Origin: a virus
Reading direction: 5' to 3' (one strand)
DNA length: 64,000 bases
IMG/VR virus record: IMGVR_UViG_3300020219_000012
Span: 36,343 to 100,342 of that record
Shown: one piece after another, positions 1 through 64,000 of the stretch
Layout of the letters: the number at the start of each line of letters is the position of its first letter
Position numbering within the stretch: position 1 is the first letter of the stretch
Translations under genes and position numbers: made by a program
The notes under the pieces: generated by a model
What the model was told of the DNA's origin: nothing
Seen by the model: the letters and a program-made list of their open reading frames with translations, nothing else
Database searches by the model: none

Positions 1-1
1 C

Positions 2-946
2 CCGCCTCCGGTGCTGGATCGCATGTCCGAGTTTCCGCTCGGCGAGGTGTTCTCGACTCTGACCTCGCTGGGCATCGGCCTGCGCCCCGAGGAGTTCCAG
101 CGCATCGTCCTGGTCAAACAGGGAGCGAAGGCCTTGGCTGACAAGCTCGCCCACCACCGCATGGTCTTCGACGAGACCAAGACGGCCGCCAAGGCTCCGA
201 GCTGGACTCGGGAGTTCGGGCCCTACTCCGTCGACGACTGCAACGAGAAGGTTGCGATGCTGCTCGCTCCTTACATGCAGGAGCGGTCTTGTTATCCGGA
301 GATTCTAAACGAGCGACTCGCTCGTATGGAGAAGCGCGGCGGCAGTGAAGACGCGGTGCGCGAGTCCCAGCGCCAGTGGTATCCGATGACAGACGAGCAG
401 AAGCGTCTGTCGTCGGGCGTCCACGGCCTGGTGCCGGCAAGCCTGGCCCTGGCGGCGGGGTTCCTGGTTTTCAAGAAGGCGTTCCCGGGACTCATGGCCA
501 AGGCCCCGCCGACGCTGCAGGCGATGGGGAAGTTCCCGTGGTTGCTCCCGCTACTACTTGGCGCTGGCGTCGCAACATCAGTTGGGGTTTCCAACATGAC
601 CGCCCCAATGCCCCTTACTAAACATGGGGCGAGTCGCGGGCTTGACGCTAAAAACACTGGGGCCTACCATGAGCCCAAGGTCGCGACGATCGCGCGGCTT
701 GGTCTGATCCCACTTGCATATATGTACTCAGGCATTCAGCAGAAGCGATGGGAACGAGGAGAGCGACTCAATGCTCTCGATCGTTTGATTGCGGTGCGGC
801 CTGAAGTCTTCGCTCTCGGTTCTTTCGCCGCTGGACCTTCCGTATGGAATGGCGTTAAAAGACTTACCGGCGGTTTGCTCAAGTCGGGCTCCGAGTCAAT
901 CGAAGATTCGATCATCAACGCGACTCGCCGGCTTGCGAGCCACTAG
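2..946 (+). CDS. Virion-associated protein, 5'-partial
   Basis: The frame is open from base 2, so the true start is probably outside the window; a GTG at 11 is the first possible internal start but has no visible ribosome site. I do not recognise the family. The protein has two hydrophobic stretches (about residues 140-157 and 172-191 counted from the GTG) and a second half rich in basic and aromatic residues. It is followed 8 nt later by the next gene, inside the same rightward structural operon, so a virion or assembly role is likely by position only. Confidence 0.6.
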   Translation, partial: PPPVLDRMSEFPLGEVFSTLTSLGIGLRPEEFQRIVLVKQGAKALADKLAHHRMVFDETKTAAKAPSWTREFGPYSVDDCNEKVAMLLAPYMQERSCYPEILNERLARMEKRGGSEDAVRESQRQWYPMTDEQKRLSSGVHGLVPASLALAAGFLVFKKAFPGLMAKAPPTLQAMGKFPWLLPLLLGAGVATSVGVSNMTAPMPLTKHGASRGLDAKNTGAYHEPKVATIARLGLIPLAYMYSGIQQKRWERGERLNALDRLIAVRPEVFALGSFAAGPSVWNGVKRLTGGLLKSGSESIEDSIINATRRLASH

Positions 947-954
947 GAGAAGAG

Positions 955-1665
955 ATGCCCACCCTTGGTGAACTGATGGAGAAGTTCGGCTCTGCGGCCG
1001 ATTCGAACAATGACGATGCTGGCGACGAGATCGTCCCGGCTGCCAGGCACAATCCGGCCACTGGCCACAACAAGACCGCTTCTGGAGGGGACGCTATGAA
1101 ATCGCTTACGGACATCTACCTTTCGCTCACCCACGTCGACATGAACAAGGAAGCGGCCCAGGCCGCTTACGCCCCGAACGACGACGTCGACTTCGCCAAG
1201 ATGGCGGAAGCGATGGCAGACGCCGAGGCGACCGAGTACGTCGAGCAGGACCAGTCGTACAACGACGACGGCGGCCAGGACATCGTGAAGGTTGCCCAGG
1301 AGTATGACTCCGCCGGCCGCATCATGGCCCGTGGCTTCTTCGACGAGTTCAACAAGCTCGCCGGCGCGCTCGACACCGCCGCGGCGGACAACCAGATGAC
1401 CGAGTCGGTCTCGGCTGCCTCGACCCCTGCGCTGGGTAACCGTGGCCTGCCGACCCTCGAGACCAACTACGCCGGATCGGCCGCGCACGACCAGGCGATG
1501 GAGACCGCGGGCCAGGCTGGCAAGCAGGTCTACCTCGACTCGCTGGCCCCGGCCAAGTCGATCAGCGCTGGCGCTGGCACCGGCGACGACCCCGAGGCTG
1601 CGGCGCTCTCGCTCGGCAGCGGGTCGCCGGCCGGGTTCGCCACGGTCAAGGATCTCCAGGTCTGA
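955..1665 (+). CDS. Lys/Ala-rich assembly-type protein, paralogue of the next gene
   Basis: 236 residues, start supported by AGGAG 6 nt upstream. Residues 48-70 (MKSLTDIYLSL...) match the N-terminus of the next gene, and the segment AQEYDSAGRIMARGFFDEF near residue 115 matches AQDYDNVGRILAHNVF in that gene, so the two are paralogues. This copy has an additional N-terminal 47 residues. Small, acidic/alanine-rich paired proteins just before a capsid gene fit scaffold or core proteins, but no family is recognised. An internal in-frame start is possible at 1096. Confidence 0.65.
   Translation: MPTLGELMEKFGSAADSNNDDAGDEIVPAARHNPATGHNKTASGGDAMKSLTDIYLSLTHVDMNKEAAQAAYAPNDDVDFAKMAEAMADAEATEYVEQDQSYNDDGGQDIVKVAQEYDSAGRIMARGFFDEFNKLAGALDTAAADNQMTESVSAASTPALGNRGLPTLETNYAGSAAHDQAMETAGQAGKQVYLDSLAPAKSISAGAGTGDDPEAAALSLGSGSPAGFATVKDLQV
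1085..1098 (+). promoter_or_regulatory. Possible internal ribosome site and in-frame start
   Basis: GGAGGGG is followed 5 nt later by ATG at 1096, in frame inside the 955-1665 gene. Initiation here would give a 189-residue product whose N-terminus aligns exactly with the start of the paralogous downstream gene. Nested in-frame starts are known for phage scaffold proteins (for example Nu3 within C of lambda); that this one is used is inference. Confidence 0.4.
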
Positions 1666-1711
1666 CCTGTTGATCTGAGATCGTCCACCGAACCAACAGC
1701 TGAGGACACCC

Positions 1712-2137
1712 ATGAACTCTCTCAAAGAAGTCTACGCAGGCATCGCGCAGCAGGACCACGTCAAGGTGGCTCAGGCTCGCGACACCCATGTCGAGTCGGC
1801 GGATTACTCCGACGTTGACGCTGGCCTCATGAAGCAGGCCCAGGACTACGACAACGTCGGTCGCATCCTCGCTCACAACGTGTTCAGCGACATGCTGAAG
1901 ACGGCCCTCGACGAGTCGGCGCCCGGCGCCGGCGACGAGGAGAAGGCCAAGGCGCTCGCGGCGCTCCTTGCCGCTGCCAATGGCGAGAAGGCGGCCGAGG
2001 GCGAGGACGAGGACGAGTCCGAGGAGAAGTCCGAGGAAGGCGAGAAGAAGGCGAGCGCCAAGGAGGCCATTCTTCGGCGCATGTCCCAGGATCCGCAGTA
2101 CGTGGCCCACCTCGTGGGCAAGTACTACGGTCGCTGA
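1712..2137 (+). CDS. Assembly-type protein with acidic C-terminus
   Basis: 141 residues, GAGG ribosome site before ATG. The N-terminal 70 residues are paralogous to the preceding protein (MxSLxxxY start; AQxYDxxGRI motif; then F-x-x-x-x-K-x-A). Residues about 90-120 are a run of Glu/Asp/Lys, a composition common in scaffold and core proteins. Likely head assembly or internal head protein by context; no database family can be named. Confidence 0.6.
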   Translation: MNSLKEVYAGIAQQDHVKVAQARDTHVESADYSDVDAGLMKQAQDYDNVGRILAHNVFSDMLKTALDESAPGAGDEEKAKALAALLAAANGEKAAEGEDEDESEEKSEEGEKKASAKEAILRRMSQDPQYVAHLVGKYYGR

Positions 2138-2168
2138 TCACCTCCCCGCTCCTCGCTAGGAGGTCCCC

Positions 2169-2597
2169 TTGGGTTTCACACTCGACCAGCTTCTGGAAAC
2201 GACGGGCGTTGGCGGCCTGTCTGGCCGCGATCTCAAAAAGACCGCTGCCAAGCAGGACGGCCGCGAACTGCTCAAGCTCGCGGAGCGATGCCGTCGTGCC
2301 GCCGACGTTGTCGAGGAGGTCCGGCCGATCGTCGATGAGCGCGACCTCGTCGAGAAGACTGCGGCCGTTCAGATCATTCGTCGAGCCATCGAAGAGATTC
2401 GGGAGATCGACGGCGAGGTGATCGAGAAGGTGGCTTCGCCCTCGACGCCTTCGCAGCAGGCGACCTTCATCAAGGCCGCGCTCGAGGCAGGGCACCCGCC
2501 CGAGTCCATCGCCCGCTTCCTCGACAAGGTTCCCGGTGGCGCACCCGCTCGTCCCGCTGAGAAGCGGAAGAAGACAAGCGGCACGATCGTCGGATAG
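2169..2597 (+). CDS. Hypothetical helical structural-operon protein
   Basis: 142 residues. The TTG start at 2169 is chosen because a perfect AGGAGGT lies 4 nt upstream. The sequence is mostly charged helix (for example RELLKLAERCRRAADVVEE) with a proline-containing tail. It is the last gene before a strong terminator, closing the first structural transcription unit in the window. Function unknown; the LLKLA segment resembles the short motif recurring in neighbouring virion proteins. Confidence 0.6.
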   Translation: MGFTLDQLLETTGVGGLSGRDLKKTAAKQDGRELLKLAERCRRAADVVEEVRPIVDERDLVEKTAAVQIIRRAIEEIREIDGEVIEKVASPSTPSQQATFIKAALEAGHPPESIARFLDKVPGGAPARPAEKRKKTSGTIVG

Positions 2598-2613
2598 GCC
2601 ACCTGACTCCGAC

Positions 2614-2641
2614 AAGCCCGGGTCCTCCGGGCTCTTTTTTT
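2614..2641 (+). terminator. Rho-independent terminator
   Basis: The stem AGCCCGG/CCGGGCT with a four-base TCCT loop is followed by seven T residues. It sits 16 nt after the stop at 2597 and separates the first four structural genes from the capsid operon. Confidence 0.88.
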
Positions 2642-2662
2642 ACTCCGAAATGGTCGCGCGAT

Positions 2663-2690
2663 TTGACGTTATTCGGGTCACGCGTACCAT
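2663..2690 (+). promoter_or_regulatory. Sigma-70-like promoter for capsid operon
   Basis: TTGACG, 16-nt spacer, TACCAT, directly after the terminator and 14 nt before the ATG at 2705. It is placed to drive the capsid and tail gene run. Confidence 0.6.
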
Positions 2691-2704
2691 CAGAAAGGCA
2701 AACG

Positions 2705-3013
2705 ATGAGCAACGTCGAAAACAAAGACGAGCTTCTAAAGGAAGCCGCCGGCGCCCTGGAGCAGTCCCAGCGTCGCATGGAAGCGACGAAGCTGGCGTTT
2801 GAGATGGTTGAGCGCGGGAAGATCGTCCCGTTCTCCGACTATGCATCGTTTGAAACTAAAATTGCCTCCCTCATGAACAAGGACCTCCGGGTCGTTGAGG
2901 AAGCACTCGAGATGGACGGTAGCCTTGCCGATTTTGGCAAGGTCGCATCAGAAGCCCGTCCTACTGGCAACGACCCGGCTAGCAACTTTTTTCACGCGCT
3001 AGCGGACGACTGA
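2705..3013 (+). CDS. Small helical protein upstream of capsid genes
   Basis: 102 residues. The ATG at 2705 is preferred over upstream TTG codons because the latter lie in the promoter -35 box, and GAAAGG precedes the ATG. The sequence is predicted helical (KDELLKEAAGALEQSQRRM) and acidic, ending NFFHALADD. Position directly before decoration-type and capsid genes suggests a head role; it is not a recognised family. Confidence 0.6.
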   Translation: MSNVENKDELLKEAAGALEQSQRRMEATKLAFEMVERGKIVPFSDYASFETKIASLMNKDLRVVEEALEMDGSLADFGKVASEARPTGNDPASNFFHALADD

Positions 3014-3040
3014 TCGCAGTTCCTTTGAAGGAGGACTCAG

Positions 3041-3556
3041 ATGGCATTTCCGGTTCCTAAGGATGTTCGCACCACCCGTGATTTCGAGCTGGTTCTAGGC
3101 CAGGACGAAGTCCTTCGTCAGTCGATGGCAATCGCTGATCTGACCAAGAATCTAGATGTTGGCGAGTGGGTCAAGCCTTCCACCAGCGGCGGCGTCACCA
3201 AGGCGGCCAAGCTCGTCGTTGGCGACACGCTCGCAGCGCCGGCGCTTGGCGCTCGCGCTTCCTGGACCCGCTTTCGTCCCGGCGATGCGTCGACCGGCCA
3301 GTCGGACGCTCTCGCAACCGGTACCTGCGATCTCCTGGGCGGCACCTACCAGGCCAAGACCAAGATCTACGACACCGCCAGCGTGCTGTTCGCGCCGGGT
3401 CGTCTTCTAGTCGCGAAGTGGGACTCGGTCAACGACCGAGGCTATCTCGACGCCCTCGACCCGGCTGCCGCCACCATCCGTCAGCTCCAGGCTGTCGTTG
3501 GTCGCTGCATCGAGGTCGCCGGTGGCGTCCTTCATTACGAGAGCCCGGGCCTCTAA
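3041..3556 (+). CDS. Head decoration-type virion protein
   Basis: 171 residues with a strong AAGGAGG site. Beta-rich, with low charge and a long Gly/Ala/Thr content. It lies 46 nt before the major capsid gene, the position commonly used by capsid decoration or stabilisation proteins. No catalytic motif is visible. Assignment rests on gene order and composition, so an alternative virion role is possible. Confidence 0.5.
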   Translation: MAFPVPKDVRTTRDFELVLGQDEVLRQSMAIADLTKNLDVGEWVKPSTSGGVTKAAKLVVGDTLAAPALGARASWTRFRPGDASTGQSDALATGTCDLLGGTYQAKTKIYDTASVLFAPGRLLVAKWDSVNDRGYLDALDPAAATIRQLQAVVGRCIEVAGGVLHYESPGL

Positions 3557-3601
3557 GGGTCTCCTGGTAACCCCCCAAAGAAAGTACACAGGAGAAATCC
3601 C

Positions 3602-4495
3602 ATGGACCAGATCGACGCCGCAACTTTCAACAACCTGTTCATCTCGAAGCTCGACACCCACGACGGTCTCGAGAAGGCCGCCCAGGCGGGTGGCGCCTTC
3701 GTGCGTGAGCGCCTGCGCGAAGTCAGCTTCGCGCGCAGCATCGTGCCGCCCGAGTACGTCACCAAGGCGGACTGCCAGCGCTCGGTGAACCACGACACCC
3801 TCGTCAAGATCGTCGACATCGAGCCGCAGTCGTCTGCCGCCGCTGTCAACTTTCGCGGCAAGGCGTTCGAGCGCTACATCGAGGGCGATCGCTACGAGAT
3901 CCCCTTCTTCAAGATCGAGTCCGAGAAGTTCCGCAAGAACGAGGCGGAGCTCCTGGCCTACGACTACCCGGTGACCAAGGTCATCGAGGAGAACTCGGTC
4001 AAGGACATCCAGAAGATCGAGGACGGCAAGTTCATCGAGTTCACCAACGCGGTCATCGTGGCCAATGGCAAGACCATTACTCCGGCGGCGGCGGGACCCG
4101 CAACCTCGGAGAACCTCGTCAAGCTCTTCAAGGCGCTGGATACCGACGAGCTCGCCGTCGGCACCATCCTGATGCACAAGGCTGACTGGGATGACTTCAT
4201 GACCCAGGAGTCGGCTGTCATCGGAAGCCCGCTCGCCTCGGAGATCCTGGTCAACGGCTACAAGTACAACACCATCCTCGGCCACAAGCTGGTGGTGACT
4301 ATCAAGTCGTCGATCGTCGTCCCCGGCGACATCTACATCTTCACGGACCCGAAGTACCTCGGTAACTTCTACATCCTGAACGACACGAAGTTCTACATCG
4401 AGAAGCGTGGCGACATGGTGTCGTGGCAGACCTGGGAGTACATCGGCATGGGCTACGGAAACCTCCGCGCCTGCGCGAAGATGACCCTGACCTGA
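3602..4495 (+). CDS. Major capsid protein (HK97-fold type)
   Basis: 297 residues, AGGAG site. It has the look of major capsid proteins of large myoviruses: an N-terminal helical arm, a central alpha/beta body, and a C-terminal segment containing DPKYLGNFYILND, FYIEKR and SWQTWEYIGMGYGN, typical of the P-domain/A-domain end of this family. No protease domain is fused and the N-terminus shows no long scaffolding extension. It sits between decoration-type and connector genes. The HK97 fold is inferred from family resemblance. Confidence 0.8.
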   Translation: MDQIDAATFNNLFISKLDTHDGLEKAAQAGGAFVRERLREVSFARSIVPPEYVTKADCQRSVNHDTLVKIVDIEPQSSAAAVNFRGKAFERYIEGDRYEIPFFKIESEKFRKNEAELLAYDYPVTKVIEENSVKDIQKIEDGKFIEFTNAVIVANGKTITPAAAGPATSENLVKLFKALDTDELAVGTILMHKADWDDFMTQESAVIGSPLASEILVNGYKYNTILGHKLVVTIKSSIVVPGDIYIFTDPKYLGNFYILNDTKFYIEKRGDMVSWQTWEYIGMGYGNLRACAKMTLT

Positions 4496-4534
4496 TCCAT
4501 TGACCGACTGCTGGTCTGAGGATACCGTCACCCC

Positions 4535-5014
4535 ATGAAGTTCAACGTCACCAACGTTTCCACGCGGTCTGAAAAGGGCGCGCGAAATGTCTTCCTGACG
4601 GAAGCCGGCAAGCTCCTCAAGGCGGGAGATTCGATTGCGTGCAATCGTATCGACAGCGGAACTTGGGGCCTGGAGAAGGCCGGCATCCTGAAGATCGAGG
4701 AAGGCAACTTCCCGACCCCGCCGATCTTCACGGATAAGCCAAAGGCCATCGAAGATGACCAAACTGCCACGGCCCCCAAGGCTGAGGATGTTGCGGTTCG
4801 TCGGGCCGAGGCCGAGGCCATGGACAAGCGGATCGCCGCTGCCAAGGCGCTCGATGATGCGAAGGTCGCTGCCGAGGTTGCCGCCAAGGCGCCGCCGGTG
4901 GTGGCGCCTGCGACTGACGAGTCGCATGACTCGCCGGTGACCGACGAGTCGCATGACTCGCCGGCCGCTGGCACGACCACGGCTTCGAAGAAGCATCGCG
5001 GCAGCAAGTTCTAA
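4535..5014 (+). CDS. Virion protein with Ala-rich coil and TDESHDSP repeats
   Basis: 159 residues. The N-terminal ~70 residues form a compact beta-type domain (VTNVSTRSEKGARNVFL), then a Lys/Ala/Glu helix, then a linker with two tandem TDESHDSP units (nt 4913-4960) and a basic tail. Domain plus flexible repeat resembles head fibres or connector accessory proteins. Function unknown; the placement after the capsid gene supports a head or neck role. Confidence 0.55.
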   Translation: MKFNVTNVSTRSEKGARNVFLTEAGKLLKAGDSIACNRIDSGTWGLEKAGILKIEEGNFPTPPIFTDKPKAIEDDQTATAPKAEDVAVRRAEAEAMDKRIAAAKALDDAKVAAEVAAKAPPVVAPATDESHDSPVTDESHDSPAAGTTTASKKHRGSKF

Positions 5015-5043
5015 ACCTGCCGGCAACCCCGGGAGGCTAGGAC

Positions 5044-5520
5044 ATGCCTACGACGATTGGTACTGAGGAGCAGCGCCGGGCGCAGGAAGCGCGGCGGCTG
5101 CTTCGCCTTTTCTTGAACGACACCCCGGAGCTGAATCGCTTGATTCGGACCCAGGAGTCAGACGACGCCAAGCTCGACCTGGCGTTGCTGCTGGCCGTCG
5201 ATGATTACAACATCACGGCTCCGCTACTGGGCAACGTCCAGGTATGGAACTTCCCGTCGATGTTCATGCTCATCTACGGGGCATCGATTCAGGTCCTGCG
5301 CAGCGCCGGACTCCTGCAGTCGCGCAATGAGTTGGCCTACAGCTCCGGCGGGGTCTCGGTTCGGATCTTCGACAAGACCCAGCTCTACCAGAGCTGGATT
5401 GCCCAGTTCGTCGCCGAGTACGAACTAAAGAAGCGCAACTTCAAGATGGCGCTCAACATCGACGCCGCCCTCGCGGGTGGCGTCTCCTCTGAGTATTCCA
5501 TCCTCAACTACTTCTGGTGA
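5044..5520 (+). CDS. Head completion or neck protein
   Basis: 158 residues, GGAGG site. Helical N-terminus followed by an alpha/beta body. It follows the capsid gene set and precedes the sheath by four genes, the usual place of head completion or connector proteins. No specific motif is seen, so the name is positional. Confidence 0.5.
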   Translation: MPTTIGTEEQRRAQEARRLLRLFLNDTPELNRLIRTQESDDAKLDLALLLAVDDYNITAPLLGNVQVWNFPSMFMLIYGASIQVLRSAGLLQSRNELAYSSGGVSVRIFDKTQLYQSWIAQFVAEYELKKRNFKMALNIDAALAGGVSSEYSILNYFW

Positions 5521-5523
5521 ACC

Positions 5524-6396
5524 ATGCTGGCGTTCTCCAGGCTCGATATCATCATCGCCGAGCTCGGTGGTCCGCCATCGAACATCGCCCGCGTGCTTGT
5601 ATGCTGGGAGCTGGTCACCCAGCACAGCGGCCTTCCTGCGACGCAGTTCTTCGTGGAGCGGTCGCTGTCTCCGCAGTTCACGGACGGCGAATACGACGTA
5701 ATCAGTAATGCGATCCCTGGGGCCGCTGGCGATTACGTCTACGAGTACACGGACATCACGCCCAACCTGTTCAGCTTCTGGCGGATGTACTTTTATCGAA
5801 TCCGTGCGGTGACGCCGGACGGGACCGTCTACTCACAGATCCGCAGCTGGGAGACGTCGCCGCGCCCGCACGAGCTCGCCATCATCGAGCGCCATGACTT
5901 CGTGCTTCGGTACCTGCAGGGGCAGCCCAGCTTCGCCTTCGTGGAGCGCACCATCGGGTCCGCCCGCTGCAACTGCTACGACGCCACAGCAGGTCGCAGT
6001 CGGAAGTCGAACTGCACCGACTGCCTGGGGACCGGGCGGCAGCGCCCGTTCTTTGAACCGATTCCGCTCTACGTCGACTACAACCCCGACGAGAAGCTCG
6101 TTCAGATCGCCAGCATGGGCGAGCTCCAGATGAACGAGAAGGACTCGTGGTTCTCGGCTTACCCACGGGTCAAGCCGGGAGACATCATCTACCAGGTACA
6201 GAACGCCATGCTCTGGCGCATCTCCCGGGTCAGCGTCATCCAGCCCATGGGCACGACGATTCAGCACGTCGCCCGCCTGACCGGCCTCGAGCGCAACGAG
6301 GTTGAGTACCAGCGTCTGGTTCAGCGGATTGCCCCGGAGAGCCTCCAGGGAATCGTGCAAGAATGGGAAATGCTCAAGCGGGAGCGGATGTTCTGA
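5524..6396 (+). CDS. Neck/connector protein with CxC...CxxCxGTG zinc site
   Basis: 290 residues. Residues about 20-110 look like a fibronectin-III-like beta sandwich (FVERSLSPQF, YYRIRAVTPDG). Around residue 150-175 there is RCNCYD followed by NCTDCLGTG, a probable zinc knuckle resembling the CxxCxG units of DnaJ. The same combination occurs in neck or head-tail proteins of large myoviruses, to my knowledge without assigned function. The stop overlaps the next start as TGATG. Confidence 0.6.
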   Translation: MLAFSRLDIIIAELGGPPSNIARVLVCWELVTQHSGLPATQFFVERSLSPQFTDGEYDVISNAIPGAAGDYVYEYTDITPNLFSFWRMYFYRIRAVTPDGTVYSQIRSWETSPRPHELAIIERHDFVLRYLQGQPSFAFVERTIGSARCNCYDATAGRSRKSNCTDCLGTGRQRPFFEPIPLYVDYNPDEKLVQIASMGELQMNEKDSWFSAYPRVKPGDIIYQVQNAMLWRISRVSVIQPMGTTIQHVARLTGLERNEVEYQRLVQRIAPESLQGIVQEWEMLKRERMF

Positions 6397-6641
6397 TGCG
6401 CCCATTTCTAAACGGATTCGCCCGCGAGCTAGTCAAGCTCGCCGCCTTCCCGCAGCAGGAGCAGAGCCCTGGCTCGTTTGATGCCGCAACTGCCACGTCG
6501 ATGGATTCGACCTCCGGGACTGGAGCGAAGGCTGGCGTGAAGGCCGCAGTTCCCACGCAAACCGCCCAGGCCCCCAAGAAGATCTCGCCCACGCCGCTCA
6601 CCACCCCAAACGCCATGGTCGACGTCGCTTCGAAGTCGTAA
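6396..6641 (+). CDS. Small virion-type protein with FARELVKLA N-terminus
   Basis: 81 residues, start at the ATG overlapping the previous stop (TGATG), which removes a longer out-of-context upstream start. The N-terminus MRPFLNGFARELVKLAA carries the short FxxELxKxA motif also seen in other structural genes here; the rest is Pro/Thr/Ala-rich and probably disordered. It ends TAATG with the next gene. Function unknown. Confidence 0.55.
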   Translation: MRPFLNGFARELVKLAAFPQQEQSPGSFDAATATSMDSTSGTGAKAGVKAAVPTQTAQAPKKISPTPLTTPNAMVDVASKS

Positions 6642-7162
6642 TGAACATCTCTTCCTGGATATCCTTTGAGCCGGGCTCCGGCGACGAGAAGTCTGAAGAG
6701 ATCGACTCGCTGGCGAAGTCGCGGCTTGCCGCGCAGATCCAGACCCGCCTCCGCAATCAGGTCGACCCCGGCATCGACCTCCAGTCCGCTCGGCGCGCTC
6801 AATCGATCCAGGCCAGGGAAGCTGACGGGCAGATCGTCATCAGCGAAGACGACCAGGCCAAGCTGTTCTCCGGGGGCCAGGAGCAAGGCGAGGACGACTC
6901 TGAGCCGCCCGCTGGCAACCTGGACGATCTGTTCAAGCCAGGCTCCGGTGTGCCCGAGTCGGTCAGCAATCCCGATGGATCGACTCAGCTTGTTTTCAGA
7001 TCGATCAAGGCCGCCGACGTGTTCGGCGAGCAGACCAAGCTGCGCCGCTCCGAGGCGACCGAGCACGCCATCTCGGATGCGCTTCGCAATGGCGTGGTCG
7101 ACGCCATCGAGAATGCGACCGATGAAGTCGAGCGTATGCGGGGCGGGGGCCGCGGCAGATGA
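6641..7162 (+). CDS. Hypothetical structural-operon protein
   Basis: 173 residues, coupled to both neighbours (TAATG at its start, ATGA at its end). Charged, largely helical, with a Gly/Glu/Asp-rich centre and a basic Gly/Arg tail (RMRGGGRGR). No recognised domain. Position between connector genes and the sheath suggests a neck or tail-completion role. Confidence 0.5.
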   Translation: MNISSWISFEPGSGDEKSEEIDSLAKSRLAAQIQTRLRNQVDPGIDLQSARRAQSIQAREADGQIVISEDDQAKLFSGGQEQGEDDSEPPAGNLDDLFKPGSGVPESVSNPDGSTQLVFRSIKAADVFGEQTKLRRSEATEHAISDALRNGVVDAIENATDEVERMRGGGRGR

Positions 7163-7824
7163 GCGAGCCGGTCATCACACAGGACAACGCCCGTAGCCTC
7201 CACGACGAGACGCAGCGGTACGTGATGCCCCATCAGGTCATCAAGAACCACATCCTCGAGGTCTGCCAGCTTCTCTTCGCCGACGCCACCAACCCAACCG
7301 GGTATACGTGGTCGCCCGAGGAGGAGAAGTCGACCATCCGAATCTGCGACAAGCACGCCTTCAACCTCGACAACGTCGGGGCTAACCCAGCCGTGGTGGC
7401 CAATCGAGGACCTCAGGCGTGGGCTAAGACCTCCGGATTTCGGCAGCTCCAGGGCGTGGACCTGCGGACGGACACCAGAACCTATATTGACCTGGTCCGA
7501 GGCAGCGTCATCCTGTCCTGCTTTTCCAGGTCGGGCCTTGAGGCTGAGGACGTGGCGGGGTTCCTGTTCGAATCCCTCCAAGTCTTTCGCGATGTCCTGC
7601 GGAAAATCGCAAGACGAGGTATCATCGTGCCGCATCATCTGGGGTTCTTCAGGATCGAAGCCTCCAGCATGGGCGAAGAAGCTCTCGTTAAAAGTGACTC
7701 GCGCCCCGACATCTCGGTTGTCCCCGTGGCTATCCAGGCAACGGTCCAGCGGCGCTACAGCGTAGAACCCACGAACTCCCAGAAGCTGCAGAACATCGAA
7801 GTCCGGACAAGCAGGCGTGGTTAG
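7159..7824 (+). CDS. Tail-completion-type protein upstream of sheath
   Basis: 221 residues beginning at an ATG overlapping the previous stop. The sequence is a mixed alpha/beta fold with a long central helix (AGFLFESLQVFRDVLRKIARRG). In contractile-tailed phages the gene just before the sheath often encodes a tail terminator or neck protein; the placement fits but sequence alone does not prove it. Confidence 0.5.
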   Translation: MSEPVITQDNARSLHDETQRYVMPHQVIKNHILEVCQLLFADATNPTGYTWSPEEEKSTIRICDKHAFNLDNVGANPAVVANRGPQAWAKTSGFRQLQGVDLRTDTRTYIDLVRGSVILSCFSRSGLEAEDVAGFLFESLQVFRDVLRKIARRGIIVPHHLGFFRIEASSMGEEALVKSDSRPDISVVPVAIQATVQRRYSVEPTNSQKLQNIEVRTSRRG

Positions 7825-7845
7825 CAACTCATGAGGAGCATTTAG

Positions 7846-10677
7846 ATGGCATACCGCCGACCTGCAATTGAAGTCATTCAGGAGTTCCAGGAGGCCGCTG
7901 CCTCCCTGTCGCTTCCCTCCTTGCCCGCCGTTATCGTGGGGCCCGGTTATCAGATCAAGGACGACGTTAACGTCGGCGTCTATTCTGAGACCGACCTCGC
8001 CGTGACCTCCTACGTCTACTCGGGGCTGTTCGCTGGATCGATCGTCGATCTGGCCGACGCCCCGGAGGACGAGGCCGCAGCCAACGCGCACAAGTCCGTT
8101 GGGGTCGAGCTCAAGGATGCCTTCTTGGTCAAGGAGCCCGCGCTCCCCTCGACCTCGCAGATTACCGGCAAGCTCGCCACGACGAACCTGTTCCAGGACG
8201 TCACGGTTGGAGTGTTCTCCTCGTTCGATCCGGACGCCGATGAGGCTCCAACCTTCTACGTTGACGTCATCAGCGGCGCCGGGCTGGACCCCGCCGACGT
8301 CGGCCGCAAGCTGGTCATCGACAAGAACAGTGACAACGAGCTCGTGGTGGCGGCGGAGTGGAAGTCCTCGCTTCCCCTCCTCAACGTTGTCTACCGCGTC
8401 CTCGAGTTCCGCGAGTCCGAGGTCTACCCCGAGACCGACTTCGACGTCGCCGGCATCTCCAAGGATTCCGTCGGCGTTGACATCAACCCCGGCCTCAAGA
8501 CCGTCACCGACGCGGTCCCGATGACCGTGGTCGAGGGTACCGTCCTCCTGTCGTGGCGCGCGCTGCGGCCCGACCTGGCCGGCGCCTTGACTGCATTCAC
8601 CGACCTGGACTCACTCGAGGCGGTATTCGGGGTCGGCTCGATCGTCCCCGCCAACACCGGCGCCTACGCGATCAACCTCGCCCTTCTGAACACCACCACG
8701 GAGGTGAACTTCACGGGGCTTGGGGCCGCGCTGTTCACCAGCGAAGAGAACGCTTACCAGGACGCCCTCGAGTACCTCGAGAACAAGGATGTCTACGGCG
8801 TCGCGATTCTCACGCAGAACGCAGCCGTTCATCAGATCCTGAAGACCCACGTGACCGGGATGTCCCTGTCGACGGTCGGACGCGAGCGAGTTGGTTTTCT
8901 CAACCGCGTGCTCAGCACGGTCGAGGTCGCGGTGCCGGCTTCTGGCATCGGCAACGAGATCACCGCCGGCGCCAGCAACGGCATCAGCGGCGCCACCAAC
9001 ACAGAGTTCAAGGATCCAACCAACGGATCGTTCATCACGGACGACGTCGGCGTCGGCTACTTCCTTGAGATCGTCGACTACACGGCAGTCTCCGGCGTCC
9101 ACCGGTCGGTAACCCCCAACGAGCGCGACTACCTCAGATCCGGCCCAGACCAGCTGCAGATCGTCGGGGCGGCTTTTACGGGGACCGACATCGGCCGTAA
9201 GATCATCGTTCGCGGCGCCACCACCGGTGCCAACAACATCGTCTTCACGATCAGTGCTGCTGCCAGCGCGATCAAGGCGACGGTGACCCCGACGCCGACG
9301 GCCGAGCTCATGCTCAGCACGACCCGGGCATGGATCGCGGACACCCAGCGCGTTATCACGCACAACGCCGCGGACGCGGTCGTTCTGGCAACCAGCACCT
9401 GGTCGTTCCTCAACGGCGCCTTCACGGCTGCCGATGTGGGCCGCCTGCTGTTCGTGGCCGGCACGGCCACCGCGGGCAACAGCGGCGCCTTCACGATCGC
9501 CGAGATCGTCAGCGCCACGTCGATCCGGACGGTCGAGGCTCCCGCGGCTGACGAGACCCTTGGTGTCGGTGTGACCCAGAGCGTCTACACCGTCAACCGC
9601 GAGCCGGCTCGCGACGTCACCTCGGACTCGGTCAACGGTACCAGCCGTGAGTGGACCATCCTTGGCGGCGCCTTCACGTCGGCCGACATCGGTCGACGCC
9701 TCAGTGTCGCTGGGGCATCCAGCGCTGGTAACAACAGCGCCCTCCATGTCATCGAGTCCATCGTCTCCTCGACCGTGGTCAAGACCGACAACACCACGAC
9801 TCCGGTCACCGAGACGTTCAGCGGGCTCGCCGTCACCCTCTCCACGCTTGACGTGGTGTCGGTGACTCCGAGCGCGGACGAGGAAGACTACATCCTCAAC
9901 ACCCGCCACCAGATCGCCAGCATCTCTTCGGAGAGCTCGCTGGTCTTGGTTGCCGATGCGACCGCCGGCTTCGGCGGCACACTCGGCAGCGTCGAGTACC
10001 GCATCACCAAGGATCTATCGCTCACCGAGCAGGCGACCCTGCTGGCTGGCTACGCGACGTCGCTGGGCACCCGTCGCCTGGTTTCGTCCTGGCCGGACGT
10101 CCTGGCAGTGTCCGTGAACTCCCTGGCCACGAAGGTCCCCGGCTACTTCGCCGGTGCCGTTCTGGCCGGCATGACGGCCGGGCTGCCCAGCCAGGCCGGG
10201 TTCACCAACCTGACCATGACCGGGTTCGTGGGTCGCGAGAACTCGGATGACCGGTTCTCGGACGCGCAGCTGGACGTCATCGCCGGCGGCGGCAACATGA
10301 TCCTGACCCAGTCGGTGCCGGATGCGGCGCTGGGCGTGCGCCATCAGCTGACGACCGACCTGTCGACGATCCAGTTCCAGGAGTTCTCGGTCACCAAGAA
10401 CGTCGACCTGATTGCGCGGTTCTTCCGTGGCGTCTACCGGCCGTTCCTGGGCATCTACAACATCACCGATGGGCTGATGGACCTGCTCAAGACCCGAGGC
10501 GAAGGTGCGTTGGCGTTCCTCAGGTCGCAGCGTGTGGCACGGCTCGGTCCGCCCATCCTGACGGGCGAGATGACCCGCATCGAGACTTCCGAGACTCAGC
10601 CCGACACCGTCGAGATCGACATCGAGATCAGCGTGCCGCTGCCGCTCAACAACATCAAGCTGACCCTGCTGGTCTAA
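7846..10677 (+). CDS. Contractile tail sheath protein, enlarged by repeats
   Basis: 943 residues, GAGGA site. The N-terminus (PAIEVIQEFQEAAA, PSLPAVIVGPGYQI) and the C-terminal ~250 residues, ending in a MTRIETSETQPDTVEIDIEI beta segment, look like phage sheath proteins. The middle is expanded by at least five copies of a beta module with the signature GAFTxADVGRxLxVxG, near nt 8275, 9023, 9169, 9412 and 9664. Sheath genes are usually much shorter, so the repeats are an insertion probably exposed on the tail. Followed by the tube gene, the normal order. Confidence 0.78.
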   Translation: MAYRRPAIEVIQEFQEAAASLSLPSLPAVIVGPGYQIKDDVNVGVYSETDLAVTSYVYSGLFAGSIVDLADAPEDEAAANAHKSVGVELKDAFLVKEPALPSTSQITGKLATTNLFQDVTVGVFSSFDPDADEAPTFYVDVISGAGLDPADVGRKLVIDKNSDNELVVAAEWKSSLPLLNVVYRVLEFRESEVYPETDFDVAGISKDSVGVDINPGLKTVTDAVPMTVVEGTVLLSWRALRPDLAGALTAFTDLDSLEAVFGVGSIVPANTGAYAINLALLNTTTEVNFTGLGAALFTSEENAYQDALEYLENKDVYGVAILTQNAAVHQILKTHVTGMSLSTVGRERVGFLNRVLSTVEVAVPASGIGNEITAGASNGISGATNTEFKDPTNGSFITDDVGVGYFLEIVDYTAVSGVHRSVTPNERDYLRSGPDQLQIVGAAFTGTDIGRKIIVRGATTGANNIVFTISAAASAIKATVTPTPTAELMLSTTRAWIADTQRVITHNAADAVVLATSTWSFLNGAFTAADVGRLLFVAGTATAGNSGAFTIAEIVSATSIRTVEAPAADETLGVGVTQSVYTVNREPARDVTSDSVNGTSREWTILGGAFTSADIGRRLSVAGASSAGNNSALHVIESIVSSTVVKTDNTTTPVTETFSGLAVTLSTLDVVSVTPSADEEDYILNTRHQIASISSESSLVLVADATAGFGGTLGSVEYRITKDLSLTEQATLLAGYATSLGTRRLVSSWPDVLAVSVNSLATKVPGYFAGAVLAGMTAGLPSQAGFTNLTMTGFVGRENSDDRFSDAQLDVIAGGGNMILTQSVPDAALGVRHQLTTDLSTIQFQEFSVTKNVDLIARFFRGVYRPFLGIYNITDGLMDLLKTRGEGALAFLRSQRVARLGPPILTGEMTRIETSETQPDTVEIDIEISVPLPLNNIKLTLLV

Positions 10678-10710
10678 GCCGCCCCACTAGCTAGGTAAGG
10701 AGACTCAGCA

Positions 10711-11484
10711 ATGCCACTTCGTCCACAGGCCACGACCAGCTTCAACAACTGGAACTTTCACAACCACCACGTTCAAGAGGAACTGATGGGTGGAGAGTTC
10801 ATCTCCGCCGAGACCACGCTCATCGCGGCAGGTCCGCCGCGCCTGACCGACGTCGGCAACGGCGACACCGAGATTTCGGCCGACGAGGGCGACCTCGTCT
10901 TCCCGATCGGCGTTCTCGAAAACGTGGGCATGAGCCAGTCCAAGCAGCTGCAGCGGATCTTCGAGATCGGCTCGAGCCGCAGCTACTTCGTGCCCGGCCG
11001 CACCGTCGGGTCGCTGACCCTGGGGCGCGTGCTCTATCACGGTCCCTCGCTGCTCAAGGTGCTCTACGCGCACTACAAGCAGAGCCGCGGCGACATCCGC
11101 TTCAACCACAAGGGCAAGGGCGCCACGATGAACCAGGGCGGCGTCCAGGTTCCTGACCCGAACGCTACCCTGCTCGAGCTCGCCTCGCTGCAGAACGAGC
11201 TGCACCGGGTGAAGTTCAACCCGGGCTACGACGACCTGTGGCTCAACCTGGCGTCGGATCTATTCAACCAGCCGACCGGCATGGCGATCTACTTCCGCAA
11301 CCAGCTCGACATGACGGTTGGCGGCGTCTACCTCGAGGAGTGCTACATCCAGGGCCACCAGCTCTCGATCAGCTCCGGCTCAGCGCTCCTCATGGAGGGC
11401 GTCTCGCTGCAGTTCGAACAGGTTCGCCCGATCCGCATGCGCCTCGGTGGCGCAGGCCAGCCGCTCTACGCTAACGTCGGCTAA
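10711..11484 (+). CDS. Tail tube protein
   Basis: 257 residues, AAGGAG site. Beta-rich, with long hydrophobic-polar strands and little charge clustering. It directly follows the sheath gene, the conserved position of the tube protein in contractile tails. No unique motif was recognised; assignment is by order, size and composition. Confidence 0.65.
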   Translation: MPLRPQATTSFNNWNFHNHHVQEELMGGEFISAETTLIAAGPPRLTDVGNGDTEISADEGDLVFPIGVLENVGMSQSKQLQRIFEIGSSRSYFVPGRTVGSLTLGRVLYHGPSLLKVLYAHYKQSRGDIRFNHKGKGATMNQGGVQVPDPNATLLELASLQNELHRVKFNPGYDDLWLNLASDLFNQPTGMAIYFRNQLDMTVGGVYLEECYIQGHQLSISSGSALLMEGVSLQFEQVRPIRMRLGGAGQPLYANVG

Positions 11485-11486
11485 TC

Positions 11487-11741
11487 ATGAACCGGCAGGC
11501 ATTCGCAGATGAGCTCATGAAGGTCGCCGCCGGTGGCCTGTTCACGCGCATGGGCGCCATCGGTGCAGCATCAGGCCTTGGCGCCCTGGGCCTTGGCAAG
11601 ATGAAGCACATGATGACCGGCGATCCGTATGATGAGCCGGCGGACAACGTCCTGGGAGCCGCTGCCAAGGGCGGACTTGGCGGCCTGTCGGTTGCTGGAC
11701 TCTTGCACCTGATTGGCAAGGCGTCCCGCAAGGTGCCCTAG
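11487..11741 (+). CDS. Gly-rich membrane-active-type small protein with FADELMKVA
   Basis: 84 residues. The N-terminus MNRQAFADELMKVAAGG repeats the FxxELxKxA motif of other virion genes here; two Gly/Ala-rich hydrophobic stretches follow (IGAASGLGALGLG and GGLGGLSVAGLLHLI). It is the last + gene of the structural run; its stop overlaps the stop of the convergent minus gene by 4 nt. Role unknown. Confidence 0.55.
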   Translation: MNRQAFADELMKVAAGGLFTRMGAIGAASGLGALGLGKMKHMMTGDPYDEPADNVLGAAAKGGLGGLSVAGLLHLIGKASRKVP

Positions 11742-12244
11742 CCCCAGGCTGGCACCCCGGAGAGCGCCTTCAGCGCCCGCTTCTCACAGGCATCCTCCCA
11801 GCCGGGCTGGACCGTCACCCGGATCACCTTGATGGTGAAGTAGGTGATCTGGTACTTCTCGCTGGGCGGGACGTACCTGATCTCGACCGAGCGCGGAAAC
11901 ACGGCGTCCATCGCAGCGATGAAGAGGATGATGGTGTCGCGCCAGTCAGCCTGAATGGGGCGCAGCGGGAACATCTGGTAGATGTAGTCGTCGCCATCCT
12001 TGGTGTGCTCGATCATCCAACGCGAGCCAGACTGCCTGAACTCCTTGTAGTGGATGGCTGTGATGCCCATCGCCTCGGCTGAGCCGGAGAGGCGCTCTCC
12101 CAGATCCCGGCTTGCCTTGTCGAGCTCGAGCTCGTCATGGAGCAGCTGGTCGATCTCAGCCGCACGGCGGCGCACCGACTCCTTGTTCTCTTTGGCTTCG
12201 TCGGCCTTCCTGGCGACCGATCCGGAATCAAACATTCGTCCCAT
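11738..12244 (-). CDS. Hypothetical protein ending the leftward block
   Basis: 168 residues. N-terminal half is a charged coiled-coil (KADEAKENKESVRRRAAEIDQLLHDELELD written in parts), the C-terminal half an alpha/beta domain. It has no clear Shine-Dalgarno; a GGCATACC sequence 8 nt before the ATG is a possible degenerate version of the GGCATAAG element. Last gene of the leftward replication block, meeting the + structural operon tail to tail. Not recognised. Confidence 0.5.
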   Translation of the reverse strand: MGRMFDSGSVARKADEAKENKESVRRRAAEIDQLLHDELELDKASRDLGERLSGSAEAMGITAIHYKEFRQSGSRWMIEHTKDGDDYIYQMFPLRPIQADWRDTIILFIAAMDAVFPRSVEIRYVPPSEKYQITYFTIKVIRVTVQPGWEDACEKRALKALSGVPAWG

Positions 12245-12309
12245 GAAAGGGACGGTATGCCAAAACCTACGCTTCCGTCAACGCCGATGCGCAGGCTAAA
12301 AAAGGTGGC

Positions 12310-12663
12310 TCACGTGAACATGTAGACGCGAAACTTCGCGTTCGCCGTCGTCGTCACCGACAGAGCGGTCAGCCCGCCATTGGGATTGAACCAAGCCCAG
12401 AACCCGCCATCGACCGAGATGGGTAGGACCTCGGTGGAGCCATTGATCTTGAGGTCACCCTCCCCGGTCTCTACTTCGATGTAGCAGGCCTTGGCGTCGG
12501 TCAGCCGGCCCATCAGGCTCTGGTCGGTCTGCGCGCCAGTGATGCCCACGTCGTCGACAGTGCGCTGCGTGTAGATCAGCGAGGCGCTGAACGTGCGGGT
12601 CGGCGGGGTCGCCTCGGCGCCCAGAGGAAAGGAGATCGTCCCGGCGATGGTCAAGGTCGGCAT
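12310..12663 (-). CDS. Beta-rich virion-like protein
   Basis: 117 residues, nearly all predicted beta strand with Thr/Gly/Ala (LTIAGTISFPLG, ALSVTTTANAKFRVYMF), the look of tail or decoration proteins, although it lies in the leftward block. No Shine-Dalgarno; the box TAGTAT (12670-12675) lies 6 nt before the ATG, just after the upstream stop codon, so a leaderless transcript is possible. Function unknown. Confidence 0.55.
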   Translation of the reverse strand: MPTLTIAGTISFPLGAEATPPTRTFSASLIYTQRTVDDVGITGAQTDQSLMGRLTDAKACYIEVETGEGDLKINGSTEVLPISVDGGFWAWFNPNGGLTALSVTTTANAKFRVYMFT

Positions 12664-12678
12664 CGCCCGATACTACAC

Positions 12679-13470
12679 CTACTCAACGAGCACGGCAGCC
12701 CGGTCGATCTTCTCGTGGAAAGCCGGGTCCGCCGAGGCGACGAAGCTAAGGAGCGCGCCCGCAGACTCGCGATACTCGGTCGGGGTCATCGCACCGGAGA
12801 GGTGCTGGATCCTCTGAAGGATGAAGGCCGTCTGAAAGACGTCCTGCATGCAGTAGGTGTCGATCTCAAGGAACTTGCCCTCCTTGAATGCATCGTAGAC
12901 CTTGCTGCCGTCGATGCCGACCTTGCCGGGTAGACCCATCAGCATCGCCAGGTTTGCCATGTGCGGCCGCTGGAACGATCCCTTGTTGGTCCAGAGCTCC
13001 GCCAGGTCCATGTGGTGACCGGCGTAGCGATCGCGATACTCCTTGGACCACTGCGACTTGCCGCCCTTGTTGTCGTCGAGAAGGCCGAAGTACCACGGCA
13101 TGGGGATACCGTAGCGAAAGGCCCTGGTTTGCAAGACCGGAACATCAAACCCTCGGCCATGCCAGTCGACCAGGCGAAGCGGTTCCCGTTGCTCGAATAG
13201 AGAGCCGGAGGCGGCGGCGCTCCACCGCTCAATCATCTCCTTCTCGCTCTTGCCGCCAGCTAGGCCGCCGGCCGCGCAGCCACCCTTGACCGGCCTGAAC
13301 CGTTCATCCAGGGCCAGCATCCCGATCGTCACAACCCTGTGCATTGAGATCGGCGGGAAGTCCGGGACGGGCTTCCCCTTCTCTGCCGAGATCCTGCACT
13401 CCTCGGCCCACGTCGACTGAAGCTCCGTCTCCGGGATCGTCTCGATGTCCTGAACCAGATATTTGACCAT
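12679..13470 (-). CDS. 3'-5' exonuclease, PolB-type (DNA_pol_B_exo2)
   Basis: 263 residues. A DnaQ/PolB-fold exonuclease: Exo I QDIETIP (D8, E10), Exo II WHGRGFDVPVL (D109) and Exo III YCMQD (Y206, D210), plus a HMDL segment. These are the metal-binding acidic residues of stand-alone exonucleases related to the proofreading domain of family B polymerases. Start from GGAGAAGCAGC before ATG. No polymerase domain is attached; it could proofread for a polymerase outside the window or act in recombination. Its first 167 nt overlap the upstream nuclease gene in another frame. Confidence 0.82.
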   Translation of the reverse strand: MVKYLVQDIETIPETELQSTWAEECRISAEKGKPVPDFPPISMHRVVTIGMLALDERFRPVKGGCAAGGLAGGKSEKEMIERWSAAASGSLFEQREPLRLVDWHGRGFDVPVLQTRAFRYGIPMPWYFGLLDDNKGGKSQWSKEYRDRYAGHHMDLAELWTNKGSFQRPHMANLAMLMGLPGKVGIDGSKVYDAFKEGKFLEIDTYCMQDVFQTAFILQRIQHLSGAMTPTEYRESAGALLSFVASADPAFHEKIDRAAVLVE

Positions 13471-13909
13471 GCTGCTTCTCCAGGAAGAGCCATCGCCCTT
13501 CTCGTCGGTGGACCGGACGACCGATTTTCACCATCTCTTCGTAGGTGAAATTTCCTGTCTTGGCCGGCAGATCGCTTGGGTGGATTCGATACGCAGTATC
13601 TAGAGAGACTCTGACAATGCCAAAGGCCTCCACCCCCGCCCTGTCCATTTTTCGCAGCATAGAGATCTGTGGGCCCGAGAAGGTGTGCTTGAGCATCTGT
13701 CCAATGCGGCGCCCCCTGTGGAGGGAGTTCGGCATCAGTGGCTGAATCTGCTTGGCCTCCACCGCCAAGGGCCTCTCGTCCAGGCGCCAGCACAGCAGGT
13801 CTGGGATCCCGAGCGTGTAGCCATCGTTTGGCCTGACGATGACTGCCGCATCCCCGTAGATGAGCTCGAGCGTCCTGATGAGCGCATCGACGAATCCGCG
13901 CTCAACCAT
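13304..13909 (-). CDS. VRR-NUC-like / PD-(D/E)XK nuclease
   Basis: 201 residues from the ATG at 13909. The core GIPDLLCW...RPLAVEAKQ is the D...ExK signature of the PD-(D/E)XK superfamily, in the arrangement of VRR-NUC and phage resolvase-type nucleases (small, single domain). The last ~55 residues are Gly/Asp/Arg-rich and are translated from the region that also encodes the start of the exonuclease in another frame, so they may be non-conserved. Probably processes branched or broken DNA with its exonuclease neighbour. Confidence 0.65.
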   Translation of the reverse strand: MVERGFVDALIRTLELIYGDAAVIVRPNDGYTLGIPDLLCWRLDERPLAVEAKQIQPLMPNSLHRGRRIGQMLKHTFSGPQISMLRKMDRAGVEAFGIVRVSLDTAYRIHPSDLPAKTGNFTYEEMVKIGRPVHRREGRWLFLEKQHGQISGSGHRDDPGDGASVDVGRGVQDLGREGEARPGLPADLNAQGCDDRDAGPG

Positions 13910-14498
13910 ACCGCCTGGCCTTGCCGATCTCGAAGGTGGTCTTGACCGCCGCCCCCGTGGCATCAATTCGTATCACTTGCTCTCCCAGCCCGGGCTGCTT
14001 GAAGGTCGGGTCCCTGGGCGGCCAGGAGCCTGACATTTTAATAACCGCCGCGACGGTCGGGTTGAGCCAGGTGAGCATCTCATCGACGGTGCACCAGTTG
14101 ACCCCCAGTGGCTTACGCGATGACATGCGGGGTATGAGATAGAGCTCGCCCAGCGGCGAGGAGAACTGGATGTATCTGATATTCATCCACTTGACGTATC
14201 GGAGTTCCCAGAGCTCTGGGTCCAGGTGGGTCGTGCGATACACTTCGGCGAGCCGCTCGTTGACTCGCTCCCAGGCCAGTATCACGCTATCGAGCTCCTT
14301 GTCGAAGCGAGAGGTGTCCTCGTCTCGGATGGAGTTCTCGACCTGCAGGCAAAGCTGGTCCAGGTATGGCTGAACCTTCGGATCGCCGGCCGCGTAGTCA
14401 TTCCATCCGGGGAGACGCTCAGATTGAAGACGTGTCACTTCCCGGACGAGGCGAGCTCGCAGCTTCGCCTCCGTCGTCATGGGTTGGTCGCTGGTCAT
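13902..14498 (-). CDS. Hypothetical protein in replication block
   Basis: 198 residues if started at the ATG at 14498 (GGGGTG upstream); a GTG at 14504 is also possible. N-terminal half is helical (TEAKLRARLVREVTRLQSE), the second half contains aromatic and beta segments (RYIQFSSPLGELYLIPRM). It overlaps the nuclease start by 8 nt and the OB-fold gene end by about 80 nt, so it is part of the same translation-coupled unit. Not recognised. Confidence 0.5.
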   Translation of the reverse strand: MTSDQPMTTEAKLRARLVREVTRLQSERLPGWNDYAAGDPKVQPYLDQLCLQVENSIRDEDTSRFDKELDSVILAWERVNERLAEVYRTTHLDPELWELRYVKWMNIRYIQFSSPLGELYLIPRMSSRKPLGVNWCTVDEMLTWLNPTVAAVIKMSGSWPPRDPTFKQPGLGEQVIRIDATGAAVKTTFEIGKARRYG

Positions 14499-14817
14499 GA
14501 TCACCCCATATATCGATGGATAGGGTCCGGACCTTCGTAAGGTCCTGGCCCTTGAATTGTTCAGAACGAATGTAACCCTCGATCGTCACCCAGGAGCCCA
14601 GTCGGGCCTCGCGTGCGACCTTCTCGGCGTCCCTGCCGACCACCTCTACCAGCACGCGGTTCTTGCGTGCTCTGGCCTCACCGTCTGGATTGAGCCAGCT
14701 TTCGACCATGCATAGCTGAAAAGAAGTCAGCTTCGTCCTGGGACTGAGTGAACTGACCGTTGGCGTCGAGACCACAGTCCCCTGAAGCCAAGTCCGGTTG
14801 ATGAACGGTGGCGGCAT
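14419..14817 (-). CDS. OB-fold ssDNA-binding-type protein (SSB/PriB-like)
   Basis: 132 residues. A short OB fold starting at LQGTVVSTPTVSSL, with KNRVLVEVVGRDAEKVA and LGSWVTIEGYIRSEQF strands typical of SSB and PriB proteins, then a hydrophilic Ser/Asp/Glu-rich tail that would serve as a protein-docking tail. Probably coats single-stranded DNA during replication and recombination next to the clamp, nuclease and annealase genes. Its start lies 140 nt inside the upstream sigma-like gene in a different frame. Confidence 0.65.
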   Translation of the reverse strand: MPPPFINRTWLQGTVVSTPTVSSLSPRTKLTSFQLCMVESWLNPDGEARARKNRVLVEVVGRDAEKVAREARLGSWVTIEGYIRSEQFKGQDLTKVRTLSIDIWGDHDQRPTHDDGGEAASSPRPGSDTSSI

Positions 14818-15166
14818 TTCGTTCCTGTGACTCTGCCATAGCCATGCGTAGTTTGCGCAAGGCGCTTACCTCGATCTGCCTGACCCGCTCCCGGGTCAAG
14901 TCCATCGCATCGCCAATCTCGTCGAGCGTGTGGGACCCGCCGGCCTCGGCTCCAACGAAGGTGCAGTTCATGTACCCCGCCTGCCTGATGGCGAAGGGGC
15001 AGCCGCGATTGGTGCACGGCTCATTCGGGAAGACCTGCCGCAAGTCCGGGCATCGGTCGGCCAGCACGCGACTCGGCGTTCCGATGATCCGATTCACCTC
15101 TTCGGTGTTGAACTCGCGCTTGATTCTCACGGTGTGTCTGTTCCTGGGGTTACTGCGCCGGGTCAA
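14678..15166 (-). CDS. Sigma factor region-4-like DNA-binding protein
   Basis: 162 residues. Residues about 79-107 (TLDEIGDAMDLTRERVRQIE, then SALRKLR) match the helix-turn-helix of sigma-70 region 4, which binds -35 elements. Four cysteines (C39, C51, C56, C68) precede it and could hold zinc. There is no region 2, so it is not a complete sigma factor; it may be a regulator or a partner of host RNA polymerase. It is the obvious candidate to act on the repeated GGCATAAG elements of this genome, but that is inference. Confidence 0.72.
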   Translation of the reverse strand: MTRRSNPRNRHTVRIKREFNTEEVNRIIGTPSRVLADRCPDLRQVFPNEPCTNRGCPFAIRQAGYMNCTFVGAEAGGSHTLDEIGDAMDLTRERVRQIEVSALRKLRMAMAESQERNAATVHQPDLASGDCGLDANGQFTQSQDEADFFSAMHGRKLAQSRR

Positions 15167-15182
15167 GCAGTGACATACGCTA

Positions 15183-15356
15183 TCACGGACGGATCAGCTT
15201 TTCACGCAGGCAGTCGCGGTGTACGTGGCAGACGGCAAGGACCGACTCGTCGACAACGAAGAAGTCCGGATCCGCTGGATCGAGTAGACCGCCGGCCAGC
15301 TCCACCGCAGGGGTGGAGGGCTTGATGGGCTGTCTGCACAGCACACATGTTTTCAT
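15183..15356 (-). CDS. 57-residue zinc-ribbon-type protein
   Basis: A short gene starting at the ATG that overlaps the previous stop (ATGA). It begins MKTCVLCRQP and ends with AVCHVHRDCLREKL, giving CxxC and CxxHxxxC, likely a single zinc site. Translation coupling and the paired cysteines support a real gene. Function unknown; one of many small zinc proteins in this block. Confidence 0.6.
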   Translation of the reverse strand: MKTCVLCRQPIKPSTPAVELAGGLLDPADPDFFVVDESVLAVCHVHRDCLREKLIRP

Positions 15357-15778
15357 ATAATGATTCCGCCGCTAAGATCTTTGAGAATCCTTACCGACGG
15401 AAGGCCTAGCCCGTGGCGAGCCTGGTACCACTTGGGGACGGGGAACAGATCGTCGATATGCTGTGACGGGAAGACCAAGCCGAGGATCTCATCCAGTCGC
15501 CAGTGCACGCCCCAGCCTCCGTTTTCGGAGTGCCACTCATGGGTGAGTGGTCGGTCGTCCAGCCAGTGCATGACCTCAACCGCCCACCCGTAGTCGCGTG
15601 GGACCTCGACGCGGGCGGCCTTCCCGCACATTCGGCACCAGGTCTGAACCATGACCGACTCGGACTTGGTCTTCCGATTCGACCGAAGCCACTCGCGGTT
15701 GAGGTCTCGGAGGTGGAGGCACTTGAGGCAATCACCCGCCGCTGGTGGCCGTCTGGATCGTGAACGAGGAGAGGTCAT
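15353..15778 (-). CDS. Zinc-binding hypothetical protein
   Basis: 141 residues from the ATG at 15778 (longer upstream reading overlaps the neighbouring gene in the wrong frame). CLKC near residue 18 and CRMC near residue 48 are two CxxC knuckles; the rest is aromatic and acidic (WHSENGGWGVHWRLDEILG). Overlaps the upstream gene by 47 nt and the downstream one by 4 nt. Not a recognised family. Confidence 0.6.
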   Translation of the reverse strand: MTSPRSRSRRPPAAGDCLKCLHLRDLNREWLRSNRKTKSESVMVQTWCRMCGKAARVEVPRDYGWAVEVMHWLDDRPLTHEWHSENGGWGVHWRLDEILGLVFPSQHIDDLFPVPKWYQARHGLGLPSVRILKDLSGGIII

Positions 15779-16244
15779 CGTCGGTCTCCTTCGTGAGTCC
15801 ACGGCTGTGCACGGGCAGGGTGGACATCGTCTCCCTGGCCTCTCGGATTGCAGCCAGCGATTCACCCACGCCGGGTAGCGCCAGGTCGAGGCCGGCCAGG
15901 CTCTGCATGGCGAAGTCGAGGCGATTCTCGACGCGGGCCGCGGTCGCCCGAAGATCGGAGGCGAACGCCCCGGCATCCATCCGCGACTGCCGCGTGAAGT
16001 TCTCGAAAAGGTCGATGACGTTCTTGAACGTGGTCACCAGCGGGCGAGAGATGGCGGCGCGAACCCGGTCGTCCCCGAGGGCGGCGCGCTCGAGGAGGTT
16101 GGTGATCGTCAGCAGCGTGTTGTCGGGGAGAACCTGCACGAGCTCCTCGCAGACCCTGCACACATACACGTTCTGCTTGGGCAGATCGATCCTGCCCATC
16201 ACGGACTCACACACAGGACACTTCACATCGTTGGCCTTGGTCAT
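15732..16244 (-). CDS. Zinc ribbon plus helical domain protein
   Basis: 170 residues, start at ATG 16244 with AAGGAG. N-terminal CPVC...CRVC zinc ribbon (residues 9-33), then a long helical region (LLTITNLLERAALGDDRVRAA and following). Just downstream of the sliding clamp gene, in the same direction, so possibly co-expressed with it. Role unknown. Confidence 0.62.
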   Translation of the reverse strand: MTKANDVKCPVCESVMGRIDLPKQNVYVCRVCEELVQVLPDNTLLTITNLLERAALGDDRVRAAISRPLVTTFKNVIDLFENFTRQSRMDAGAFASDLRATAARVENRLDFAMQSLAGLDLALPGVGESLAAIREARETMSTLPVHSRGLTKETDDDLSSFTIQTATSGG

Positions 16245-16254
16245 CTGATTCTCC

Positions 16255-17640
16255 TTATCCAATCGGCATCACGATCGCCTTAAACTGCTCATCCTCGCCG
16301 CGGATCGTAACGGGCGAGGTTGCCTGATCTTTGGTGGGCGCAAACCCTAGTCGGATAAGGCCACTCTTGCACGCCAGTACAGCGGTCAGCAGGAAGCTGG
16401 CGTCGATTGCGACGTTGACCGAGGCCGGTCCGTCGAATCTCCTGGCCCCAATGGATTCCTTGAAACGCCGCCCCGACGGACCCGCGGAGGTGATGCTCAG
16501 CTCGTCACGTAAGACGTCGACGGCCAGCTCGATCCGCGTGTCGCCCTCGCCTCCATCGAGCTTCTTGAGGACGCGCTCGAGCTCGAGGCGGTCAACCGAC
16601 CAGTGACCGCGATGGCCGGCATTTACAGACCGCCAGTTTTCCAGTCCCTGGGTCCCGGTGGCGCCCTTCATGGTCGCGTCGGCGACGGCCTGGTAGTCCG
16701 CGCCGCGGGCCACTATCTGAGTTTCGCTGATCTCGATGGCCGTCCATTCGCGATTGGCCACCGTCCGCAGATAGCGGAAGAACTGCTCACCCACCACAAT
16801 GCCCGGAGGCAGCACACTGCCACGAGGCTGGACCTTCATCTGCGGCAGCTCGAGAATATGAAGGCGTACGCCGTCGGTGCCGACCGCCGTGCACACCACG
16901 GTTCGGTTGGCATCCAGGCTGAAATCGAACAGCACCCCATGCAGACCTGGGCGCGTCGGATCTTTCGAGGTGGCGGCCATGACCCGGTTGCAGATCTCCT
17001 CGAAGTAGAAGGCGGGGACCACCGCCCTAGCCTCCCATGCACGAATGAGTGGCCGAGATGGGAAGATGGCTTGGTCGGCGGTCTGCGGCATGCAGTGCTT
17101 TCCAATCCAGAACCGCCCGTCGCTCACTCCGACGGGGACTGTCTTGAAATTCTGTCGCATTGCATTCGCCGCACTCCTGGCGCGGCGGGCGGGCACGATG
17201 GCCGAGAAGCCAGCGCCGCCGGGCTTCGCCACGCCTACCGCAACGGCGGTCCACAGGGACGTTGAGGCGGCCTCCACGGTCATGCGATCCGAGTCCGGCT
17301 CATAGCCAAGCCTGACGTTGGACAGGAAGGGTAGCGCCTTGGTTGAGGGGATCGCCTTCTCGGCCGCGGACAGGAATCCGAACAGCACCTCACTGTCGAT
17401 CTCCACCCCTACAACCCGTCGGTCGGTGGCGGACGAGCTGGAGACGAAGCAGTCCGTGGGTGGCTTGGCCTTCCTCTTGACCTGCGATTCGTGACGTAGC
17501 TCCTCCGCGGTGACGATCTCCACCTCGCGAACCGGCACGGCGTCCGTCTCTGTCAGTCGGGCCTTCCGTGGTGGGCGGCGTGGGGCGAGGATCTCGGTCG
17601 CCAGGGTGGCCGGCGACAGCTTGTTTTCCATGGTGGGCAT
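16255..17640 (-). CDS. dnaN: DNA polymerase III beta-type sliding clamp
   Basis: 461 residues. From about residue 75 the protein has the length and strand pattern of three DnaN domains, with IPSTKALPFLSNVRLGYE in domain 1 and the closing strand FKAIVMPIG typical of beta-clamp C-termini. The first ~70 residues are a basic, low-complexity extension not found in bacterial DnaN. It would tether a polymerase to DNA. A GGCATAAG element lies 42 nt upstream of the start, behind a terminator, so it probably heads its own unit. Confidence 0.75.
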   Translation of the reverse strand: MPTMENKLSPATLATEILAPRRPPRKARLTETDAVPVREVEIVTAEELRHESQVKRKAKPPTDCFVSSSSATDRRVVGVEIDSEVLFGFLSAAEKAIPSTKALPFLSNVRLGYEPDSDRMTVEAASTSLWTAVAVGVAKPGGAGFSAIVPARRARSAANAMRQNFKTVPVGVSDGRFWIGKHCMPQTADQAIFPSRPLIRAWEARAVVPAFYFEEICNRVMAATSKDPTRPGLHGVLFDFSLDANRTVVCTAVGTDGVRLHILELPQMKVQPRGSVLPPGIVVGEQFFRYLRTVANREWTAIEISETQIVARGADYQAVADATMKGATGTQGLENWRSVNAGHRGHWSVDRLELERVLKKLDGGEGDTRIELAVDVLRDELSITSAGPSGRRFKESIGARRFDGPASVNVAIDASFLLTAVLACKSGLIRLGFAPTKDQATSPVTIRGEDEQFKAIVMPIG

Positions 17641-17681
17641 CGGTCGTTCTCCTGGATCCCGTGACGTCGGGGTCCAGATCT

Positions 17682-17689
17682 CTTATGCC
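17682..17689 (-). promoter_or_regulatory. GGCATAAG element, copy 1
   Basis: Preceded by GCT, 42 nt upstream of the sliding-clamp start and directly after a terminator on the same strand. Likely a phage promoter -10-type element. Confidence 0.6.
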
Positions 17690-17693
17690 AGCT

Positions 17694-17732
17694 AAAAAAG
17701 TGACCTCTCCCCGCGTGGGGAGGGAGAGGTCC
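17694..17732 (-). terminator. Rho-independent terminator
   Basis: On the minus strand the stem GACCTCTCC/GGAGAGGTC is followed by AC and six T residues. It ends the unit from the right before the clamp gene. Bases 17733-17832 hold no convincing gene; a frame there ends exactly on the terminator. Confidence 0.82.
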
Positions 17733-17832
17733 ACGGCACAGGTGCGCCCCCACACACGACGCCAACATCAAATCCATCGCGTTCCACCGAAACGAAGGAT
17801 TCGATTATTGGATACCTGCTCCTCTCGTAACT

Positions 17833-17840
17833 CTTATGCC
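17833..17840 (-). promoter_or_regulatory. GGCATAAG element, copy 2
   Basis: Contains the TAA stop codon of the 17834-18298 gene (CTG GCA TAA G). Identical to copy 1 over GCTGGCATAAGA. No start codon with ribosome site follows before the terminator, so it may be a weak or non-promoter copy. Confidence 0.45.
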
Positions 17841-18298
17841 AGCAAAGAGGCGTCGATCGGCGTGCCGCGGGGCAGCTCGTCGATGACGGTCGGGTCAAGG
17901 AACTCAACATCCGCAAGGCCGCGGTCATCGACAACATCCCGGAACCGCAACGAGAACTCGATGTTCACGGTTGACGAGTGTCCGTTCGGGTGACAGACCC
18001 CGAGCCTGCAGCGCCCACTGGCCTCGTAGGTCTGGGCCTCACCGGCCTTGCCGCCTGTCGAGCTCGGCTGGGTCAGGACCTGGATCTTGTTGTTGGCGAT
18101 GAAGTAGCGGCAGCCACTGGGATGGCCGTCGCTCATCTTGGTGAGCGCCTTGCGCAGCGCACAGATCATCTTCTCGTTCGGCGTCAGCGTGGCCACGCGC
18201 TTCGCCTTGCGATCAAGGCGATGGTTGACGGTCGCCGGGATGATGTTGCTGGTCGGCGCCTTGCGTTGGGCGGCGAACATTTCTTTGCGGATATGCAT
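17834..18298 (-). CDS. Hypothetical protein
   Basis: 154 residues, basic N-terminus (RKEMFAAQRKAPTSN), a middle with GCRYFIANNKIQVL and CRLGVCHP, and an acidic C-terminal end. Cysteines at about 62, 97 and 101 could bind metal. Its stop codon is embedded in a GGCATAAG element. It follows the Fe-S nuclease gene by only 4 nt, so probably the same operon. Not recognised. Confidence 0.55.
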   Translation of the reverse strand: MHIRKEMFAAQRKAPTSNIIPATVNHRLDRKAKRVATLTPNEKMICALRKALTKMSDGHPSGCRYFIANNKIQVLTQPSSTGGKAGEAQTYEASGRCRLGVCHPNGHSSTVNIEFSLRFRDVVDDRGLADVEFLDPTVIDELPRGTPIDASLLA

Positions 18299-18302
18299 TG
18301 GC

Positions 18303-19478
18303 CTACTCTACCTCGCTTTCATCATCCTCAGCATCCCCCAGCCGATAGCCACGGAACTCGGTCTTGACCTTGGTCTTCTGGATCTGGGCGATGTCGGATT
18401 CGAGTCCCGGGTTGGCCCGAGTCGCGACCTTGAGGAACTTCTTGAGCTTGCGGGAGTCTATGCTGGCCACCTCCTGGATTTCATGGCCGTACTCCATCAG
18501 GACATCAAGCAGCTCCTGCATGTCCCAGACTGCCGACGCCTTGGATCGGTACCCCCAGCACCACTTGTCGCCGATAACGACGGAGTCGTTCTCTTTGACG
18601 TAGGCCTTGAGGCGGGCCTTGAGCTCCTTGCTGAGGGCGTCCATGACAGTGATCCGCTGGGCGGCGTCGATGGCCTGGTCTTGGCTGATGACCTGGGTGT
18701 TTGTGACACTCAGATCCTGCGACAGCGGGCAGTGCTGGATGACATCGCAGTACTGGCAGTGCTTGCCGGGGATCGGATCCCAGTTCGAGATCTCCAGGAT
18801 CTTCTGCTCCTTGAGCATCAGCGTCTGCTCAAAGAGCTGAAGGTCTTTGACGGTCCTCTTGGTCTCCGCGTAGAAGCCGTACCGCAGGTACCAGATCCTG
18901 GCCGTGTACTCCTCGATGTGAGGATACAGCTTGGATGCCAGCCAGCAGTACATGGTCAGCTGCTCATGGGCGTCCAGCTCGGCCTGGGTCATGACATGCG
19001 GCTGGCTCTTCCAGTCCGTGACCGTGCAGTGCTTCTTGTTAACATCAACGACGTCAAGAATGCCGCGGTAACTGGCGTTGTCCCACTCGGTATCATCGAA
19101 CGCCTCATCGAGGGCGACCTTCTCCTCCACGCCGTAGATGTGCTTTGAGATCTGATATCGCTCCGCCCACAGCCGAACCCAGGACATGATTTCGCCGATC
19201 TCGGCGAGGATGGTGTGCGGGGTGTGGCTGGCTACCGCGTCGGAGATCTGGTCCAGCGACAGGCTGCTGGGCTGGATCTGCGCCTCCTGGCAAAGGGAGA
19301 TGAGCTCCGCGATCGCCTCGTGACAGGCGGACCCGCGCTCGGCGGCTACTCGGATATAGCGATCGTCGACCTTGTCGATGTAGTGGAGTTTCAGATACCT
19401 GGGACAAGCGGCGTTGGTCAGAAAAGAGGGTGAAAGTTTCAGGGACAGTTCCTGCCCCAGGACCTTCAGCTTCTTCAT
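18303..19478 (-). CDS. Cas4/RecB-type PD-(D/E)XK nuclease with Fe-S cluster
   Basis: 391 residues. Motifs in order: an N-terminal cysteine (AACPRYLK, C25), a RGSACHEAI helix, YRGILDVVDV and TDWKSQ (the D...DxK active site), and a C-terminal HCQYCDVIQHCP cysteine set. One N-terminal plus three C-terminal cysteines around a PD-(D/E)XK core is the iron-sulfur nuclease arrangement of Cas4, AddB and Dna2. Likely trims DNA ends to make ssDNA for the adjacent Sak4-like protein, whose stop overlaps this start by 4 nt. The C-terminal ~120 residues are an extra helical part. Confidence 0.78.
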   Translation of the reverse strand: MKKLKVLGQELSLKLSPSFLTNAACPRYLKLHYIDKVDDRYIRVAAERGSACHEAIAELISLCQEAQIQPSSLSLDQISDAVASHTPHTILAEIGEIMSWVRLWAERYQISKHIYGVEEKVALDEAFDDTEWDNASYRGILDVVDVNKKHCTVTDWKSQPHVMTQAELDAHEQLTMYCWLASKLYPHIEEYTARIWYLRYGFYAETKRTVKDLQLFEQTLMLKEQKILEISNWDPIPGKHCQYCDVIQHCPLSQDLSVTNTQVISQDQAIDAAQRITVMDALSKELKARLKAYVKENDSVVIGDKWCWGYRSKASAVWDMQELLDVLMEYGHEIQEVASIDSRKLKKFLKVATRANPGLESDIAQIQKTKVKTEFRGYRLGDAEDDESEVE

Positions 19479-20482
19479 TGCGTGACTTCAGTCCCCGGCG
19501 GTAGCGCCGTCGTAACGGACTGGGTGACGGCCGCCGCCTTCGCAGCAGACTTGGCCCTCGCCGACTCCTCCTCCTTGACCTTGCCCTCGAGGATCTCGAT
19601 CAGCTTGGCGTCGACCGCGTACTTCTTGAGAGAGGCCAGGCGCTTTGCTTCTGGTGCGCCGAGCTTGTCGAACAACTCCTTGATGCGCGGGGTCGCCAGG
19701 CGCTCGCGCTCGAGCGGCGTGGGACCGTCTTCGCCTTCCGCGGCAACCTGCGCCAGGGGCTGGCGCATCACCTCAGGCTCGTTGGTGCCGTCCGTGAGCC
19801 AGTCGCGCAGGACCTTGGCGACCTGGGCACCCGGCTTCTCGATGTACTGACCGTCCAGATCGGAGCAGCGTGTCTTGGTGATCGACAGCGCATGGTCATT
19901 GTTCATGTCGCCGACGACATCGAACTCGTACTCAAGGCCATCCCGCTGAACCGGAGCCAGACCAATCTTCTTGGGAGCCGTCTTGCCAGTGCGCTCGTCC
20001 TTCTCCAGGACGTACTCGGTCTTGGTCCTCATCGTGGCGATGACGTGAGCGCTGGAGCGAAGGACGCCCTCCACCATGCTGTTGTGCTGCGGGGTAACGT
20101 CCCGCCAGGCGTTGAAGGAGCTGCCACTGTTCGAGCGCTTGGCCGAACGATCCACCTGCTCCAGGGCGCCATCCTTGCCGGTCCAGGCGTGCGACAGGGA
20201 GTCGATGACGATCACGTCATAGCCTGCCGCGTCAGCCGCCGAGATCGCCTCGACGTACTTGGCCGGAGCGAAGCTGGCGAGCTCGAGGACATCGAACTCA
20301 AACTTGCCAGCGTACTTGGAGGCCGAGCCGCGCTCCGTGTCGATGACGGCAACCCGGCCGCCGGGCACGAGGTTGCAGGCGATTGCCAAGGCGGAGTAGG
20401 TCTTGCCGCTGCCCGCGGGGCCGATGAGGGCGATGCGCAGGCGGGCCTGCTTCTTGGTGGCCTTAACGAAATTCAAGCTCAT
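19475..20482 (-). CDS. Sak4-like RecA-fold ATPase (phage recombinase)
   Basis: 335 residues. Walker A GPAGSGKT (20-27), IDTERGSASKY, and a hydrophobic strand VIVIDSLSHAW as Walker B; these are the signatures of the phage AAA_24/Sak4 single-strand annealing family. The C-terminal ~90 residues are Ala/Glu/Lys-rich and probably flexible. Would anneal or pair ssDNA in phage recombination with the nuclease and OB-fold proteins nearby. A GGCATAAG element lies 85 nt before the start. Confidence 0.78.
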   Translation of the reverse strand: MSLNFVKATKKQARLRIALIGPAGSGKTYSALAIACNLVPGGRVAVIDTERGSASKYAGKFEFDVLELASFAPAKYVEAISAADAAGYDVIVIDSLSHAWTGKDGALEQVDRSAKRSNSGSSFNAWRDVTPQHNSMVEGVLRSSAHVIATMRTKTEYVLEKDERTGKTAPKKIGLAPVQRDGLEYEFDVVGDMNNDHALSITKTRCSDLDGQYIEKPGAQVAKVLRDWLTDGTNEPEVMRQPLAQVAAEGEDGPTPLERERLATPRIKELFDKLGAPEAKRLASLKKYAVDAKLIEILEGKVKEEESARAKSAAKAAAVTQSVTTALPPGTEVTQ

Positions 20483-20566
20483 GAGTCAGATCCTTTACCG
20501 GAGTGATGCCGGGGTGAAACGAACAGGGGCGCCAGCAACATGCCGCGCCCCGTCTGTCCTAAGAAC

Positions 20567-20574
20567 CTTATGCC
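20567..20574 (-). promoter_or_regulatory. GGCATAAG element, copy 3
   Basis: Located 9 nt after the stop of the 59-residue gene and 85 nt before the Sak4-like start. Context CCGGCATAAGG. Placed to drive the recombination genes. Confidence 0.6.
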
Positions 20575-20583
20575 GGCGGTCTG

Positions 20584-20763
20584 TCACTGGGCAGCGATTG
20601 ACGCCTCCAGCTGAGCGATCTCCTCCGTCAGGGCCGTCGCCTCCGTCGCCTCGGAGGCCGTCTTCTCCAGGACGCCATCGAGGGTCGCCAGACGAGATCT
20701 GGCAATCAGCAGGGCGTCCTCCTGGGCGCCCCTGACGCTCTCCACCCCGTACTTCTCAATCAC
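20584..20763 (-). CDS. 59-residue coiled-coil protein
   Basis: GTG start overlapping the upstream stop (GTGA). A single continuous amphipathic helix, VIEKYGVESVRGAQ... ending EEIAQLEASIAAQ, with regular heptads. Its coupling to the gene before it supports expression. Function unknown. Confidence 0.55.
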   Translation of the reverse strand: MIEKYGVESVRGAQEDALLIARSRLATLDGVLEKTASEATEATALTEEIAQLEASIAAQ

Positions 20764-20951
20764 GAGCGCGTGTCCTGAATCTCCCTGGAGGGCTGGAAGA
20801 TGCCGAGCTTGCCGAACCAGGCGGACACCACCTTCGTCACGTTGAGGCCACCAACCACCTCGCCGTAGTGAGTGATCTCCATGACGACATCGCCGTTGGA
20901 CTTGATGGTCGGAGTGACCTGCGGGAGATCGAGCTTTTGCGGGTTGTTCAT
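20760..20951 (-). CDS. Small hypothetical protein
   Basis: 63 residues, mixed beta/helix (PTIKSNGDVVMEITHYGEVVGGLNV). The start overlaps the previous stop and the end overlaps the next start, so it is part of a tightly coupled unit. Not recognised. Confidence 0.55.
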   Translation of the reverse strand: MNNPQKLDLPQVTPTIKSNGDVVMEITHYGEVVGGLNVTKVVSAWFGKLGIFQPSREIQDTRS

Positions 20952-21262
20952 TTTCTGTATCCCCTTCCCTTTGCCATGAATCGCCTGTTCGGGTTCAACG
21001 GGTCGTAGCGCCCTTCTCGTGCTGCGTCCCTGTTTGCCGACGCGCCATGATCGAGGGCGCCGGCTGGATTGCTGTGAGAGATGATGTGAACCGCCTTGAG
21101 CATGCAGGGGACGTCGAAGACGTCAGGCTCGGCGTCGGTGCCATGATCGAGCGCCAGGCGTGGGACCATGCTCTCGCACGGCACCGGGTCGTTGACCTCT
21201 GCCATGGGGACGATCTTCTCGAAAACGTGCCCGTGCGGACATTCGAAATCGTAAAGCGGCAT
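20948..21262 (-). CDS. FmdB-type zinc-ribbon protein
   Basis: 104 residues. The N-terminus MPLYDFECPHGHVFEKIV is that of FmdB-family putative regulators, but the first CxxC is replaced by C-x-H-G-H and the second pair is reduced to a single Cys (VPCESM), so the metal site is altered. The C-terminal part (NRDAAREGRYDPLNP, KGRGYRK) is basic. Widely seen in phages without known function. Confidence 0.65.
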   Translation of the reverse strand: MPLYDFECPHGHVFEKIVPMAEVNDPVPCESMVPRLALDHGTDAEPDVFDVPCMLKAVHIISHSNPAGALDHGASANRDAAREGRYDPLNPNRRFMAKGRGYRK

Positions 21263-21447
21263 CAGCGAACCTTCTTGATCTTGAAGAGGTCTAGTCGGGC
21301 GTCCAGGGCATCCTGGACGAATCCCGAGAAGGTCATCCCGTTGTTGCTTTCGAGGAAGCTCTCGACTCGCTGCACTGTGTCAGCCGGAAGGCTGACGGTC
21401 TTACGAGCAAAGCCTCCTGCGTAGCCGAGGCTGCGGTGACGACCCAT
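21262..21447 (-). CDS. Ribbon-helix-helix DNA-binding protein
   Basis: 61 residues. After a basic N-terminus, KTVSLPADTVQRVESFLESN gives the beta strand and first helix, and MTFSGFVQDALDARLDL the second helix, of an Arc/CopG ribbon-helix-helix dimer. Likely a transcriptional repressor; a 13-bp inverted repeat in the promoter of the gene just upstream (21779-21791) is a possible operator. Confidence 0.72.
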   Translation of the reverse strand: MGRHRSLGYAGGFARKTVSLPADTVQRVESFLESNNGMTFSGFVQDALDARLDLFKIKKVR

Positions 21448-21759
21448 TTAGACGTCCCAGCCCTTGCCGCGAGCCACGCGCTTGGATGCGTAGAACCGGA
21501 GCATCTTGTCGCCCATCTGCTGGCCCACGTCGTAGGCCTTCTCAGCGAGCGCGTTGCGGACCTGGTAGCTCGGATGCTCGGCCCGGAAGGAGATAAAAAA
21601 CCGGGGCGGCACGCCGTTGGCGCTGACGTGCACGCCAGTAGCGGTGCAGCCCATGGACTCAATCTCCGCCTTCTGCTCGATGATGAGGGTGGTCAGTGCA
21701 TCGTCGACCACGAGCTCGGCGTCGCTGGTGAGGGGTAGGCCGGCAATCCTTGGCTCCAT
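21448..21759 (-). CDS. Hypothetical protein with own promoter
   Basis: 103 residues from the ATG at 21759; longer upstream readings run through the terminator. It has a beta-alpha fold with MGCTATGVHVSANGVPPRFF in the middle and a helical C-terminus. No ribosome site; a TTGACT-18-TACTCA promoter ends 8 nt before the start, so the mRNA is probably nearly leaderless. Followed immediately by the ribbon-helix-helix gene. Function unknown. Confidence 0.58.
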   Translation of the reverse strand: MEPRIAGLPLTSDAELVVDDALTTLIIEQKAEIESMGCTATGVHVSANGVPPRFFISFRAEHPSYQVRNALAEKAYDVGQQMGDKMLRFYASKRVARGKGWDV

Positions 21760-21767
21760 GGAAAGTA

Positions 21768-21797
21768 TGAGTACTTCGTAAGACGGTCTTAAGTCAA
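21768..21797 (-). promoter_or_regulatory. Sigma-70-like promoter with internal inverted repeat
   Basis: TTGACT (21797-21792), 18-nt spacer, TACTCA (21773-21768). The spacer contains TAAGAC-G-GTCTTA (21779-21791), a perfect 6+6 inverted repeat well placed for a repressor, perhaps the ribbon-helix-helix protein encoded downstream. Confidence 0.58.
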
Positions 21798-21809
21798 CGG
21801 CGTTGAGGC

Positions 21810-21838
21810 AAAAAAAATAGGCCCCGGTCAAGGGGCCT
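21810..21838 (-). terminator. Rho-independent terminator
   Basis: On the minus strand AGGCCCC TTGACC-type loop GGGGCCT is followed by ATTTTTTTT. It lies directly downstream of the hyperacidic gene and upstream of the TTGACT promoter, separating two units. Confidence 0.85.
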
Positions 21839-21861
21839 GCTTTTCCGATGGGGCTGGAGGG

Positions 21862-22005
21862 TTACTCCGCGTCCGCCTTCTCGTCGTCGGAGTCGTCGCC
21901 GGACTCCTCGGACTCCTCGTCCTCGTCCTCGTCTTCGTCCTCGGACTCAGACTCCGCCTCGGGCTCGTCCTTCTCGGTCTCGGTCTCGGTCTCGTCGTCG
22001 GGCAT
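21862..22005 (-). CDS. Hyperacidic 47-residue protein
   Basis: ATG at 22005 with GAGGAG 6 nt upstream; stop just before a terminator. 30 of 47 residues are Asp or Glu and only two are Lys, with no hydrophobic core (MPDDETETETEKDE...). Such polyacidic proteins can be DNA mimics that block restriction enzymes or other DNA-binding host proteins, or histone-like chaperone tails; which applies here is unknown. Ribosome site, position and terminator support a real gene. Confidence 0.65.
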   Translation of the reverse strand: MPDDETETETEKDEPEAESESEDEDEDEDEESEESGDDSDDEKADAE

Positions 22006-22014
22006 GGTATCTCC

Positions 22015-22407
22015 TCAGGGTTTCGCGGAAGCCGAAGTGGCGTCCTTGGTTGCGGTCTTCGGCTTGGAAGCCGTACTGCCGGGATTATCACCGAGGTTTG
22101 CCTTGGCGTCATCCCCCTTTGCCTCGTCCTTCGGGACGTCGTCCAGACGAATCTGGCTGAGCAGTGCCTGGACTCGGGTGACGCACTTCGCGCAGAGGTC
22201 GACGAAGTGGATCTTGGTGGTGTCAGTGAGGAGGGACCCCTCGACGTAGACCCTGGGGGCGGTCGGGGTTGCGACCAGTCCGCCGTTGAACGCGGCGGTC
22301 CCGAGGGCTGCCGGGGCGGAGGGCTCATCGGATGGAGGCTGCGAATCCCCCTCGATGACCTTGTCGCAGCGATCGCAGATGATCTGAGTGACTTTCTTAA
22401 CGGCCAT
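22015..22407 (-). CDS. Zinc-binding protein with disordered tail
   Basis: 130 residues. ICDRCDKVIEG near residue 10 and LCAKCVTRVQ near residue 72 give two CxxC pairs, probably one zinc site in a split ribbon. The last ~40 residues are Lys/Asp/Ala/Ser-rich and disordered. Overlaps the preceding small gene by 11 nt. Function unknown. Confidence 0.62.
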   Translation of the reverse strand: MAVKKVTQIICDRCDKVIEGDSQPPSDEPSAPAALGTAAFNGGLVATPTAPRVYVEGSLLTDTTKIHFVDLCAKCVTRVQALLSQIRLDDVPKDEAKGDDAKANLGDNPGSTASKPKTATKDATSASAKP

Positions 22408-22585
22408 TTTTCTTTCCTCGAATCGGTTGCGGTGTGTTGTCCCAGACGTAAACGATCTGGGTGTCGCACTGTCGACATAGCGTGTTCGACAGGGCTGTAT
22501 TTTCTACGCGCCCCCCGCGGGCGTCGCGGCACTCGTGGGGGACGGGGAGGAAGGGGCGGATGCTAGTACGCAGGACCCTGGGCAT
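22397..22585 (-). CDS. Small zinc-type protein
   Basis: 62 residues, ATG at 22585. PHECRDARGG and TLCRQCDTQIVYVW supply H/C and CxxC ligands for a possible zinc site; the C-terminus is basic. Coupled by overlap to the next gene. Function unknown. Confidence 0.55.
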   Translation of the reverse strand: MPRVLRTSIRPFLPVPHECRDARGGRVENTALSNTLCRQCDTQIVYVWDNTPQPIRGKKNGR

Positions 22586-22588
22586 GAC

Positions 22589-23080
22589 TCAGTCTGGCAC
22601 AGGGCCGAGCATCATCAGAGAGTCGAACTCCGCTAGCGCCGGTGGCGTTAGGTAGACCAAGCCGCCATGCAGACGGCAAATGCTCTCGGATGCTGGGAAT
22701 GATCTCTTGCTCCAGAGCTCGCGCAGGCGCTTGAGTCGCCCCTCCTTCAGGTTGTGCTGATAGAAGGCCAGGCAGCGCAGGAAGCCATCGAGATAGGCCT
22801 CTCGATAGACCTTGGCAAAGTAGGCAGTGACTTTCGCGTTGGGATCGCTGGTGAGCGCCTCGGTGGCCGCACGACCGGACTGCGCCGCCGCCTCGGCCAT
22901 GTCCTTGGCTTGCGCCTCGAACGCCTCGGGGAACTGAAGGGCTGAGCCGTTGACCGTGATCTGCCCACAGGATCGGCAGACCAGCGGCAACTCGGCATCG
23001 TTGACGGCTCGCTTGCTGGACGCCGGCGTGGCTAAAAACTGGAACAGGCGGTCAGAGCCGCACCGGCCACAGCTCTGCAC
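22589..23080 (-). CDS. Zinc-ribbon hypothetical protein
   Basis: 163 residues. SCGRCGSDRLFQF and LVCRSCGQITVNG form a canonical zinc ribbon (residues 4-42); the rest is helical (AEAAAQSGRAATEAL, VYREAYLDGFLRCLA). Sits between two small DNA-binding or zinc proteins. A role in nucleic-acid binding is possible but not shown. Confidence 0.62.
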   Translation of the reverse strand: MQSCGRCGSDRLFQFLATPASSKRAVNDAELPLVCRSCGQITVNGSALQFPEAFEAQAKDMAEAAAQSGRAATEALTSDPNAKVTAYFAKVYREAYLDGFLRCLAFYQHNLKEGRLKRLRELWSKRSFPASESICRLHGGLVYLTPPALAEFDSLMMLGPVPD

Positions 23081-23082
23081 GG

Positions 23083-23286
23083 TCAGCTCCGCGGCCCTGC
23101 CGCCAGAGTCACCTCATCCCGAGCGACCTTCTCTTCGAGGGCCGCCAGGGCATAGGACATCAGAGACACCTTCTTCATCACGCAGAGCATCTTCACGCGC
23201 GTGTGGAAGCTCTCAGGGACCTCGACATGGAGGTTCTTGACCTTCTCCACGTCCTTGACATCAGATGCCTCTTTGTCGTTAGCCAT
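23083..23286 (-). CDS. Ribbon-helix-helix-type small DNA-binding protein
   Basis: 67 residues. An acidic/basic N-terminal tail is followed by NLHVEVPESFHTRVKMLCVM and KKVSLMSYALAALEEKV, the strand-helix-helix pattern of CopG/ParG proteins. No ribosome site; a TTGACT-17-TACCCA promoter ends 6 nt before the ATG. Likely an autoregulated repressor. Confidence 0.65.
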   Translation of the reverse strand: MANDKEASDVKDVEKVKNLHVEVPESFHTRVKMLCVMKKVSLMSYALAALEEKVARDEVTLAAGPRS

Positions 23287-23292
23287 GGTTAG

Positions 23293-23321
23293 TGGGTATC
23301 ATCGAATCAGGGTTCAGTCAA
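23293..23321 (-). promoter_or_regulatory. Sigma-70-like promoter for RHH gene
   Basis: TTGACT (23321-23316), 17-nt spacer, TACCCA (23298-23293), 6 nt before the ATG at 23286. Very like the 21768-21797 promoter (TTGACT/TACTCA). Confidence 0.58.
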
Positions 23322-23434
23322 CACCGCCAGGCAGCCAACATCAGAGTCAGAAAGCCGAACAGGACGATGAATGTCCCGTCCGACGTCAGCGGCCAGCGCG
23401 GCATCCGCCGTTCCTGGCGATTGCCTTCGATCAT
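23318..23434 (-). CDS. 38-residue membrane protein
   Basis: ATG at 23434 with GAGGAG 6 nt upstream. A basic, polar N-terminus (MIEGNRQERRMPRW) precedes one hydrophobic segment (TFIVLFGFLTLMLAAW). Probably an inner-membrane protein with one span. Could be an accessory lysis or superinfection protein, but nothing in the sequence decides this. Its stop codon lies in the -35 box of the next promoter. Confidence 0.55.
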   Translation of the reverse strand: MIEGNRQERRMPRWPLTSDGTFIVLFGFLTLMLAAWRC

Positions 23435-23447
23435 AGATCTCCTCGGC

Positions 23448-24053
23448 CTAGAGGCCGACGTGGGTCAGGACTTGATCAATGAGGGATTCGGGCGTGTTGG
23501 TGCCGTCGAGCAGGGTTGCCTTGTACGTCTTCGCCAGCGCCAGGTAGCGCTGCCTCAGCTCCTCGACCTTCTCGATCTTGTCGCTCTCGAAGACGACATC
23601 CTTGTACTTCTCGCGGCTCTTCATGCGGGACAGGCTGACTTCGGCCGGGATGTCGATGACGAACAGGTGGTCCGGCAGCAGGACGCCGTCTGCGGTCGCC
23701 GAGTCGTAGACCTGCTCGATCTGCTTAACTTCGTGATGGTCTGGCTGGAACACGCGGCCCGACAAGGTCGGGTGACGATCGCAGACCACGTGATGACCCA
23801 TGCGGAGACAGGCGCCGAGCTCGGCGTTGGCCTGCAGGCCGTCGGCGGCGAACAGGTAGAGGTATGCCTCCTGGGCGATCTTGACCTCCCCCCGCAGGCC
23901 TTTGCGAATGAGGGCGCCGACAGTGTTCTCGGACGGAAACCAGTACCGCAGGGAGTTAACCCCCTTGCCGGCCAGGCGCTGGCAGATCATGCGCGCCAGG
24001 GTGGTCTTTCCACCGCCGTCACCGCCCTCCAGGCAGATGTACTTTCCGGTCAT
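23448..24053 (-). CDS. tmk: Thymidylate kinase
   Basis: 201 residues, normal for the family. P-loop EGGDGGGKTT (9-18), DRHPTLSGRVFQP as the DR(Y/H) motif, and a lid region SREKYKDVVFESDK. Phosphorylates dTMP to dTDP. Together with ThyX (42 kb), dCMP deaminase (44 kb) and a MazG-like protein it gives the phage its own thymidine nucleotide route. Confidence 0.88.
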   Translation of the reverse strand: MTGKYICLEGGDGGGKTTLARMICQRLAGKGVNSLRYWFPSENTVGALIRKGLRGEVKIAQEAYLYLFAADGLQANAELGACLRMGHHVVCDRHPTLSGRVFQPDHHEVKQIEQVYDSATADGVLLPDHLFVIDIPAEVSLSRMKSREKYKDVVFESDKIEKVEELRQRYLALAKTYKATLLDGTNTPESLIDQVLTHVGL

Positions 24054-24373
24054 GGCGCCTCGATGAGCGAGCTGGCGAGGAGGGTGACTTGCTTGAGGGC
24101 GTCCGCCTGGTCATGCATAGCGTCAGCGACGCGCCGATGGTGGGTGGCCAGACTTTCGATAGCAGCAGCGGCAGCGGTCGCCTTAGCGGCATCCCAGGCG
24201 TCGATGGCCTCAGGGCTTGCGTTCGACTTCGACGGGCCGAGCAGTCGGTACGTGGCCCCCGTTGCTTCCAGCAGATCTTTTTGACTCACACCCAGGACGC
24301 GACTCCTGTCCTGATACAGCTTGTACGCCACCCTGAACCGGTCCGTCTGCTCGTCCGTTAACTGCTGCACCAT
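24050..24373 (-). CDS. Hypothetical helical protein
   Basis: 107 residues from ATG 24373 (AAGGAG). Largely helical (TDRFRVAYKLYQDRSRVLG; HHRRVADAMHDQADALKQV), Ala-rich centre. Its stop overlaps the tmk start by 4 nt. Its first 164 nt overlap the preceding gene in another frame. Not recognised. Confidence 0.52.
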   Translation of the reverse strand: MVQQLTDEQTDRFRVAYKLYQDRSRVLGVSQKDLLEATGATYRLLGPSKSNASPEAIDAWDAAKATAAAAAIESLATHHRRVADAMHDQADALKQVTLLASSLIEAP

Positions 24374-24653
24374 CTTGCTCCTTGAGTCGTCGGGCCTCTC
24401 GATCCCGGCGAACTTTCTGTTCGTGGCCTGATTGCAAACGCTTCGCCCGGCCGTCGAGGGCACTGGCGATTGCTGTGTATTGATCCGGGAACTCCTCTAG
24501 CAGTTGGTCGACTACATCATCCAGCGCGGCGTCGATCGCTGAGGCGATCTGGCGCATGGCGCGCCCCTTGAGCATCGTCGTCTCCACGCCTGGATCGATC
24601 TTGAACAGGAACAGCTGCGGCGGCGGCGGCTCGTTGTTGTCATCTCCGTCCAT
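24210..24653 (-). CDS. Hypothetical protein with long out-of-frame overlap
   Basis: 147 residues from ATG 24653 (GAGGAG). The N-terminal ~95 residues look natural (FLFKIDPGVETTMLKGRAMRQI in parts; helix AIDAALDDVVDQLLEEF). The last ~50 residues are Gly/Arg/Pro/Val-rich and share 164 nt with the next gene, so they may be a low-constraint tail. Function unknown. Confidence 0.5.
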   Translation of the reverse strand: MDGDDNNEPPPPQLFLFKIDPGVETTMLKGRAMRQIASAIDAALDDVVDQLLEEFPDQYTAIASALDGRAKRLQSGHEQKVRRDREARRLKEQDGAAVNGRADGPVQGGVQAVSGQESRPGCESKRSAGSNGGHVPTARPVEVERKP

Positions 24654-24975
24654 CTGACTCCTCGTAGAGAACTCTGGCCTGCATCTCGGCACTTCGTGCC
24701 GAGCGAGCGAGCTTTTTCATTTTGTCGGTCTCGAATAGGCGTCGGTCATGAGCAGAGTCCGCCGACCGCTCCAGCATCCGTAACACAGTTGCCCGAGGTC
24801 CTTCCACACGAGACAGCTCCAACCGAAACATAAACCGCCGAGATTTCTCCAGGAGCAGAAGGCTGCGGACTCTATGGCGGGATGCGCGATACGATCCCCA
24901 AAAACTACTCGAACGGCGCATCTGAGCCTCGGCCCCCTTGGGCGCAGCGTAGTTGATGACTTGCCACTCCCCCAT
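24640..24975 (-). CDS. Basic hypothetical protein
   Basis: 111 residues, ATG at 24975 with GAGGAGG. Very basic (SYRASRHRVRSLLLLEKSRRF), helical, could bind nucleic acid. It is the first minus gene left of the + island; 24976-25082 is a divergent promoter region. Not recognised. Confidence 0.5.
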   Translation of the reverse strand: MGEWQVINYAAPKGAEAQMRRSSSFWGSYRASRHRVRSLLLLEKSRRFMFRLELSRVEGPRATVLRMLERSADSAHDRRLFETDKMKKLARSARSAEMQARVLYEESDGRR

Positions 24976-24991
24976 GCCCGGCCTCCTCTGG

Positions 24992-25020
24992 TTGACGGTT
25001 TGAATGGCTAGGTTGATACT
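24992..25020 (+). promoter_or_regulatory. Sigma-70-like promoter for + island
   Basis: TTGACG, 17-nt spacer, GATACT. It is followed after 62 nt by the start at 25083 with an AGAAGGAGAT ribosome site. It points against the surrounding leftward genes. Confidence 0.58.
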
Positions 25021-25082
25021 CTCTGGCCTGGGCGCAGGGCGGAATCTCCCGCTTCTGCCATGAACTCTAGAAGGAGATCCCC

Positions 25083-25481
25083 ATGGCCCGCACGAAGCTC
25101 TCGATCAAAGAAACCCGCAATCTCACCAAGCTCAACCGCGCGATCTCCGTCGCCTCCAAGCTGGAGGACGCCGACGACTACTTCGACGCGATTGAGACCA
25201 CGGTCTACTCGGCGGCCGGCGCGATCGCCGTCACCGATGGACTGTCCGTCCTCACGGCCACCGGCGTCGCCCAGGCGATGACCCTGGCCGACGGCACCGT
25301 GGTTGGTCAGCAGATGGCCCTCATCATGCGCAGCACGACCACCGGCGGCAGCATGGTCGTCACTGGCACCTTCACGGGTGGCACGACCCTGACCTTCGAT
25401 GCGGTTAGCGAGCGCGCCAAGCTCATCTGGGTCGGCGCGGCCTGGACGCCGGTCCCCGGCTACAGCGCAACGCTTGCCTAG
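25083..25481 (+). CDS. Virion-like beta-rich protein on + island
   Basis: 132 residues, strong AAGGAG site and own promoter. A helical N-terminus (KLSIKETRNLTKLNRAISVA) is followed by a beta-rich Thr/Gly/Val body typical of tail or decoration proteins. Isolated on the + strand inside the leftward replication block with its own promoter and probable terminator, the layout of a moron. Exact role unknown. Confidence 0.65.
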   Translation: MARTKLSIKETRNLTKLNRAISVASKLEDADDYFDAIETTVYSAAGAIAVTDGLSVLTATGVAQAMTLADGTVVGQQMALIMRSTTTGGSMVVTGTFTGGTTLTFDAVSERAKLIWVGAAWTPVPGYSATLA

Positions 25482-25517
25482 CAAGTAGCTTGCCTGCCAT
25501 GTGCAGGTGGAGTATCG

Positions 25518-25556
25518 GGGTCCGTCATCGCAAGGTGGCGGGCCCTAGCCCTTTCT
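25518..25556 (+). terminator. Probable terminator
   Basis: A 12-bp stem with three G-U pairs (GGGTCCGTCATC/GGTGGCGGGCCC, GCAA tetraloop) followed by TAGCCCTTTCT. The T tract is weak. Confidence 0.45.
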
Positions 25557-25564
25557 GCATTGTC

Positions 25565-25572
25565 CTTATGCC
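25565..25572 (-). promoter_or_regulatory. GGCATAAG element, copy 4
   Basis: Context GCTGGCATAAGG, as in copies 1 and 2. It lies between the two + genes, so on the minus strand it faces antisense to the 25083-25481 gene and then the leftward genes from 24975. It may mark the old promoter of that leftward unit, into which the + gene was inserted. Confidence 0.45.
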
Positions 25573-25606
25573 AGCGGCGTCGACGACGACGTGACAGAAT
25601 CCGACT

Positions 25607-26203
25607 ATGTCAACTCTCGACCGCTACGCCGTCCTCAGCCTGCAGGTCAAGGACAGGTATCCGCGATTCTCCGTGGTCGAGCGGGATAAGTCCTGGCTCC
25701 GCCCCATCTTCTGGCTGCTCCAGAAGATCACCCGGCAGGACTACTCCGGCTTCACCACCACCATCTTCTCCACCATGTACGTCGGATCGGACTGGGCCAC
25801 CAGCTCGACCACGTCACGCTACCGGCTGCTTCGTCACGAGATGCAGCACATCAAGCAGTTCCACAACTGGCCCCTGGGCAGGCGGGCCTGGCCGGTAAAC
25901 CACCTCCTGATGTCGCTGGTCTACCTGCTCCTGCTTCCGGTGATCTGGACTCTGCGGGCCAAGTTCGAGCGAGAGGGCTACACCCAGACCCTGCTGGTCG
26001 AGTACGAGCTCACCGGCCCCATTGCGGATACCCGGATGGAGGAGAACGCCCGCTGGCTGGCAGAGACGTTCGGAGGCTCCGCGTACCTGTACATGTGGAG
26101 GAAGAAGGCTGCTTACGCCTGGGCGATGGAAACCCAGCGCAAGATCAACGCGGGGGAGATTCGGAACCAGCAGGATCGGGTAGAGGTACCCCGAGCTGCA
26201 TAG
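25607..26203 (+). CDS. Membrane protein with HExxH metallopeptidase-type motif
   Basis: 198 residues. RLLRHEMQHIKQF (about residues 77-86) contains HEMQH, the HExxH zinc-protease signature, followed by a hydrophobic segment LLMSLVYLLLLPVIWTL and then an acidic/helical part with EYELTG and ENARWLAE that could supply a third ligand. Resembles a small membrane-bound zinc peptidase. No ribosome site: CAGAAT lies 6 nt before the ATG, so a leaderless mRNA is possible. Overlaps the convergent minus gene by 59 nt. Confidence 0.6.
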   Translation: MSTLDRYAVLSLQVKDRYPRFSVVERDKSWLRPIFWLLQKITRQDYSGFTTTIFSTMYVGSDWATSSTTSRYRLLRHEMQHIKQFHNWPLGRRAWPVNHLLMSLVYLLLLPVIWTLRAKFEREGYTQTLLVEYELTGPIADTRMEENARWLAETFGGSAYLYMWRKKAAYAWAMETQRKINAGEIRNQQDRVEVPRAA

Positions 26204-26594
26204 CCAGGTCGCGTAACATCATGAACCGCTCGGCCACCCAGTCCGGGGAGGCTTCCCCGATAGCCGGGATACACAGCATGGTCCTGATCGTGGCCAGGCA
26301 CCTCCTGGACAGATCCTTGAATCTCTCGGCATCGTGTCTGGCCTGCCACAGCGGAGACCAATCGCCCATGGCGATATAACGGCGACCGACCTCCATCGCC
26401 AACTCGCCACAGGGATCCTTCTCGGTCGCCATCTTGGTGAGGATGTCCAGGTAGCGCGTGGAGACCTCGAAGGACAAGGTCGCGGCAGCCTCCCGCTGGC
26501 GACGAAGTGCGGCTTGAAGAGCGTGGCAGCAGTCAATGAGCGCCGGGTGGCGTACGCCATCCTCGAGAGTCAGGCCGCAGCTACAGCTGATCAC
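26145..26594 (-). CDS. Zinc/helical hypothetical protein
   Basis: 149 residues from a GTG that overlaps the upstream stop (GTGA). SCSCGLTLEDGVRHPALIDCCH at the start is written here in parts: SCSCG and DCCH are possible zinc ligands. The remainder is helical. Its 3' end overlaps the + metallopeptidase-type gene tail to tail. Function unknown. Confidence 0.52.
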   Translation of the reverse strand: MISCSCGLTLEDGVRHPALIDCCHALQAALRRQREAAATLSFEVSTRYLDILTKMATEKDPCGELAMEVGRRYIAMGDWSPLWQARHDAERFKDLSRRCLATIRTMLCIPAIGEASPDWVAERFMMLRDLAMQLGVPLPDPAGSESPPR

Positions 26595-26812
26595 GGGAGT
26601 ACCGGGACCGGCCGTAGGTTCTTGTCGAAGCCGACTTGCCCCAGCATGGACTCCATGCTGCGGCAGGCGCCGCGGGAGCAGTCTCGCCAGTTGGCCGGGG
26701 ACGTCTCCCCGGCCACGTCTTGGTGATGGGCCTGGTGGACTGTCTGGGCAATCCAGCACATGTTCTTGGCGGCCAATCGCAGCAAGTGCGACGAGCCCTT
26801 CTCTTCTGGCAT
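26591..26812 (-). CDS. Small Cys/His-containing protein
   Basis: 73 residues, ATG 26812 with AAAGGA. LLRLAAKNMCWIAQTVHQAHH and ANWRDCSRGACRSM carry His and Cys residues that may bind metal. Overlaps the next gene by 4 nt. Not recognised. Confidence 0.52.
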   Translation of the reverse strand: MPEEKGSSHLLRLAAKNMCWIAQTVHQAHHQDVAGETSPANWRDCSRGACRSMESMLGQVGFDKNLRPVPVLP

Positions 26813-26820
26813 GGGGTCCT

Positions 26821-27033
26821 TTAATTTGTGCGACGGTGGAAGATCCGATAGACGCTCTCGCCCAGGCGCCGGCACTCCACCTGACTGGAGACGTACAGGC
26901 CCTCCAGAACCATCCGAACCTGGTCCGCAGCAAGGCCTGTAGCTTGCGCCACGGCCGCCGCCGTCACACCATTGGCGTGATTGCGGAGGGCGCCTAGCAC
27001 CTGGTTCTGAATTGACACATTCGACACGGTCAC
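26821..27033 (-). CDS. Winged-helix-type small DNA-binding protein
   Basis: 70 residues from a GTG overlapping the methyltransferase stop (GTGA). VLGALRNHANGVTAAAVAQA and TGLAADQVRMVLEGLYVSSQ give three helices and then a wing (VECRRLGESVYRI), the layout of a winged helix. Possibly a local regulator coupled to the methyltransferase. Confidence 0.6.
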   Translation of the reverse strand: MTVSNVSIQNQVLGALRNHANGVTAAAVAQATGLAADQVRMVLEGLYVSSQVECRRLGESVYRIFHRRTN

Positions 27034-27767
27034 GTGTTTTCCCCTGTCGGCACCCCAGCAGTCAAGGTACCTGTCGCTGAACTGACATCGAGCAGACGGC
27101 TTCTCGCCAAGTCGACGGCGACGGGAGACAGGTCGTTGCCGGCGAAGGTGCGTCCATTCCGGAGGGCGGCCACGCCGCACGAGCCTGACCCCATGAAGGG
27201 GTCGCAGACCAGCTCACCCGGAGCCGAACTCTGCTTGATCAGCACCTCATTGACCGCTACCGGCTTCTCGGTCGGATAGCCGTTGCGAACGCGGGGCACC
27301 TTGATGACGTCGGCCACGCCGAGGTTGTTAAGTCTTCGCTTGCCCTTCTCGAAGAACAAGATGAGCTCGTATCGGCACCGGTAGTGGTAGCCCATCCCAA
27401 TCCCCATCTTGTCCCACACGATCGGCTTCCAGAACTTGAAGCCCACCGCCTCGGCCAACGGCTTGGCGACGAACATCGTTTCCTGATCACAGAACATGTA
27501 GAAGTGGGCGTTCTTCTGGAGGGCCGCGTAGACCAACACGAATAGCTCGGTGAACCGGGAATTCGGGAAGATCTCGAACCAGTCATTGCTCGATGACTTG
27601 CTGTGCTTGAGGCGGGTCGTGGTCCCCCGCTTGCGGTGCTTCTCCAGCGACTCATAGGGCGGGTCGGTGATGAGCAGATCGACGCTGCCATCCGGGATGG
27701 ACCGCAGGTAATCGGCCGCGTCGCCCTGGCCAAGATTGAAATCGGTCACGGTCGACTGACTCCCCAT
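27030..27767 (-). CDS. DNA adenine/N4 methyltransferase (beta-class)
   Basis: 245 residues. DPPY (motif IV, about 36-39) comes before the AdoMet-binding motif I region DPFMGSGSCGVAALRNGR, the permuted order of beta-class N6_N4 methyltransferases; DPPY favours N6-adenine. The target-recognition part is the basic centre (KHRKRGTTTRLKHSKSSS). No restriction partner is nearby, so it is an orphan enzyme, probably protecting phage DNA from host restriction. Confidence 0.85.
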   Translation of the reverse strand: MGSQSTVTDFNLGQGDAADYLRSIPDGSVDLLITDPPYESLEKHRKRGTTTRLKHSKSSSNDWFEIFPNSRFTELFVLVYAALQKNAHFYMFCDQETMFVAKPLAEAVGFKFWKPIVWDKMGIGMGYHYRCRYELILFFEKGKRRLNNLGVADVIKVPRVRNGYPTEKPVAVNEVLIKQSSAPGELVCDPFMGSGSCGVAALRNGRTFAGNDLSPVAVDLARSRLLDVSSATGTLTAGVPTGENT

Positions 27768-28030
27768 TTGACCATCCTGGCAAACTGACGATCGATCTCG
27801 TCCGAGTCCCGCCCGGCCCTCATCGCGGCCAGCAGGGTGAGGAAGTACGTTTCTGGATCCATGTTTCCCTCGTAGGCGTCGTCCGTCTCATGCGGCTCGA
27901 ACTGGGCTTCCGGGATCGACCAAAGATCGATATCCAGAAACCTCATGCACAGCTCGTCAACTCGAACCAGCCATTCCGAAAAGAGCGGGTTGCCGTGAGA
28001 CATCCCGCGCAGATTGTCGTGATTGAGCAA
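27746..28030 (-). CDS. Small hypothetical protein after GGCATAAG element
   Basis: 94 residues from a TTG at 28030 with AAGGAAGG 9 nt upstream. Acidic and aromatic (FLDIDLWSIPEAQFEPHETD). A GGCATAAG element lies 21 nt before the start, so it may lead the methyltransferase unit. Not recognised. Confidence 0.52.
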   Translation of the reverse strand: MLNHDNLRGMSHGNPLFSEWLVRVDELCMRFLDIDLWSIPEAQFEPHETDDAYEGNMDPETYFLTLLAAMRAGRDSDEIDRQFARMVKWGVSRP

Positions 28031-28050
28031 TGGCCACCTTCCTTGTATTC

Positions 28051-28058
28051 CTTATGCC
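28051..28058 (-). promoter_or_regulatory. GGCATAAG element, copy 5
   Basis: Located 1 nt after the helicase stop codon and 21 nt before the TTG start at 28030. Context AGCGGCATAAGG. Confidence 0.6.
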
Positions 28059-28059
28059 G

Positions 28060-30261
28060 CTAGAGTGCCCCCAGGCTTTTCAGGAACGGTTCGATGTCAT
28101 GCAGCGTTCTCGATAGCCGGATGGGCGGGATGCTTCCGAGAAACTGGTAGCTGTAGCCGGAGTCGGCGACCCGTCGATCCAGGCAGGCAATGATGCCGAC
28201 GTCGCGAATCGACCGAAGTAGGCGGCCGGTTCGCTGCTTGAACTTCGTGATCGCCATGGGCATGCGGTACCCCTTGAACACGTCCACCACGTTGGCGTTC
28301 TTGTCCTTGGCCAAGATCTCCGCGTTCCGCATCTCGAGGCCCACCAGGACCGGATCGTTGGGTGGTGCAAAGCTGAGCTTTTCCAGGATGACGCAGGTGC
28401 AGGCCTCCCCCTGGATGTCGACGCCCTCGGCAAACGACTCCGTCCCCAGTAACACCGAGTTTACACTGGACCGGAACAGGTCCTGGAGATCTCGATTCGT
28501 GCCCTCACCCTGCACGAGTATCTCGTAGGGCAGGCGTGCCCGCAGGTACCCGGCAGCCCGACGCATCGACTTGTGACTCGTGAACAGAACCAGCGTCCGC
28601 CCCTTGACGATGCGGATGATCGCCTCCATGTGCTCGAGGGCCGCCGCGTTGTAGGCCGCGTTGTCGTCCTTGGACTTGGACTCGTACATCGGCATCGTGG
28701 AGGGCACCACCAGCAGGGACTGCTGATGCCAGTTGAACGGAGACGGGACGACCAGCTCGGACACCCCCTTGAGATCTCGCATGCCCATCTCGCGCCGGAC
28801 GTGGTCAAAGTCTGACCCGCGAGGGTTCTTGATGGCGAGCGTGGCGGAGACCTGGATCACCGGCGAGACCTTGTCGAAGATCTCCTCTCGCATGAACCGT
28901 CCGACCAGCAAGGCCTTCGCCTTGAGCTTCACCTCGGCTGCCCCATCCTCCGACGACTCTCGCTGCGCGAAGTAGACGAGCGATGGAATCCCTCGCGTCC
29001 GGAACTTGTTTAGGCGGTCCGTAACATCCGCGCATCGGTCAGCGAGCTTCCTGAGTCGAGCAGCCATCACGGCGTGCTCGGCATCCTTGGCCTTCATGAT
29101 GGGCTTGCCGGTAGCAACCTTCGGCGCAATCCGACTAGACGTGGCCATGTAGAGGCCAGCGATGTCCAACAGGGCCGCCTCTAGCCCCTCCGACTTCAGC
29201 ATGTCGCCAGGCCCGAACACCACCAGCTCGGCGCCCAGGCGTCGGTCCAGGTCATCCCAGAGGTCGTTGAGAAGTTGCACGGCGTTCGATCTGGCCGAGA
29301 GCGCAGCCTTGCCAAGGCCGAGGTTTTCAAGATCGTGGAGCCCGGACAGGCATCGGTGGACAGCTGACCAGCTGATCGTCGCATCCTCGCCAAGGTGGTC
29401 GCGGGCGATCTCCGGGGCATGGTGCGCCTCATCCATGATGAGAACGTCGAACACCGGCAGGATGCCGTTGTTGTCCTGGCGCAGCTTCTTGTTATAGATC
29501 TCCAGGTCCCACTCTCTCCCCTCCTCCTCGCACTTGAGCTTGGCCTTGCGCAGGCGCGCAGCTTCGAAGGTCAGGTGGCGGTATAGGAGGTGGTAGTTGG
29601 TGACGACGATATGGGCCGCCTTGGCGCGGACCTTGGATGCTGCCAAGAAGCACCCGTCGGCCGAACCGCACTCCCTGGGCCCGTCGCATTCCTCACTGGT
29701 GGTCGAGAACGAGCGCCAGATCTTGTTGGTCGGCCCTGGGCTCTCCTCGCGATCTCCGTCCTTGGTGGTGTCGGCCCAGTCGCGAACCGCGTCGACCATC
29801 TCCTCGTTGCCGTCCCGGACGCCTTCCCACCTGCCGCGGGCGTAGTCGCGGGCGCACAGGTATGACGAGGCGCCCTTGCGCACCGTGAATGAGAACTTCC
29901 ATCCGGTCGCCTTGCGCAGTTCTTCTAGATCCTTGTTTACGATCTGCGACTGCAGGGTCTTGTTGGCGGTGACGATGCAGACCCGCTTGCTGGAGTGGAT
30001 GGCGTGATAGGCGGCCGGCACCGAGTAGGCGAACGACTTGCCCGTCCCCGTCGGGCCCTCGGCGATGGCGTGGGTGCCATTGCGGATGGCCTGATCGATC
30101 GATCGGGCCAGCGCCACCTGCCCGGGGCGAGGCTGATATCCGGAGACCAGCTTCGAGAGGTAGCCCCTTGGGCCAAAGACATCCTCGATGTAGTCCCCGG
30201 ACTCGTCGACCCTGCCGCCATCCAGGAGCCGCAACGTCACATTTTTAGACGGCTTCGACAT
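28060..30261 (-). CDS. DinG/XPD-type superfamily 2 helicase
   Basis: 733 residues from the ATG at 30261. Walker A EGPTGTGKS (about 68-76), a cysteine set between motifs Ia and II (SSYLCARDYARGR; ECDGPRECGSADGCF) that would hold a 4Fe-4S cluster, DEAH box MDEAHHAPE, and the late motif QRTGRLLRS. This is the XPD/DinG family of 5'-3' Fe-S helicases. Likely unwinds forks, R-loops or recombination intermediates. The start overlaps the preceding zinc protein gene by 25 nt. Confidence 0.85.
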   Translation of the reverse strand: MSKPSKNVTLRLLDGGRVDESGDYIEDVFGPRGYLSKLVSGYQPRPGQVALARSIDQAIRNGTHAIAEGPTGTGKSFAYSVPAAYHAIHSSKRVCIVTANKTLQSQIVNKDLEELRKATGWKFSFTVRKGASSYLCARDYARGRWEGVRDGNEEMVDAVRDWADTTKDGDREESPGPTNKIWRSFSTTSEECDGPRECGSADGCFLAASKVRAKAAHIVVTNYHLLYRHLTFEAARLRKAKLKCEEEGREWDLEIYNKKLRQDNNGILPVFDVLIMDEAHHAPEIARDHLGEDATISWSAVHRCLSGLHDLENLGLGKAALSARSNAVQLLNDLWDDLDRRLGAELVVFGPGDMLKSEGLEAALLDIAGLYMATSSRIAPKVATGKPIMKAKDAEHAVMAARLRKLADRCADVTDRLNKFRTRGIPSLVYFAQRESSEDGAAEVKLKAKALLVGRFMREEIFDKVSPVIQVSATLAIKNPRGSDFDHVRREMGMRDLKGVSELVVPSPFNWHQQSLLVVPSTMPMYESKSKDDNAAYNAAALEHMEAIIRIVKGRTLVLFTSHKSMRRAAGYLRARLPYEILVQGEGTNRDLQDLFRSSVNSVLLGTESFAEGVDIQGEACTCVILEKLSFAPPNDPVLVGLEMRNAEILAKDKNANVVDVFKGYRMPMAITKFKQRTGRLLRSIRDVGIIACLDRRVADSGYSYQFLGSIPPIRLSRTLHDIEPFLKSLGAL

Positions 30262-30446
30262 GTTATCAGGTGAACCCTTTTGTATTTCGCCGCGTACCGC
30301 TCCGGCGACATGCCGTCGCACACACGCCCGATCAGCGGACCGCATTTCTCGCCGCAGATCCTGACGTGCATGCCGCAGCAGGGCAGGAATGTTTCGTGGA
30401 TCAACGCCTGCCGATCTTTGCGGCAGACGTAGCACATGAAGATCAC
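30237..30446 (-). CDS. Small multi-cysteine zinc protein
   Basis: 69 residues from a GTG overlapping the upstream stop. CYVCRKD, LPCCGMHVRICGEKCG give at least four to six cysteines plus His, probably one or two zinc sites; the C-terminus is basic. Coupled to the helicase gene. Function unknown. Confidence 0.6.
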   Translation of the reverse strand: MIFMCYVCRKDRQALIHETFLPCCGMHVRICGEKCGPLIGRVCDGMSPERYAAKYKRVHLITCRSRLKM

Positions 30447-30811
30447 GGGGGCGGTTCGTCGAACCCGTCATCCGCCCACTGACCGCCAAGCAGGCGATAC
30501 TCGATGGGCTGCCCGAGTTCCTCGGCGTGGCGGATACCACATCCCATTCCGTAGGAGATGCCAAGGTCCTTGTAGACCACGGTCTTCTGGGCCGCCGGAC
30601 GCCAGGCAAAGCCTGCCGAGATGCCCATGTCGCGCTCCTCGGCAACATCGTCATCAAGGCATTGCGGGTAAAGCCCGTGGCTGGCGAACGGCGCCTCGTT
30701 GCGCTGCAGACAGTCCAGCATGGCCGCGGCCAGGTAGCTGGCGTTGGTCTCGCGATCGCCCGCAAAAGGGCTTTCCAGGATGACCCGAATGAAGCGTTCA
30801 GGCGGCGCCAT
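30443..30811 (-). CDS. Deoxyribosyltransferase-like phage protein (DUF4406-type)
   Basis: 122 residues. VILESPFAGDRETNASYLAA at the start, EAPFASHGLYPQCLDD in the middle and ERDMGISAGFAW at the end match the small phage and bacterial proteins related to nucleoside 2-deoxyribosyltransferases. The family may act on nucleotides, but its activity is unproven. GTGA coupling to the downstream gene. Confidence 0.6.
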   Translation of the reverse strand: MAPPERFIRVILESPFAGDRETNASYLAAAMLDCLQRNEAPFASHGLYPQCLDDDVAEERDMGISAGFAWRPAAQKTVVYKDLGISYGMGCGIRHAEELGQPIEYRLLGGQWADDGFDEPPP

Positions 30812-31193
30812 TGGTCACCTCGGGCTTCGTGCGATCCTCGACAACGAGATCCAGGTTGGCGATGCGGCGGGCGTCGACGTCAGCGAAGCGGGTGTTGATC
30901 TCGCCGACCATGACGTTGCGGGCGTTTAGCTGGTGCGCGAGCACCTCCCTGAGCTGAGCGACCTGCGGCGGGTCGATGACCATCTTCTGCATCTCCATGT
31001 CGTGCTGGATCTGCCCGAGGATCATCTGGTTGGTCTGCATCCCGCTGCCGCACAGGATGAGGTTGTAGAGGAGGACGCCCATGGGCACCGTCCGAACATC
31101 CTGCACTTCGGTCTTGGGGGCGGCATCATCCGCCGACTTCGCGGTCTCGCCCGTCTCCGCCGGCTTCCCGTTCGCTCCCAGAATTGTCGACAT
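30798..31193 (-). CDS. Hypothetical helical protein
   Basis: 131 residues. Disordered N-terminus (PAETGETAKSADDAAPKTE), then helical with many Met and Gln (GSGMQTNQMILGQIQHDMEM). GGAAGAGGAAGC ribosome region. The first 68 nt overlap the upstream membrane-protein gene. Not recognised. Confidence 0.52.
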   Translation of the reverse strand: MSTILGANGKPAETGETAKSADDAAPKTEVQDVRTVPMGVLLYNLILCGSGMQTNQMILGQIQHDMEMQKMVIDPPQVAQLREVLAHQLNARNVMVGEINTRFADVDARRIANLDLVVEDRTKPEVTNGAA

Positions 31194-31524
31194 GCTGCTT
31201 CCTCTTCCTGGCCCCGATGAGGGGCGCTTCGGTGTTGTTGTAAAAGTTGCGCCTCATACCATACTGAACAACCAGCAGGACGACGCCGAGGACGGTCATT
31301 GAGATGCGCTGCCAGATCTCCAGATCGAACGAGACGATCGATCCCTGCCATGCGGCAAGGAGCCCGACCGCGCCGATCGCCAGGCACAGGCCGGTCGCTT
31401 CCCCGGCCTCAAAGTTCTTGCGCCGATCGTTGCGGCGCAGGAGCTCCTTCCCGACCCGTTGGTCCAGTAGACGGGCGATGTGCTTGCTTTGATTGCGGGG
31501 GCCAACGACCTCCGGCCGGGTCAT
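31126..31524 (-). CDS. Two-span membrane protein
   Basis: 132 residues. After a basic N-terminus, two hydrophobic segments follow (GLCLAIGAVGLLAAW and ISMTVLGVVLLVVQYGM), separated by a short loop, then a hydrophilic tail. Size and topology would fit a holin, but it lies in the replication block rather than by the lysis enzymes, so this is only one possibility. Confidence 0.58.
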   Translation of the reverse strand: MTRPEVVGPRNQSKHIARLLDQRVGKELLRRNDRRKNFEAGEATGLCLAIGAVGLLAAWQGSIVSFDLEIWQRISMTVLGVVLLVVQYGMRRNFYNNTEAPLIGARKRKQHVDNSGSEREAGGDGRDREVGG

Positions 31525-31703
31525 TCGGCGGGCTGCGCCTCACCGGCGCACGGCGGGCAGGCAACGGATTCCTTGGCGATTTCCCAGCCGGGGATGTCGC
31601 CGCCGATAGTGCTGTAGATGCGATCGCGACGCTCGAGCACCTTGGCTACGGGGCGCGTTCCGGCTAGCTGGGGGACGTGGCAGACGGTGCAGCGAAAAGA
31701 CAT
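31521..31703 (-). CDS. 60-residue zinc-ribbon protein
   Basis: ATG at 31703, AGGAATC upstream. FRCTVCHVPQ near the start and VACPPCAGEA near the end form two CxxC pairs, probably one zinc ribbon. Coupled by ATGA to the membrane protein. Function unknown. Confidence 0.6.
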   Translation of the reverse strand: MSFRCTVCHVPQLAGTRPVAKVLERRDRIYSTIGGDIPGWEIAKESVACPPCAGEAQPAE

Positions 31704-31778
31704 TAGTGATTCCTGATGATTGGCGAGTGACGGATGGAGGACTTCTGAATTAGATCTATTCATTAACCGCCGGCCTTC

Positions 31779-32111
31779 CTAGAAGGCCTTGCCGTGGCGA
31801 TGGGGACGGGTGCGGTTGTAGGCCATCTTGTCTTCGATGGCCTGCTCCAGGTCGAGCTTGTACTTGCCTGCCATGTCGAAGATGCGGATCATGGCGTCGG
31901 CGAGCTCGATCGAGAAGCCTTCGGGCTTGGGGCTGTCGCCCTTGCGGTAAACGTCCCTCAGCGGGTTGCCGGTGCGAGCTTCCTCGAGGGCCTCGGATAG
32001 CTCGCTGTGGACGAGGGCGATCTCTTCGCCGACCGTGCGAGTGCCTTCGTGCCAGCCTTTCGACAGGGCGTTCTGGTAGGCGGCGTCAACGAGTTCCTGG
32101 ATCGTAGGCAT
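31779..32111 (-). CDS. MazG-like nucleotide pyrophosphohydrolase
   Basis: 110 residues. VHSELSEALEEARTG and SIELADAMIRIFDMAGKY are the ExxE...ExxD metal-binding helices of all-alpha NTP pyrophosphatases; KMAYNRTRPHRHGKAF is a typical C-terminus. Likely hydrolyses (d)NTPs or, as suggested for other phage MazG proteins, changes the host nucleotide or (p)ppGpp balance. It adds to the nucleotide set of this phage. Confidence 0.75.
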   Translation of the reverse strand: MPTIQELVDAAYQNALSKGWHEGTRTVGEEIALVHSELSEALEEARTGNPLRDVYRKGDSPKPEGFSIELADAMIRIFDMAGKYKLDLEQAIEDKMAYNRTRPHRHGKAF

Positions 32112-32362
32112 TAGTTAACTTCCCTGGGAAACTCGAACCGTGGCGGAGGTGGCGGTTCGATACCTGTTAGCTGCGCGATAACCGTGCGCAGGAATCCGGT
32201 GATGTACTCTGCGGTCTCTTCCTGGGTCAAGCACTCGGCGATGCTTGCGGCCTCTTTGCCGAATAGCACCAACCTGGCCTCGATCATGGCGGGTGTCTGG
32301 ATGAGTTCCGGATCGTCGAAATCCTCGTCATCGACCGTTCTGCCCGTGACACCTTCGCTCAT
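32111..32362 (-). CDS. Acidic hypothetical protein
   Basis: 83 residues from ATG 32362, coupled to the MazG-like gene by TAATG. Asp/Glu-rich N-terminus (VDDEDFDDPEL), a helix (MIEARLVLFGKEAASIAECL), and a Pro-rich end. Not recognised. Confidence 0.52.
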   Translation of the reverse strand: MSEGVTGRTVDDEDFDDPELIQTPAMIEARLVLFGKEAASIAECLTQEETAEYITGFLRTVIAQLTGIEPPPPPRFEFPREVN

Positions 32363-32613
32363 GCCTGTTTCCTTCTTCCGTCTCGTTCGCACCACTCCTG
32401 CTTGGAGGGCATGTCCGGCGGCGACGCGGTGGCGGCGCAATCCCGGCAGCAGGCGACCTCGTTGCTGCCGCTCGGTGGCGACTCGGCATCGAAGCCCTTT
32501 GCGGTGTTCGGAAAGTACCAGTACGCCGTGGGCTTGCCGCACAGGCAGCAGCACTCATGCGGGGCGCCCAGGCCGTCTGGCTCCTTGTGGACCTTGATCA
32601 CTTGGTCACCCAT
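32359..32613 (-). CDS. Zinc-binding small protein
   Basis: 84 residues from the ATG at 32613 that overlaps the end of the phosphoesterase gene. ECCCLCGKPTAYWY and ACCRDCAATA supply CxxC pairs for a zinc site; a further Cys and basic residues follow. Function unknown. Confidence 0.58.
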   Translation of the reverse strand: MGDQVIKVHKEPDGLGAPHECCCLCGKPTAYWYFPNTAKGFDAESPPSGSNEVACCRDCAATASPPDMPSKQEWCERDGRRKQA

Positions 32614-33326
32614 CCGGTGATGCGGCCCTTGTAGGGCTCGAAGTTGTGGTCGACCACGATGTAGCCCCCCAGCCTTCCGTTGCAGTTGAGGCCGATCACC
32701 TCCGTGCCCTCGAATGAACTCTTGTAGGGCCAGTGGTAGTGGCCGTGATAGAGGATGCGTGGATTGGATCGGCGAACACATTCTTGAACCTTGGAGATAC
32801 TGCCCTGACAGCGATAGACGATGTTCATCGGCAGCTGGATATCTGACAGATTCCTGGGTCGCTCCGGGGCGTCATGGGTGAGCAGGATGTCGACCTGGCC
32901 GGTGACGATCTCGCTGTCGAGGATCTCTTCCTCGGGCCACCAGGACTGCCCTTCGATGCGGCTGTTCTTGTCGATGGACGCGGCGCCGCCTAGGGCGCCC
33001 ACGGTAACCACTCGGCCATCATCATTGATGAAGGCGTGTCGAGTACCCCTGCGCATGTAGACCAGTTCGGCGGGCCAGTCGGTCTTGGTCCGCAGGACCG
33101 GGTGGACGTCGTGGTTGCCGTCGATGAAGTACATGCGTTGCTTGCGAGCCCGGAGGGCCAGCGCGAGCCCTTCGGACTGGTCGCAGCCAGGCCAGATGAA
33201 TCCCCAGTCGCCGACCTGGAAGATGGTGTCGATCTTGAGCGCCTTGGCGTGGTCCAGGACCTTGAGGGTCCACAGGAAGTCGCCGTGGGTGTCGCCCAGG
33301 ATGATGTATCTGGTCTTGGTCATCAC
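32598..33326 (-). CDS. Calcineurin-type metallophosphoesterase
   Basis: 242 residues. All motifs are present in order: GDTHGD (11-16), QVGDWG, GNHD, LLTHDAP and GHYH. A dinuclear-metal phosphoesterase; substrates in phages range from protein phosphates to nucleic acid or cyclic phosphate ends, so the target cannot be named. Confidence 0.85.
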   Translation of the reverse strand: MMTKTRYIILGDTHGDFLWTLKVLDHAKALKIDTIFQVGDWGFIWPGCDQSEGLALALRARKQRMYFIDGNHDVHPVLRTKTDWPAELVYMRRGTRHAFINDDGRVVTVGALGGAASIDKNSRIEGQSWWPEEEILDSEIVTGQVDILLTHDAPERPRNLSDIQLPMNIVYRCQGSISKVQECVRRSNPRILYHGHYHWPYKSSFEGTEVIGLNCNGRLGGYIVVDHNFEPYKGRITGWVTK

Positions 33327-33553
33327 GACCTCGCTTTTAGCTCGGCCATCTCTTCTTCTAGGCTGCCAAGCACGGACTGCGTGTACTCGAGCTGCCGCTC
33401 CATCTCACCGAGCTGACTCCTGAGGTCGTTCACCTCTTCTTGCTTTGCAGCTAGCTGCTCGGCGAGCCTGGACCCCTCGAGCTCGTCCACCCGCGAGCGG
33501 AGATGCGCGACCATGCCGATCACGTTGGAGTCGCCGTTACTCGTCTTTCTCAT
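33323..33553 (-). CDS. Small coiled-coil protein
   Basis: 76 residues from ATG 33553. Residues 15-76 form a continuous heptad coil (VDELEGSRLAEQLAAKQEEV and onward). It overlaps both neighbours. Probably a dimeric structural or adaptor protein; function unknown. Confidence 0.58.
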   Translation of the reverse strand: MRKTSNGDSNVIGMVAHLRSRVDELEGSRLAEQLAAKQEEVNDLRSQLGEMERQLEYTQSVLGSLEEEMAELKARS

Positions 33554-33764
33554 ACTCCCTATCGAACTTCGGATGGCACTCGGGACAGGGCGCCGTGCAG
33601 CCGCCGCAGCATTCACTGATGCGGACGGTGCAGCGATCTGCAACGAGGATGCTGCCCTCGCCGCCGCACGTCTCGCACTCCTCGTCGTCGTCCTCGGACG
33701 TCATCTCGGAGTTGTCGAGGTTGGAATCGCTCAGGTCAAGGGGCCCGGGCCGATCCTCGGTCAA
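33537..33764 (-). CDS. DnaJ-type zinc-knuckle protein
   Basis: 75 residues from a TTG at 33764, chosen because GGAGGT lies upstream and the TTG overlaps the previous stop (TTGA). CETCGGEGS, CTVRISECCGGC and CPECHP give repeated CxxC units like the DnaJ zinc domain; the start is acidic. May bind nucleic acid or another protein. Confidence 0.58.
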   Translation of the reverse strand: MTEDRPGPLDLSDSNLDNSEMTSEDDDEECETCGGEGSILVADRCTVRISECCGGCTAPCPECHPKFDREYEKDE

Positions 33765-34048
33765 TGGAGACCTCCACTCTTCTTCTCCGCTTGCGGCAGC
33801 GGCGCGCCGAATAGGTCGAGCTGGTTTGGGTCTGGCCTGTTCTCGTGAGCAGAGACGGCCTTGACGGCAGCGTTGACCGCGAGGATCCAGTCCTCGCTCG
33901 GCTTCTTGCCCTCCGCCTGGCCATGGCGGTAGTGCTTGTAGACCTCCTTCTGGATATGGGACGGGACCATGCGCCAGTGCTTGGGGCACATCAGCTTCTC
34001 GGGCTTGCACTCCCTCTCGCAGTCGCGGGCATAGCAGACATTCTTCAC
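33761..34048 (-). CDS. Zinc-finger protein with helical body
   Basis: 95 residues from a GTG overlapping the preceding stop (GTGA). CYARDCERECKPEKLMCPKH has four Cys and His at the N-terminus (zinc site), followed by KHWRMVPSHIQKEVYKHYRH, a pattern common in small phage proteins of unknown role. The rest is helical and ends in a short disordered tail. Confidence 0.62.
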   Translation of the reverse strand: MKNVCYARDCERECKPEKLMCPKHWRMVPSHIQKEVYKHYRHGQAEGKKPSEDWILAVNAAVKAVSAHENRPDPNQLDLFGAPLPQAEKKSGGLH

Positions 34049-34227
34049 GGCCCGGCGCCTCGTTCCATGGCTGCAAGGAAGAGGGCTTTTTCTTCCGCGA
34101 CGTTCCTTACCGGGGAGGCGTCCCCGAAGATGCGGCTGCGAACGAGGGTGATGGCTCGTTCCTCTTGGGTGACCGGACGCCCGCTTGGTAGGGCGCCGGG
34201 TTCTGACCTGGGTCTCATGGTCTGCAT
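34045..34227 (-). CDS. Small hypothetical protein next to tRNA array
   Basis: 60 residues, ATG 34227 with GGAG. Basic N-terminus, helical (EERAITLVRSRIFGDASPVR). First protein gene downstream of the serine tRNAs; probably on the same transcript. Bases 34228-34320 hold no clear gene. Confidence 0.5.
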   Translation of the reverse strand: MQTMRPRSEPGALPSGRPVTQEERAITLVRSRIFGDASPVRNVAEEKALFLAAMERGAGP

Positions 34228-34320
34228 AGTGACAGCGAAGTCTCCTTTTTTGAATCGTACGCCAACAGGTAATCGGACCCCGGTCTGCCAACGGCTCCAT
34301 TCGTTGGGTCGGGAGCATGG

Positions 34321-34405
34321 CGGAGAGAGGACGAGTCGAACGCCTGACCATTGCGGGCCTCATCCCATTAGCAGCGGGCGCCGGCGCCTCGCCGGTACAC
34401 TCTCC
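34321..34405 (-). tRNA. tRNA-Ser(GCT)
   Basis: 85 nt with a GGAGAG acceptor stem, anticodon loop CTGCTAA (anticodon GCT), long class-II variable arm and T-arm GTTCGAC. It is followed by an encoded CCA, unlike its neighbours. Confidence 0.85.
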
Positions 34406-34410
34406 ATTCG

Positions 34411-34496
34411 CGGAAGACGGAGGTCTCGAACCCCAGCCGGTTGCCCGGCCCATCTGATTTCGAATCAGCGGCAGCCCCAAGGCTGCTTCATCTTCC
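34411..34496 (-). tRNA. tRNA-Ser(CGA)
   Basis: 86 nt, acceptor GGAAGA/TCTTCC, anticodon loop TTCGAAA (anticodon CGA), long variable arm, T-loop TTCGAGA. Five nt from the next tRNA; no encoded CCA. Confidence 0.85.
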
Positions 34497-34502
34497 AGTC
34501 GG

Positions 34503-34584
34503 CGGAGAGCGGGTGAGTCGAACACCAACCTTGCGATCGCACCCGCTTCCAACGGGGCCAGGCTCCACAGCCTGCTCACTCTCC
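34503..34584 (-). tRNA. tRNA-Ser(GGA)
   Basis: 82 nt, acceptor GGAGAGT/GCTCTCC, anticodon loop TTGGAAG (anticodon GGA), long variable arm, T-loop TTCGACT. Confidence 0.85.
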
Positions 34585-34590
34585 AGGTCG

Positions 34591-34676
34591 CGGAGGGCGG
34601 AGGTAACGATCCCCAGCCGCTTGCGCGGCCCCTCCGGTTTCAAGCCGGTGCCGGGTCCATACCCAGTTCACCCTCC
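34591..34676 (-). tRNA. tRNA-Ser(TGA)
   Basis: 86 nt, acceptor GGAGGG/CCCTCC, anticodon loop CTTGAAA (anticodon TGA), long variable arm. The T-arm reads GGGGATCGTTACC, a departure from the usual TTC loop, so function may be reduced. Confidence 0.75.
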
Positions 34677-34692
34677 AGGAAATCAGGCGCTG

Positions 34693-34698
34693 TACAAT
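34693..34698 (+). promoter_or_regulatory. -10 box of possible leaderless promoter
   Basis: TACAAT six nt before a GTG start that has no ribosome site. The best -35 candidate, TTCACC, would need a 20-nt spacer. Confidence 0.45.
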
Positions 34699-34704
34699 GC
34701 GCCC

Positions 34705-34998
34705 GTGGACGACGACATCGATACCGAGAAGATCCCGCGGATCGAGTCGCTGCCCTGCAACATCTGCGGCTTCAACACGTCCAACATCATCCCCGATGTG
34801 AAGTGCCTCGGGTGTATCGAGACCGAGTACCGGCTCCCGCGGTACCTGGCCTCCCGCGAGGGCAGGGCCAGGGTCCGAGACATGATCGCCGCCTACGATG
34901 ACACCGACTCAAGCATCGAGCTCGCCGTTCCAGTAGCAGACATCCCGGACCCAACCTCTCCAGGATTCGGGCATTCCCGTCCTCCACGTCAACGTTAG
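34705..34998 (+). CDS. Zinc-ribbon protein, leaderless, antisense overlap
   Basis: 97 residues from GTG 34705. LPCNICGFN and VKCLGCIE make a zinc ribbon; LASREGRARVRDMIAAYDDT is helical. The only + gene inside the tRNA region. TACAAT lies 6 nt before the start and no Shine-Dalgarno is seen. The last 90 nt are convergent with the HNH gene, and the Pro/Arg-rich C-terminus there may be unconstrained. Confidence 0.55.
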   Translation: MDDDIDTEKIPRIESLPCNICGFNTSNIIPDVKCLGCIETEYRLPRYLASREGRARVRDMIAAYDDTDSSIELAVPVADIPDPTSPGFGHSRPPRQR

Positions 34999-35448
34999 CC
35001 TGGCGTCCGGCAGCTTCTTGGGCTTCACCGGCGTCGAGAGGAGTCGCATCCTGACCTGCGCCGGAGTGTGGCCACCCTTCTTTTGATTACACGGGAAGCA
35101 GGCGATGACCACGTTCTCCCAGACCGTCGTCCCGCCGTGCGCACGGGGCACGACGTGGTCGTAGGTGATCTCGCTCCGAGGGACCGGAGCATTGCAGTAC
35201 TGACAGCGCCCCTTGTCGCGGGCGTAGACGTTCTCGCGGGAGAACTTGACGACCCTCTTCCTGCCACGAATGGACCGCAGGAAGCGGACGACTGACGGCA
35301 TCTTCAGGCTGAAAGTGACGGACTTGATCGATGAGTCTTCGTACTCCTCGACCACCTCGACCTTGCCCATGAAGAGGAGGGTGATGGCCCGCTGCCAGTG
35401 CACGCGGGCCACGGGTTGGTAGCCTGTATCAAGAACGAGCGTTTCCAT
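34909..35448 (-). CDS. HNH endonuclease inside tRNA array
   Basis: 179 residues from ATG 35448 (AAGGAGG). RCQYCNAPVPRSEITYDHVV and HGGTTVWENVV, then ACFPCNQKKGG, are the CxxC-D-H-N-CxxC pattern of the classic HNH family with structural zinc. The N-terminal part matches the companion domain seen in bacterial HNH proteins. Insertion between leucine and serine tRNA groups fits a homing-type element, but it may also have a role in DNA packaging. Confidence 0.82.
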   Translation of the reverse strand: METLVLDTGYQPVARVHWQRAITLLFMGKVEVVEEYEDSSIKSVTFSLKMPSVVRFLRSIRGRKRVVKFSRENVYARDKGRCQYCNAPVPRSEITYDHVVPRAHGGTTVWENVVIACFPCNQKKGGHTPAQVRMRLLSTPVKPKKLPDARLTLTWRTGMPESWRGWVRDVCYWNGELDA

Positions 35449-35477
35449 AGAGCCATCCTCCTTCCATGCTGATGCGG

Positions 35478-35557
35478 TGCCGGCGGCGAGAGTCGAACTC
35501 ACACGAACGAGTCGGCGGGATTTGAAGCCGCTGTGTCTGCCATTCCACCACGCCGGC
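35478..35557 (-). tRNA. tRNA-Leu(CAA)
   Basis: 80 nt, acceptor GCCGGCG/CGCCGGC, class-II variable arm. Loop read as TTCAAAT (anticodon CAA) leaves one C-C mismatch at the base of the anticodon stem; the alternative register would give TCA, which is less likely. Confidence 0.75.
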
Positions 35558-35566
35558 AAAGCTTCG

Positions 35567-35647
35567 TGCACGAGGAGAGATTCGAACTCTCACGGTTTTA
35601 CCCGGCGGATCCTAAGTCCGCAGCGTCTACCATTCCGCCACTCGTGC
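35567..35647 (-). tRNA. tRNA-Leu(TAG)
   Basis: 81 nt, acceptor GCACGAG/CTCGTGC, anticodon stem GCGGA/TCCGC with loop CTTAGGA (anticodon TAG), class-II variable arm, T-loop TTCGAAT. Confidence 0.87.
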
Positions 35648-35652
35648 AAATC

Positions 35653-35735
35653 GTGTCCAGAAGGGGAGTCGAACCCCTACGGTGTTACCCTCCAGCACCT
35701 CAAGCTGGCGCGTCTGCCATTCCGCCACCTGGACA
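35653..35735 (-). tRNA. tRNA-Leu(GAG)
   Basis: 83 nt, acceptor TGTCCAG/CTGGACA, anticodon stem CCAGC/GCTGG with loop TTGAGGT (anticodon GAG), class-II variable arm. Confidence 0.85.
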
Positions 35736-35743
35736 TTCAGAAA

Positions 35744-35780
35744 TCGTACAAGAGGTGGGAATTGAACCCACCGCGGTCGG
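35744..35780 (-). pseudogene. Orphan tRNA 3' half (T-arm and acceptor strand)
   Basis: A perfect T-arm GGTGGG-TTCAATT-CCCACC followed by a CTTGTAC-type acceptor strand, with no D-arm or anticodon arm before it; the arginine tRNA begins only 5 nt away. A remnant of a deleted tRNA. Confidence 0.6.
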
Positions 35781-35784
35781 AGTG

Positions 35785-35853
35785 TGTCCGGCAGGGGTCG
35801 AACCTGCAGTCTCCTCTTTAGGAAAGAGTTGCCCTATCCATTAGGCCACGGAC
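35785..35853 (-). tRNA. tRNA-Arg(CCT)
   Basis: 69 nt, acceptor GTCCG/CGGAC, loop TTCCTAA (anticodon CCT), T-loop TTCGACC. A short D-loop accounts for the small size. Confidence 0.82.
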
Positions 35854-35894
35854 ACGTAGCGCTCAGGCCGACGGGGACAATCTCGGCCAGTTCG

Positions 35895-35967
35895 TGCCAA
35901 GGTCTGGAGTCGAACCAGATTCTTCCGATCTTCAGTCGGACGCTCTGACCACCAGAGCTACCAAGGC
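35895..35967 (-). tRNA. tRNA-Phe(GAA) with two U-U acceptor mismatches
   Basis: 73 nt, anticodon stem TCCGA/TCGGA with loop CTGAAGA (anticodon GAA), good D- and T-arms. The acceptor strands GCCTTGG and CCTTGGC pair G-C at both ends but leave two U-U mismatches in the middle, which is unusual. Confidence 0.78.
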
Positions 35968-36025
35968 AATCGGGGCACGTGACGGGTACACGCACCATGA
36001 AATTAGGAGCAGGGTGGCCGCATTG

Positions 36026-36099
36026 CGCGCCTCCAGGGAATCGGACCCTGCTCGCACGGTTTAACAGACCGTTGTACTCACCAGAGATACTAGAGGCGC
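36026..36099 (-). tRNA. tRNA-Asn(GTT)
   Basis: 74 nt, acceptor GCGCCTC/GAGGCGC, anticodon stem ACGGT/ACCGT with loop CTGTTAA (anticodon GTT). Confidence 0.86.
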
Positions 36100-36104
36100 A
36101 TTCG

Positions 36105-36177
36105 AGCTACTCCGGGGAGTCGAACCCCGCTCACCGCATTACAAGTGCGGTCGTGCCCCCGCGGCACGTCGAGTAGC
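36105..36177 (-). tRNA. tRNA-Thr(TGT)
   Basis: 73 nt, acceptor GCTACTC/GAGTAGC, anticodon stem CCGCA/TGCGG with loop CTTGTAA (anticodon TGT), T-stem CGGGG/CCCCG. Confidence 0.87.
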
Positions 36178-36182
36178 AGTCG

Positions 36183-36254
36183 TTCGAGAGGAAGGGGTCG
36201 AACCTTCATTAACGGTTTCAGAGACCGGTGTCCTGCCGATTGGACGACTCTCGA
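36183..36254 (-). tRNA. tRNA-Gln(CTG)
   Basis: 72 nt, acceptor TCGAGAG/CTCTCGA, anticodon loop CTCTGAA (anticodon CTG) on stem CGGT/ACCG, normal T-arm. Confidence 0.83.
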
Positions 36255-36258
36255 ATGG

Positions 36259-36329
36259 AGCGGGCTGCCGGAATCGAACCGGCATCGACGGGTTGGAAAC
36301 CCGAGGCACTACCAATATACCAAGCCCGC
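36259..36329 (-). tRNA. tRNA-Gly(TCC)
   Basis: 71 nt, acceptor GCGGGCT/AGCCCGC, loop TTTCCAA (anticodon TCC), T-stem GCCGG/CCGGC. A GTGACCG/CGGTCAC hairpin lies between this and the tyrosine tRNA (36330-36388). Confidence 0.86.
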
Positions 36330-36388
36330 AACTGTGACCGCTTGGCCGGCGGTCACCTTCGCTGTCGCTATTCAGTTGTCAGGAGTCG

Positions 36389-36472
36389 TGGGTCTGCTCG
36401 GAGTCGAACCGAGATGGCAACTAGTACAACCGGGTTACAGCCGGCACCGAATCCCTATCGGTCTACAGACCC
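36389..36472 (-). tRNA. tRNA-Tyr(GTA)
   Basis: 84 nt with long variable arm, acceptor GGGTCTG/CAGACCC, loop CTGTAAC (anticodon GTA), T-stem CTCGG/CCGAG. Confidence 0.86.
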
Positions 36473-36503
36473 ATTGAGCCACCACCGGGGCGAGGGGGCG
36501 TGG

Positions 36504-36573
36504 CAAGCCGTGGGGGAGTCGAACCCCCTCGTCCGGCTTTGGAGACCGGACCGAAACCGTATCTGTACGACTT
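36504..36573 (-). tRNA. tRNA-Trp(CCA), degenerate D-arm
   Basis: 70 nt, acceptor AAGTCGT/ACGGCTT, anticodon stem CCGGT/GCCGG with loop CTCCAAA (anticodon CCA), strong T-arm. The D-arm does not form four good pairs and position 8 is A, so it may be non-functional or atypical. Confidence 0.68.
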
Positions 36574-36591
36574 ATAATCGAACCAACCTTT

Positions 36592-36634
36592 CCGAAAGAA
36601 GAAAGGCCTGGGAACCTTCTGGTTCGCCCGGCCT
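36592..36634 (-). terminator. Hairpin with T-rich tail before tRNAs
   Basis: On the minus strand AGGCC-GGGCGAACC pairs with GGTT-CCC-AGGCCT, followed by TTTCTTCTTT. Terminator or attenuator between the small leader gene and the first tRNA. Confidence 0.55.
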
Positions 36635-36661
36635 CTAGTCACACCCTGTAGGGAGAGAAAC

Positions 36662-36805
36662 TTAGAGACCGGGCCGCTCCCAATCGAGATTGGTCAGGCG
36701 CTGCTCGACTGAAAACGAGCTATGACCGCCGATGGCGCACGGATACACGGCGGCCGGGGCGGTTGCCCTGGGCGTCGCGGTCGTGGGCTGCATCAACGGT
36801 GACAT
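36662..36805 (-). CDS. Possible small protein in tRNA operon leader
   Basis: 47 residues from ATG 36805, which lies about 10 nt after the -10 box of the tRNA promoter, so translation would be nearly leaderless. The C-terminus (SVEQRLTNLDWERPGL) looks protein-like; the rest is Pro/Thr/Ala-rich. It may equally be non-coding leader RNA. Confidence 0.38.
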   Translation of the reverse strand: MSPLMQPTTATPRATAPAAVYPCAIGGHSSFSVEQRLTNLDWERPGL

Positions 36806-36815
36806 CGAGTCTCTA

Positions 36816-36844
36816 CTGTTACGCGCGGCCGCAAATCCTGTCAA
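36816..36844 (-). promoter_or_regulatory. Sigma-70-like promoter of the tRNA array
   Basis: TTGACA (36844-36839), 17-nt spacer, TAACAG (36821-36816). Consensus -35 box facing the tRNA genes. Confidence 0.65.
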
Positions 36845-36860
36845 CGTCTTTTGAAAACTT

Positions 36861-37121
36861 TCACGAAGGATTCGGCTTTGCGTCGCCGTGCTCCCAGATC
36901 TCGGAGATCTCAGCGAGCAGGTGGCGCAGCGACGAGGCGGAGTCCATACGGGCCGAGTCGTTTGCCGTGCGCAGGCCGCGGACGCCCACGTTCACCATCG
37001 CCGACATCAGGATCGCCAGGCTGTTGTGGCCAGTGGTGTGCTTCCTGGCGAGGTCCTCCAGATCTTTGAATATGATCCTGAGATCCTCGATCTCTCGCCT
37101 GGCGTCTTCTACGTCAATCAT
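36861..37121 (-). CDS. Hypothetical helical protein
   Basis: 86 residues, start overlapping the preceding stop (ATGA). Helical and acidic (DVEDARREIEDLRIIFKDLE). Last gene before the tRNA promoter, in an operon with the SLOG protein. Not recognised. Confidence 0.55.
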   Translation of the reverse strand: MIDVEDARREIEDLRIIFKDLEDLARKHTTGHNSLAILMSAMVNVGVRGLRTANDSARMDSASSLRHLLAEISEIWEHGDAKPNPS

Positions 37122-37504
37122 GCTGCACTTCCTTTATTGGTGATGATGCGGAGGCTGATCTTGTTCAGCTCCTGCATGGTCTCGTGCATGTGCTTTGAGC
37201 CGCGGCTCTTGCCATCCCAGTAGACCAGGGCAGCATCAGCGTACTCGGCCATCATGCGATTCCTGCGTCGGCCGGCGCTTTTGCCGTAGAACTTCCAGTC
37301 CGCGGACGTGACCGGAAACGGCTTGACGGGAATGCCGCAATGCTTGGCCCAGTCGACCCCGGCCAGGTCGACGCCGCGGGCCATGCCGGAGACAACCTCG
37401 GTGATCTCGAACTCGGGGTGGACGGCCATGAAGGCTTCGACGTGGGCGCCGATCTCCTTCGTCGACGGATGCAGGTCGCGACTGCCTGCAATGATCAGCT
37501 TCAC
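37118..37504 (-). CDS. SLOG-fold protein (YspA/DUF2493-type)
   Basis: 128 residues. IIAGSRDLHPS at the start and VVSGMARGVDLAGVDWAKH in the middle are the Rossmann nucleotide- or ligand-binding signatures of the cpYpsA-related SLOG family; RRRNRMMAEYADAALVYWDG completes it. These proteins are thought to bind nucleotide-derived ligands or release them from nucleic acids; the phage role is unknown. Confidence 0.75.
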   Translation of the reverse strand: MKLIIAGSRDLHPSTKEIGAHVEAFMAVHPEFEITEVVSGMARGVDLAGVDWAKHCGIPVKPFPVTSADWKFYGKSAGRRRNRMMAEYADAALVYWDGKSRGSKHMHETMQELNKISLRIITNKGSAA

Positions 37505-37725
37505 AATTCCAATCTCCTTGGGTGAACGAGCTCGGGGTGCAGGCGATGTAGATCCTCGACCGCCTTGGCAATCGACACACCCGCTGGCGCCACACGCTCC
37601 CAGGCTTCGTAGCCGTCAACGTGGGCCTGATAGAGGCCAGGCGCCAGCGCCTGCCAGGTGAGCAGCGCGGCCCAGGCGATCGGGTTGACGCGAATGACTT
37701 CCAGGTCGGTCAGCTCGTCGGCCAC
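37501..37725 (-). CDS. Small hypothetical protein
   Basis: 74 residues from GTG 37725, just after the transglycosylase stop. Helical with hydrophobic residues (AWAALLTWQALAPGLYQAHV) and a polar C-terminus. Overlaps the SLOG gene start by 4 nt. Not recognised. Confidence 0.5.
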   Translation of the reverse strand: MADELTDLEVIRVNPIAWAALLTWQALAPGLYQAHVDGYEAWERVAPAGVSIAKAVEDLHRLHPELVHPRRLEL

Positions 37726-37727
37726 GA

Positions 37728-38306
37728 TTACACTGTTGCCAGCGGAAGCTTGAAGAGACGGGCGCGGCGATACACCTTGCCCGCGTACGCCTTGCACGAT
37801 CCACTCATGCCCTTGTTGCCGCAGCCGTAGCCCTGCAGCGCCCGGGTCACTGTCTTGGCTCGCTTGAGCCAAGCGGTCAGTTCGGCGACCGTGGTCCGGT
37901 AAGCCAGGTCGATGTCTCGCAGAGCAAGACACCTGGCCCAGGTCGAGGCAGTCGCCTGCGTGATGCCGCAGAAGAAGTTGCCTGTGGCGCCGGCGGGCCG
38001 CTTGGTCGAGAGGTACGAGCCGGTCACGCGCTCGCCATTGATGAGGCGCGACACCGACCAGGGCACGAAGTCGCTCTCGGTGTCGGCCAGGCCCAGCAGC
38101 AGCTCGAGCGGGAAGTCGGCGGTGGCGTGGGCCTGGGCCGCGATCACGACCGCTTCGGCGTGGTCGCGCGACCCGATCCGGCCTTCGGCCAGGACCCGGT
38201 CCACGTACCGGCTGTCAACCGTCGCCGCCCGAGGCGACGCCGTCGCCGCCCGAGGCGACACCATCGTTAGCCATACGATCATGGCGGCAAGTTTTAGAGC
38301 TCTCAT
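37728..38306 (-). CDS. Secreted lytic transglycosylase (SLT-type)
   Basis: 192 residues from ATG 38306 (GAGGAGG). Signal peptide MRALKLAAMIVWLTMV followed by two copies of SPRAAT encoded by an 18-nt tandem repeat (38221-38262). The body has ELLLGLADTESDF with the catalytic Glu, FFCGITQATASTWARC and GYGCGNKGMSGS, the ES...GxxQ...G pattern of soluble lytic transglycosylases; two or more Cys pairs suggest disulfides in an extracytoplasmic enzyme. Likely assists lysis, facing the amidase gene across the promoter region. Confidence 0.72.
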   Translation of the reverse strand: MRALKLAAMIVWLTMVSPRAATASPRAATVDSRYVDRVLAEGRIGSRDHAEAVVIAAQAHATADFPLELLLGLADTESDFVPWSVSRLINGERVTGSYLSTKRPAGATGNFFCGITQATASTWARCLALRDIDLAYRTTVAELTAWLKRAKTVTRALQGYGCGNKGMSGSCKAYAGKVYRRARLFKLPLATV

Positions 38307-38398
38307 CAGTCCTCCTCGGAATGTTTTATCCCCACTCGGAGGGTGAGTGGCGTTTACTTGAGCGGTTACAAATCGCGGTATTGACATCGGCGATCGAG

Positions 38399-38404
38399 TA
38401 GGAT
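38399..38404 (+). promoter_or_regulatory. -10-like box before + lysis operon
   Basis: TAGGAT seven nt before the ATG at 38412. A TTGACA lies at 38381-38386, but the spacer would be only 12 nt. AGGA within the box could also act as a ribosome site, so its role is ambiguous. Confidence 0.4.
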
Positions 38405-38411
38405 CTCGCCC

Positions 38412-38882
38412 ATGGCAATTGGCGACATCACCAACATTGGTCCCGACGGCACAAACGTCACGGTAGCGGTTGAGCTGCTCGCCAGCCGCGCCACCGTCAA
38501 CAGTCCACCGTCGGGCGCGTCGGCGGGCCTGTCGACTGAAATCATCTCGGAGGCCATGGAGGCCTTCAAGGGAGTGCCCGACACGATGACCCTGGTGCTC
38601 TACAGCACCGCCGGGACGGGCGTCATGACCGCGACGGCGCGGCTGTGGTTCTACGATCCGGTCGCAGCCGATTGGTTCCCGGCGGGGACCGGCGTTGATG
38701 GCACCAAGGGCACCATCAACGCACTGACCGCCATGGGCGAGACGGGCGCGGACAAGATCCGCCACATTGAACCCATCTTCTTTCCGTTTCACTGCACTCG
38801 CATCTATCTCGAGATCGTCGCCATCGCCGGCACCGGCACAGAGGTCAAGGCGCACCTGGCGGCCCGGCGGCCCGGTCGATGA
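38412..38882 (+). CDS. Beta-rich virion-like protein
   Basis: 156 residues, almost entirely Gly/Thr/Ala/Val beta strands (GDITNIGPDGTNVTVAVELL; FHCTRIYLEIVAIAGTG), typical of phage tail or fibre parts. Its last codons overlap the start of the glycosidase-like gene, so the two are translated together and may form a receptor-binding or tail-tip pair. Function by composition only. Confidence 0.58.
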   Translation: MAIGDITNIGPDGTNVTVAVELLASRATVNSPPSGASAGLSTEIISEAMEAFKGVPDTMTLVLYSTAGTGVMTATARLWFYDPVAADWFPAGTGVDGTKGTINALTAMGETGADKIRHIEPIFFPFHCTRIYLEIVAIAGTGTEVKAHLAARRPGR

Positions 38883-40480
38883 AAAAGACCTTCTCGCGTG
38901 GGTACACCGGCCTGGTGGCGGTGACATTCGTTGGCGTGCTCGGCGTCGCGTTCCTGTCATCGCCGAGCACGACGATCACCTACCCGACCGATCAGTTCCG
39001 GTCGTCGTTCGCGGCCCACCTGGAAGCCACGTCCCTTGGCTCTGACCCGGACGTCCAGGGGCTGGTCTTCAATTTCTACGACACCGGTGCTGGCGAGGGG
39101 CGGTGGATCTACCTGCGCATCTCAGCCGAGAAGATCTTGTGGCACCTCAAGCGCGGCGAGGCTGCGGCCTCTGTCACGCTAGCTGACAAGATGCTGACCT
39201 GGCAACAGCTTAGCAGCGCTGGGGCGCTAGCTAAAAGCTACGGAGCGTTCCCGTCCCTGATTACCGAGGACCCCATCAACCCCGGCGAGTGGATCGCTGC
39301 CGGGGCGCTCGATGGCACCGGCAACCCCGCCTACTACTCCGGCGACGGCCTGGTCATCCTCGAGGCTCTCAGCGAGCTCTACGATGAGACCGGAGATCTA
39401 GACTACCGCACAGCGGGGATCGCCCTGGGCGGGTGGCTGCTCGACATGATCGACGAGCCCAACGCTTGGCTGACCTCGTTTGGCTATGCCGGCACCGCAT
39501 ACCCGGCCCCGTTCAAGTATGTAGACTCCGCTGGCAACTATTCCGATCAGATCGTCCCCTCCGAATGCTTCAACTACATCGGCGCCCTCACTCACCTGAG
39601 CGCCATCACCAGCGACGCCAGCTACGGCGCCCGTGTGGACGGCGCCCGCGACTTCTACGCCGACTCCCAGCACGCCGACGGATACTATTTCGATCACTAC
39701 ACGACTTGGCCTAACTACCCCGCAGCGCCACCGAACTACAACCCCGCCGACTGGGCGCCCTTCCATGTTGGCAACGCGCAGGTCTTGGCCGACAACGTCC
39801 TCAACAGCGCCCTGGGCGCCGTCAAGGCCGGAGACACCGCCGCCGCCAACCTCGCCTTCACCTGGATAAACCAGGCCGTAGATCAGAACGGCGGGGTCCC
39901 TGGCTACCTGTCCCAGTCGGGTGGGCACGGTTTCGGGGTCCAGGATGTCTACTTCGATGTTGTCTCCTCCGGTCAGTACCGCTCGCTGGCGCAGTGGCTC
40001 AATCAGACTGCTCGCGCCACGCAGGCCGTGGCATTCCTGGAAGCAGCGCAGAGCGCCAGCGGCGGCTTCTCGTGGGGTCTCTATCAAAAGCTGGGTCTAT
40101 CGGCGACCGGCGCCACCGATGACGAGGCCCCGCACACTGGCTTTTGGGCCACGGCGGACATGTCGACCTACGCCACGACGCTGACCCCGGCCATCGGCTA
40201 CGACAGCCTGATCCCGCAGAAGCGCCTGACGCTACTGACCGCGACGCCAGCCGGCGTCGACATTGGCTCGACGCCAACCCAGATGACGGCGACCGCGACC
40301 TACAGCGACTCGTCCACGGCCAGCGTTATCGCGAATGTGTTCTGGCACCAAGACGACATCACGAAGGCAACCATCACTCAGGCGGGACTCGTGACACCGG
40401 TCGGAACCGGCAACTCCAACGCCTACGCAACGATCGGCAGATTCACCGACGCCGCATTCCTGGCCACCGCGGCCCCCTAG
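38879..40480 (+). CDS. Membrane-anchored six-hairpin glycosidase-like protein with Ig-like tail
   Basis: 533 residues. N-terminal signal or anchor (GLVAVTFVGVLGVAFLSS, about 10-27). Residues 30-430 have repeated helix pairs with acidic and aromatic pockets (GDGLVILEALSELYDETGD; DYRTAGIALGGWLLDMID; GYYFDHYTTW), as in alpha/alpha-toroid glycoside hydrolases and lyases. The last ~75 residues (LTLLTATPAGVDIGSTPTQM) are a Big_2-type Ig-like domain. Probably cleaves a host surface or capsule polysaccharide; an N-terminal anchor is unusual for a tail depolymerase. Confidence 0.6.
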   Translation: MKKTFSRGYTGLVAVTFVGVLGVAFLSSPSTTITYPTDQFRSSFAAHLEATSLGSDPDVQGLVFNFYDTGAGEGRWIYLRISAEKILWHLKRGEAAASVTLADKMLTWQQLSSAGALAKSYGAFPSLITEDPINPGEWIAAGALDGTGNPAYYSGDGLVILEALSELYDETGDLDYRTAGIALGGWLLDMIDEPNAWLTSFGYAGTAYPAPFKYVDSAGNYSDQIVPSECFNYIGALTHLSAITSDASYGARVDGARDFYADSQHADGYYFDHYTTWPNYPAAPPNYNPADWAPFHVGNAQVLADNVLNSALGAVKAGDTAAANLAFTWINQAVDQNGGVPGYLSQSGGHGFGVQDVYFDVVSSGQYRSLAQWLNQTARATQAVAFLEAAQSASGGFSWGLYQKLGLSATGATDDEAPHTGFWATADMSTYATTLTPAIGYDSLIPQKRLTLLTATPAGVDIGSTPTQMTATATYSDSSTASVIANVFWHQDDITKATITQAGLVTPVGTGNSNAYATIGRFTDAAFLATAAP

Positions 40481-40542
40481 TCGCGGGCTAACCTGTGTAG
40501 TCTCCGGCTACACCCCATTTCAAAAGAAAGAGGCACGAACAG

Positions 40543-41253
40543 ATGGCCATCCACCTATCCGCGCTCGCAAAGCAAACTCCCGGCGTTCGTAATCCCAAGC
40601 TCGGCAAGACCCGGGACCCGTTCGGCTTGCTCCTTCATACGACGGGCGGCGGTGTTACCCCGCTCGCCAAGAAGAAGAAGCAGCTGCCGGTGGATGTGGC
40701 GATCCGCATCTACATCGGCAGCCAGAACGGCAGCAACGGCTATATGTGGGGCGGCCCCGGCTACGTGCTCGAGCACAACGGCACCCTCCATCAGATCGCC
40801 CCCGACAACATCCTCACCAACCACTGCGGCGGTGACGATCGGGCAAAGTACGTGGGCGGCTCATGGATCAAGGAGGCGAGTCCCGCCGCCCTGGCCAAGT
40901 GGCACGCCCAGTGGGGCCCGCGCTACAAGGCACCAAACCAGCTCTACCCCAGCAAGTCGCCCAACACCGATTATGTCGGCGTCGAGATGATCCCCTGCGG
41001 TGACGGCTTTGGCATCCCGATGCGGCCGGGGCTGCGCTTCTCCAAGGAGCAGCACGACATGGCGATCGACCTGGGTCGTGAGATGGCCAAGCGCCACGAG
41101 TGGCCCGCCGGCTGGCAGCGTGGATCGCGGCTGGTCGGCCACGAGGACGTTCAGCTGCTTAACCGCATGGACAAGAACGGCGGCTGGGATCCAGGCTGGC
41201 TCCGCGAGAAGCCGTACTTCGACTTCGACTACGTGCGCAACAATATCGGCTGA
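40543..41253 (+). CDS. N-acetylmuramoyl-L-alanine amidase (endolysin)
   Basis: 236 residues, AAAGAGG site. Amidase_2/PGRP fold: LLLHTTGGG supplies the first zinc His, YVGVEMIP the core strand, and RLVGHEDVQ...DKNGGWDPG the second His and third ligand region. There is no obvious cell-wall-binding domain or signal peptide. Cleaves the peptide side chain from peptidoglycan at lysis. Third gene of the short + lysis/host-surface set. Confidence 0.85.
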   Translation: MAIHLSALAKQTPGVRNPKLGKTRDPFGLLLHTTGGGVTPLAKKKKQLPVDVAIRIYIGSQNGSNGYMWGGPGYVLEHNGTLHQIAPDNILTNHCGGDDRAKYVGGSWIKEASPAALAKWHAQWGPRYKAPNQLYPSKSPNTDYVGVEMIPCGDGFGIPMRPGLRFSKEQHDMAIDLGREMAKRHEWPAGWQRGSRLVGHEDVQLLNRMDKNGGWDPGWLREKPYFDFDYVRNNIG

Positions 41254-41534
41254 GGTCGGGCAGCTAGCTGCGCGTCGATGTCGACGACGCAGGCCTTCCA
41301 CGTCTCATGGTCACAGCCCATGCCGAGAAGGCGGCCCATTCGCTCATAGGTGGCCAGCTCATCGCAGATCTCTCGGCGGATCTGATCGAGCTGGACGGTG
41401 GTGCAGCCGGGCCCGTATGACCGAATGAGGTCCTGGGCCAGCCCCGGCGCGGTCGACACCCGCCCCATGGCGTAGCGGACGTAGCCGAGCAGCATGTACC
41501 AGAGGTCTGTCTGGTTGACGGCGACTGTGGTCAT
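41229..41534 (-). CDS. Hypothetical helical protein
   Basis: 101 residues, helical, with Cys at about 44, 57, 74 and 81 (GPGCTT, REICDEL, GMGCDHETWKACV). Overlaps the end of the amidase gene tail to tail by 25 nt. First of the next leftward block by position, last by transcription. Not recognised. Confidence 0.55.
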   Translation of the reverse strand: MTTVAVNQTDLWYMLLGYVRYAMGRVSTAPGLAQDLIRSYGPGCTTVQLDQIRREICDELATYERMGRLLGMGCDHETWKACVVDIDAQLAARPQPILLRT

Positions 41535-41546
41535 GGTGTCTCCCGG

Positions 41547-41942
41547 TTAGTACGGACGATCTGGCGCTTGCGGTATTTCAATTGGAACCCCCTCGGTCGT
41601 GGGCGGTGCGAAGGCTGCCCGGCGGGCCATGAGGTCTCGGTTGCTCTGTGCCTGGCACTCGTCGCGCTGCGCAGTTAGCGCACGGAGTTGGCCCATGACA
41701 GTGCGAAGAAGCATGTCCCTGTCCTCCAGGGCGTGAGAGAGCTTTTCATACGCAGCCCTCTCGTCGGCAAGCTGCCGGCTACGTAGGAGCAGCTCATTGC
41801 GCAGCCCCCGGGTGACCCCGGCGGCAAGCGCAAGGCGTTCGGGGATCTCCAGCTCGCCTGCAGGGATGTCGTTGTTGTTGAGCCAGTTGATGACGTCCAG
41901 CACCCACAGCTCGTGTTGGGCCTCCATGCCGCTTTGCTTCAC
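41547..41942 (-). CDS. Coiled-coil hypothetical protein
   Basis: 131 residues from a GTG overlapping the upstream stop. WVLDVINWLNNNDIPAGELE then a long heptad coil (RQLADERAAYEKLSHALEDR). Pro-rich C-terminus. Function unknown. Confidence 0.55.
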   Translation of the reverse strand: MKQSGMEAQHELWVLDVINWLNNNDIPAGELEIPERLALAAGVTRGLRNELLLRSRQLADERAAYEKLSHALEDRDMLLRTVMGQLRALTAQRDECQAQSNRDLMARRAAFAPPTTEGVPIEIPQAPDRPY

Positions 41943-42133
41943 GACCCATCCATGACGTATTCCATGTCCTCGGGAATGACGATGATGCGGACGACCCGCT
42001 CCTTCGTTGTGCCCGGGGGGATGATCCGCGTCTGGAGTTGGGTGAGCTGGTTCTGGAGGGCGGCATCGCACATGGCGGCCGTCAGCAGGTCGATGAAGGT
42101 GGCGGTGTCTTTGGACTCTTTGGTATCGGACAC
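41939..42133 (-). CDS. Small hypothetical protein
   Basis: 64 residues from a GTG at 42133 that overlaps the ThyX stop (TAGTG). Helical start (TFIDLLTAAMCDAALQNQL), then a strand RVVRIIVIPEDMEYVM. Coupled to ThyX. Not recognised. Confidence 0.52.
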   Translation of the reverse strand: MSDTKESKDTATFIDLLTAAMCDAALQNQLTQLQTRIIPPGTTKERVVRIIVIPEDMEYVMDGS

Positions 42134-42927
42134 TAGAGTGCCTCCCAGGCGGCGATGATGGCCGGGTAGACCGGGCGGAGTAGGGTGAGCATGGCCTCGG
42201 CGTAGACCCGGACCTCGTACTGGGCGTGCGGATCCAGGCGGAGCTTGAGCAGGTGCAGGGTGTTGTGCAGGTCGTTCTGCCAGTACCACTCGGTGTACGT
42301 GGCGACGGGCAGGACAGTGCGGGCGAGCTCGGCGGCCATCTTGTGCTTGTCGAGCAACTTCTCGTAGGCGTCGAAGGCTCGTTCGTTCGACTCCTTCATG
42401 ATGTTGAAGCAGCCGACGGGGTCGGCGACCAACTCATCCGATGAGCCCTGCTTGTTGTTGGTCGACTGCTTCTGCATCCGATCTTTGGCTGGAACGTAGA
42501 ACTCGCGAGCTGCCTTGACGTAGCGGTAGCTGACTTCGTTGATGCTCGCCGTTCGATGACGGACCAGCTGCCTTGCCACGAAGATCGGCATCTTCATGTA
42601 GAAGCGGACTTGGCAGAACTCAAGCGGAGTGGTGTGGCGATGCCGGATCAGGTAGCCGGTCAACTTGGCGTCGGCCTCCTCGGTTCTCTCCTCCTTGTTG
42701 CGAAAGGAAGTCCGGGCCGTCCTGGCAGGAGTGCGGTCGTTGCCCATGGTGTCAACCAGCGCGACGAAGCCGTGATCGAGAACAGCGATCTCGGATGCCG
42801 GGCTGTGCTTGCCCAGACGCAGACGAAGCTGGGCGGGGGGGATGGCTTCGGCCTTGGCCTTGGTAATCGGTGGAGGTGGGGTGGGCTTCGCCTTGGCCGA
42901 CCTTTCGAGGGATCGTCTCTTGGTCAT
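42133..42927 (-). CDS. thyX: Flavin-dependent thymidylate synthase
   Basis: 264 residues from the ATG at 42927, coupled to the previous gene by ATGA. RHRTASINEVSYRY is the RHRx7S signature; LIRHRHTTPLEF and HNTLHLLKLRLDPHAQYEVR are further FAD/dUMP-binding segments. An extra ~45-residue basic/Pro-rich N-terminus precedes the catalytic domain. Makes dTMP from dUMP; feeds the phage thymidylate kinase. Confidence 0.88.
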   Translation of the reverse strand: MTKRRSLERSAKAKPTPPPPITKAKAEAIPPAQLRLRLGKHSPASEIAVLDHGFVALVDTMGNDRTPARTARTSFRNKEERTEEADAKLTGYLIRHRHTTPLEFCQVRFYMKMPIFVARQLVRHRTASINEVSYRYVKAAREFYVPAKDRMQKQSTNNKQGSSDELVADPVGCFNIMKESNERAFDAYEKLLDKHKMAAELARTVLPVATYTEWYWQNDLHNTLHLLKLRLDPHAQYEVRVYAEAMLTLLRPVYPAIIAAWEAL

Positions 42928-43328
42928 GAATCGATCTTTCCCCACCCATGCGGCAGGATGCAGTTTTCGGGGGCGCCGTTGAACATGGGCCCCAGTTGCT
43001 CGTCGGTAAGGCCGGCCAGGCCGCAGCCGACACGTGTCACGAAGAACGTGAGCTGCGGGTTGGCCTCGGCGTAGAAGAGCAGGAGCTTGGCGTGGCGGGC
43101 GATGGTGTTAAGCGGAAGTGTCAGGAGGTTCTTGTCTTTGGTCGGCAGGGCGTAGCACCTGGGAGCGTAGGCATCCGGCATCGGCCCCTCGCCAACACCC
43201 CAGGCCGCGCCCAGATCGCTTCTGGCATACCTGGCAGCGCCGGCGCCGTGAATGCCGGCCAGGTTGGAGCCGAACACGAAGACCTGGCCCGACTTGGGGT
43301 CAAAGACCCGGTCGATCTCCATCGTCAC
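42924..43328 (-). CDS. Macro-like phage non-structural protein (A1S_2505-type)
   Basis: 134 residues. VFVFGSNLAGIHGAGAARYA, CYALPTKDKN and TRVGCGLAGLTDEQLGPMF match a phage protein family I know under the name A1S_2505; the NLAGIHGAGAA loop resembles macro-domain ligand loops. GTG start overlapping the preceding stop. Function in phages not established; could bind ADP-ribose-like ligands. Confidence 0.65.
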   Translation of the reverse strand: MTMEIDRVFDPKSGQVFVFGSNLAGIHGAGAARYARSDLGAAWGVGEGPMPDAYAPRCYALPTKDKNLLTLPLNTIARHAKLLLFYAEANPQLTFFVTRVGCGLAGLTDEQLGPMFNGAPENCILPHGWGKIDS

Positions 43329-43432
43329 TTAGGCTTCCCTCGGCGCTCGTGGCGGATCCAACCGATGCGCTCGGCAGCCTCGATGATCTTGGCAGCCGTC
43401 AGCTTGGGGGTGACCTTGATGGGGGTCGTCAT
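43325..43432 (-). CDS. 35-residue basic protein
   Basis: MTTPIKVTPKLTAAKIIEAA, then ERIGWIRHERRGKPK. A single helix with a basic tail, ending in the GTG start of the next gene. The ribosome site is weak, so support rests on coupling and composition. Confidence 0.42.
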   Translation of the reverse strand: MTTPIKVTPKLTAAKIIEAAERIGWIRHERRGKPK

Positions 43433-43480
43433 CGGGAGATGGCTTCGGGATAAGCGGCCGTCTCTTCTCTTCTTTGTAGA

Positions 43481-43738
43481 TCACTTGATTCGAACTCCTC
43501 GCAGCTTTTGGCGCTGCTGGGCGGCGCGGCGGTCCAGCAGCCAGCAGACCGGCATCACGGTGACGAAAAAGGCCAGGACCAGGACCAGCCCGGAGACCAG
43601 CGGCATCCACAGCGGCGCCACCACCCAGTGCCAGGACCAGTCGATGTGATCAGTCAGGCGCAGGGCGACGAAGATCAAGAACAGCGCTCCTGCCAGCCCA
43701 ATACTGCCAGACGCTGTGTGTTTTGCCGAATTGCTCAT
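43481..43738 (-). CDS. Two-span membrane protein
   Basis: 85 residues, ATGA-coupled. Two hydrophobic segments (GSIGLAGALFLIFVALRL; PLVSGLVLVLAFFVTVMPV) enclose WSWHWVVAPLWMPL, and the C-terminus is basic. Resembles the small phage proteins called transmembrane Fragile-X-F. A holin role is possible by topology but not shown. Confidence 0.6.
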   Translation of the reverse strand: MSNSAKHTASGSIGLAGALFLIFVALRLTDHIDWSWHWVVAPLWMPLVSGLVLVLAFFVTVMPVCWLLDRRAAQQRQKLRGVRIK

Positions 43739-43899
43739 AGGGTCTCGTTCCTCCAGTCGTTGTACAGGGCGGTTAGAAGGCTCGCGCCCACCGTGGCACG
43801 GTCGCCCTTGTCGTCGAGCGACCTGGACTCGAGCTCGAGCAAGGTCCTCTCGATGATGGCGCCGATGCGAGCCCAGTCCGGGTAGGTGGCGGCGCTCAT
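43735..43899 (-). CDS. 54-residue hypothetical protein
   Basis: ATGA overlaps on both sides. Starts MSAATYPDWARIGAIIERTL and ends ALYNDWRNETL; helical and acidic. Coupling supports a real gene. Function unknown. Confidence 0.55.
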   Translation of the reverse strand: MSAATYPDWARIGAIIERTLLELESRSLDDKGDRATVGASLLTALYNDWRNETL

Positions 43900-44261
43900 G
43901 CGACAGTGAGTCCGCTGGTATTGGACTGGTCGTCGTGGATCTGGGCGGAGGACGGGACAGATGTGGCGATCGGTGTCGTCACGACAGCGTGCGCCCGCTG
44001 CAGGCGATCGACGTGGATGTGGGCCACCTCGGGAGCGGCGTAGGCGACCGACTTCAGGTAAGCGTCCACCTCTTCGACGAACCTGCGGTGGACGCCGAGC
44101 TCGGACTCGAGCGAGGCGATGTGGCTGACGAGCCGATCGATGTGACCGCCGAGCATGACAGCGCCGACGTGGTCGGCCTGGGCCAGGAGCTTGATCTTGT
44201 ACTCAACGATACCGCTGAGCTGATCTGGGGAGAGGCGCTGAAGCGGAACGTTCCTGATCAT
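43896..44261 (-). CDS. Hypothetical protein
   Basis: 121 residues. Helical centre (DRLVSHIASLESELGVHRRF) and a Thr/Ser-rich tail. Between the dCMP deaminase gene and small coupled genes. Not recognised. Confidence 0.52.
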   Translation of the reverse strand: MIRNVPLQRLSPDQLSGIVEYKIKLLAQADHVGAVMLGGHIDRLVSHIASLESELGVHRRFVEEVDAYLKSVAYAAPEVAHIHVDRLQRAHAVVTTPIATSVPSSAQIHDDQSNTSGLTVA

Positions 44262-45019
44262 GGGATTACCTCGTAGCAGTCGTCGACCCAGACGCCGCTC
44301 TCGATGAGCGTCACCTTGGCCAGCGCAGAATTGCGCTTCCAGGTGTCGTCGGCATGCCGAGGCTCACGAACGGCGGGGCAAGCCACACAAGCGATACCAG
44401 CCTGCGCGATGAGCTTGGCGCACTCGCTGCACGGGTACATCGTGGTGACCAAGGCGCAGCCGCGGACGCTCACGACGGCGTTCAGGATGGCGTTCATCTC
44501 GGCGTGCACGACCAACGCGTATTTGGTTGGACGGTCAGCGAGCCGCTCCGGTGTGTCCTTGACGCCCTTGGCAAAGCCGTTGTAGCCCAGGCCAATGACC
44601 CGGCGGTCCTCGTTGACGATGACGGCGCCGACCTTGGTGCTGGGGTCCTTGCTCCAGGAGCTGACGTTGACCGCCAGGCCCATGAAGCGCTGGAACCAGG
44701 GCGGGGTGATCTTGTCGCGAACCGGAGGTGAGGTCCGGGCGAGTTCGACCGCAAGGCCGTTCTCGTCCTGGTACTGAATGAGCACGTTGGGTTTGCTTTC
44801 CTTGGGCCGGCGATGGCCCGGCATGTTGATGGTGACCGCCCGTAGCCGGGCGTCTTGGCGCAGGTGGCGGAAGGCGACCAGATCTTTATAGAGCGAGTCG
44901 TGGATGCTGTAGACGATGGACTCGACGCTGAGGCTGTCGACAACTTGGGCGGGCCTGATACCCGAGCCGAGCGTACTGCGGCGCCAGTCGACGAGAGGGC
45001 GGAACCGTTCGTAGCTCAC
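44258..45019 (-). CDS. dCMP deaminase with extra N-terminal domain
   Basis: 253 residues. The C-terminal ~145 residues are a zinc deaminase: HAEMNAILNAV (zinc His and catalytic Glu) and YPCSECAKLIAQAG (zinc Cys pair), with an AVREPRHADDTWKRN segment as in ComEB/dCMP deaminases. The N-terminal ~105 residues are an unrecognised domain not usual for the family. Converts dCMP to dUMP, the substrate of ThyX. Confidence 0.83.
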   Translation of the reverse strand: MSYERFRPLVDWRRSTLGSGIRPAQVVDSLSVESIVYSIHDSLYKDLVAFRHLRQDARLRAVTINMPGHRRPKESKPNVLIQYQDENGLAVELARTSPPVRDKITPPWFQRFMGLAVNVSSWSKDPSTKVGAVIVNEDRRVIGLGYNGFAKGVKDTPERLADRPTKYALVVHAEMNAILNAVVSVRGCALVTTMYPCSECAKLIAQAGIACVACPAVREPRHADDTWKRNSALAKVTLIESGVWVDDCYEVIP

Positions 45020-45324
45020 GGCTGACCTCGCTTCTTCTCGAGGTCACGGCGGCGCTGCCACCAGCCGCGGATCTGTTCCGATAGGGGCTTGTCCCGCTTG
45101 ACCACGAACTCGATGATGTCAGCTGCCGCCTTGTCGCCGCCCCTGGCCTCGGCCACCGCATCCCGGCTGGGCTGGCTGGTCAGGTGCAGGTAGCGGCAGT
45201 GCGGGCAGGCGTAGTGACGAAGGTAGGTGTCGGGTCGCTCTCGCTTGGCTTCGACGATGGCCTGGTCGGCCTCGGCGACCGTGTTGTACCGGACCTTGCG
45301 AAAGCACCCGCGATCCGGGTTCAC
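45016..45324 (-). CDS. Zinc-finger-type protein
   Basis: 102 residues. YACPHCRYLHLTSQ gives CxxC plus His; basic helices surround it (QIRGWWQRRRDLEKKRGQP). Likely nucleic-acid-binding; similar small CxxC...HxH proteins are common in phages. ATGA-coupled on both sides. Confidence 0.6.
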   Translation of the reverse strand: MNPDRGCFRKVRYNTVAEADQAIVEAKRERPDTYLRHYACPHCRYLHLTSQPSRDAVAEARGGDKAAADIIEFVVKRDKPLSEQIRGWWQRRRDLEKKRGQP

Positions 45325-45866
45325 TCGACAGCCAACCGAAGCTGGGGCAACCGCAGATCACCCAGCCGCAGGTCCTCCTTGTTGCACGCGAGGCATTTAC
45401 CGCAGCGGCTCTCGATCGCAGCTTTGCCGCAGTCATTGGCGGTCAGCACCCGCTGCACCCAGTATCGCGCCACCTGCTTTTCGAGCTCGGCGATGAGGGA
45501 GTGCTGGGCGTCGATCCTCACAATGAGCGGCGCCAGCGAGGCGATCGCCCTCTTGGCATCTCCGCGCAGGCCCTCGATCACCGACCGAACGGAGGCGCCC
45601 TCCTTGGCCAGTGCTGGGCTGACGTCGCTGATCGCCAGGTAGACGTCTCGCTGCGCGGCCTCGGCCTTGGCCTTCCACTGATCACGCTCGGCCACGAGGA
45701 CCGGGAATTCGCGAGCGGCAATCTGCGCCATCTCGGCGGTCCATTGTTCGAGGGCCACCACCAACGCGCACCCGACGTGCTCGCAGACAGCGCCCTCGGC
45801 GCACTCTACGGTCGAAGACGTTGGGCGCGCAGCCAGCAACTTCTTGAACTCTGTGTAGTCGGTCAC
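45321..45866 (-). CDS. Coiled-coil protein with C-terminal zinc ribbon
   Basis: 181 residues from a GTG overlapping the rIIB stop (TAGTG). Helical and coiled-coil middle (VLVAERDQWKAKAEAAQRDV), followed by CGKAAIESRCGKCLACN, a zinc-knuckle set near the C-terminus. Cysteines near the start (VECAEGAVCEHVGC) may form a second site. Function unknown. Confidence 0.55.
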   Translation of the reverse strand: MTDYTEFKKLLAARPTSSTVECAEGAVCEHVGCALVVALEQWTAEMAQIAAREFPVLVAERDQWKAKAEAAQRDVYLAISDVSPALAKEGASVRSVIEGLRGDAKRAIASLAPLIVRIDAQHSLIAELEKQVARYWVQRVLTANDCGKAAIESRCGKCLACNKEDLRLGDLRLPQLRLAVE

Positions 45867-46882
45867 TACTTGGCTTTCTTCTTGCGGTACTTCAAGATCT
45901 TGCCAACCAGGGCCGACTTGCCACCCGGCAGCTTGGAGGCGCCAACGATCTTGCACGGGCCGGCGGCGTACTTGCGCAGGTCGGCGAGCGATTCGTTCAT
46001 CAGGTCCTTGCCGCTGAGCCTGGCGAACCGACGGGCCTTGTTGTAGGCGGCCTTGCCCTGGTCGCTCACATGAACAGCTTCAGCGCGCACGTCGGCGGGT
46101 TCGTCGTGGGCGCTGTCACCTTCACGCCACTCCTCATCGTCATCTTCGTCGATTTCCTCGCTGTGCACGGTGGACGACAGCAGCCCGCCAGCATGGTGGC
46201 CGATGACCTTGTACTCACAGACCCGCATCTTGCGATAGCTCTCGTCGTTGGGCACGCAGACCACGTGCTCGGGGTCGACCTCGCAGATCACCACGGCCCC
46301 GTCCGAGTGGAAGCTGTCGGCATACGAGAGGTCGCCGACGTGATAGCCGAAGTGACAAGCCGTCTGCGGGTCGTCGGAGACGAGGTTTCGCTCCATCCGG
46401 TTGACCACGCCCGGCGAGTTGTCGACCTTGCCTGTGTAGCAATCCGTGAGGTCCGCCTTGACGCCCTTGTAGGCCAGGAAGGTGCCGTCCTTCTGAAGCG
46501 GAATGCCCGAATGCTGCAGGAAGTTGAAGAGCTGGTTCACCGACCGGTGGCTCGGGTTCTTGGCCAGCCGCTCATAGAAGTTGAACACGGGCTCGGGGCT
46601 CTCGCCCTGGGCTGCCATCTCGCGGATGCGACCCTGGATGGAAATAGGCAGCGGTTCACCGTCATAGAAGATCTTGCCGTCGGCGCTCGCCGCGAACCGA
46701 CCCTTGGCCCACTGTGCCAGCGAGCCTGCCAGGGTCAAGCTGCGGACCACGCCGTCCCAGTCCTCGGACAGCACCGCGCTATGGATGGCGCTGTACTGAA
46801 TGGAGCCCTTGAGAAAGGTGTGGGGGGTGCCGGCGTGGATGACGGTCGCAGACTCATGAGTGATCGTGAAGGCGGGGCGCAT
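45866..46882 (-). CDS. rIIB: rIIB-like protein
   Basis: 338 residues. LFNFLQHSGIPLQKDGTFLA then YKGVKADLTDCYTGKVDNSP and VCEVDPEHVVCVPNDESYRKM-type segments correspond to the conserved core of T4 rIIB. It overlaps the end of rIIA by 29 nt, the same order as in T4. The C-terminus has an acidic patch (EEIDEDDDEEW) and a basic end. In T4 the pair protects growth against a prophage exclusion system; the role here is inferred only. Confidence 0.75.
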   Translation of the reverse strand: MRPAFTITHESATVIHAGTPHTFLKGSIQYSAIHSAVLSEDWDGVVRSLTLAGSLAQWAKGRFAASADGKIFYDGEPLPISIQGRIREMAAQGESPEPVFNFYERLAKNPSHRSVNQLFNFLQHSGIPLQKDGTFLAYKGVKADLTDCYTGKVDNSPGVVNRMERNLVSDDPQTACHFGYHVGDLSYADSFHSDGAVVICEVDPEHVVCVPNDESYRKMRVCEYKVIGHHAGGLLSSTVHSEEIDEDDDEEWREGDSAHDEPADVRAEAVHVSDQGKAAYNKARRFARLSGKDLMNESLADLRKYAAGPCKIVGASKLPGGKSALVGKILKYRKKKAK

Positions 46883-48986
46883 GGTTCTTGGCTTTCTTGG
46901 CGGCGCGAGCAGCGTCCGCCTGGGTGAGCTTGTGGTTCGAATCGACGAGCTGAACGTAGTCCATCCAGATTCCGGGGTTGCCGGTGCCGGTGGGATTCCA
47001 GAGCGAAGAGATCCCTACGTGCGCAAAGAGTGGGTAGCGATCCAGGATGGCCTTGAGTTCTCGAGCGGCCTCCGAATCCCCTGGGCGGATGTTCAGGCGC
47101 TTCGTCAGGTCGGTCAGGACGGCAGCCTTGTTGGCGCCCAGTCCCTGGACGACCTTCGCGGCGTGGGCGTGGCGGGTATATAGCCTGTTGATCGAATGCT
47201 GGTCGCCCAGGTCATTGACCATCGCAGCCAGGCGCTGACTGCTCGGCGCACCAGGGCGATGGCTATAATGGCCATGGATATTCTCGCGCTCGAGGCGGGC
47301 CCACTGTAGCTCGACGATGAGATCGGGGAGGTCGGGGGTGCTATCCAGGATCTGCTTGGCCAGATCCTTGCGCCAGACCCGGTATTCGGTGCCAACGACC
47401 AGGGCTGGGTTGATCGGTTTTTTGTCGGTGGTCTTGTAGCCATAGACCTTCGGCATCGTGAAATCGAAGGCTCTGCAGAGGGCATCGTCGGCGATGTAGT
47501 CGGGATAGAAGTCCCTGTACTGGTCCGCCTTGAAGTTGTGGGTCACGACGTACACGTCACCCTTGTCGGGCACCCGTGACTCGGTATCCCAGTGGGCCGA
47601 GTAAGGATTCTTGTAGTGAGTTCTGGGGATGAGCTTGAAAGTAGAGACCTTGTGCTTGGGGTTGTTGACCTTCTTGGGCTTCTTGTAGGGCGCGGTATAC
47701 GGGCAGATCGAGAGGAACTCGACCCGAACGCCGACCATGCCCGAGGCCTCGATGGCCGCATCGAGGGCGATCTTGGCCTCGCCGAACGTCTTGCCCGGGG
47801 CGGGCCGAATCACGTAGTCGTTGAACGCCAGGCGATAGCCGACGAGATCCTCGCCGGTGTCATCGATTAGGAGGCGGACGTCCTTACTGACCGATATGCG
47901 GGTCGAGGCCGACCGGTTGTGGACCAGGCTGAAGTCCGCCGCGTCGTAGATGAGCTTGACGTGGGGGTCGGTGATCTCATTCCAATCCTCAGGGAACGGC
48001 AGCTCCAGGGTGTTGAGCACCTGAGCCCGCAGACGCATCTCCCAGGGAGAGATGCCGGCACCGCCGAGTGAACCCAGCGTGTGCTGGACGAACTCGTCGA
48101 CCAGGTCGTTGATCTTTTCGACCAGCGCCGCCTTGGTCCGATCGGTGTACTTGAGCTCTTCGCGGGATGCCGAGACCTGCACCTCGCCGATCCCGAAGAA
48201 GAGCGACCCTGAGATCCTGGGCATGAACTTGCCCAGCTGGTCCCGCGGCAGCTGGTCGATGTTGACCCGGTAGGGCACGCAGCCCATGACTGCGATCCAG
48301 CGGGTAGATCCGCCCTGGTCGGCCGTGCACAGGCTGCCGTGGGTCAGGATCGTGCTGGCCTCGGGAATGGGGGGCAAGATGATGTTGATGGCCGGCCGGG
48401 GGCTGTAGTGCTGAAAGAGCTGTGACGCCTTGGTGTTGAACTCGTGGACGTCGGCGGGGCGCGTGGCGATCTGGATCTCGATGCCGGTCTCGGCGGATGG
48501 CTCTTCGTGGACGAGCTGGATCTCACCCTTGTCGGATGGGTCGAGCACGGCAATATAGATTCGCTTCACCCCGCCATGGTGGCTGATGACCGTGAATGAG
48601 TCCGAGTAGGCAAAGCCGGACTTGGACCCGATGCCCAGCATGCCGACGGCATCGTTGGTGCCACGGCGCGTGGAGGCGCCGTACTGAGTGTAGATCTCGA
48701 ACACCTCGTCGCGGGACAGGCCCTTGCCGTGATCGCGCACCGTGAACAGCGGTTCGTCATAAGTCGGAACATGGATCTCGATCGGCCGATCGGCTATCCC
48801 GGCCTCGCGATGTGAGTCCCAGGCGTTGCTCGAGTACTCGCGCAGAACGGCTAAGATCTTGTCGGAGTAGATGCCCTCACGGAGCAGGCCCATGATGTGG
48901 GGGGTGTCCTTGTGGGAGATACCGAACGAGGCGCTCGCCGTCGAACCACTGCTATGAATGGCTCGCTGGTCGTCGGATGGCTTCAT
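46854..48986 (-). CDS. rIIA: rIIA-like GHKL ATPase
   Basis: 710 residues. GHKL ATP-binding motifs: N-box LREYSSNAWDSH (E50, N54), DHGKGLS (85-91) and GMLGIGSKSGFAYSD (115-129), as in Hsp90, MutL and T4 rIIA. The remaining ~580 residues are the long rIIA-type body. Paired with rIIB downstream. Probably membrane- or DNA-associated and involved in superinfection or prophage-exclusion responses. Confidence 0.78.
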   Translation of the reverse strand: MKPSDDQRAIHSSGSTASASFGISHKDTPHIMGLLREGIYSDKILAVLREYSSNAWDSHREAGIADRPIEIHVPTYDEPLFTVRDHGKGLSRDEVFEIYTQYGASTRRGTNDAVGMLGIGSKSGFAYSDSFTVISHHGGVKRIYIAVLDPSDKGEIQLVHEEPSAETGIEIQIATRPADVHEFNTKASQLFQHYSPRPAINIILPPIPEASTILTHGSLCTADQGGSTRWIAVMGCVPYRVNIDQLPRDQLGKFMPRISGSLFFGIGEVQVSASREELKYTDRTKAALVEKINDLVDEFVQHTLGSLGGAGISPWEMRLRAQVLNTLELPFPEDWNEITDPHVKLIYDAADFSLVHNRSASTRISVSKDVRLLIDDTGEDLVGYRLAFNDYVIRPAPGKTFGEAKIALDAAIEASGMVGVRVEFLSICPYTAPYKKPKKVNNPKHKVSTFKLIPRTHYKNPYSAHWDTESRVPDKGDVYVVTHNFKADQYRDFYPDYIADDALCRAFDFTMPKVYGYKTTDKKPINPALVVGTEYRVWRKDLAKQILDSTPDLPDLIVELQWARLERENIHGHYSHRPGAPSSQRLAAMVNDLGDQHSINRLYTRHAHAAKVVQGLGANKAAVLTDLTKRLNIRPGDSEAARELKAILDRYPLFAHVGISSLWNPTGTGNPGIWMDYVQLVDSNHKLTQADAARAAKKAKNHAPRLHDHS

Positions 48987-48999
48987 GCAACTACTTTCT

Positions 49000-49248
49000 T
49001 TAGTTAGCCCCGCGCAGGTGCGCGGAGGCCCGCTCGTAAAAGGCTTCGCGGTCGGGGCCGACCTGACGGGGGCAGACCTGGTTTTTGAGGATCATCTCCC
49101 AGGCGGTGGCGTACCAGCGCTCCCAGCCGGCATGGGTCGATAGCCGCACCGACGCCTTGCAGGGGCAGTCGACGAAGATCGTGACCCGACCATCTCCTTC
49201 GGGCAGGGCGGGCAGCACCAGGTCGGCCTGGCATTTGGGGCATTGCAT
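49000..49248 (-). CDS. Zinc-ribbon protein
   Basis: 82 residues. MQCPKCQADLVLPALPEG and VDCPCKASVRL make a zinc ribbon; the C-terminal half is helical (WYATAWEMILKNQVCPRQV). Between rIIA and the HTH gene. Function unknown. Confidence 0.6.
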   Translation of the reverse strand: MQCPKCQADLVLPALPEGDGRVTIFVDCPCKASVRLSTHAGWERWYATAWEMILKNQVCPRQVGPDREAFYERASAHLRGAN

Positions 49249-49256
49249 GTTCGCCG

Positions 49257-49472
49257 CTACCCCTCGATGAGCTTGTTGAGGGCCTCGACGTCGAGCCTGT
49301 GGTAGGCGCCCGAGCTGCTGTTCATGCGCTTGAGCCTGACGCCCTTCTTCCTGAACCGGGTGGCGACGGCGGAGGCGTGCTTGACGGTGATGCCGAGATG
49401 GGTAGCCACCTTATCGACGGTAGATGAGCCTTGCCAGGCGGTGACGAAGGCCGTGGGGTCGAGTTGCTTCAT
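49257..49472 (-). CDS. Helix-turn-helix-type small protein
   Basis: 71 residues. SSTVDKVATHLGITVKHASAV is an HTH, followed by a short basic segment (FRKKGVRLKRM). Lies 26 nt downstream of the primase-helicase gene, so possibly a local regulator or replication accessory. Confidence 0.6.
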   Translation of the reverse strand: MKQLDPTAFVTAWQGSSTVDKVATHLGITVKHASAVATRFRKKGVRLKRMNSSSGAYHRLDVEALNKLIEG

Positions 49473-49498
49473 GGAGATACGGTTTCCTTGGTGACAGG

Positions 49499-52400
49499 TC
49501 AGAACGGCGGCTTTTTGCCCGAGCGGGGCTTTTCATCTTCGAACACGGGCATGGGGCCCGCGTAGAAGTCATCGAGGGGCTCGAGCACCTCGCTGCGAGC
49601 CACAGCGGCAAGCCCGCCGCTCGCAAATGCCTCGCCCAGGTTGCCCCGGAAGTTGGTCGTGGCCTTCGACAGCTCTTTTAGGTAGGCATTGAAGGCCTGG
49701 CTCTTTCTCCAGATCTTGTGGTGTCGGTAAATGAGCCCCTTCTGGTTCAGGAACCGCCACAGTCTGTCCATGTCATCCTTGGGCAGGTTCAGGATGTCGG
49801 TCAAGGTTGGCTTGGTGATGAAGTCAGCTTGGTTGAGCAGGTCGATGACCACCTCGGCCTCATCGAACGACATCAGCATCTTCTTGATGGCCGAACGTCG
49901 CTCGTCGGTCAGGTTGTTGACGTCCTTGTGCTTGCGCGCGTACTCGAAGTACGCCATCGCCGGCTTGCGGTAGTTCCAGTCCATGAAGTCCGCCGCAAAG
50001 TTTACGTGCTCGATGGTGACCAGCACCTTGCGAGCATCCTTGTCAGTCGAGAACAGCCGGGCCGCAACGCTGGCGGCGATGCGGGCGATCTTGAGCCGCA
50101 GGTCTGACTTGTACGCCAGGGGCACGTCGCAGTCGTAGACCTCGCCCATCTCGCGGGCATGGAAGGCGATGCGCTCCTCGGCCTCCTCGGAGAACTCGAC
50201 GTGGTGAGGCTCGCGCGACCACACCCACAGCAACAGGCTGTGGCACAGGTCCGCGGTGTAGTTGTGCTTGAGCGCCGACGAGGTCCAGCGCCGGTTGATC
50301 ATCTCGCTGCTGACCTCGGACTTCTCCGCGACCACGGCCAGGTCCACGCGGCGCAGGTCCGAACCCTCCTTGAACATCTTCATCACGGCGCGGATGCCGC
50401 TGTTGTAGTCCGAGAGCTGGCCTTGGCCCTCGCGCGGGTTCGACAGGAAGATCATCCGGGTGCGGGCCCAGGTTTCATGGCCAACGCCCGTGCCCTGGGC
50501 GATCGCCCGGCCGTCACTGCGCACCTGGGTCAGCTTCTGGACCTCCTCCATGGGAATGCCCGAGAACTCATCGATGACCAGGAGGCGCCGATCGTTCTGC
50601 GGGATCTTGCCCCATTGCACCGTCCATTGGCTATTGATCTGGACCAGGGCAAATAGCAAGCCTGTGCGACTGGCACCCTCGCCCGCGGTCATTTCGCCCA
50701 GGCCGTAGTGCTGGATCATCCGGTCGATCATCGTGCTCTTGCCGGTGCCGGTGTCGCCGACGACGAGCAGCTCCCACCAGCCCTTGCGCACCCACTTGCC
50801 ATCCAGCTTGAAGCCGATGACCGAGTGGTAGCAGAGGTCTACCGCGATGGAGAGGTCCATGCGGCCGCCGATCTGATGGACGTTGGCGGTGAGGTCGGCA
50901 TGGATCTCCTGGAGCTTGTCCTCGACGCTCTGGCCCTCGCGCGGTCGAAACAGCTTGAGACTCTCGTAGTGGTCAGCCGTCATCACGAACTGGTCGACGT
51001 CGTTCTGCGCAGGCTCGGCCTTGTCGAATAGCAGGCAGACTCGCTGGTCCTTGGGGAAGTTGAAGACCGAGGCCTCGACCATGTACTTGCGGTTGGGCTG
51101 CAGGCCATGGCCCATGAAGAACGCCCGCTGCACCACGTGCTTGACCGCCTTGGTGGTACTGCCCTCCTCTTCGGCAGGAGCGTCGGGCCGTACCGAGGTC
51201 TGCTCCTCCATGTAGATCTGCGCGTAGTCCACCATCGGGATGAGCTGCACCTCCTCGAGGTTGGTCTGCTCGTCGTAGGTGATCCGGTTCTTGAAACACT
51301 TGGGCTGGATGCGGCAAAACGATCGGACATGTGACGTCTTTTCGTTGTTGTTGACGCCGATGAGCTCGAGCACCTTGGCGTCCTCCGCGGAGAACACGAA
51401 CTGCAGCTTGCCGTTCGCCCCGTTCTTACCCAGCGCGCAGTCGTCGCAATACTTGCCGTTGTCGACCCCGCAGGTCACCTTGCCGCGCAGCGGGATGCCG
51501 AACGGCGCGGTGGCCTTGGCCGCCACCTGCACCGGGGTCCGCACCTTGGTGCCAAGGTAGCAACCGCGACTGGCATCCGAGAGGTGCACCGTGGGGACCT
51601 CGGCCGGATCCTGATCCGACACGTTCTTGATCCAGCTGCACTTGTCCGCGCCCACACAGGCAACCTTCTCCTCGCCCGTCTTGCCCCCGTTCGCACGGAT
51701 CATCCGGCAGCTGAAGTGGAGGCTGCCGGCATAGCCCGTGTTGACCACCGAGGCTGCGTTGAGCAAGCGCCCCGGTAGCTCAGTCGGATTGGGAAAGTGC
51801 TTCTTGGTCCAGTTGGCCATCAGGTGGTTGGCCTCCTGCTTGTCGATGCCAGCGTCCACCATGAACCCAACCATCGGCAGGATGACCTTGTTGCGGTTAG
51901 GCCCGGTCGGCTTCATGCCGTTCTCGAGCATGTCCTTCATGCAGACCGGAAAGTCTGAGTCGCCGGTCAGCGGGCGGGAGATCTTGGCCCGCGGACGCAG
52001 CCGGTCCATGTCGAGGCGGACCTCGTAGAGGTCATGGAACTGACGCCACCAGGTCACCGCCTCATCGAGCGGCTCGATGTTGCTGTACTCGTGCGGGCTC
52101 CACACGTGGCTGACCGGCAACGCTTCCTCGGAAGGGAAGTCAGTGCGCGGCTCCTTGGCCCGGGTGCGGATCGCCTTGGCATCCCAGTCCAGGAGCTCAC
52201 GGCAGGTCAGCTCGTACTTGAACAGGTTAGAGCCCGCGTGCGACGAGTTCGGGATGCGCCACTGCCGGGCCCGCGAATAGACCGAGCGGTCCAGTGTCGG
52301 GATGTCCAGGTAGTCGGCCAGCTGCAAGACCGCCATCTTGACGATTGCCGTCAGGTGCCGGTGCGGAGTGATGCCGAACACCTCGGGCCGCACGATGACG

Positions 52401-52873
52401 TGGAACCCCTTCTGCCCCGAGTACCAGCACTGGATGTGCGACTGCTTGACCCCAAGGGTCATGAACCAGGAAACCACCTTCCGCGCGTCTGCCAGGCTGG
52501 ACCGCACTGAACGCATGAGCCGTTCCTCCTGGTCGCCGGACTCGTCTTCCTTGGGCTTACAGTCAAAGTCGAAAAATACGCCGTTGTAGTGCATCTGGGA
52601 CTCGGCGAAGTCCTCGTGCGAGGGCGTGGGCACGGAACCCCGTGAGACCTCCTGTGCTGCTTCCTGCGCGGCCTTACGCTCTGCCTCCAGGGTTGAGACG
52701 GCGTCCTTGAATCGTTGCACTGTGGTGAAGCACTGGACGTTGCCGGAGGGCACGACGATCCGGCTCCGGATGTCGGAGATCTTGTACCGGTGCCACACGG
52801 TGAATCGGCCTGGAACCTTGGCCAAGCCATAAGTGCCATCCACGTAGATATAGGTTTTCGAGAATTCGCTCAA
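49499..52873 (-). CDS. Primase-helicase fusion: AEP primase plus MCM-like AAA+ ATPase
   Basis: 1124 residues. N-terminal archaeo-eukaryotic primase signatures: FFDFDC (D102, D104), YSGQKGFHVIV (about 151-161) and SVYSRARQWRIPNSSH. A Cys-rich middle (C389, C406, C412; CGVDNGKYCDDC near 468-479) may hold a PriL-like or zinc OB domain. The C-terminal AAA+ part has GDTGTGKST (706-714), AGEGASRTGL, LLVIDEF (764-770), FLSNP (809-813) and GSDLRRVD (837-844), the layout of MCM helicases. Probably both primes and unwinds at the origin. It starts beside a 430-nt AT-rich region. Confidence 0.75.
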   Translation of the reverse strand: MSEFSKTYIYVDGTYGLAKVPGRFTVWHRYKISDIRSRIVVPSGNVQCFTTVQRFKDAVSTLEAERKAAQEAAQEVSRGSVPTPSHEDFAESQMHYNGVFFDFDCKPKEDESGDQEERLMRSVRSSLADARKVVSWFMTLGVKQSHIQCWYSGQKGFHVIVRPEVFGITPHRHLTAIVKMAVLQLADYLDIPTLDRSVYSRARQWRIPNSSHAGSNLFKYELTCRELLDWDAKAIRTRAKEPRTDFPSEEALPVSHVWSPHEYSNIEPLDEAVTWWRQFHDLYEVRLDMDRLRPRAKISRPLTGDSDFPVCMKDMLENGMKPTGPNRNKVILPMVGFMVDAGIDKQEANHLMANWTKKHFPNPTELPGRLLNAASVVNTGYAGSLHFSCRMIRANGGKTGEEKVACVGADKCSWIKNVSDQDPAEVPTVHLSDASRGCYLGTKVRTPVQVAAKATAPFGIPLRGKVTCGVDNGKYCDDCALGKNGANGKLQFVFSAEDAKVLELIGVNNNEKTSHVRSFCRIQPKCFKNRITYDEQTNLEEVQLIPMVDYAQIYMEEQTSVRPDAPAEEEGSTTKAVKHVVQRAFFMGHGLQPNRKYMVEASVFNFPKDQRVCLLFDKAEPAQNDVDQFVMTADHYESLKLFRPREGQSVEDKLQEIHADLTANVHQIGGRMDLSIAVDLCYHSVIGFKLDGKWVRKGWWELLVVGDTGTGKSTMIDRMIQHYGLGEMTAGEGASRTGLLFALVQINSQWTVQWGKIPQNDRRLLVIDEFSGIPMEEVQKLTQVRSDGRAIAQGTGVGHETWARTRMIFLSNPREGQGQLSDYNSGIRAVMKMFKEGSDLRRVDLAVVAEKSEVSSEMINRRWTSSALKHNYTADLCHSLLLWVWSREPHHVEFSEEAEERIAFHAREMGEVYDCDVPLAYKSDLRLKIARIAASVAARLFSTDKDARKVLVTIEHVNFAADFMDWNYRKPAMAYFEYARKHKDVNNLTDERRSAIKKMLMSFDEAEVVIDLLNQADFITKPTLTDILNLPKDDMDRLWRFLNQKGLIYRHHKIWRKSQAFNAYLKELSKATTNFRGNLGEAFASGGLAAVARSEVLEPLDDFYAGPMPVFEDEKPRSGKKPPF

Positions 52874-53303
52874 GCTGGCTCCTGAAAGGGAAGACGGAGG
52901 TGGCGGCAGGGTCCTTTTGCCGGCTCGGGACCTGTGGCCTTTTGACCGTGGAATGAACTCAATTCACCCCACCCAATCTTCTGAGACCGAAATCCCGAAA
53001 AAGAATCGTGAACTTGGTTCAATGAAAAAGAGGGATCAGAGAGAATAAGTAGAACTCATAGAAAAAGAGAAGAAAGAATATTTTAATAGAAGTCATATAT
53101 TTATATATGTCCCTTTTTTCTTACCAGTGTTCAGGTACTTAGGGATCTTCTTCTTAAGAAAGTAGTGAATAGCGACATGTAGGGGAAGATGACATCCATA
53201 ATGACCTTTGAGGATATGTATGGTCAATGTAGTCAGAAAAAGCTAAAAAACGTAATGGCCCTTACATTGTGAAGTCCTCATAAGTCGCATCACGTTTTGT
53301 CAC
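52874..53303 (-). other. AT-rich non-coding region, candidate replication origin
   Basis: About 430 nt without a plausible gene and, from about 52980, markedly AT-rich against the GC-rich surroundings. It holds two direct GAAAAAGAG repeats (53024, 53061), the near-palindrome CATATA-TTTA-TATATG (53094-53109), TTCTTAAGAA and several poly-A/T runs. It lies directly upstream of the primase-helicase gene, whose promoter must also be here. Origin assignment is inference. Confidence 0.5.
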
Positions 53304-53912
53304 TTAGCCGACTTTATCCACAGGCAAAGGGGTCGTGATCAGACCCGGATCTTGCCCCCCTTCCATGCCGATCAGGATGCGTGCAAGGCGAGCTGGGATC
53401 ATCCGGTTGCGAGACGCCAAGAGCTCGAGGGTCAGGTCTTCTGACGCGGCGCGGTAATACTGATTGCGAAGGGAGGTTCGCAGCTCAGGGGTGGTCTGCT
53501 TGCAGTAGTTCTCCCAGGCGTGAATCAGGCTCAGGTGGTCCTTGGCCACGCAGTGCTTCGTCCCGGCCGCCACGCACCGCGGGACCAACTTGACTGGGCT
53601 CTCTCCGAAGTTGGCCGGATCGGTGCGGGGGATGAGTCCGAAGTGGTACTCATAGGCAAAGCTCTGCACGGTCCGCATCCTGCCGTTGGAGTAGAAGTAG
53701 CCCCAGCCGCTGCGGTCGATCTTGCCACCCCACACCTCGCAGCGAGCCAGCTCGCGGAGGTAGGGGTCGTGGTGCTTGACCACGGTCTCGGGGACGACCT
53801 GCTTTTCAAACTTGTCCCAGTTCCGGATGATGTCGGGCGCGGGCAGGTAGCGGTCCGAGAACGGGCGCGCCGGGGCGAGGCGCCGGACCGGCGTGATCTT
53901 GAACTCCCTCAT
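53304..53912 (-). CDS. HNH endonuclease (HNH_3-type)
   Basis: 202 residues. CEVWGGKIDRSGWGYFYSNG then RTVQSFAYEYHFGLIP and KLVPRCVAAGTKHCVAKDHL reproduce the W-G-x-x-D-x-x-G-Y-G, A-Y-x-x-x-x-G and C...C...H pattern of HNH_3 homing-type nucleases. C-terminal ~70 residues are helical and basic, perhaps DNA-recognising. Freestanding beside the AT-rich candidate origin. Confidence 0.72.
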   Translation of the reverse strand: MREFKITPVRRLAPARPFSDRYLPAPDIIRNWDKFEKQVVPETVVKHHDPYLRELARCEVWGGKIDRSGWGYFYSNGRMRTVQSFAYEYHFGLIPRTDPANFGESPVKLVPRCVAAGTKHCVAKDHLSLIHAWENYCKQTTPELRTSLRNQYYRAASEDLTLELLASRNRMIPARLARILIGMEGGQDPGLITTPLPVDKVG

Positions 53913-54388
53913 GCGGCACCAAAGACCGCCCCGTACTTCTGGCAGACCTCGAGCGGCGACTCCTCGAACTGGGCGTAGAAGGCGCGGGTGGCGGCTGCGG
54001 CCGCGAGGCCCTTGGGGTATCGGCAGCCGACCTGGAGGACGAGGTTGACCCCGTCGTCCAGCTTGCGGAACAGCCGCAAGGCGGCGACCCCTTCCTCGTT
54101 GAACAGGGGCGCGCCGTCACCGCCGAACAGCTTGACGGTCTCGCCGGTGTCCATGACGACCAAGATCTGCTCGCGCAGGTAGTCGAAGCGCCAGCCGGCA
54201 TCGACCAGGGCCTTGGCCGCGCCGGCCCAGGCGTCTTCGGATTCAGGCTCGGCCAGGCAAACGATCAGCACTTCACTCGCGCGGGCTCCTTGCATGTTCC
54301 AGAACGGGTGATAGAGCGACAGCTGGTGTTGCTTGAGGACGGGCATGACGTGTTCGTCAAGCCAGGCCTTCTTGTCGAAGTCGGTCAT
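53909..54388 (-). CDS. Hypothetical alpha/beta protein
   Basis: 159 residues from an ATG overlapping the previous stop (ATGA). Regular strands and helices (SEVLIVCLAEPESEDAW; ILVVMDTGETVKLFGGDG). No catalytic motif. Coupled to the HNH gene by ATGA. Not recognised. Confidence 0.55.
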   Translation of the reverse strand: MTDFDKKAWLDEHVMPVLKQHQLSLYHPFWNMQGARASEVLIVCLAEPESEDAWAGAAKALVDAGWRFDYLREQILVVMDTGETVKLFGGDGAPLFNEEGVAALRLFRKLDDGVNLVLQVGCRYPKGLAAAAATRAFYAQFEESPLEVCQKYGAVFGAA

Positions 54389-54708
54389 GTGGACTCCGGG
54401 TTGTAGGGGATTTGTTCGCCGAGGCCGGTGGTCTGGATCCAGGGCTGGTGGCCCGCCAGCACGGCCTCGAGATAGGCGGCGATGCGAGCATTGCCCGTAC
54501 GCTGCGGGTAGTGGACGACGCCGAAGTAGTGGAGAGACCGAACCGCGCGATAGGCGCAACCCACGACGCAGAGCACCTTCTCGGGCGCCGGTGGATGAGT
54601 GACGCAGCCAGTGCGGGTTTTGGCGTCGAGCTCGGCGGTCTCGAGCTCGGCAACCTGGCTGGCATGGGCGAGCGCATTCTTCAAATCCGACGTGGTCCAA
54701 GCCGTCAT
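54385..54708 (-). CDS. Hypothetical protein
   Basis: 107 residues, started at the ATG at 54708 because AAGGAGG lies 10 nt upstream; an ATG 24 nt earlier is also possible. Helical N-terminus (SDLKNALAHASQVAELETAE) with two Cys in CVVGCAYRAV. Bases 54709-54861 contain an inverted repeat but no gene. Confidence 0.52.
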   Translation of the reverse strand: MTAWTTSDLKNALAHASQVAELETAELDAKTRTGCVTHPPAPEKVLCVVGCAYRAVRSLHYFGVVHYPQRTGNARIAAYLEAVLAGHQPWIQTTGLGEQIPYNPEST

Positions 54709-54782
54709 GGGCACGTAGCCTCCTTGGCTCATGGTTGGCCGGCGACCCTGCGCCTCGCCACGAGGGGCCGTCAACCAAACGC

Positions 54783-54807
54783 TTCCGGAAATCTCTAACC
54801 TCCGGAA
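54783..54807. repeat. Short inverted repeat in intergenic spacer
   Basis: TTCCGGA and TCCGGAA separated by 11 nt, between the genes ending at 54862 and starting at 54708. No T tract; may be an operator or RNA hairpin. Confidence 0.4.
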
Positions 54808-54861
54808 TGCTCGTGACGTGTCTTGTGGTGCGACGAGGAGAGCTCCACAACAGCTTGTGGT

Positions 54862-55296
54862 TCACCTGGGATGCAGGTGCGCCTTCTCCGATGCTGTCTG
54901 TTCTGCGTTGTCGAGGATCACCTGCGCGGCGTCTTCGCTGACGTTGAGCGACTGGGCGCCGCTGCGAATCAGTTCCTTTATCTGAGACTCATCCATGATG
55001 CCGATGCAGAGCGAGAGCATGTCGGCGAACTTCACGACGTCCGATGCGGAGCCGGCCGCGTTGTACATGTCGATCTCGAGGGCGCAGATCTTCTTCATGA
55101 GCGACGGAGTTATGTGACCCGCGAGCAGGACGTCGCTGAGCAGCGGGCCGAGGAGCAACGGCTCACTGGCCACGGTTGGCGCATAGCACCTGATGAGTCG
55201 CAGGTGCTCCTGCGCGAGTCCGGGCTTGAACTCGTTGAGCTTGGGGAAGCGGGCGGTGACAGAGAGAAGGATGTCTAGATCGGTCCGTTTTGGCAT
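54862..55296 (-). CDS. Hypothetical helical protein after repeat spacer
   Basis: 144 residues. All-helical (RTDLDILLSVTARFPKLNEF; EDAAQVILDNAEQTASEKAH). The start is 21 nt after a GGCATAAG element, with AAAAGGA as ribosome site. Lies just downstream of the 5-nt-periodic spacer. Not recognised. Confidence 0.55.
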   Translation of the reverse strand: MPKRTDLDILLSVTARFPKLNEFKPGLAQEHLRLIRCYAPTVASEPLLLGPLLSDVLLAGHITPSLMKKICALEIDMYNAAGSASDVVKFADMLSLCIGIMDESQIKELIRSGAQSLNVSEDAAQVILDNAEQTASEKAHLHPR

Positions 55297-55316
55297 GTGG
55301 ATTCCTTTTCAGAATC

Positions 55317-55324
55317 CTTATGCC
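55317..55324 (-). promoter_or_regulatory. GGCATAAG element, copy 6
   Basis: At the end of the 5-nt-periodic spacer (in phase with it), 21 nt before the ATG at 55296. Context TTAGGCATAAGG. Confidence 0.6.
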
Positions 55325-55339
55325 TAAGAAAAGCGGGGC

Positions 55340-55531
55340 AGCCCGCCAGTCCTCGCCGGCCACGCCCAACCTCGCCAGCCCTGCCTTGCCGCGCCCGACC
55401 GAACCTAACCCGACCTAACCCCGCCAGCCTGACCGTGCCATGCCATTCCCAGCGCAGCCTGACCGCGCCGAACCTAACCCTGCCAGCCTATCCTCATCAT
55501 GCCTCACACCGCCGAGCCTCGCCTTGCCATC
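55340..55531 (-). repeat. Degenerate 5-nt periodic repeat (GGNNN on minus strand)
   Basis: About 190 nt between two genes in which CC on the + strand (GG on the transcribed strand) recurs almost exactly every 5 nt, roughly 35 times; for example CC at 55399, 404, 409, 414, 419, 424, then 433, 438, 443, 448, and 458, 463, 468, 473, 478, 483. The three other bases vary. A 5-nt period does not suit a coding frame, and no gene is seen. Confidence 0.75.
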
Positions 55532-55537
55532 TGAAAA

Positions 55538-56011
55538 CTACGCGGCTTGCTGTGCTTCTGCGATGAACTGCGTGACGTTGGCCAAGAGATTGTCGAGCTC
55601 TCCCTCGAGCCCGAGCACCTGAGCGATGGCCCGGCTCCGCGTCACGATGCCCTCGATTCGAGTGAATTCGCGTTGCAGGGTTTCGAGCGCACGTTGCCGA
55701 TCGTTCACCAGGCTTACTGTCTGCACGTACCCCGCTTCACGTTGATCCGACGGATCATGCACATAGGCCACCACCGAAACGGTCCTACGGTCCACGGTGG
55801 CGTTGATCTTCACGGAGCGAATGAGGGTTCGCGCCTGGTCGAGTCGCCTCTCGTGCGCCGCCCGGGTGTCATCCCAGGTGAACGCATCATGCAGCGGGCT
55901 AGTGACCGGACGAGCATCCTCGATGACCAACTCAGGAACGAGTCGTCCTCCCCCCAGCTGGGTCAACTCCGCTAGACGTTTGGCAATCGCTTCCCTTTGG
56001 GCGAGCGTCAT
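55538..56011 (-). CDS. Conserved-type phage hypothetical protein
   Basis: 157 residues, GGAGG ribosome site 8 nt before ATG. Helical ends and a beta centre (RTVSVVAYVHDPSDQ, YVQTVSLVNDRQRALETLQ). Follows the 276-residue gene closely in the same operon. Function unknown; the C-terminal helix (LDNLLANVTQFIAEAQ) is typical of small phage proteins. Confidence 0.55.
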   Translation of the reverse strand: MTLAQREAIAKRLAELTQLGGGRLVPELVIEDARPVTSPLHDAFTWDDTRAAHERRLDQARTLIRSVKINATVDRRTVSVVAYVHDPSDQREAGYVQTVSLVNDRQRALETLQREFTRIEGIVTRSRAIAQVLGLEGELDNLLANVTQFIAEAQQAA

Positions 56012-56014
56012 GGA

Positions 56015-56845
56015 TTAGGCCTCCACTCCGTTGCTGGTGATTTCCTGCACCTTGGTCTTGGCCCGACCGTTGGCCGTGGCCGGTGCAAACGACCGGTGCT
56101 TACCGACTGCGTCGAGGTACCAGGTGTAGAGCTCCTCGGTCTCTTCGTTGGAGAAGTTCGGCTCCTTCATGCCAGCGAGCTGCACATCGCGCCCACCCTC
56201 CGCCACGATGCGCTGATAGTCGGGGTCATCTGAGCCGGCGATATTGAACAGCCCGTAGTTGCCGGCGCCCTTCTCGTTGCGATAGTCGCCGATGCCGATG
56301 TACATGCCAGCTGCCGCCAGGAGGTTGGCCACCGACTGCAGCTGGAGCTGCGGCATCACGTACGACACTGTGATCGAGCACGCCCACTCCTGCATGTAGC
56401 AGCGGGTCCGCACATCCGGCGCCCGGTTCATGCCGGCCTGCCGGACGATCCGCATATCGAGCTGGGGTATGCCGAAGATGTCGATGCGATCACCGACCAC
56501 CCACAGCATGCGACCGACCTCGGCCTTGCTGACGCCCGGCAGGTCGAGCGCCGCTGCCCGCATCGCTCCGCGGAACGCGGATGAGAGGTGCTGCACGAAC
56601 GTCGGCCCCTCCTTGTTGTTGAAGTAGATGGAGCTCTGGTACTCCTCGAGCGGGCGGTGCTTGAGCGAGGACTTCTTGTCGGCCTCGGTCTTGCGCCCCA
56701 TCGGCAGGAGCAACTCCTGCTTGGTCTTGTTCGACAGGCAGTTGTGCAGCATGGGCGTCGTGCCCACGAGATGGAACGTAGCCTTCCCGCGCTCGACGTT
56801 GATGATCTGAACTTCGCCCGACTTTTCGTTCGCCTTGGTCGCCAT
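56015..56845 (-). CDS. Widely distributed phage protein of unknown function
   Basis: 276 residues from ATG 56845; upstream in-frame codons run through a terminator and a tRNA-like remnant and are ignored. FHLVGTTPMLHN near residue 25, KQELLLPMGRKT, a central FGIPQLDMRIVRQAGMNRAP, RTRCYMQEW and GIGDYRNEKGAGNYGLF are the conserved pieces of a protein family I have seen in many phages. The glycine-rich loop recalls RAMP-like folds but this is not established. Driven by a GGCATAAG element 46 nt upstream. Confidence 0.62.
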   Translation of the reverse strand: MATKANEKSGEVQIINVERGKATFHLVGTTPMLHNCLSNKTKQELLLPMGRKTEADKKSSLKHRPLEEYQSSIYFNNKEGPTFVQHLSSAFRGAMRAAALDLPGVSKAEVGRMLWVVGDRIDIFGIPQLDMRIVRQAGMNRAPDVRTRCYMQEWACSITVSYVMPQLQLQSVANLLAAAGMYIGIGDYRNEKGAGNYGLFNIAGSDDPDYQRIVAEGGRDVQLAGMKEPNFSNEETEELYTWYLDAVGKHRSFAPATANGRAKTKVQEITSNGVEA

Positions 56846-56890
56846 TTTGTTTCTCCAGTGAATGTGTGGGAGCGTTATTGCTCTATTCCA

Positions 56891-56898
56891 CTTATGCC
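56891..56898 (-). promoter_or_regulatory. GGCATAAG element, copy 7
   Basis: Context CCAGGCATAAGT, 46 nt before the ATG at 56845 and shortly after a terminator on the same strand. Confidence 0.6.
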
Positions 56899-56927
56899 TG
56901 GAGCGATTGAGTGAAGTGCCAGTGACT

Positions 56928-56963
56928 AAAAAAGAAAAGTCACCGAGGTTGCCCTCGGTGACT
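56928..56963 (-). terminator. Strong rho-independent terminator
   Basis: Perfect 11-bp stem AGTCACCGAGG/CCTCGGTGACT with a four-base loop, followed by TTTCTTTTTT on the minus strand. Ends the radC transcript and the tRNA-like remnant. Confidence 0.9.
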
Positions 56964-56964
56964 A

Positions 56965-56995
56965 GTGGACCTGCTGGGACTCGAACCCAGGCCTC
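56965..56995 (-). pseudogene. tRNA 3'-end remnant downstream of radC
   Basis: T-arm CTGGG-TTCGAGT-CCCAG followed by acceptor strand CAGGTCCA. No matching 5' acceptor strand, D-arm or anticodon arm is found upstream, so it is not a complete tRNA. Tail fragments of tRNAs can mark attachment sites or decayed tRNAs; no integrase is in the window. Confidence 0.5.
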
Positions 56996-57035
56996 GTCGA
57001 AACCAAGGGCCGACCCTACCATGGTCGGATTATTG

Positions 57036-57674
57036 TCAGTCGAATCCACCCAGCATCTCGCTCACTGATCGGAACTTGCGCCCCGCGATGACGATGTGGT
57101 CAACCATGGGAATCCCGACCAGCTCGCCCACCGCCTGCACGCGCCGGGTCAAGGCCATGTCCTCTTGGCTGGGCGTGGGGTCCCCGGTCGGGTGGTTGTG
57201 GGCGATGATGCAGCCCGCGGCCGAGATGCGAATGAGGGGCCGGAAGATTTCCCGGGGATGAGCCTCGACGCCGTTCAGGGTCCCCCGGGCCACCTCAATC
57301 TCGGCAATGACCTGGTTTCGGGCGTTGAGCGCCAGCACCACGAACACCTCCTGTTTGAGCCCGGCGAAGAACCCCTGGAGCCGGTCGAACACCGACTGCG
57401 GGGTGGATACTACCCCTAGTGTCCGGCAGGTCATTGCACGCCGACCCAGCTCGAAGATGGCCGCCGTCTTGCGGGCGCCGACCCCGCCCACGGCCTGCTT
57501 GAGCTCGAGGTGCGGGGCCCGGCCGATGGCCTCGATGTCACCGACCCCTTCCAGGAGCCGGTCGCTGGCGCGCGTCCCCAGGGCCAACGCCAGGAGGTCC
57601 TTGTCTGACAATTTATCAATCACCCGCGGGCTCCTTCTTTGTGGGGCTCGTCTGGTCTGGATCTGTTTGGTCAC
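57036..57674 (-). CDS. radC: RadC-type JAB-domain protein
   Basis: 212 residues. An N-terminal helix-hairpin-helix region (LELKQAVGGVGARKTAAIFE) and the JAMM signature HNHPTGDPTPSQED near residue 160. This is the RadC/YkfG family; the zinc site suggests hydrolase activity, and it is often carried by phages and mobile elements, possibly in DNA repair or anti-defence. Confidence 0.88.
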   Translation of the reverse strand: MTKQIQTRRAPQRRSPRVIDKLSDKDLLALALGTRASDRLLEGVGDIEAIGRAPHLELKQAVGGVGARKTAAIFELGRRAMTCRTLGVVSTPQSVFDRLQGFFAGLKQEVFVVLALNARNQVIAEIEVARGTLNGVEAHPREIFRPLIRISAAGCIIAHNHPTGDPTPSQEDMALTRRVQAVGELVGIPMVDHIVIAGRKFRSVSEMLGGFD

Positions 57675-57868
57675 GGTGAAGTCCCTTGGTTCAAGTGTTG
57701 TTCACATGGCGCGCACAGTTGATGCGCCCGCTCGGGCGGCAGCGCGTCCCCGCAGCGGGGGCAGTGCGTGGCCTCTGTCTTCCACGCACCGCCGACGGAG
57801 TTGGAGCACCAGCCGTCGCACGAGCACGGCCTAGCCGGGGCCGGCACGAAGTCGTCGCCGAATGTCAC
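57671..57868 (-). CDS. Small zinc-binding protein
   Basis: 65 residues. CSCDGWCSN, HCPRCGDAL and QLCAPCEQH provide three cysteine groups, enough for one or two zinc sites. Coupled to radC and to the next gene by 4-nt overlaps. Function unknown. Confidence 0.6.
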   Translation of the reverse strand: MTFGDDFVPAPARPCSCDGWCSNSVGGAWKTEATHCPRCGDALPPERAHQLCAPCEQHLNQGTSP

Positions 57869-58050
57869 AGCTGGCGCCGCCCGGACCGCCTCGCCCGCGC
57901 GAGCGCCGACTCGCGCAGGTACTCGCAGGTGCTGACGTCGGCCGCGGCAGCGTCGATCACGGCTAGCTCGTCCGGCGTGAGACGCACCAGGACGGCGTTG
58001 GTGCGACCCGTGGAGGGGCGGCCCGGGCCGCGGCGGGCAGGGGTGGTCAC
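57865..58050 (-). CDS. Ribbon-helix-helix-type protein
   Basis: 61 residues from a GTG overlapping the previous stop (GTGA). Basic N-terminus (ARRGPGRPSTGRTN) then VLVRLTPDELAVIDAAAADV and TCEYLRESALARARR, the strand-helix-helix of MobC/CopG-like DNA-binding proteins. Confidence 0.62.
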   Translation of the reverse strand: MTTPARRGPGRPSTGRTNAVLVRLTPDELAVIDAAAADVSTCEYLRESALARARRSGRRQL

Positions 58051-58355
58051 GCGGTCATCTCGCGCTCGGCCACCCGCGCAACCTCGTGCGCGTAGTCTGA
58101 CCACGCGCCTAGTCGGTCCCGGTCGTCGCCGTCCACGCCGGCCCGGCAGGCCGAGAGCAGCCCCGCGAGAGACAGGGCGCCGGCCACGACCTGGTCAATG
58201 TCGCCGTCGATGGCATCTGACGTGTACCCGGCGCCTACCATGCCGGTCTCCTCCAGCGATGACACGGCGTCGGCCGAGAGCGAAAGAGTGCGGCCGGCGG
58301 GGGTGATGATTTTCAGGTTTGTCATGGTCGTGGTCCTCGGTGCGGGGATGGTCAT
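58047..58355 (-). CDS. Hypothetical protein
   Basis: 102 residues if started at the ATG overlapping the upstream stop; an ATG 30 nt further in has a better GAGGA site. NLKIITPAGRTLSLSADAVS then acidic helices. Function unknown. Confidence 0.5.
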   Translation of the reverse strand: MTIPAPRTTTMTNLKIITPAGRTLSLSADAVSSLEETGMVGAGYTSDAIDGDIDQVVAGALSLAGLLSACRAGVDGDDRDRLGAWSDYAHEVARVAEREMTA

Positions 58356-58927
58356 GCGACGCCAGCCTCGGCGAGCGCCTCAGCAGCGCGGGCGCGGCTC
58401 GCGGTGTCGTAGCTGGCGTAGTAGATCTCGGTGTACCGTGGGCCCTCCACGCCGGCGTATGTGTGCGCGGCGGCGCTCCGGGCCGCATCGTCCCAGCCCT
58501 CGACGTAGATCGGCTCCGTCGGATCCTCGGCGATCTGGGCCTCGACAGCGGCCACGCCGTCCCGGGCGCCCAGCGTGACGGCGCGCGCCTCGCGGGGGTC
58601 GGCGATCCCGGTGGCCTCGACATGCGCGATCGACTCCTCCTGCTCGGCGATCGCCATCATCGCCCAGTCGTACTCATCCTGTCGCTCGGACGCCTCCAGA
58701 CGGAGGATCTCCTCTTCCTCCTTGGCGCTCGCCCACGCATCCCCCGCCGCGTCGGTCCTGTCGGCCCACCACGCGTCATATGTGGCCTGGACCGCGTCGA
58801 CGGCGGCATCGTGGGCCTCGTCGGCGGCCTCTGACCGCTCCCTAGCGACGGACTGGATCGCCCACAGCTCCTCCAGATCGTCGGTCAGGCTGGATACCGT
58901 GGCGGTGGCGGTGTCGGTGGTGGTCAT
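58352..58927 (-). CDS. Ala/Glu-rich coiled-coil protein
   Basis: 191 residues from ATG 58927 (AGAGGACACC). Almost entirely helical with Ala, Asp, Glu and few hydrophobics (EELWAIQSVARERSEAADEA; ASAKEEEEILRLEASERQDE), ending in a short YTEIYYASYDTASRA part. Compositionally typical of this right-hand block. Function unknown. Confidence 0.55.
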   Translation of the reverse strand: MTTTDTATATVSSLTDDLEELWAIQSVARERSEAADEAHDAAVDAVQATYDAWWADRTDAAGDAWASAKEEEEILRLEASERQDEYDWAMMAIAEQEESIAHVEATGIADPREARAVTLGARDGVAAVEAQIAEDPTEPIYVEGWDDAARSAAAHTYAGVEGPRYTEIYYASYDTASRARAAEALAEAGVA

Positions 58928-58973
58928 GGTGTCCTCTTGTGGTGGTGGTGCCGCGCGGTGGTGGCGGGATGCT

Positions 58974-59570
58974 TCACGGGGACACCGGGGAAAACCGAAG
59001 GCCCCATGCCGCTTCAAGCGCCTCGTGGTGCTCGACCGCAACGTGGTCTTTCATGCCCGTTGACTCGAGGGTCGCACCGTAGAACCCCCAACAGGAGTCA
59101 CCCACGGCGGGATCTTCGCGACGGACTCGGGTGTCACAGGTACCGCACACGATCTCCTCAACCGACGCGATCACGTACCCCCAGACATCGCCAGACAGAT
59201 AAACAGAATACGCCTGGACTTCTGCGGTCAGGCACTTGCGCACCTTGTCGCGAATGGACCGTGTGATCTTCTGCACTCCGTGGCACTTGCGGATCGCGGC
59301 GGGTGTTGCGACGATCACGCCAACCTGCCCGGAATCCCACGCGCAAGAGACTCTCGTGGTGGACATACGGAGTCCTCCGTGGTCGTACAGGTACACGGGT
59401 AGGACCACGGATCCCTTTGGTGCGTGCTCCTTGATCCACTCGGTCGGTTCCTCGTCTGGCTGGGTGTCTCCGAGTGTGTGGCGACGATGCCAACAAGCCA
59501 GGAGGCCAAGGGTATCGAACTCGCGGGGGTCGGTTGGATCGTTGTCCGGTAGCACTTTGACGGTAATCAT
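58974..59570 (-). CDS. Conserved phage protein of unknown function
   Basis: 198 residues from ATG 59570. ACWHRRHTLGD, VVLPVYLYDHGGLRMSTTRV, CAWDSGQVGVIVATP and SVYLSGDVWGYVIASVE with DSCWGFYG near the end are the conserved segments of a protein family found in many unrelated phages. No enzymatic motif is known; two CxxC (IVCGTCDTRV) suggest a small zinc element in this copy. ATGA-coupled to the preceding gene. Confidence 0.62.
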   Translation of the reverse strand: MITVKVLPDNDPTDPREFDTLGLLACWHRRHTLGDTQPDEEPTEWIKEHAPKGSVVLPVYLYDHGGLRMSTTRVSCAWDSGQVGVIVATPAAIRKCHGVQKITRSIRDKVRKCLTAEVQAYSVYLSGDVWGYVIASVEEIVCGTCDTRVRREDPAVGDSCWGFYGATLESTGMKDHVAVEHHEALEAAWGLRFSPVSP

Positions 59571-59719
59571 TGTGAAATCTCCATATCCGAGGGACGGCAG
59601 ACAGGGCACGGCCCTGGGCCGCGATGGTCGGACGTGCACGTCTCGCGCGCCATGAAGATGGCCCGCGCGTCGACGGCGGCGCTGTATGCGTCCCATGCGG
59701 CGTCGGAGGCGGTGGTCAT
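59567..59719 (-). CDS. 50-residue protein with N-terminal helix
   Basis: ATG 59719. Starts TASDAAWDAYSAAVDARAIF, similar to the partial gene at the right edge (SDAAWAAVSACARAAK), then CTSDHRGPGPCPVC, a possible zinc site. Follows a pair of operator-like repeats. Function unknown. Confidence 0.5.
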   Translation of the reverse strand: MTTASDAAWDAYSAAVDARAIFMARETCTSDHRGPGPCPVCRPSDMEISQ

Positions 59720-59762
59720 GGTGGCGGTCCTTGGTGCGGGTGGGGGTCTCTCGTCGACCGTA

Positions 59763-59816
59763 AATAGACGATAGCGACTATCGGGCGTGGCGTGAATAGA
59801 CGATAGCGATAAATCG
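59763..59816. promoter_or_regulatory. Paired operator-like direct repeats
   Basis: AATAGACGATAGCGA occurs at 59763-59777 and 59795-59809, 32 nt apart (three helical turns), each in an inverted repeat (CGATAG-CGA-CTATCG at 59769-59783; CGAT...ATCG at 59801-59816). They lie in the 158-nt spacer upstream of the 59719 start, so they are likely operators. The rest of the spacer holds nothing else I can identify. Confidence 0.6.
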
Positions 59817-59877
59817 ACTGGCCGGCCCGGGGGAGGGCACGGCGTCGGCGTCGGGAGGGCGCAGACGGGGCAGGGCG

Positions 59878-60486
59878 TCATGCGCCGCGCAACGCGCGCG
59901 CCGACCGCGCGATCGAAATCAGGACGTCGCGAAATTCAATGGGCGACCGCGACGCCTCGCGCTTGCCTACGCGTGGGCGCACCTCGCCGCTTTTTACATG
60001 ATTGCCGCACCAGCTCACGAGGGCACCGGCCTTGTGCGCCGACGAGCCCCAGCGCAGCGGCGGCAACTCGACGCCGAACGCGTAGAGCCACGTGGCTTTC
60101 TTCGCGACGTGGCCGTACCGATGCTGTTCGACGTGGGCCGACCACCCGCCGCATGTCCCGCGCTGCCATCCGCCGCCACGTGGAGGGACCGGCAGGCCAA
60201 ACGCCGGCCACGCGTCGCTGTATGCCGGGTGCTCGAGCACACCCCCGACGCGCCGAACGTTCGCCAGCGCCGACGCGAAGCACCCGCCGTCTTCGCCGCG
60301 CTTGTGGCCCCATCGCGCCTCGACGAGCCCGGCGAGCCGACACCATCGCGAGCACGGCGGGTGTGCCACGACTGGCCACGGACCGGCGTAGAGCCGCGCA
60401 TCGCGTGCCTCGTCCCACGGGTCGACGTCGGGCAGTCCCTGATACACGCCGCGCGGCGCGGGCTCGACGTATAGGGCTGCGATCAC
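59878..60486 (-). CDS. HPPC-motif protein, possible DNA methyltransferase relative
   Basis: 202 residues from a GTG overlapping the previous stop. VVAHPPCSRWCRLAG contains the PPC loop seen in cytosine-C5 methyltransferases, followed by GGVLEHPAYSDAWPAFGLP and HVAKKATWLYAFGV, as in a phage family annotated as DNA-methylase-like. The AdoMet-binding motif I is not evident, so activity is uncertain. Confidence 0.5.
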   Translation of the reverse strand: MIAALYVEPAPRGVYQGLPDVDPWDEARDARLYAGPWPVVAHPPCSRWCRLAGLVEARWGHKRGEDGGCFASALANVRRVGGVLEHPAYSDAWPAFGLPVPPRGGGWQRGTCGGWSAHVEQHRYGHVAKKATWLYAFGVELPPLRWGSSAHKAGALVSWCGNHVKSGEVRPRVGKREASRSPIEFRDVLISIARSARALRGA

Positions 60487-60896
60487 ACCCCACCACCCTC
60501 GGCGACGGCGCGCATCCGCAGCTCGGCGATCAGCGCGTCCCGCTCGGCCCGCAGCGCGGCGATCTCGTCGTCGGCACGCACCTCGTCGCGGTGGGCGTGC
60601 TCGGCGACCCAGGCGATCACGTTTCCACCACGGATCAGGCCGGCCCGCAGCGACGCGATCTGCGCGTCCCGCTCCGTCGCCGCGTCGAGCAGCGCCGGGA
60701 GCGCGTCGAAGACCATGGCGGTGAAATGCGACTCCCACCGATCCAGCGCGACCTCGGAGGGACACGCGGCCTCTTGTGTGTACCCGTGCGGGCAGCACGC
60801 GTCCTCGTCGGCCTCGTCGTAGCACAGCCCGGACGGCGCCTCGGCCAGGAGCGCCCGCAGCGCGGCGACCTGCTCGGGGGTGATGGGGTCACTCAT
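60483..60896 (-). CDS. Cys-containing helical protein
   Basis: 137 residues starting MSDPITPEQVAALRALLAEA. SGLCYDEADEDACCPHGYTQ has four Cys/His in a possible metal site; a coiled coil follows (DDEIAALRAERDALIAELRM). Its start lies in the repeated 24-nt junction of this block. Confidence 0.55.
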   Translation of the reverse strand: MSDPITPEQVAALRALLAEAPSGLCYDEADEDACCPHGYTQEAACPSEVALDRWESHFTAMVFDALPALLDAATERDAQIASLRAGLIRGGNVIAWVAEHAHRDEVRADDEIAALRAERDALIAELRMRAVAEGGGV

Positions 60897-61191
60897 GATC
60901 GCTCTCCTTGTTGATCTGCAGATCGGCGCGACGCCGAGCTTCCTTGAGCTTGCCGATAAATTCCTGCATGTCGCGAGCTAGACCCTCGCGTGCGGCGATC
61001 GCCGACTCCAGAACGTCGAGGCGATCTCCGATTATCGTTTCCTCGAGCTGGTCCATCTGCCGATCCAGGTAGCGCAGGCGCGCGGCCTGCGCTCTGGTGG
61101 TCGCCCCTTGGAGCTCCATTTGTGCGAGCACGCTGCGTTCTTCGGCGATCTGGGCGTACCTCGCGACCTGCGCGGGGGTGATGTCAGCCAC
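60889..61191 (-). CDS. Coiled-coil protein of the cassette block
   Basis: 100 residues from a GTG at 61191 overlapping the previous stop. Long helix (ARLRYLDRQMDQLEETIIGD) ending NKESDHE, whose codons form the ribosome site and start of the next gene. Function unknown. Confidence 0.52.
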   Translation of the reverse strand: MADITPAQVARYAQIAEERSVLAQMELQGATTRAQAARLRYLDRQMDQLEETIIGDRLDVLESAIAAREGLARDMQEFIGKLKEARRRADLQINKESDHE

Positions 61192-61423
61192 GGTCCACCT
61201 CCACGGTGGGCAGATCGTCGACGTAGATGTTCGGCGTCTCACCCTTGTGCGCGAGCGATGACACGCGCAGTCCGGGGCGGCGCTCCTCGGCCACCGCGAG
61301 CGCGCGCGCAGCCGTCGAGGCCAACACATGGACCGTGACGTTCGTGCGCCATTGCTTGGCCGGCGTCGGCGGCATCGACCCGGCGATCACCCACAGGCGC
61401 AGATTGTCTGGCAGGTCACTCAT
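61184..61423 (-). CDS. Small beta-rich protein of the cassette block
   Basis: 79 residues, MSDLPDNLRLWVIAGSMPPT start at the junction repeat. Strands NVTVHVLASTAARALAVAEE and TPNIYVDDLPTVEV give a ferredoxin-like alternation. Not recognised. Confidence 0.52.
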   Translation of the reverse strand: MSDLPDNLRLWVIAGSMPPTPAKQWRTNVTVHVLASTAARALAVAEERRPGLRVSSLAHKGETPNIYVDDLPTVEVDRG

Positions 61424-61922
61424 TGGAATCCTCCTTATCGGCGAAGTGCTGCTCGATCGCGTCGGCGATCTCGCCACCCGCATGACGGGACCACCTCGCC
61501 CACCCGGTGGCGCGCATTCCGCCCGGGTCTTGCGGACCGGCGCACAGGAACGCCACCACCTCCTCGATGACCTTGCGGCGCTCGTCGGCGACGGCGACGC
61601 GCACCCGCGAAGGAATCATCGTCTCCGTGGCGAACGTCTCGAACTGCGCGCGGTCGCGCTCGACGTAGACCGCGTTGGTCTGCTCGGACTGGTCGCGGAT
61701 GAGCGCAGCGAGACGCAACACCTCGACGTTCGCCGTCAGCGCGCGGGTGCGCCAGTTAACGGGCTTGCCGGCGCACTCACCATGCATGGCAGCCCAGCAG
61801 CGATCGATCGGGCACAGGCACGCGCCCCCGTTGACGCACGTGCGCCAGGCGACGACATCGGCGGGCGTGGCGATGCGCTGGTCGCACGTCGGGCAGCGAT
61901 CCGTTGCGATGGTGTCACTCAC
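61416..61922 (-). CDS. Zinc-module paralogue D with coiled-coil body
   Basis: 168 residues from a GTG at 61922 that overlaps the upstream stop. The N-terminal zinc module RCPTCDQR...CLCPIDRCW...GECAGKPVNWRTRAL matches three neighbouring genes. The body has RVAVADERRKVIEEVVAFL, which also resembles the 62624 gene, and ends KEDSNE. One of four paralogues; probably DNA- or protein-binding. Confidence 0.62.
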   Translation of the reverse strand: MSDTIATDRCPTCDQRIATPADVVAWRTCVNGGACLCPIDRCWAAMHGECAGKPVNWRTRALTANVEVLRLAALIRDQSEQTNAVYVERDRAQFETFATETMIPSRVRVAVADERRKVIEEVVAFLCAGPQDPGGMRATGWARWSRHAGGEIADAIEQHFADKEDSNE

Positions 61923-62631
61923 TGGGATTCTCCTTGCTGCGATACGACCGCCGCGGCTGAACCGATCCCTGCGCGATTCGCTCGCACACTTCCGCGAAGG
62001 CGCGCGCGCGACCGTCAGCGATCCGCATCTGCATGTCGTTCCCCTCGGCCAGATAATCACTACTCGCACGGTTCCAAGCGCCTCCGCGCTCAACACACCA
62101 TCTGTACAGCGACGAGCGCTCGGCGTGGAGCGTCGCGAGTTTGGATAGCGCGGCGTCGCGCTCGATCGTCACCTCGTCGCGCTGCGCTCGCGCCTCGTCG
62201 CGCTCGACGATGGCCGCGGCTAGGGCTGTGGTGCGCAGATCGCGGAGCACCTCGTCGAGCCGCGCGCGCACATGGGCGCCCTGCGATCGTTCGTTGTCGC
62301 ACCGCGATCGCGCGTCGTCGCGCTCGTCAGTGAGCCGCAGCATCCCGTCCTCCGCAGCCTCGGCGCGTGCCTGCCATGCGGCCACCTCCGACGCCATCGC
62401 GCTGTAGCGGCCGGCCCACTCGTCGCGCTCGGCCTCCGCTGCCAGCGCGCGGTCGCGCCAGTGCATGCGGAGCCGGCCGACGCACTCGCCGGTCAGAGGC
62501 GACCAGCAATGGTCGCGTGGACACACGCAGGCCAGCCCGTGGTCGCAGTCCAGCGCGGTATCAATCTCGGCGAGCGAGACGCGTCGCCGGTCGCACGTCG
62601 GGCAGCGCTCTGCTGCGATGGGGTCACTCAT
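61915..62631 (-). CDS. Zinc-module paralogue C with long coiled coil
   Basis: 238 residues. Zinc module RCPTCDRR...CVCPRDHCW...GECVGRLRMHWRDRAL, then a long heptad coil (AAEDGMLRLTDERDDARSRC; ARLDEVLRDLRTTALAAAIV) and a C-terminal end RSKENPSE that encodes the next ribosome site. The longest of the four paralogues. Confidence 0.62.
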   Translation of the reverse strand: MSDPIAAERCPTCDRRRVSLAEIDTALDCDHGLACVCPRDHCWSPLTGECVGRLRMHWRDRALAAEAERDEWAGRYSAMASEVAAWQARAEAAEDGMLRLTDERDDARSRCDNERSQGAHVRARLDEVLRDLRTTALAAAIVERDEARAQRDEVTIERDAALSKLATLHAERSSLYRWCVERGGAWNRASSDYLAEGNDMQMRIADGRARAFAEVCERIAQGSVQPRRSYRSKENPSE

Positions 62632-62950
62632 TTGGATTCTCCTTGTTGGCGAGATCGCGCAGCTCTAGCAGCCGTCCCTCGCTCGCCGAGTCACACTCCA
62701 GCGATGCGAGCCGGTCGCCGATGTCGCACGCCTCGAGTAGCGCGGCGCTGAGCGACTCGACCTTCGCGATGGCCTTGCGGCGCTCGTCGGCAACGGCGGC
62801 TGCGATCCGCGTCGGCTCAAGCCGGCGGTCCTTGCGGCAGTCGTAGCACTGCCGGTGCGTGTCAGCCGCGTCCGCCTCCGCAGTCTCGGCGCGTGCCTTC
62901 CATGCGGCCACCTCCGACGCGAACACGTCGGCGGGGGTGGTCTTGGTCAT
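62624..62950 (-). CDS. Coiled-coil protein with CxxC
   Basis: 108 residues from ATG 62950. SEVAAWKARAETAEADAADT then RQCYDCRKDRR (CxxC) and AAAVADERRKAIAKVESLS, shared with paralogue D. Ends NKENPNE at the junction repeat. Looks like the body of the family without its N-terminal zinc module. Confidence 0.55.
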   Translation of the reverse strand: MTKTTPADVFASEVAAWKARAETAEADAADTHRQCYDCRKDRRLEPTRIAAAVADERRKAIAKVESLSAALLEACDIGDRLASLECDSASEGRLLELRDLANKENPNE

Positions 62951-63201
62951 TCTGTCTCCGAAGGCGACGGCGACCAGCGGAACCCCGCTAGCGCGGCTTT
63001 GGCCTCCGCTGCCAGCGCGCGTGCGCGCCAGTCGATGGGCGGTTGGCTGCACCCGCCGCCCACCAGCAGCCAGCAGCAGTCACGTGGGCACAGGCACGCG
63101 CCCCCGCTGTCTTCGCACGCCCTCCGTACGGCGTAATCGGCGAGCGAAGCTAGGCGTCGGTCGCACGTCGGGCAGCGCTCCGCTGCGATGATGTCAGACA
63201 T
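62947..63201 (-). CDS. Zinc-module paralogue B, short
   Basis: 84 residues: RCPTCDRRLASLADYAVRRA, then CLCPRDCCW and IDWRARALAAEAK. It is essentially the zinc module alone, with a short Ser/Pro-rich end; it lacks the GEC/GxC spacing of the others (GGGCSQPP). Start in the junction repeat. Confidence 0.6.
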   Translation of the reverse strand: MSDIIAAERCPTCDRRLASLADYAVRRACEDSGGACLCPRDCCWLLVGGGCSQPPIDWRARALAAEAKAALAGFRWSPSPSETE

Positions 63202-63433
63202 TGGGATTCTCCTTGCTGTTGAGCCGCAACACCTCGGCCTCCGCCGTCAACGCGCGGGCGCGCCAGTCGACGCGCTCGCCGGTACACGCGCTGTGCATGG
63301 GCGCCCAGCAGCGATCGAGCGGGCACAGGCACGTGGCCCCGCCGTCGCACGCCCTCCATGCGGCGTAATCGTCGAGCTGGGCCCGGATCTGGTCGCACGT
63401 CGGGCAGCGCTCCTCCGTGCCGATCTCGGTCAC
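63194..63433 (-). CDS. Zinc-module paralogue A, short
   Basis: 79 residues from a GTG overlapping the previous stop. RCPTCDQIRAQLDDYAAWRA, CLCPLDRCW, SACTGERVDWRARALTAEAE, ending SKENPNV in the junction repeat. Closest to paralogue D in the module, but with no body. Confidence 0.6.
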   Translation of the reverse strand: MTEIGTEERCPTCDQIRAQLDDYAAWRACDGGATCLCPLDRCWAPMHSACTGERVDWRARALTAEAEVLRLNSKENPNV

Positions 63434-63606
63434 AGGGGCACCCCCGGCTTCCCGGCGTTGAGGCGTGCGGCGTGACGCCGAGCCTCGGCGCGGGACCTGA
63501 ACATGGCCACTTCCGCCCACTCGTACGGATCGGCGGCATTGCGGGTATCCGAGACCGCCCACGGCATAGCGAAGGAGAGGGTGACGATGTAACGTCGTCT
63601 GGTCAT
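63430..63606 (-). CDS. 58-residue hypothetical protein
   Basis: ATG 63606. A strand RRRYIVTLSFAMPWAVSD, then EWAEVAMFRSRAEARRHAAR as helix: the layout of a small phage protein of unknown role. Coupled by 4-nt overlaps on both sides. Confidence 0.52.
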   Translation of the reverse strand: MTRRRYIVTLSFAMPWAVSDTRNAADPYEWAEVAMFRSRAEARRHAARLNAGKPGVPL

Positions 63607-63866
63607 GGCGTCGACCCCTTCGCGGCGATGCGCGCCTCGACGGAGCGCCAGGCGGTGAGCAGGTCGCAGGACGAACACGCGCCGGCGGCGACTCGCGTGG
63701 GCCAGTGCGTCGAGCAGCCCCACTGCTCGTCGTCAGCCCACGCCCGCAGCGGTTCCACTAGCGCGGCGAAGGCCATGGCGACGCGAGCGCAATGAGCCTC
63801 GGCGTCGTCGATGTCGCGGCCGAGCACGTTCGCCGCGTCGGTCCGGAGGTGGTCTAGGTCGACCAT
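63603..63866 (-). CDS. Small protein with C-terminal CxxC
   Basis: 87 residues from ATG 63866. Helical start (HLRTDAANVLGRDIDDAEAH), DDEQWGCSTHWPTRVAAGAC then SSCDLLTAW gives Cys/His pairs. Function unknown. Confidence 0.52.
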   Translation of the reverse strand: MVDLDHLRTDAANVLGRDIDDAEAHCARVAMAFAALVEPLRAWADDEQWGCSTHWPTRVAAGACSSCDLLTAWRSVEARIAAKGSTP

Positions 63867-64000
63867 CACGCGTCCAGCTCCGATCGCCACGCGGCGAAGA
63901 ATTCGGCCGTGATGCGGTCGGCCGCCGCCGTTTTTGCCGCCCGCGCACACGCCGACACCGCCGCCCATGCCGCATCCGACGCCCACACCGACGCCTCAGC
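63866..64000 (-). CDS. C-terminal part of a gene entering from outside
   Basis: 44 residues visible, no start in the window: ASVWASDAAWAAVSACARAA ... FFAAWRSELDA. Ala-rich helix similar to the start of the 59567-59719 gene, again a sign of repeated cassettes in this block. Stop TGA overlaps the next ATG. Confidence 0.5.
   Translation of the reverse strand, partial: AEASVWASDAAWAAVSACARAAKTAAADRITAEFFAAWRSELDA

Follow-up and report, generated by a model that had tools for sequence, protein, structure and literature searches.

A single octamer, GGCATAAG, recurs on only one strand of the viral DNA analyzed here (a stretch of 64,000 nt, referred to below as the window), which raises the question of what this word does and, if it starts transcription, what reads it.

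Counts, strand and sites of the octamer

The window contains seven exact copies of GGCATAAG, all on the minus strand and none on the plus strand, at exactly the coordinates given in the original prediction, which had been made from sequence alone. Only 0.75 copies are expected by chance, and none of 100 shuffles reaches seven, the largest count being four. Three of the copies (17682, 17833, and 25565) lie within the identical GCTGGCATAAG, as had also been claimed. The original prediction had named a motif search of the whole phage genome and its relatives as a check, and the outcome is stronger than the observation first stated: the 100 kb source contig carries 10 copies on the minus strand and none on the plus strand, and the seven close contigs, including that of the window, give 54:0 by strand, with nearly all copies at gene boundaries. 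GGCATAAG is the most over-represented of all 8-mers in the source contig (10 observed, 0.36 expected), while words that differ from it by one base show no enrichment (27 copies against 27.5 expected). The structural-arm strand of the contig has no octamer.

The octamer occupies positions -14 to -7 relative to the predicted transcription start (+1), and a pyrimidine-purine (YR) initiator is present at each window site, all on the minus strand. The copy at 17682..17689 (predicted +1 at 17675) lies immediately past a terminator and serves the operon of a PolIII beta-like sliding clamp of DNA polymerase (16255..17640, minus strand; phrog_947, 2.4e-14; PF02767, 3.6e-5, below the cut-off). A second copy before the clamp operon, at 17833..17840 (predicted +1 at 17826), overlaps the stop codon of the gene at 17834-18298; the TAA stop of an upstream gene lies inside 2 of the 10 octamer sites of the contig, this one and the site at contig position 28194. 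The copy at 20567..20574 (predicted +1 at 20560) serves a Sak4-like AAA ATPase of recombination (19475..20482, minus strand; phrog_1366, 8e-90; phrog_124, 2e-11) and a PD-(D/E)XK exonuclease (18303..19478, minus strand; PF12705, 7e-20). The copy at 28051..28058 (predicted +1 at 28044), whose position is kept in relatives G001-G004, comes right after a helicase stop codon and serves a small ORF and a DNA methyltransferase (27030..27767, minus strand; PF01555, 4e-30). The last two copies, at 55317..55324 (predicted +1 at 55310) and, past a terminator, at 56891..56898 (predicted +1 at 56884), serve the genes at 54862-55296 and 56015-56845, respectively. The copy at 25565..25572 (predicted +1 at 25558) lies in a divergent gap beside the conserved rightward gene at 25607-26203 and has no well-supported leftward gene directly downstream, a correction to the original prediction.

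Promoter anatomy in close and distant relatives

Relatives of the phage were found via its major head protein (3602..4495, plus strand; phrog_2522, 1.5e-15); the Sak4-like protein was unsuccessful as bait. In the relatives alone, GGCATAAG again ranks first among 8-mers (44 copies vs 2.2 expected; 44:0 by strand). A comparison by eye shows that the octamer is kept beside orthologous genes, namely the gene ahead of the site at 28194 (6/6), the helicase end (5/5), the SSB gene (5/5), and the clamp gene (5/6). Among degenerate octamers, GGCACAAG (14:2 by strand) alone looks like a frequent working variant, for example adjoining the RNA polymerase gene of G004.

Alignment of the 54 sites of the close clade reveals a YR step at exactly -1/+1, which corresponds to positions 14-15 counted from the octamer start, in 46 sites, compared with 1-18 sites at the other tabulated positions; in the source contig the initiator is found at all 10 sites. 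The first bases of the predicted transcript (+1 to +9) are poor in T, and a weak GAnCAC element is located at a fixed spacing, -32 to -27. The absence of a shared -35 box, as originally claimed, is thus true for the few window sites, and the larger set reveals this weak element. G occupies -7 in all sites, and the housekeeping sigma-70 pattern (TATAAT with T at -7, TTGACA at -35) is not met. A conserved promoter motif was also sought on the structural strand, and none stood out.

The distant relatives use GGTATAAG with the same geometry (25:6, 23:4, and 8:3 by strand), and the initiator of the joint consensus GGYATAAG is found at 39 of 52 sites in the first two, while it is not evident on the major strand of G010 (3/10). 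In Salmonella phage Arash, GGTATAAG is the top 8-mer (30:1 by strand), with the initiator at 29 of 30 sites. The octamer word hardly changes among phages whose G+C content spans 36-68%, one of which infects Salmonella, and no fixed -35 element is found outside the close clade. A literature search on GGCATAAG, GGTATAAG, and Arash returned nothing relevant. The fixed initiator distance, gene-boundary placement, strand exclusivity, and conservation support the original view of a promoter with a single dominant -10-type element, to which a second, weak upstream element has to be added. A promoter function of the octamer is almost certain, although it is inferred from sequence without transcript data.

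RNA polymerase and candidate specificity factors

The structural arm of the contig encodes, at contig positions 5305-11505, a single-chain protein of 2066 aa with fused beta and beta' domains (Rpb2_6, 1e-46; Rpb1_5, 9e-26; PDB beta', 9e-109). It carries the NADFDGD catalytic motif, its beta' clamp-helix region aligns, and it meets the criteria of a multisubunit-type RNA polymerase. This gene lies just beyond the window and was hence invisible to the original prediction. A profile search finds one such gene per close relative, and the polymerase is encoded in all lineages whose contigs reach its place, fused in G017 and G029 among others and split between gp206 and gp216 in Arash. No sigma-70-like promoter is found upstream of the polymerase gene by simple pattern. 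A search for a single-subunit T7-type polymerase (PF00940) gave no match, but this is a weak test, with the control genomes unmatched too.

Relatives of the polymerase are encoded by at least 253 IMG/VR contigs. In 50 contigs selected solely for the polymerase, GGYATAAG lies antisense to the polymerase gene in a ratio of 223:57, compared with 79:85 for a reversed-pattern control; counted by contig, the ratio is 38 to 7, and in six of the contigs the initiator is found at 62 of 74 sites. The strand bias is little or absent in some polymerase contigs (G055, G059, and G072). A 12.8 kb MAG contig of one close relative has no octamer, where only 0.17 would be expected by chance; the polymerase was not sought in it.

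A divergent sigma-70-like protein, which we call sigma-II, is found in all lineages with contigs that extend to its position. It matches a sigma factor family (phrog_351) and aligns with sigma factors over its full length. Its Pfam region 3 match is 6.8e-4 in G005, below the cut-off, and 9e-9 in the Arash counterpart, gp10; region 2 stays below the cut-off in every member tested, and the tryptophans of canonical region 2 are missing. The fold model of sigma-II matches sigma factors, but the alignment used to build it includes canonical sigma factors and the overall TM-scores are low. Sigma-II is present in 18 of 24 polymerase contigs, and all 17 with a strong match have it on the polymerase strand. 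The contig of the window stops short of this position, and the sigma-II of this phage is inferred from its relatives. Arash and the distant relatives carry a second, more canonical sigma factor (271-272 aa in three distant relatives), while no canonical sigma region 2 was found in the close clade. A small protein with four conserved cysteines and a sigma-70 region 4 helix-turn-helix (14678..15130, minus strand; PF04545, 5e-11, and alignment) is conserved across the close clade. We rejected it as the sole reader because it lacks a region 2-like part; it is possibly an auxiliary factor. The Zn-ribbon protein at 15732-16244 was considered as a hidden sigma factor and gave a low-confidence model without a match, and comparison of other conserved unknown proteins with solved structures yielded nothing informative.

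Many viruses that encode a bacterial-type RNA polymerase and sigma factor of their own share this signal, and it is therefore most likely the start signal of that viral enzyme. The conserved element, its initiator geometry, its strand and gene-boundary placement, and its co-occurrence with the polymerase and sigma-II are shown by sequence, supporting the earlier suggestion of a phage factor as reader. We consider it likely that the phage's own RNA polymerase uses the octamer as its promoter, with the sigma-like protein selecting the sites and the replication-side genes being fired from them; transcription, the identity of the reader, and timing are inferred, without transcript or protein data. 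In the proposed mechanism, GGCATAAG (GGYATAAG across the wider group) would be the -14 to -7 element, sigma-II would bind the fused polymerase at the beta' clamp helices, which the enzyme retains, and read and melt the octamer, and RNA would start at the YR step seven bases past it. The octamer-served genes include those for the clamp, SSB, Sak4-like protein, nuclease, and methyltransferase, and exclude the structural arm. Together with small genes on the replication-side strand, they would form an early or middle regulon, and the structural arm, where the genes for the polymerase and sigma-II lie, would be transcribed by other means.

Rival readings and known systems

The strongest rival, which we consider unlikely, is that the promoter is read by a host core enzyme carrying either sigma-II or, in distant relatives, the canonical phage sigma factor, or else a host sigma factor aided by the region 4 zinc protein, in the manner of T4 middle or late switching. 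The conservation of the zinc protein in the close clade, the canonical factors in three distant relatives, the resemblance of GGTATAAG to an extended -10, and the weak -32 element, which region 4 or an activator could bind, speak for it. Against it, the close clade has the octamer without a canonical region 2 sigma factor, the sequence hardly varies with G+C content, and the element tracks the phage polymerase in the 50 contigs. Reading by the ordinary host holoenzyme without a phage factor is very unlikely: sigma-70 promoters have the same -12 to -7 geometry and YR start, and GGTATAAG is close to an extended -10, but G at -7 and C at -12 suit sigma-70 badly, a fixed -35 is absent outside the close clade, and a near-identical word occurs in phages of widely differing composition, including one of Salmonella. 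A non-promoter role is less likely still, whether in binding a protein of replication, packaging, or recombination or in signaling RNA processing or translation. Such a role gains some support from the copies that overlap stop codons or adjoin Shine-Dalgarno sequences, but a promoter is the best fit to the start-site signature at a single fixed distance (46/54, 29/30, and 62/74 sites), the conserved upstream positions, and the orientation toward downstream genes. A chance or compositional word, for which the unenriched one-mismatch words speak, is all but excluded: the GGCATAAG count in the relatives already refutes it, and the exact word tops the 8-mer ranking in both of two independent sets, with complete strand exclusivity.

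The phage-polymerase promoter remains our preferred reading. A bolder form of it, toward which the balance tips only slightly, is that a large tailed-phage group has fully viral sigma-dependent transcription, in which a dedicated sigma-70-like factor of divergent sequence would guide a fused beta-beta' polymerase to a common promoter, GGYATAAG-N5-YR, driving replication-side genes. If true, viruses of widely differing hosts would share a holoenzyme built on the bacterial plan and one fixed set of promoter rules. Jumbo phages and metagenomes had already yielded phage polymerases akin to the cellular enzyme, and in the literature examined the former lack recognizable sigma factors and the latter lineage has no described promoter or specificity factor. 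For a fused-polymerase lineage, our results supply a candidate promoter and a candidate specificity factor. The operon structure of many uncultured phages becomes predictable from an 8-mer, direct testing is feasible in one cultured phage, Arash, and a compact fused enzyme paired with a sigma factor of its own would be of use in orthogonal expression and would serve as a model for the evolution of sigma recognition.

Compared with known systems, the octamer meets the criterion of a bacterial sigma-type promoter, a -10 element at a fixed distance from a purine start, with actual transcription inferred. It shares with sigma-70 extended -10 promoters the -14 to -7 position, A at -11, and a YR start 7 nt downstream, but it differs in being near-invariant, in G at -7, which is a point against a sigma-70-style reading, in C or T at -12, in lacking a consensus -35, and in its tie to a phage polymerase. 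The T4 late promoter, TATAAATA, which depends on gp55, gp33, and gp45, is a single dominant, phage-specific element around -10. The octamer is likewise such an element; its sequence is different, it serves replication-side rather than structural genes, and the phage encodes its own polymerase, so that the originally noted likeness to T4 late promoters holds for position only. The multisubunit RNA polymerases of the jumbo phages phiKZ and AR9 also use a short conserved promoter near the start and a specificity factor of their own (AR9 gp226), but their beta and beta' are encoded in parts by several genes, their late motifs are TATG or AACA-(6N)-UA/G, and gp226 has no sequence similarity to sigma factors (PMC7598289), whereas here beta and beta' form one chain and the candidate factor is recognizable as a sigma relative. 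The mReC phages, tailed phages from metagenomes with a beta and beta' that cellular models recognize (Weinheimer and Aylward, 2020; PMC7481178, in whose text neither "sigma" nor "promoter" occurs), share that property with the phage studied here, but their head (PF07068) and terminase (PF03237) markers are unmatched here, where only a weak PF05065 head match and a PF05876 terminase are found. The polymerase of crAss-like phages is likewise fused, but cellular beta/beta' models detect no sequence homology in it (PMC7481178), while the polymerase described here matches bacterial beta' at 9e-109.

The octamer in the window contig and its close relatives

The original prediction placed GGCATAAG at seven sites on the minus strand and none on the plus strand, and the window count confirms this, with all seven copies exact (0.75 expected; seven reached by 0/100 shuffles). 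It also proposed a motif search of the whole phage genome and relatives, and the strand exclusivity of GGCATAAG held in the source contig and its close relatives. The window covers positions 36343-100342 of this 100,342-base IMG/VR contig. The whole contig contains ten copies, all on the minus strand, and GGCATAAG is its most over-represented 8-mer (10 observed, 0.36 expected). Because one-mismatch versions occur at chance level, the signal is the exact word. The three octamers outside the window, at contig positions 5278, 13538 and 28194, each lie ahead of a leftward gene, one of which encodes SSB, and these genes break up an otherwise rightward structural arm.

Seven close relatives found by their head protein (91-95% identity) carry 5, 9, 5, 9, 11, 5, and 3 copies, on a single strand in each. 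The seventh contig (3 copies) was left out because its sites duplicate those of another, and the pooled close set of seven contigs, including the window contig, holds 54 sites with 0 on the opposite strand. In the relatives alone, independent of the window contig, GGCATAAG is again the top 8-mer (44 versus 2.2 expected; 44:0 by strand). Nearly all octamers are intergenic or run into the final codon of the preceding gene, despite the genomes being 86-91% coding. Compared by eye, they recur at the same genes, for example upstream of the SSB gene (5/5) and the clamp gene (5/6) and after a conserved 217-aa gene (6/6), while most of the flanking bases are near random.

Promoter anatomy and distant relatives

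A pyrimidine-purine step occupies octamer-aligned positions 14-15 at 46 of the 54 close-set sites, and no other tabulated position from 9 to 31 has it in more than 18. With +1 set by this step, CATAAG lies at exactly -12 to -7. Across the aligned sites, T is almost absent from +1 to +9 and over-represented at -20 and -18. A weak GAnCAC at -32 to -27 keeps a fixed spacing, with a likelihood above that of shuffled controls. The initiator is found at 10/10 octamers of the window contig, and GGCACAAG is probably the only frequent working variant. The octamer is almost certainly a promoter, as inferred from sequence alone without transcript data, and the prediction is directly testable. The genes served encode the clamp, SSB, Sak4-like protein, nuclease, and methyltransferase, and their identity suggests an early or middle class, a timing that is inferred; in the cultured Salmonella phage Arash they include primase/RNase H and helicase genes.

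In three distant relatives (head protein 46-51%, 36-39% G+C), GGTATAAG is over-represented and unevenly distributed between the strands (25:6, 23:4, and 8:3). The two larger show the initiator at 39/52 sites and again a T-rich -20 to -17; the third is unclear. Arash carries a homologous head protein, and GGTATAAG is its top 8-mer (minus 30, plus 1), with the initiator at 29/30 octamers and the minus-strand sites at gene boundaries (annotation read by eye). Its single plus-strand copy, at 11588 (stretch L175), immediately precedes gp9-gp10. Since gp10 is the homologue of sigma-II, a divergent sigma-70-like phage protein, autoregulation is conceivable.

Several other signals were observed. A second strand-specific word, TTTTTTAG(C), is distributed 33:1 in the close clade, with a window example just upstream of 17689 (minus), and TTTTTAGC is 14:0 by strand in Arash; both often follow hairpins and are probably terminators with a fixed AGC tail. 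At about 12.6 kb of the window (minus), relatives keep TTGACG-N17-TAGGTT-like sequences after one such T-run, ahead of the polymerase-exonuclease region, and these might be host-type early promoters. At early-strand contig position 72632 and in relatives G004, G005, and G006, TAGACT follows a T-run and precedes an ATG by about 6 nt, which suggests a leaderless transcript. A near relative's contig (L150, head 91%) lies within an Acidobacteriota MAG, a weak and tentative host hint.

The phage RNA polymerase and sigma-II

Outside the window, at contig 5305-11505 (stretch L009), lies a 2066-aa fused beta-beta' RNA polymerase with Rpb2 domains 3 and 6 followed by Rpb1 domains 1, 2, 4, and 5. Its best solved-structure match is beta' (9e-109), the catalytic NADFDGD motif is present, and the clamp-helix region is aligned; in beta', this region is where sigma docks. 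The polymerase is likewise one chain in relatives G002, G004, G005, G006, G017, and G029, and is split into two genes in Arash. A 20 kb contig, L179 (IMGVR_UViG_3300015360_000249), encodes a polymerase 100% identical to that of the window phage. In contigs G000 and G005, about 20-27 nt separate the polymerase start codon from a divergent octamer, which in G004 is replaced by GGCACAAG. The promoter region of the octamer thus extends over the start of the polymerase gene.

At least 253 IMG/VR stretches encode polymerase relatives, and 50 contigs were taken from the best matches. In these, GGYATAAG occurs 223 times antisense and 57 times sense to the polymerase gene, versus 79 and 85 for a reversed-pattern control; the bias is antisense in 38 contigs and sense in 7. 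In six of them, the initiator is at the predicted place in 62/74 antisense sites. Sigma-II is matched in 18/24 larger contigs, and wherever the match is strong (17 contigs) it is on the polymerase strand.

In G005 and G002, sigma-II is encoded in the structural arm about 20 kb from the portal, and it is also present in relatives G033, G010, G017, and G029 and in Arash; the window contig and several relatives stop short of its position. It scores to a sigma-factor family, and its predicted structure resembles sigma factors, with a low global TM and with canonical sigmas included in the model's alignment. Because the element tracks the polymerase, and because no protein other than sigma-II with similarity to regions 2 to 4 was found to be common to the element-bearing lineages, the best inference is that the polymerase with sigma-II likely reads the octamer. 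The polymerase gene sits on the strand opposite to the octamers; the enzyme might be expressed in some other way or be carried in the virion. The clamp operon of the close clade encodes a region-4-only zinc protein with four conserved Cys (window 14678-15130, minus), and a canonical sigma is encoded near the matching junction in distant relatives; the zinc protein could be a remnant of a full sigma or an auxiliary factor.

Comparison with known systems

In the literature searched, no account was found of a phage promoter with the sequence GGCATAAG or GGTATAAG. The multisubunit polymerases of jumbo phages are split and have other motifs (PMC7598289), whereas that of the window phage is a single beta-beta' chain. 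The known AR9 specificity factor does not resemble sigma in sequence (PMC7598289), and no sigma factor was found in group 1 jumbo phages with multisubunit polymerases (PMC7824862), whereas sigma-II of the window phage's relatives is sigma-70-like. Beta and beta' are recognisable in the metagenomic mReC lineage too, but the head and terminase families of that lineage are unmatched in the window phage, and the text of the paper on it mentions neither promoter nor sigma (PMC7481178).
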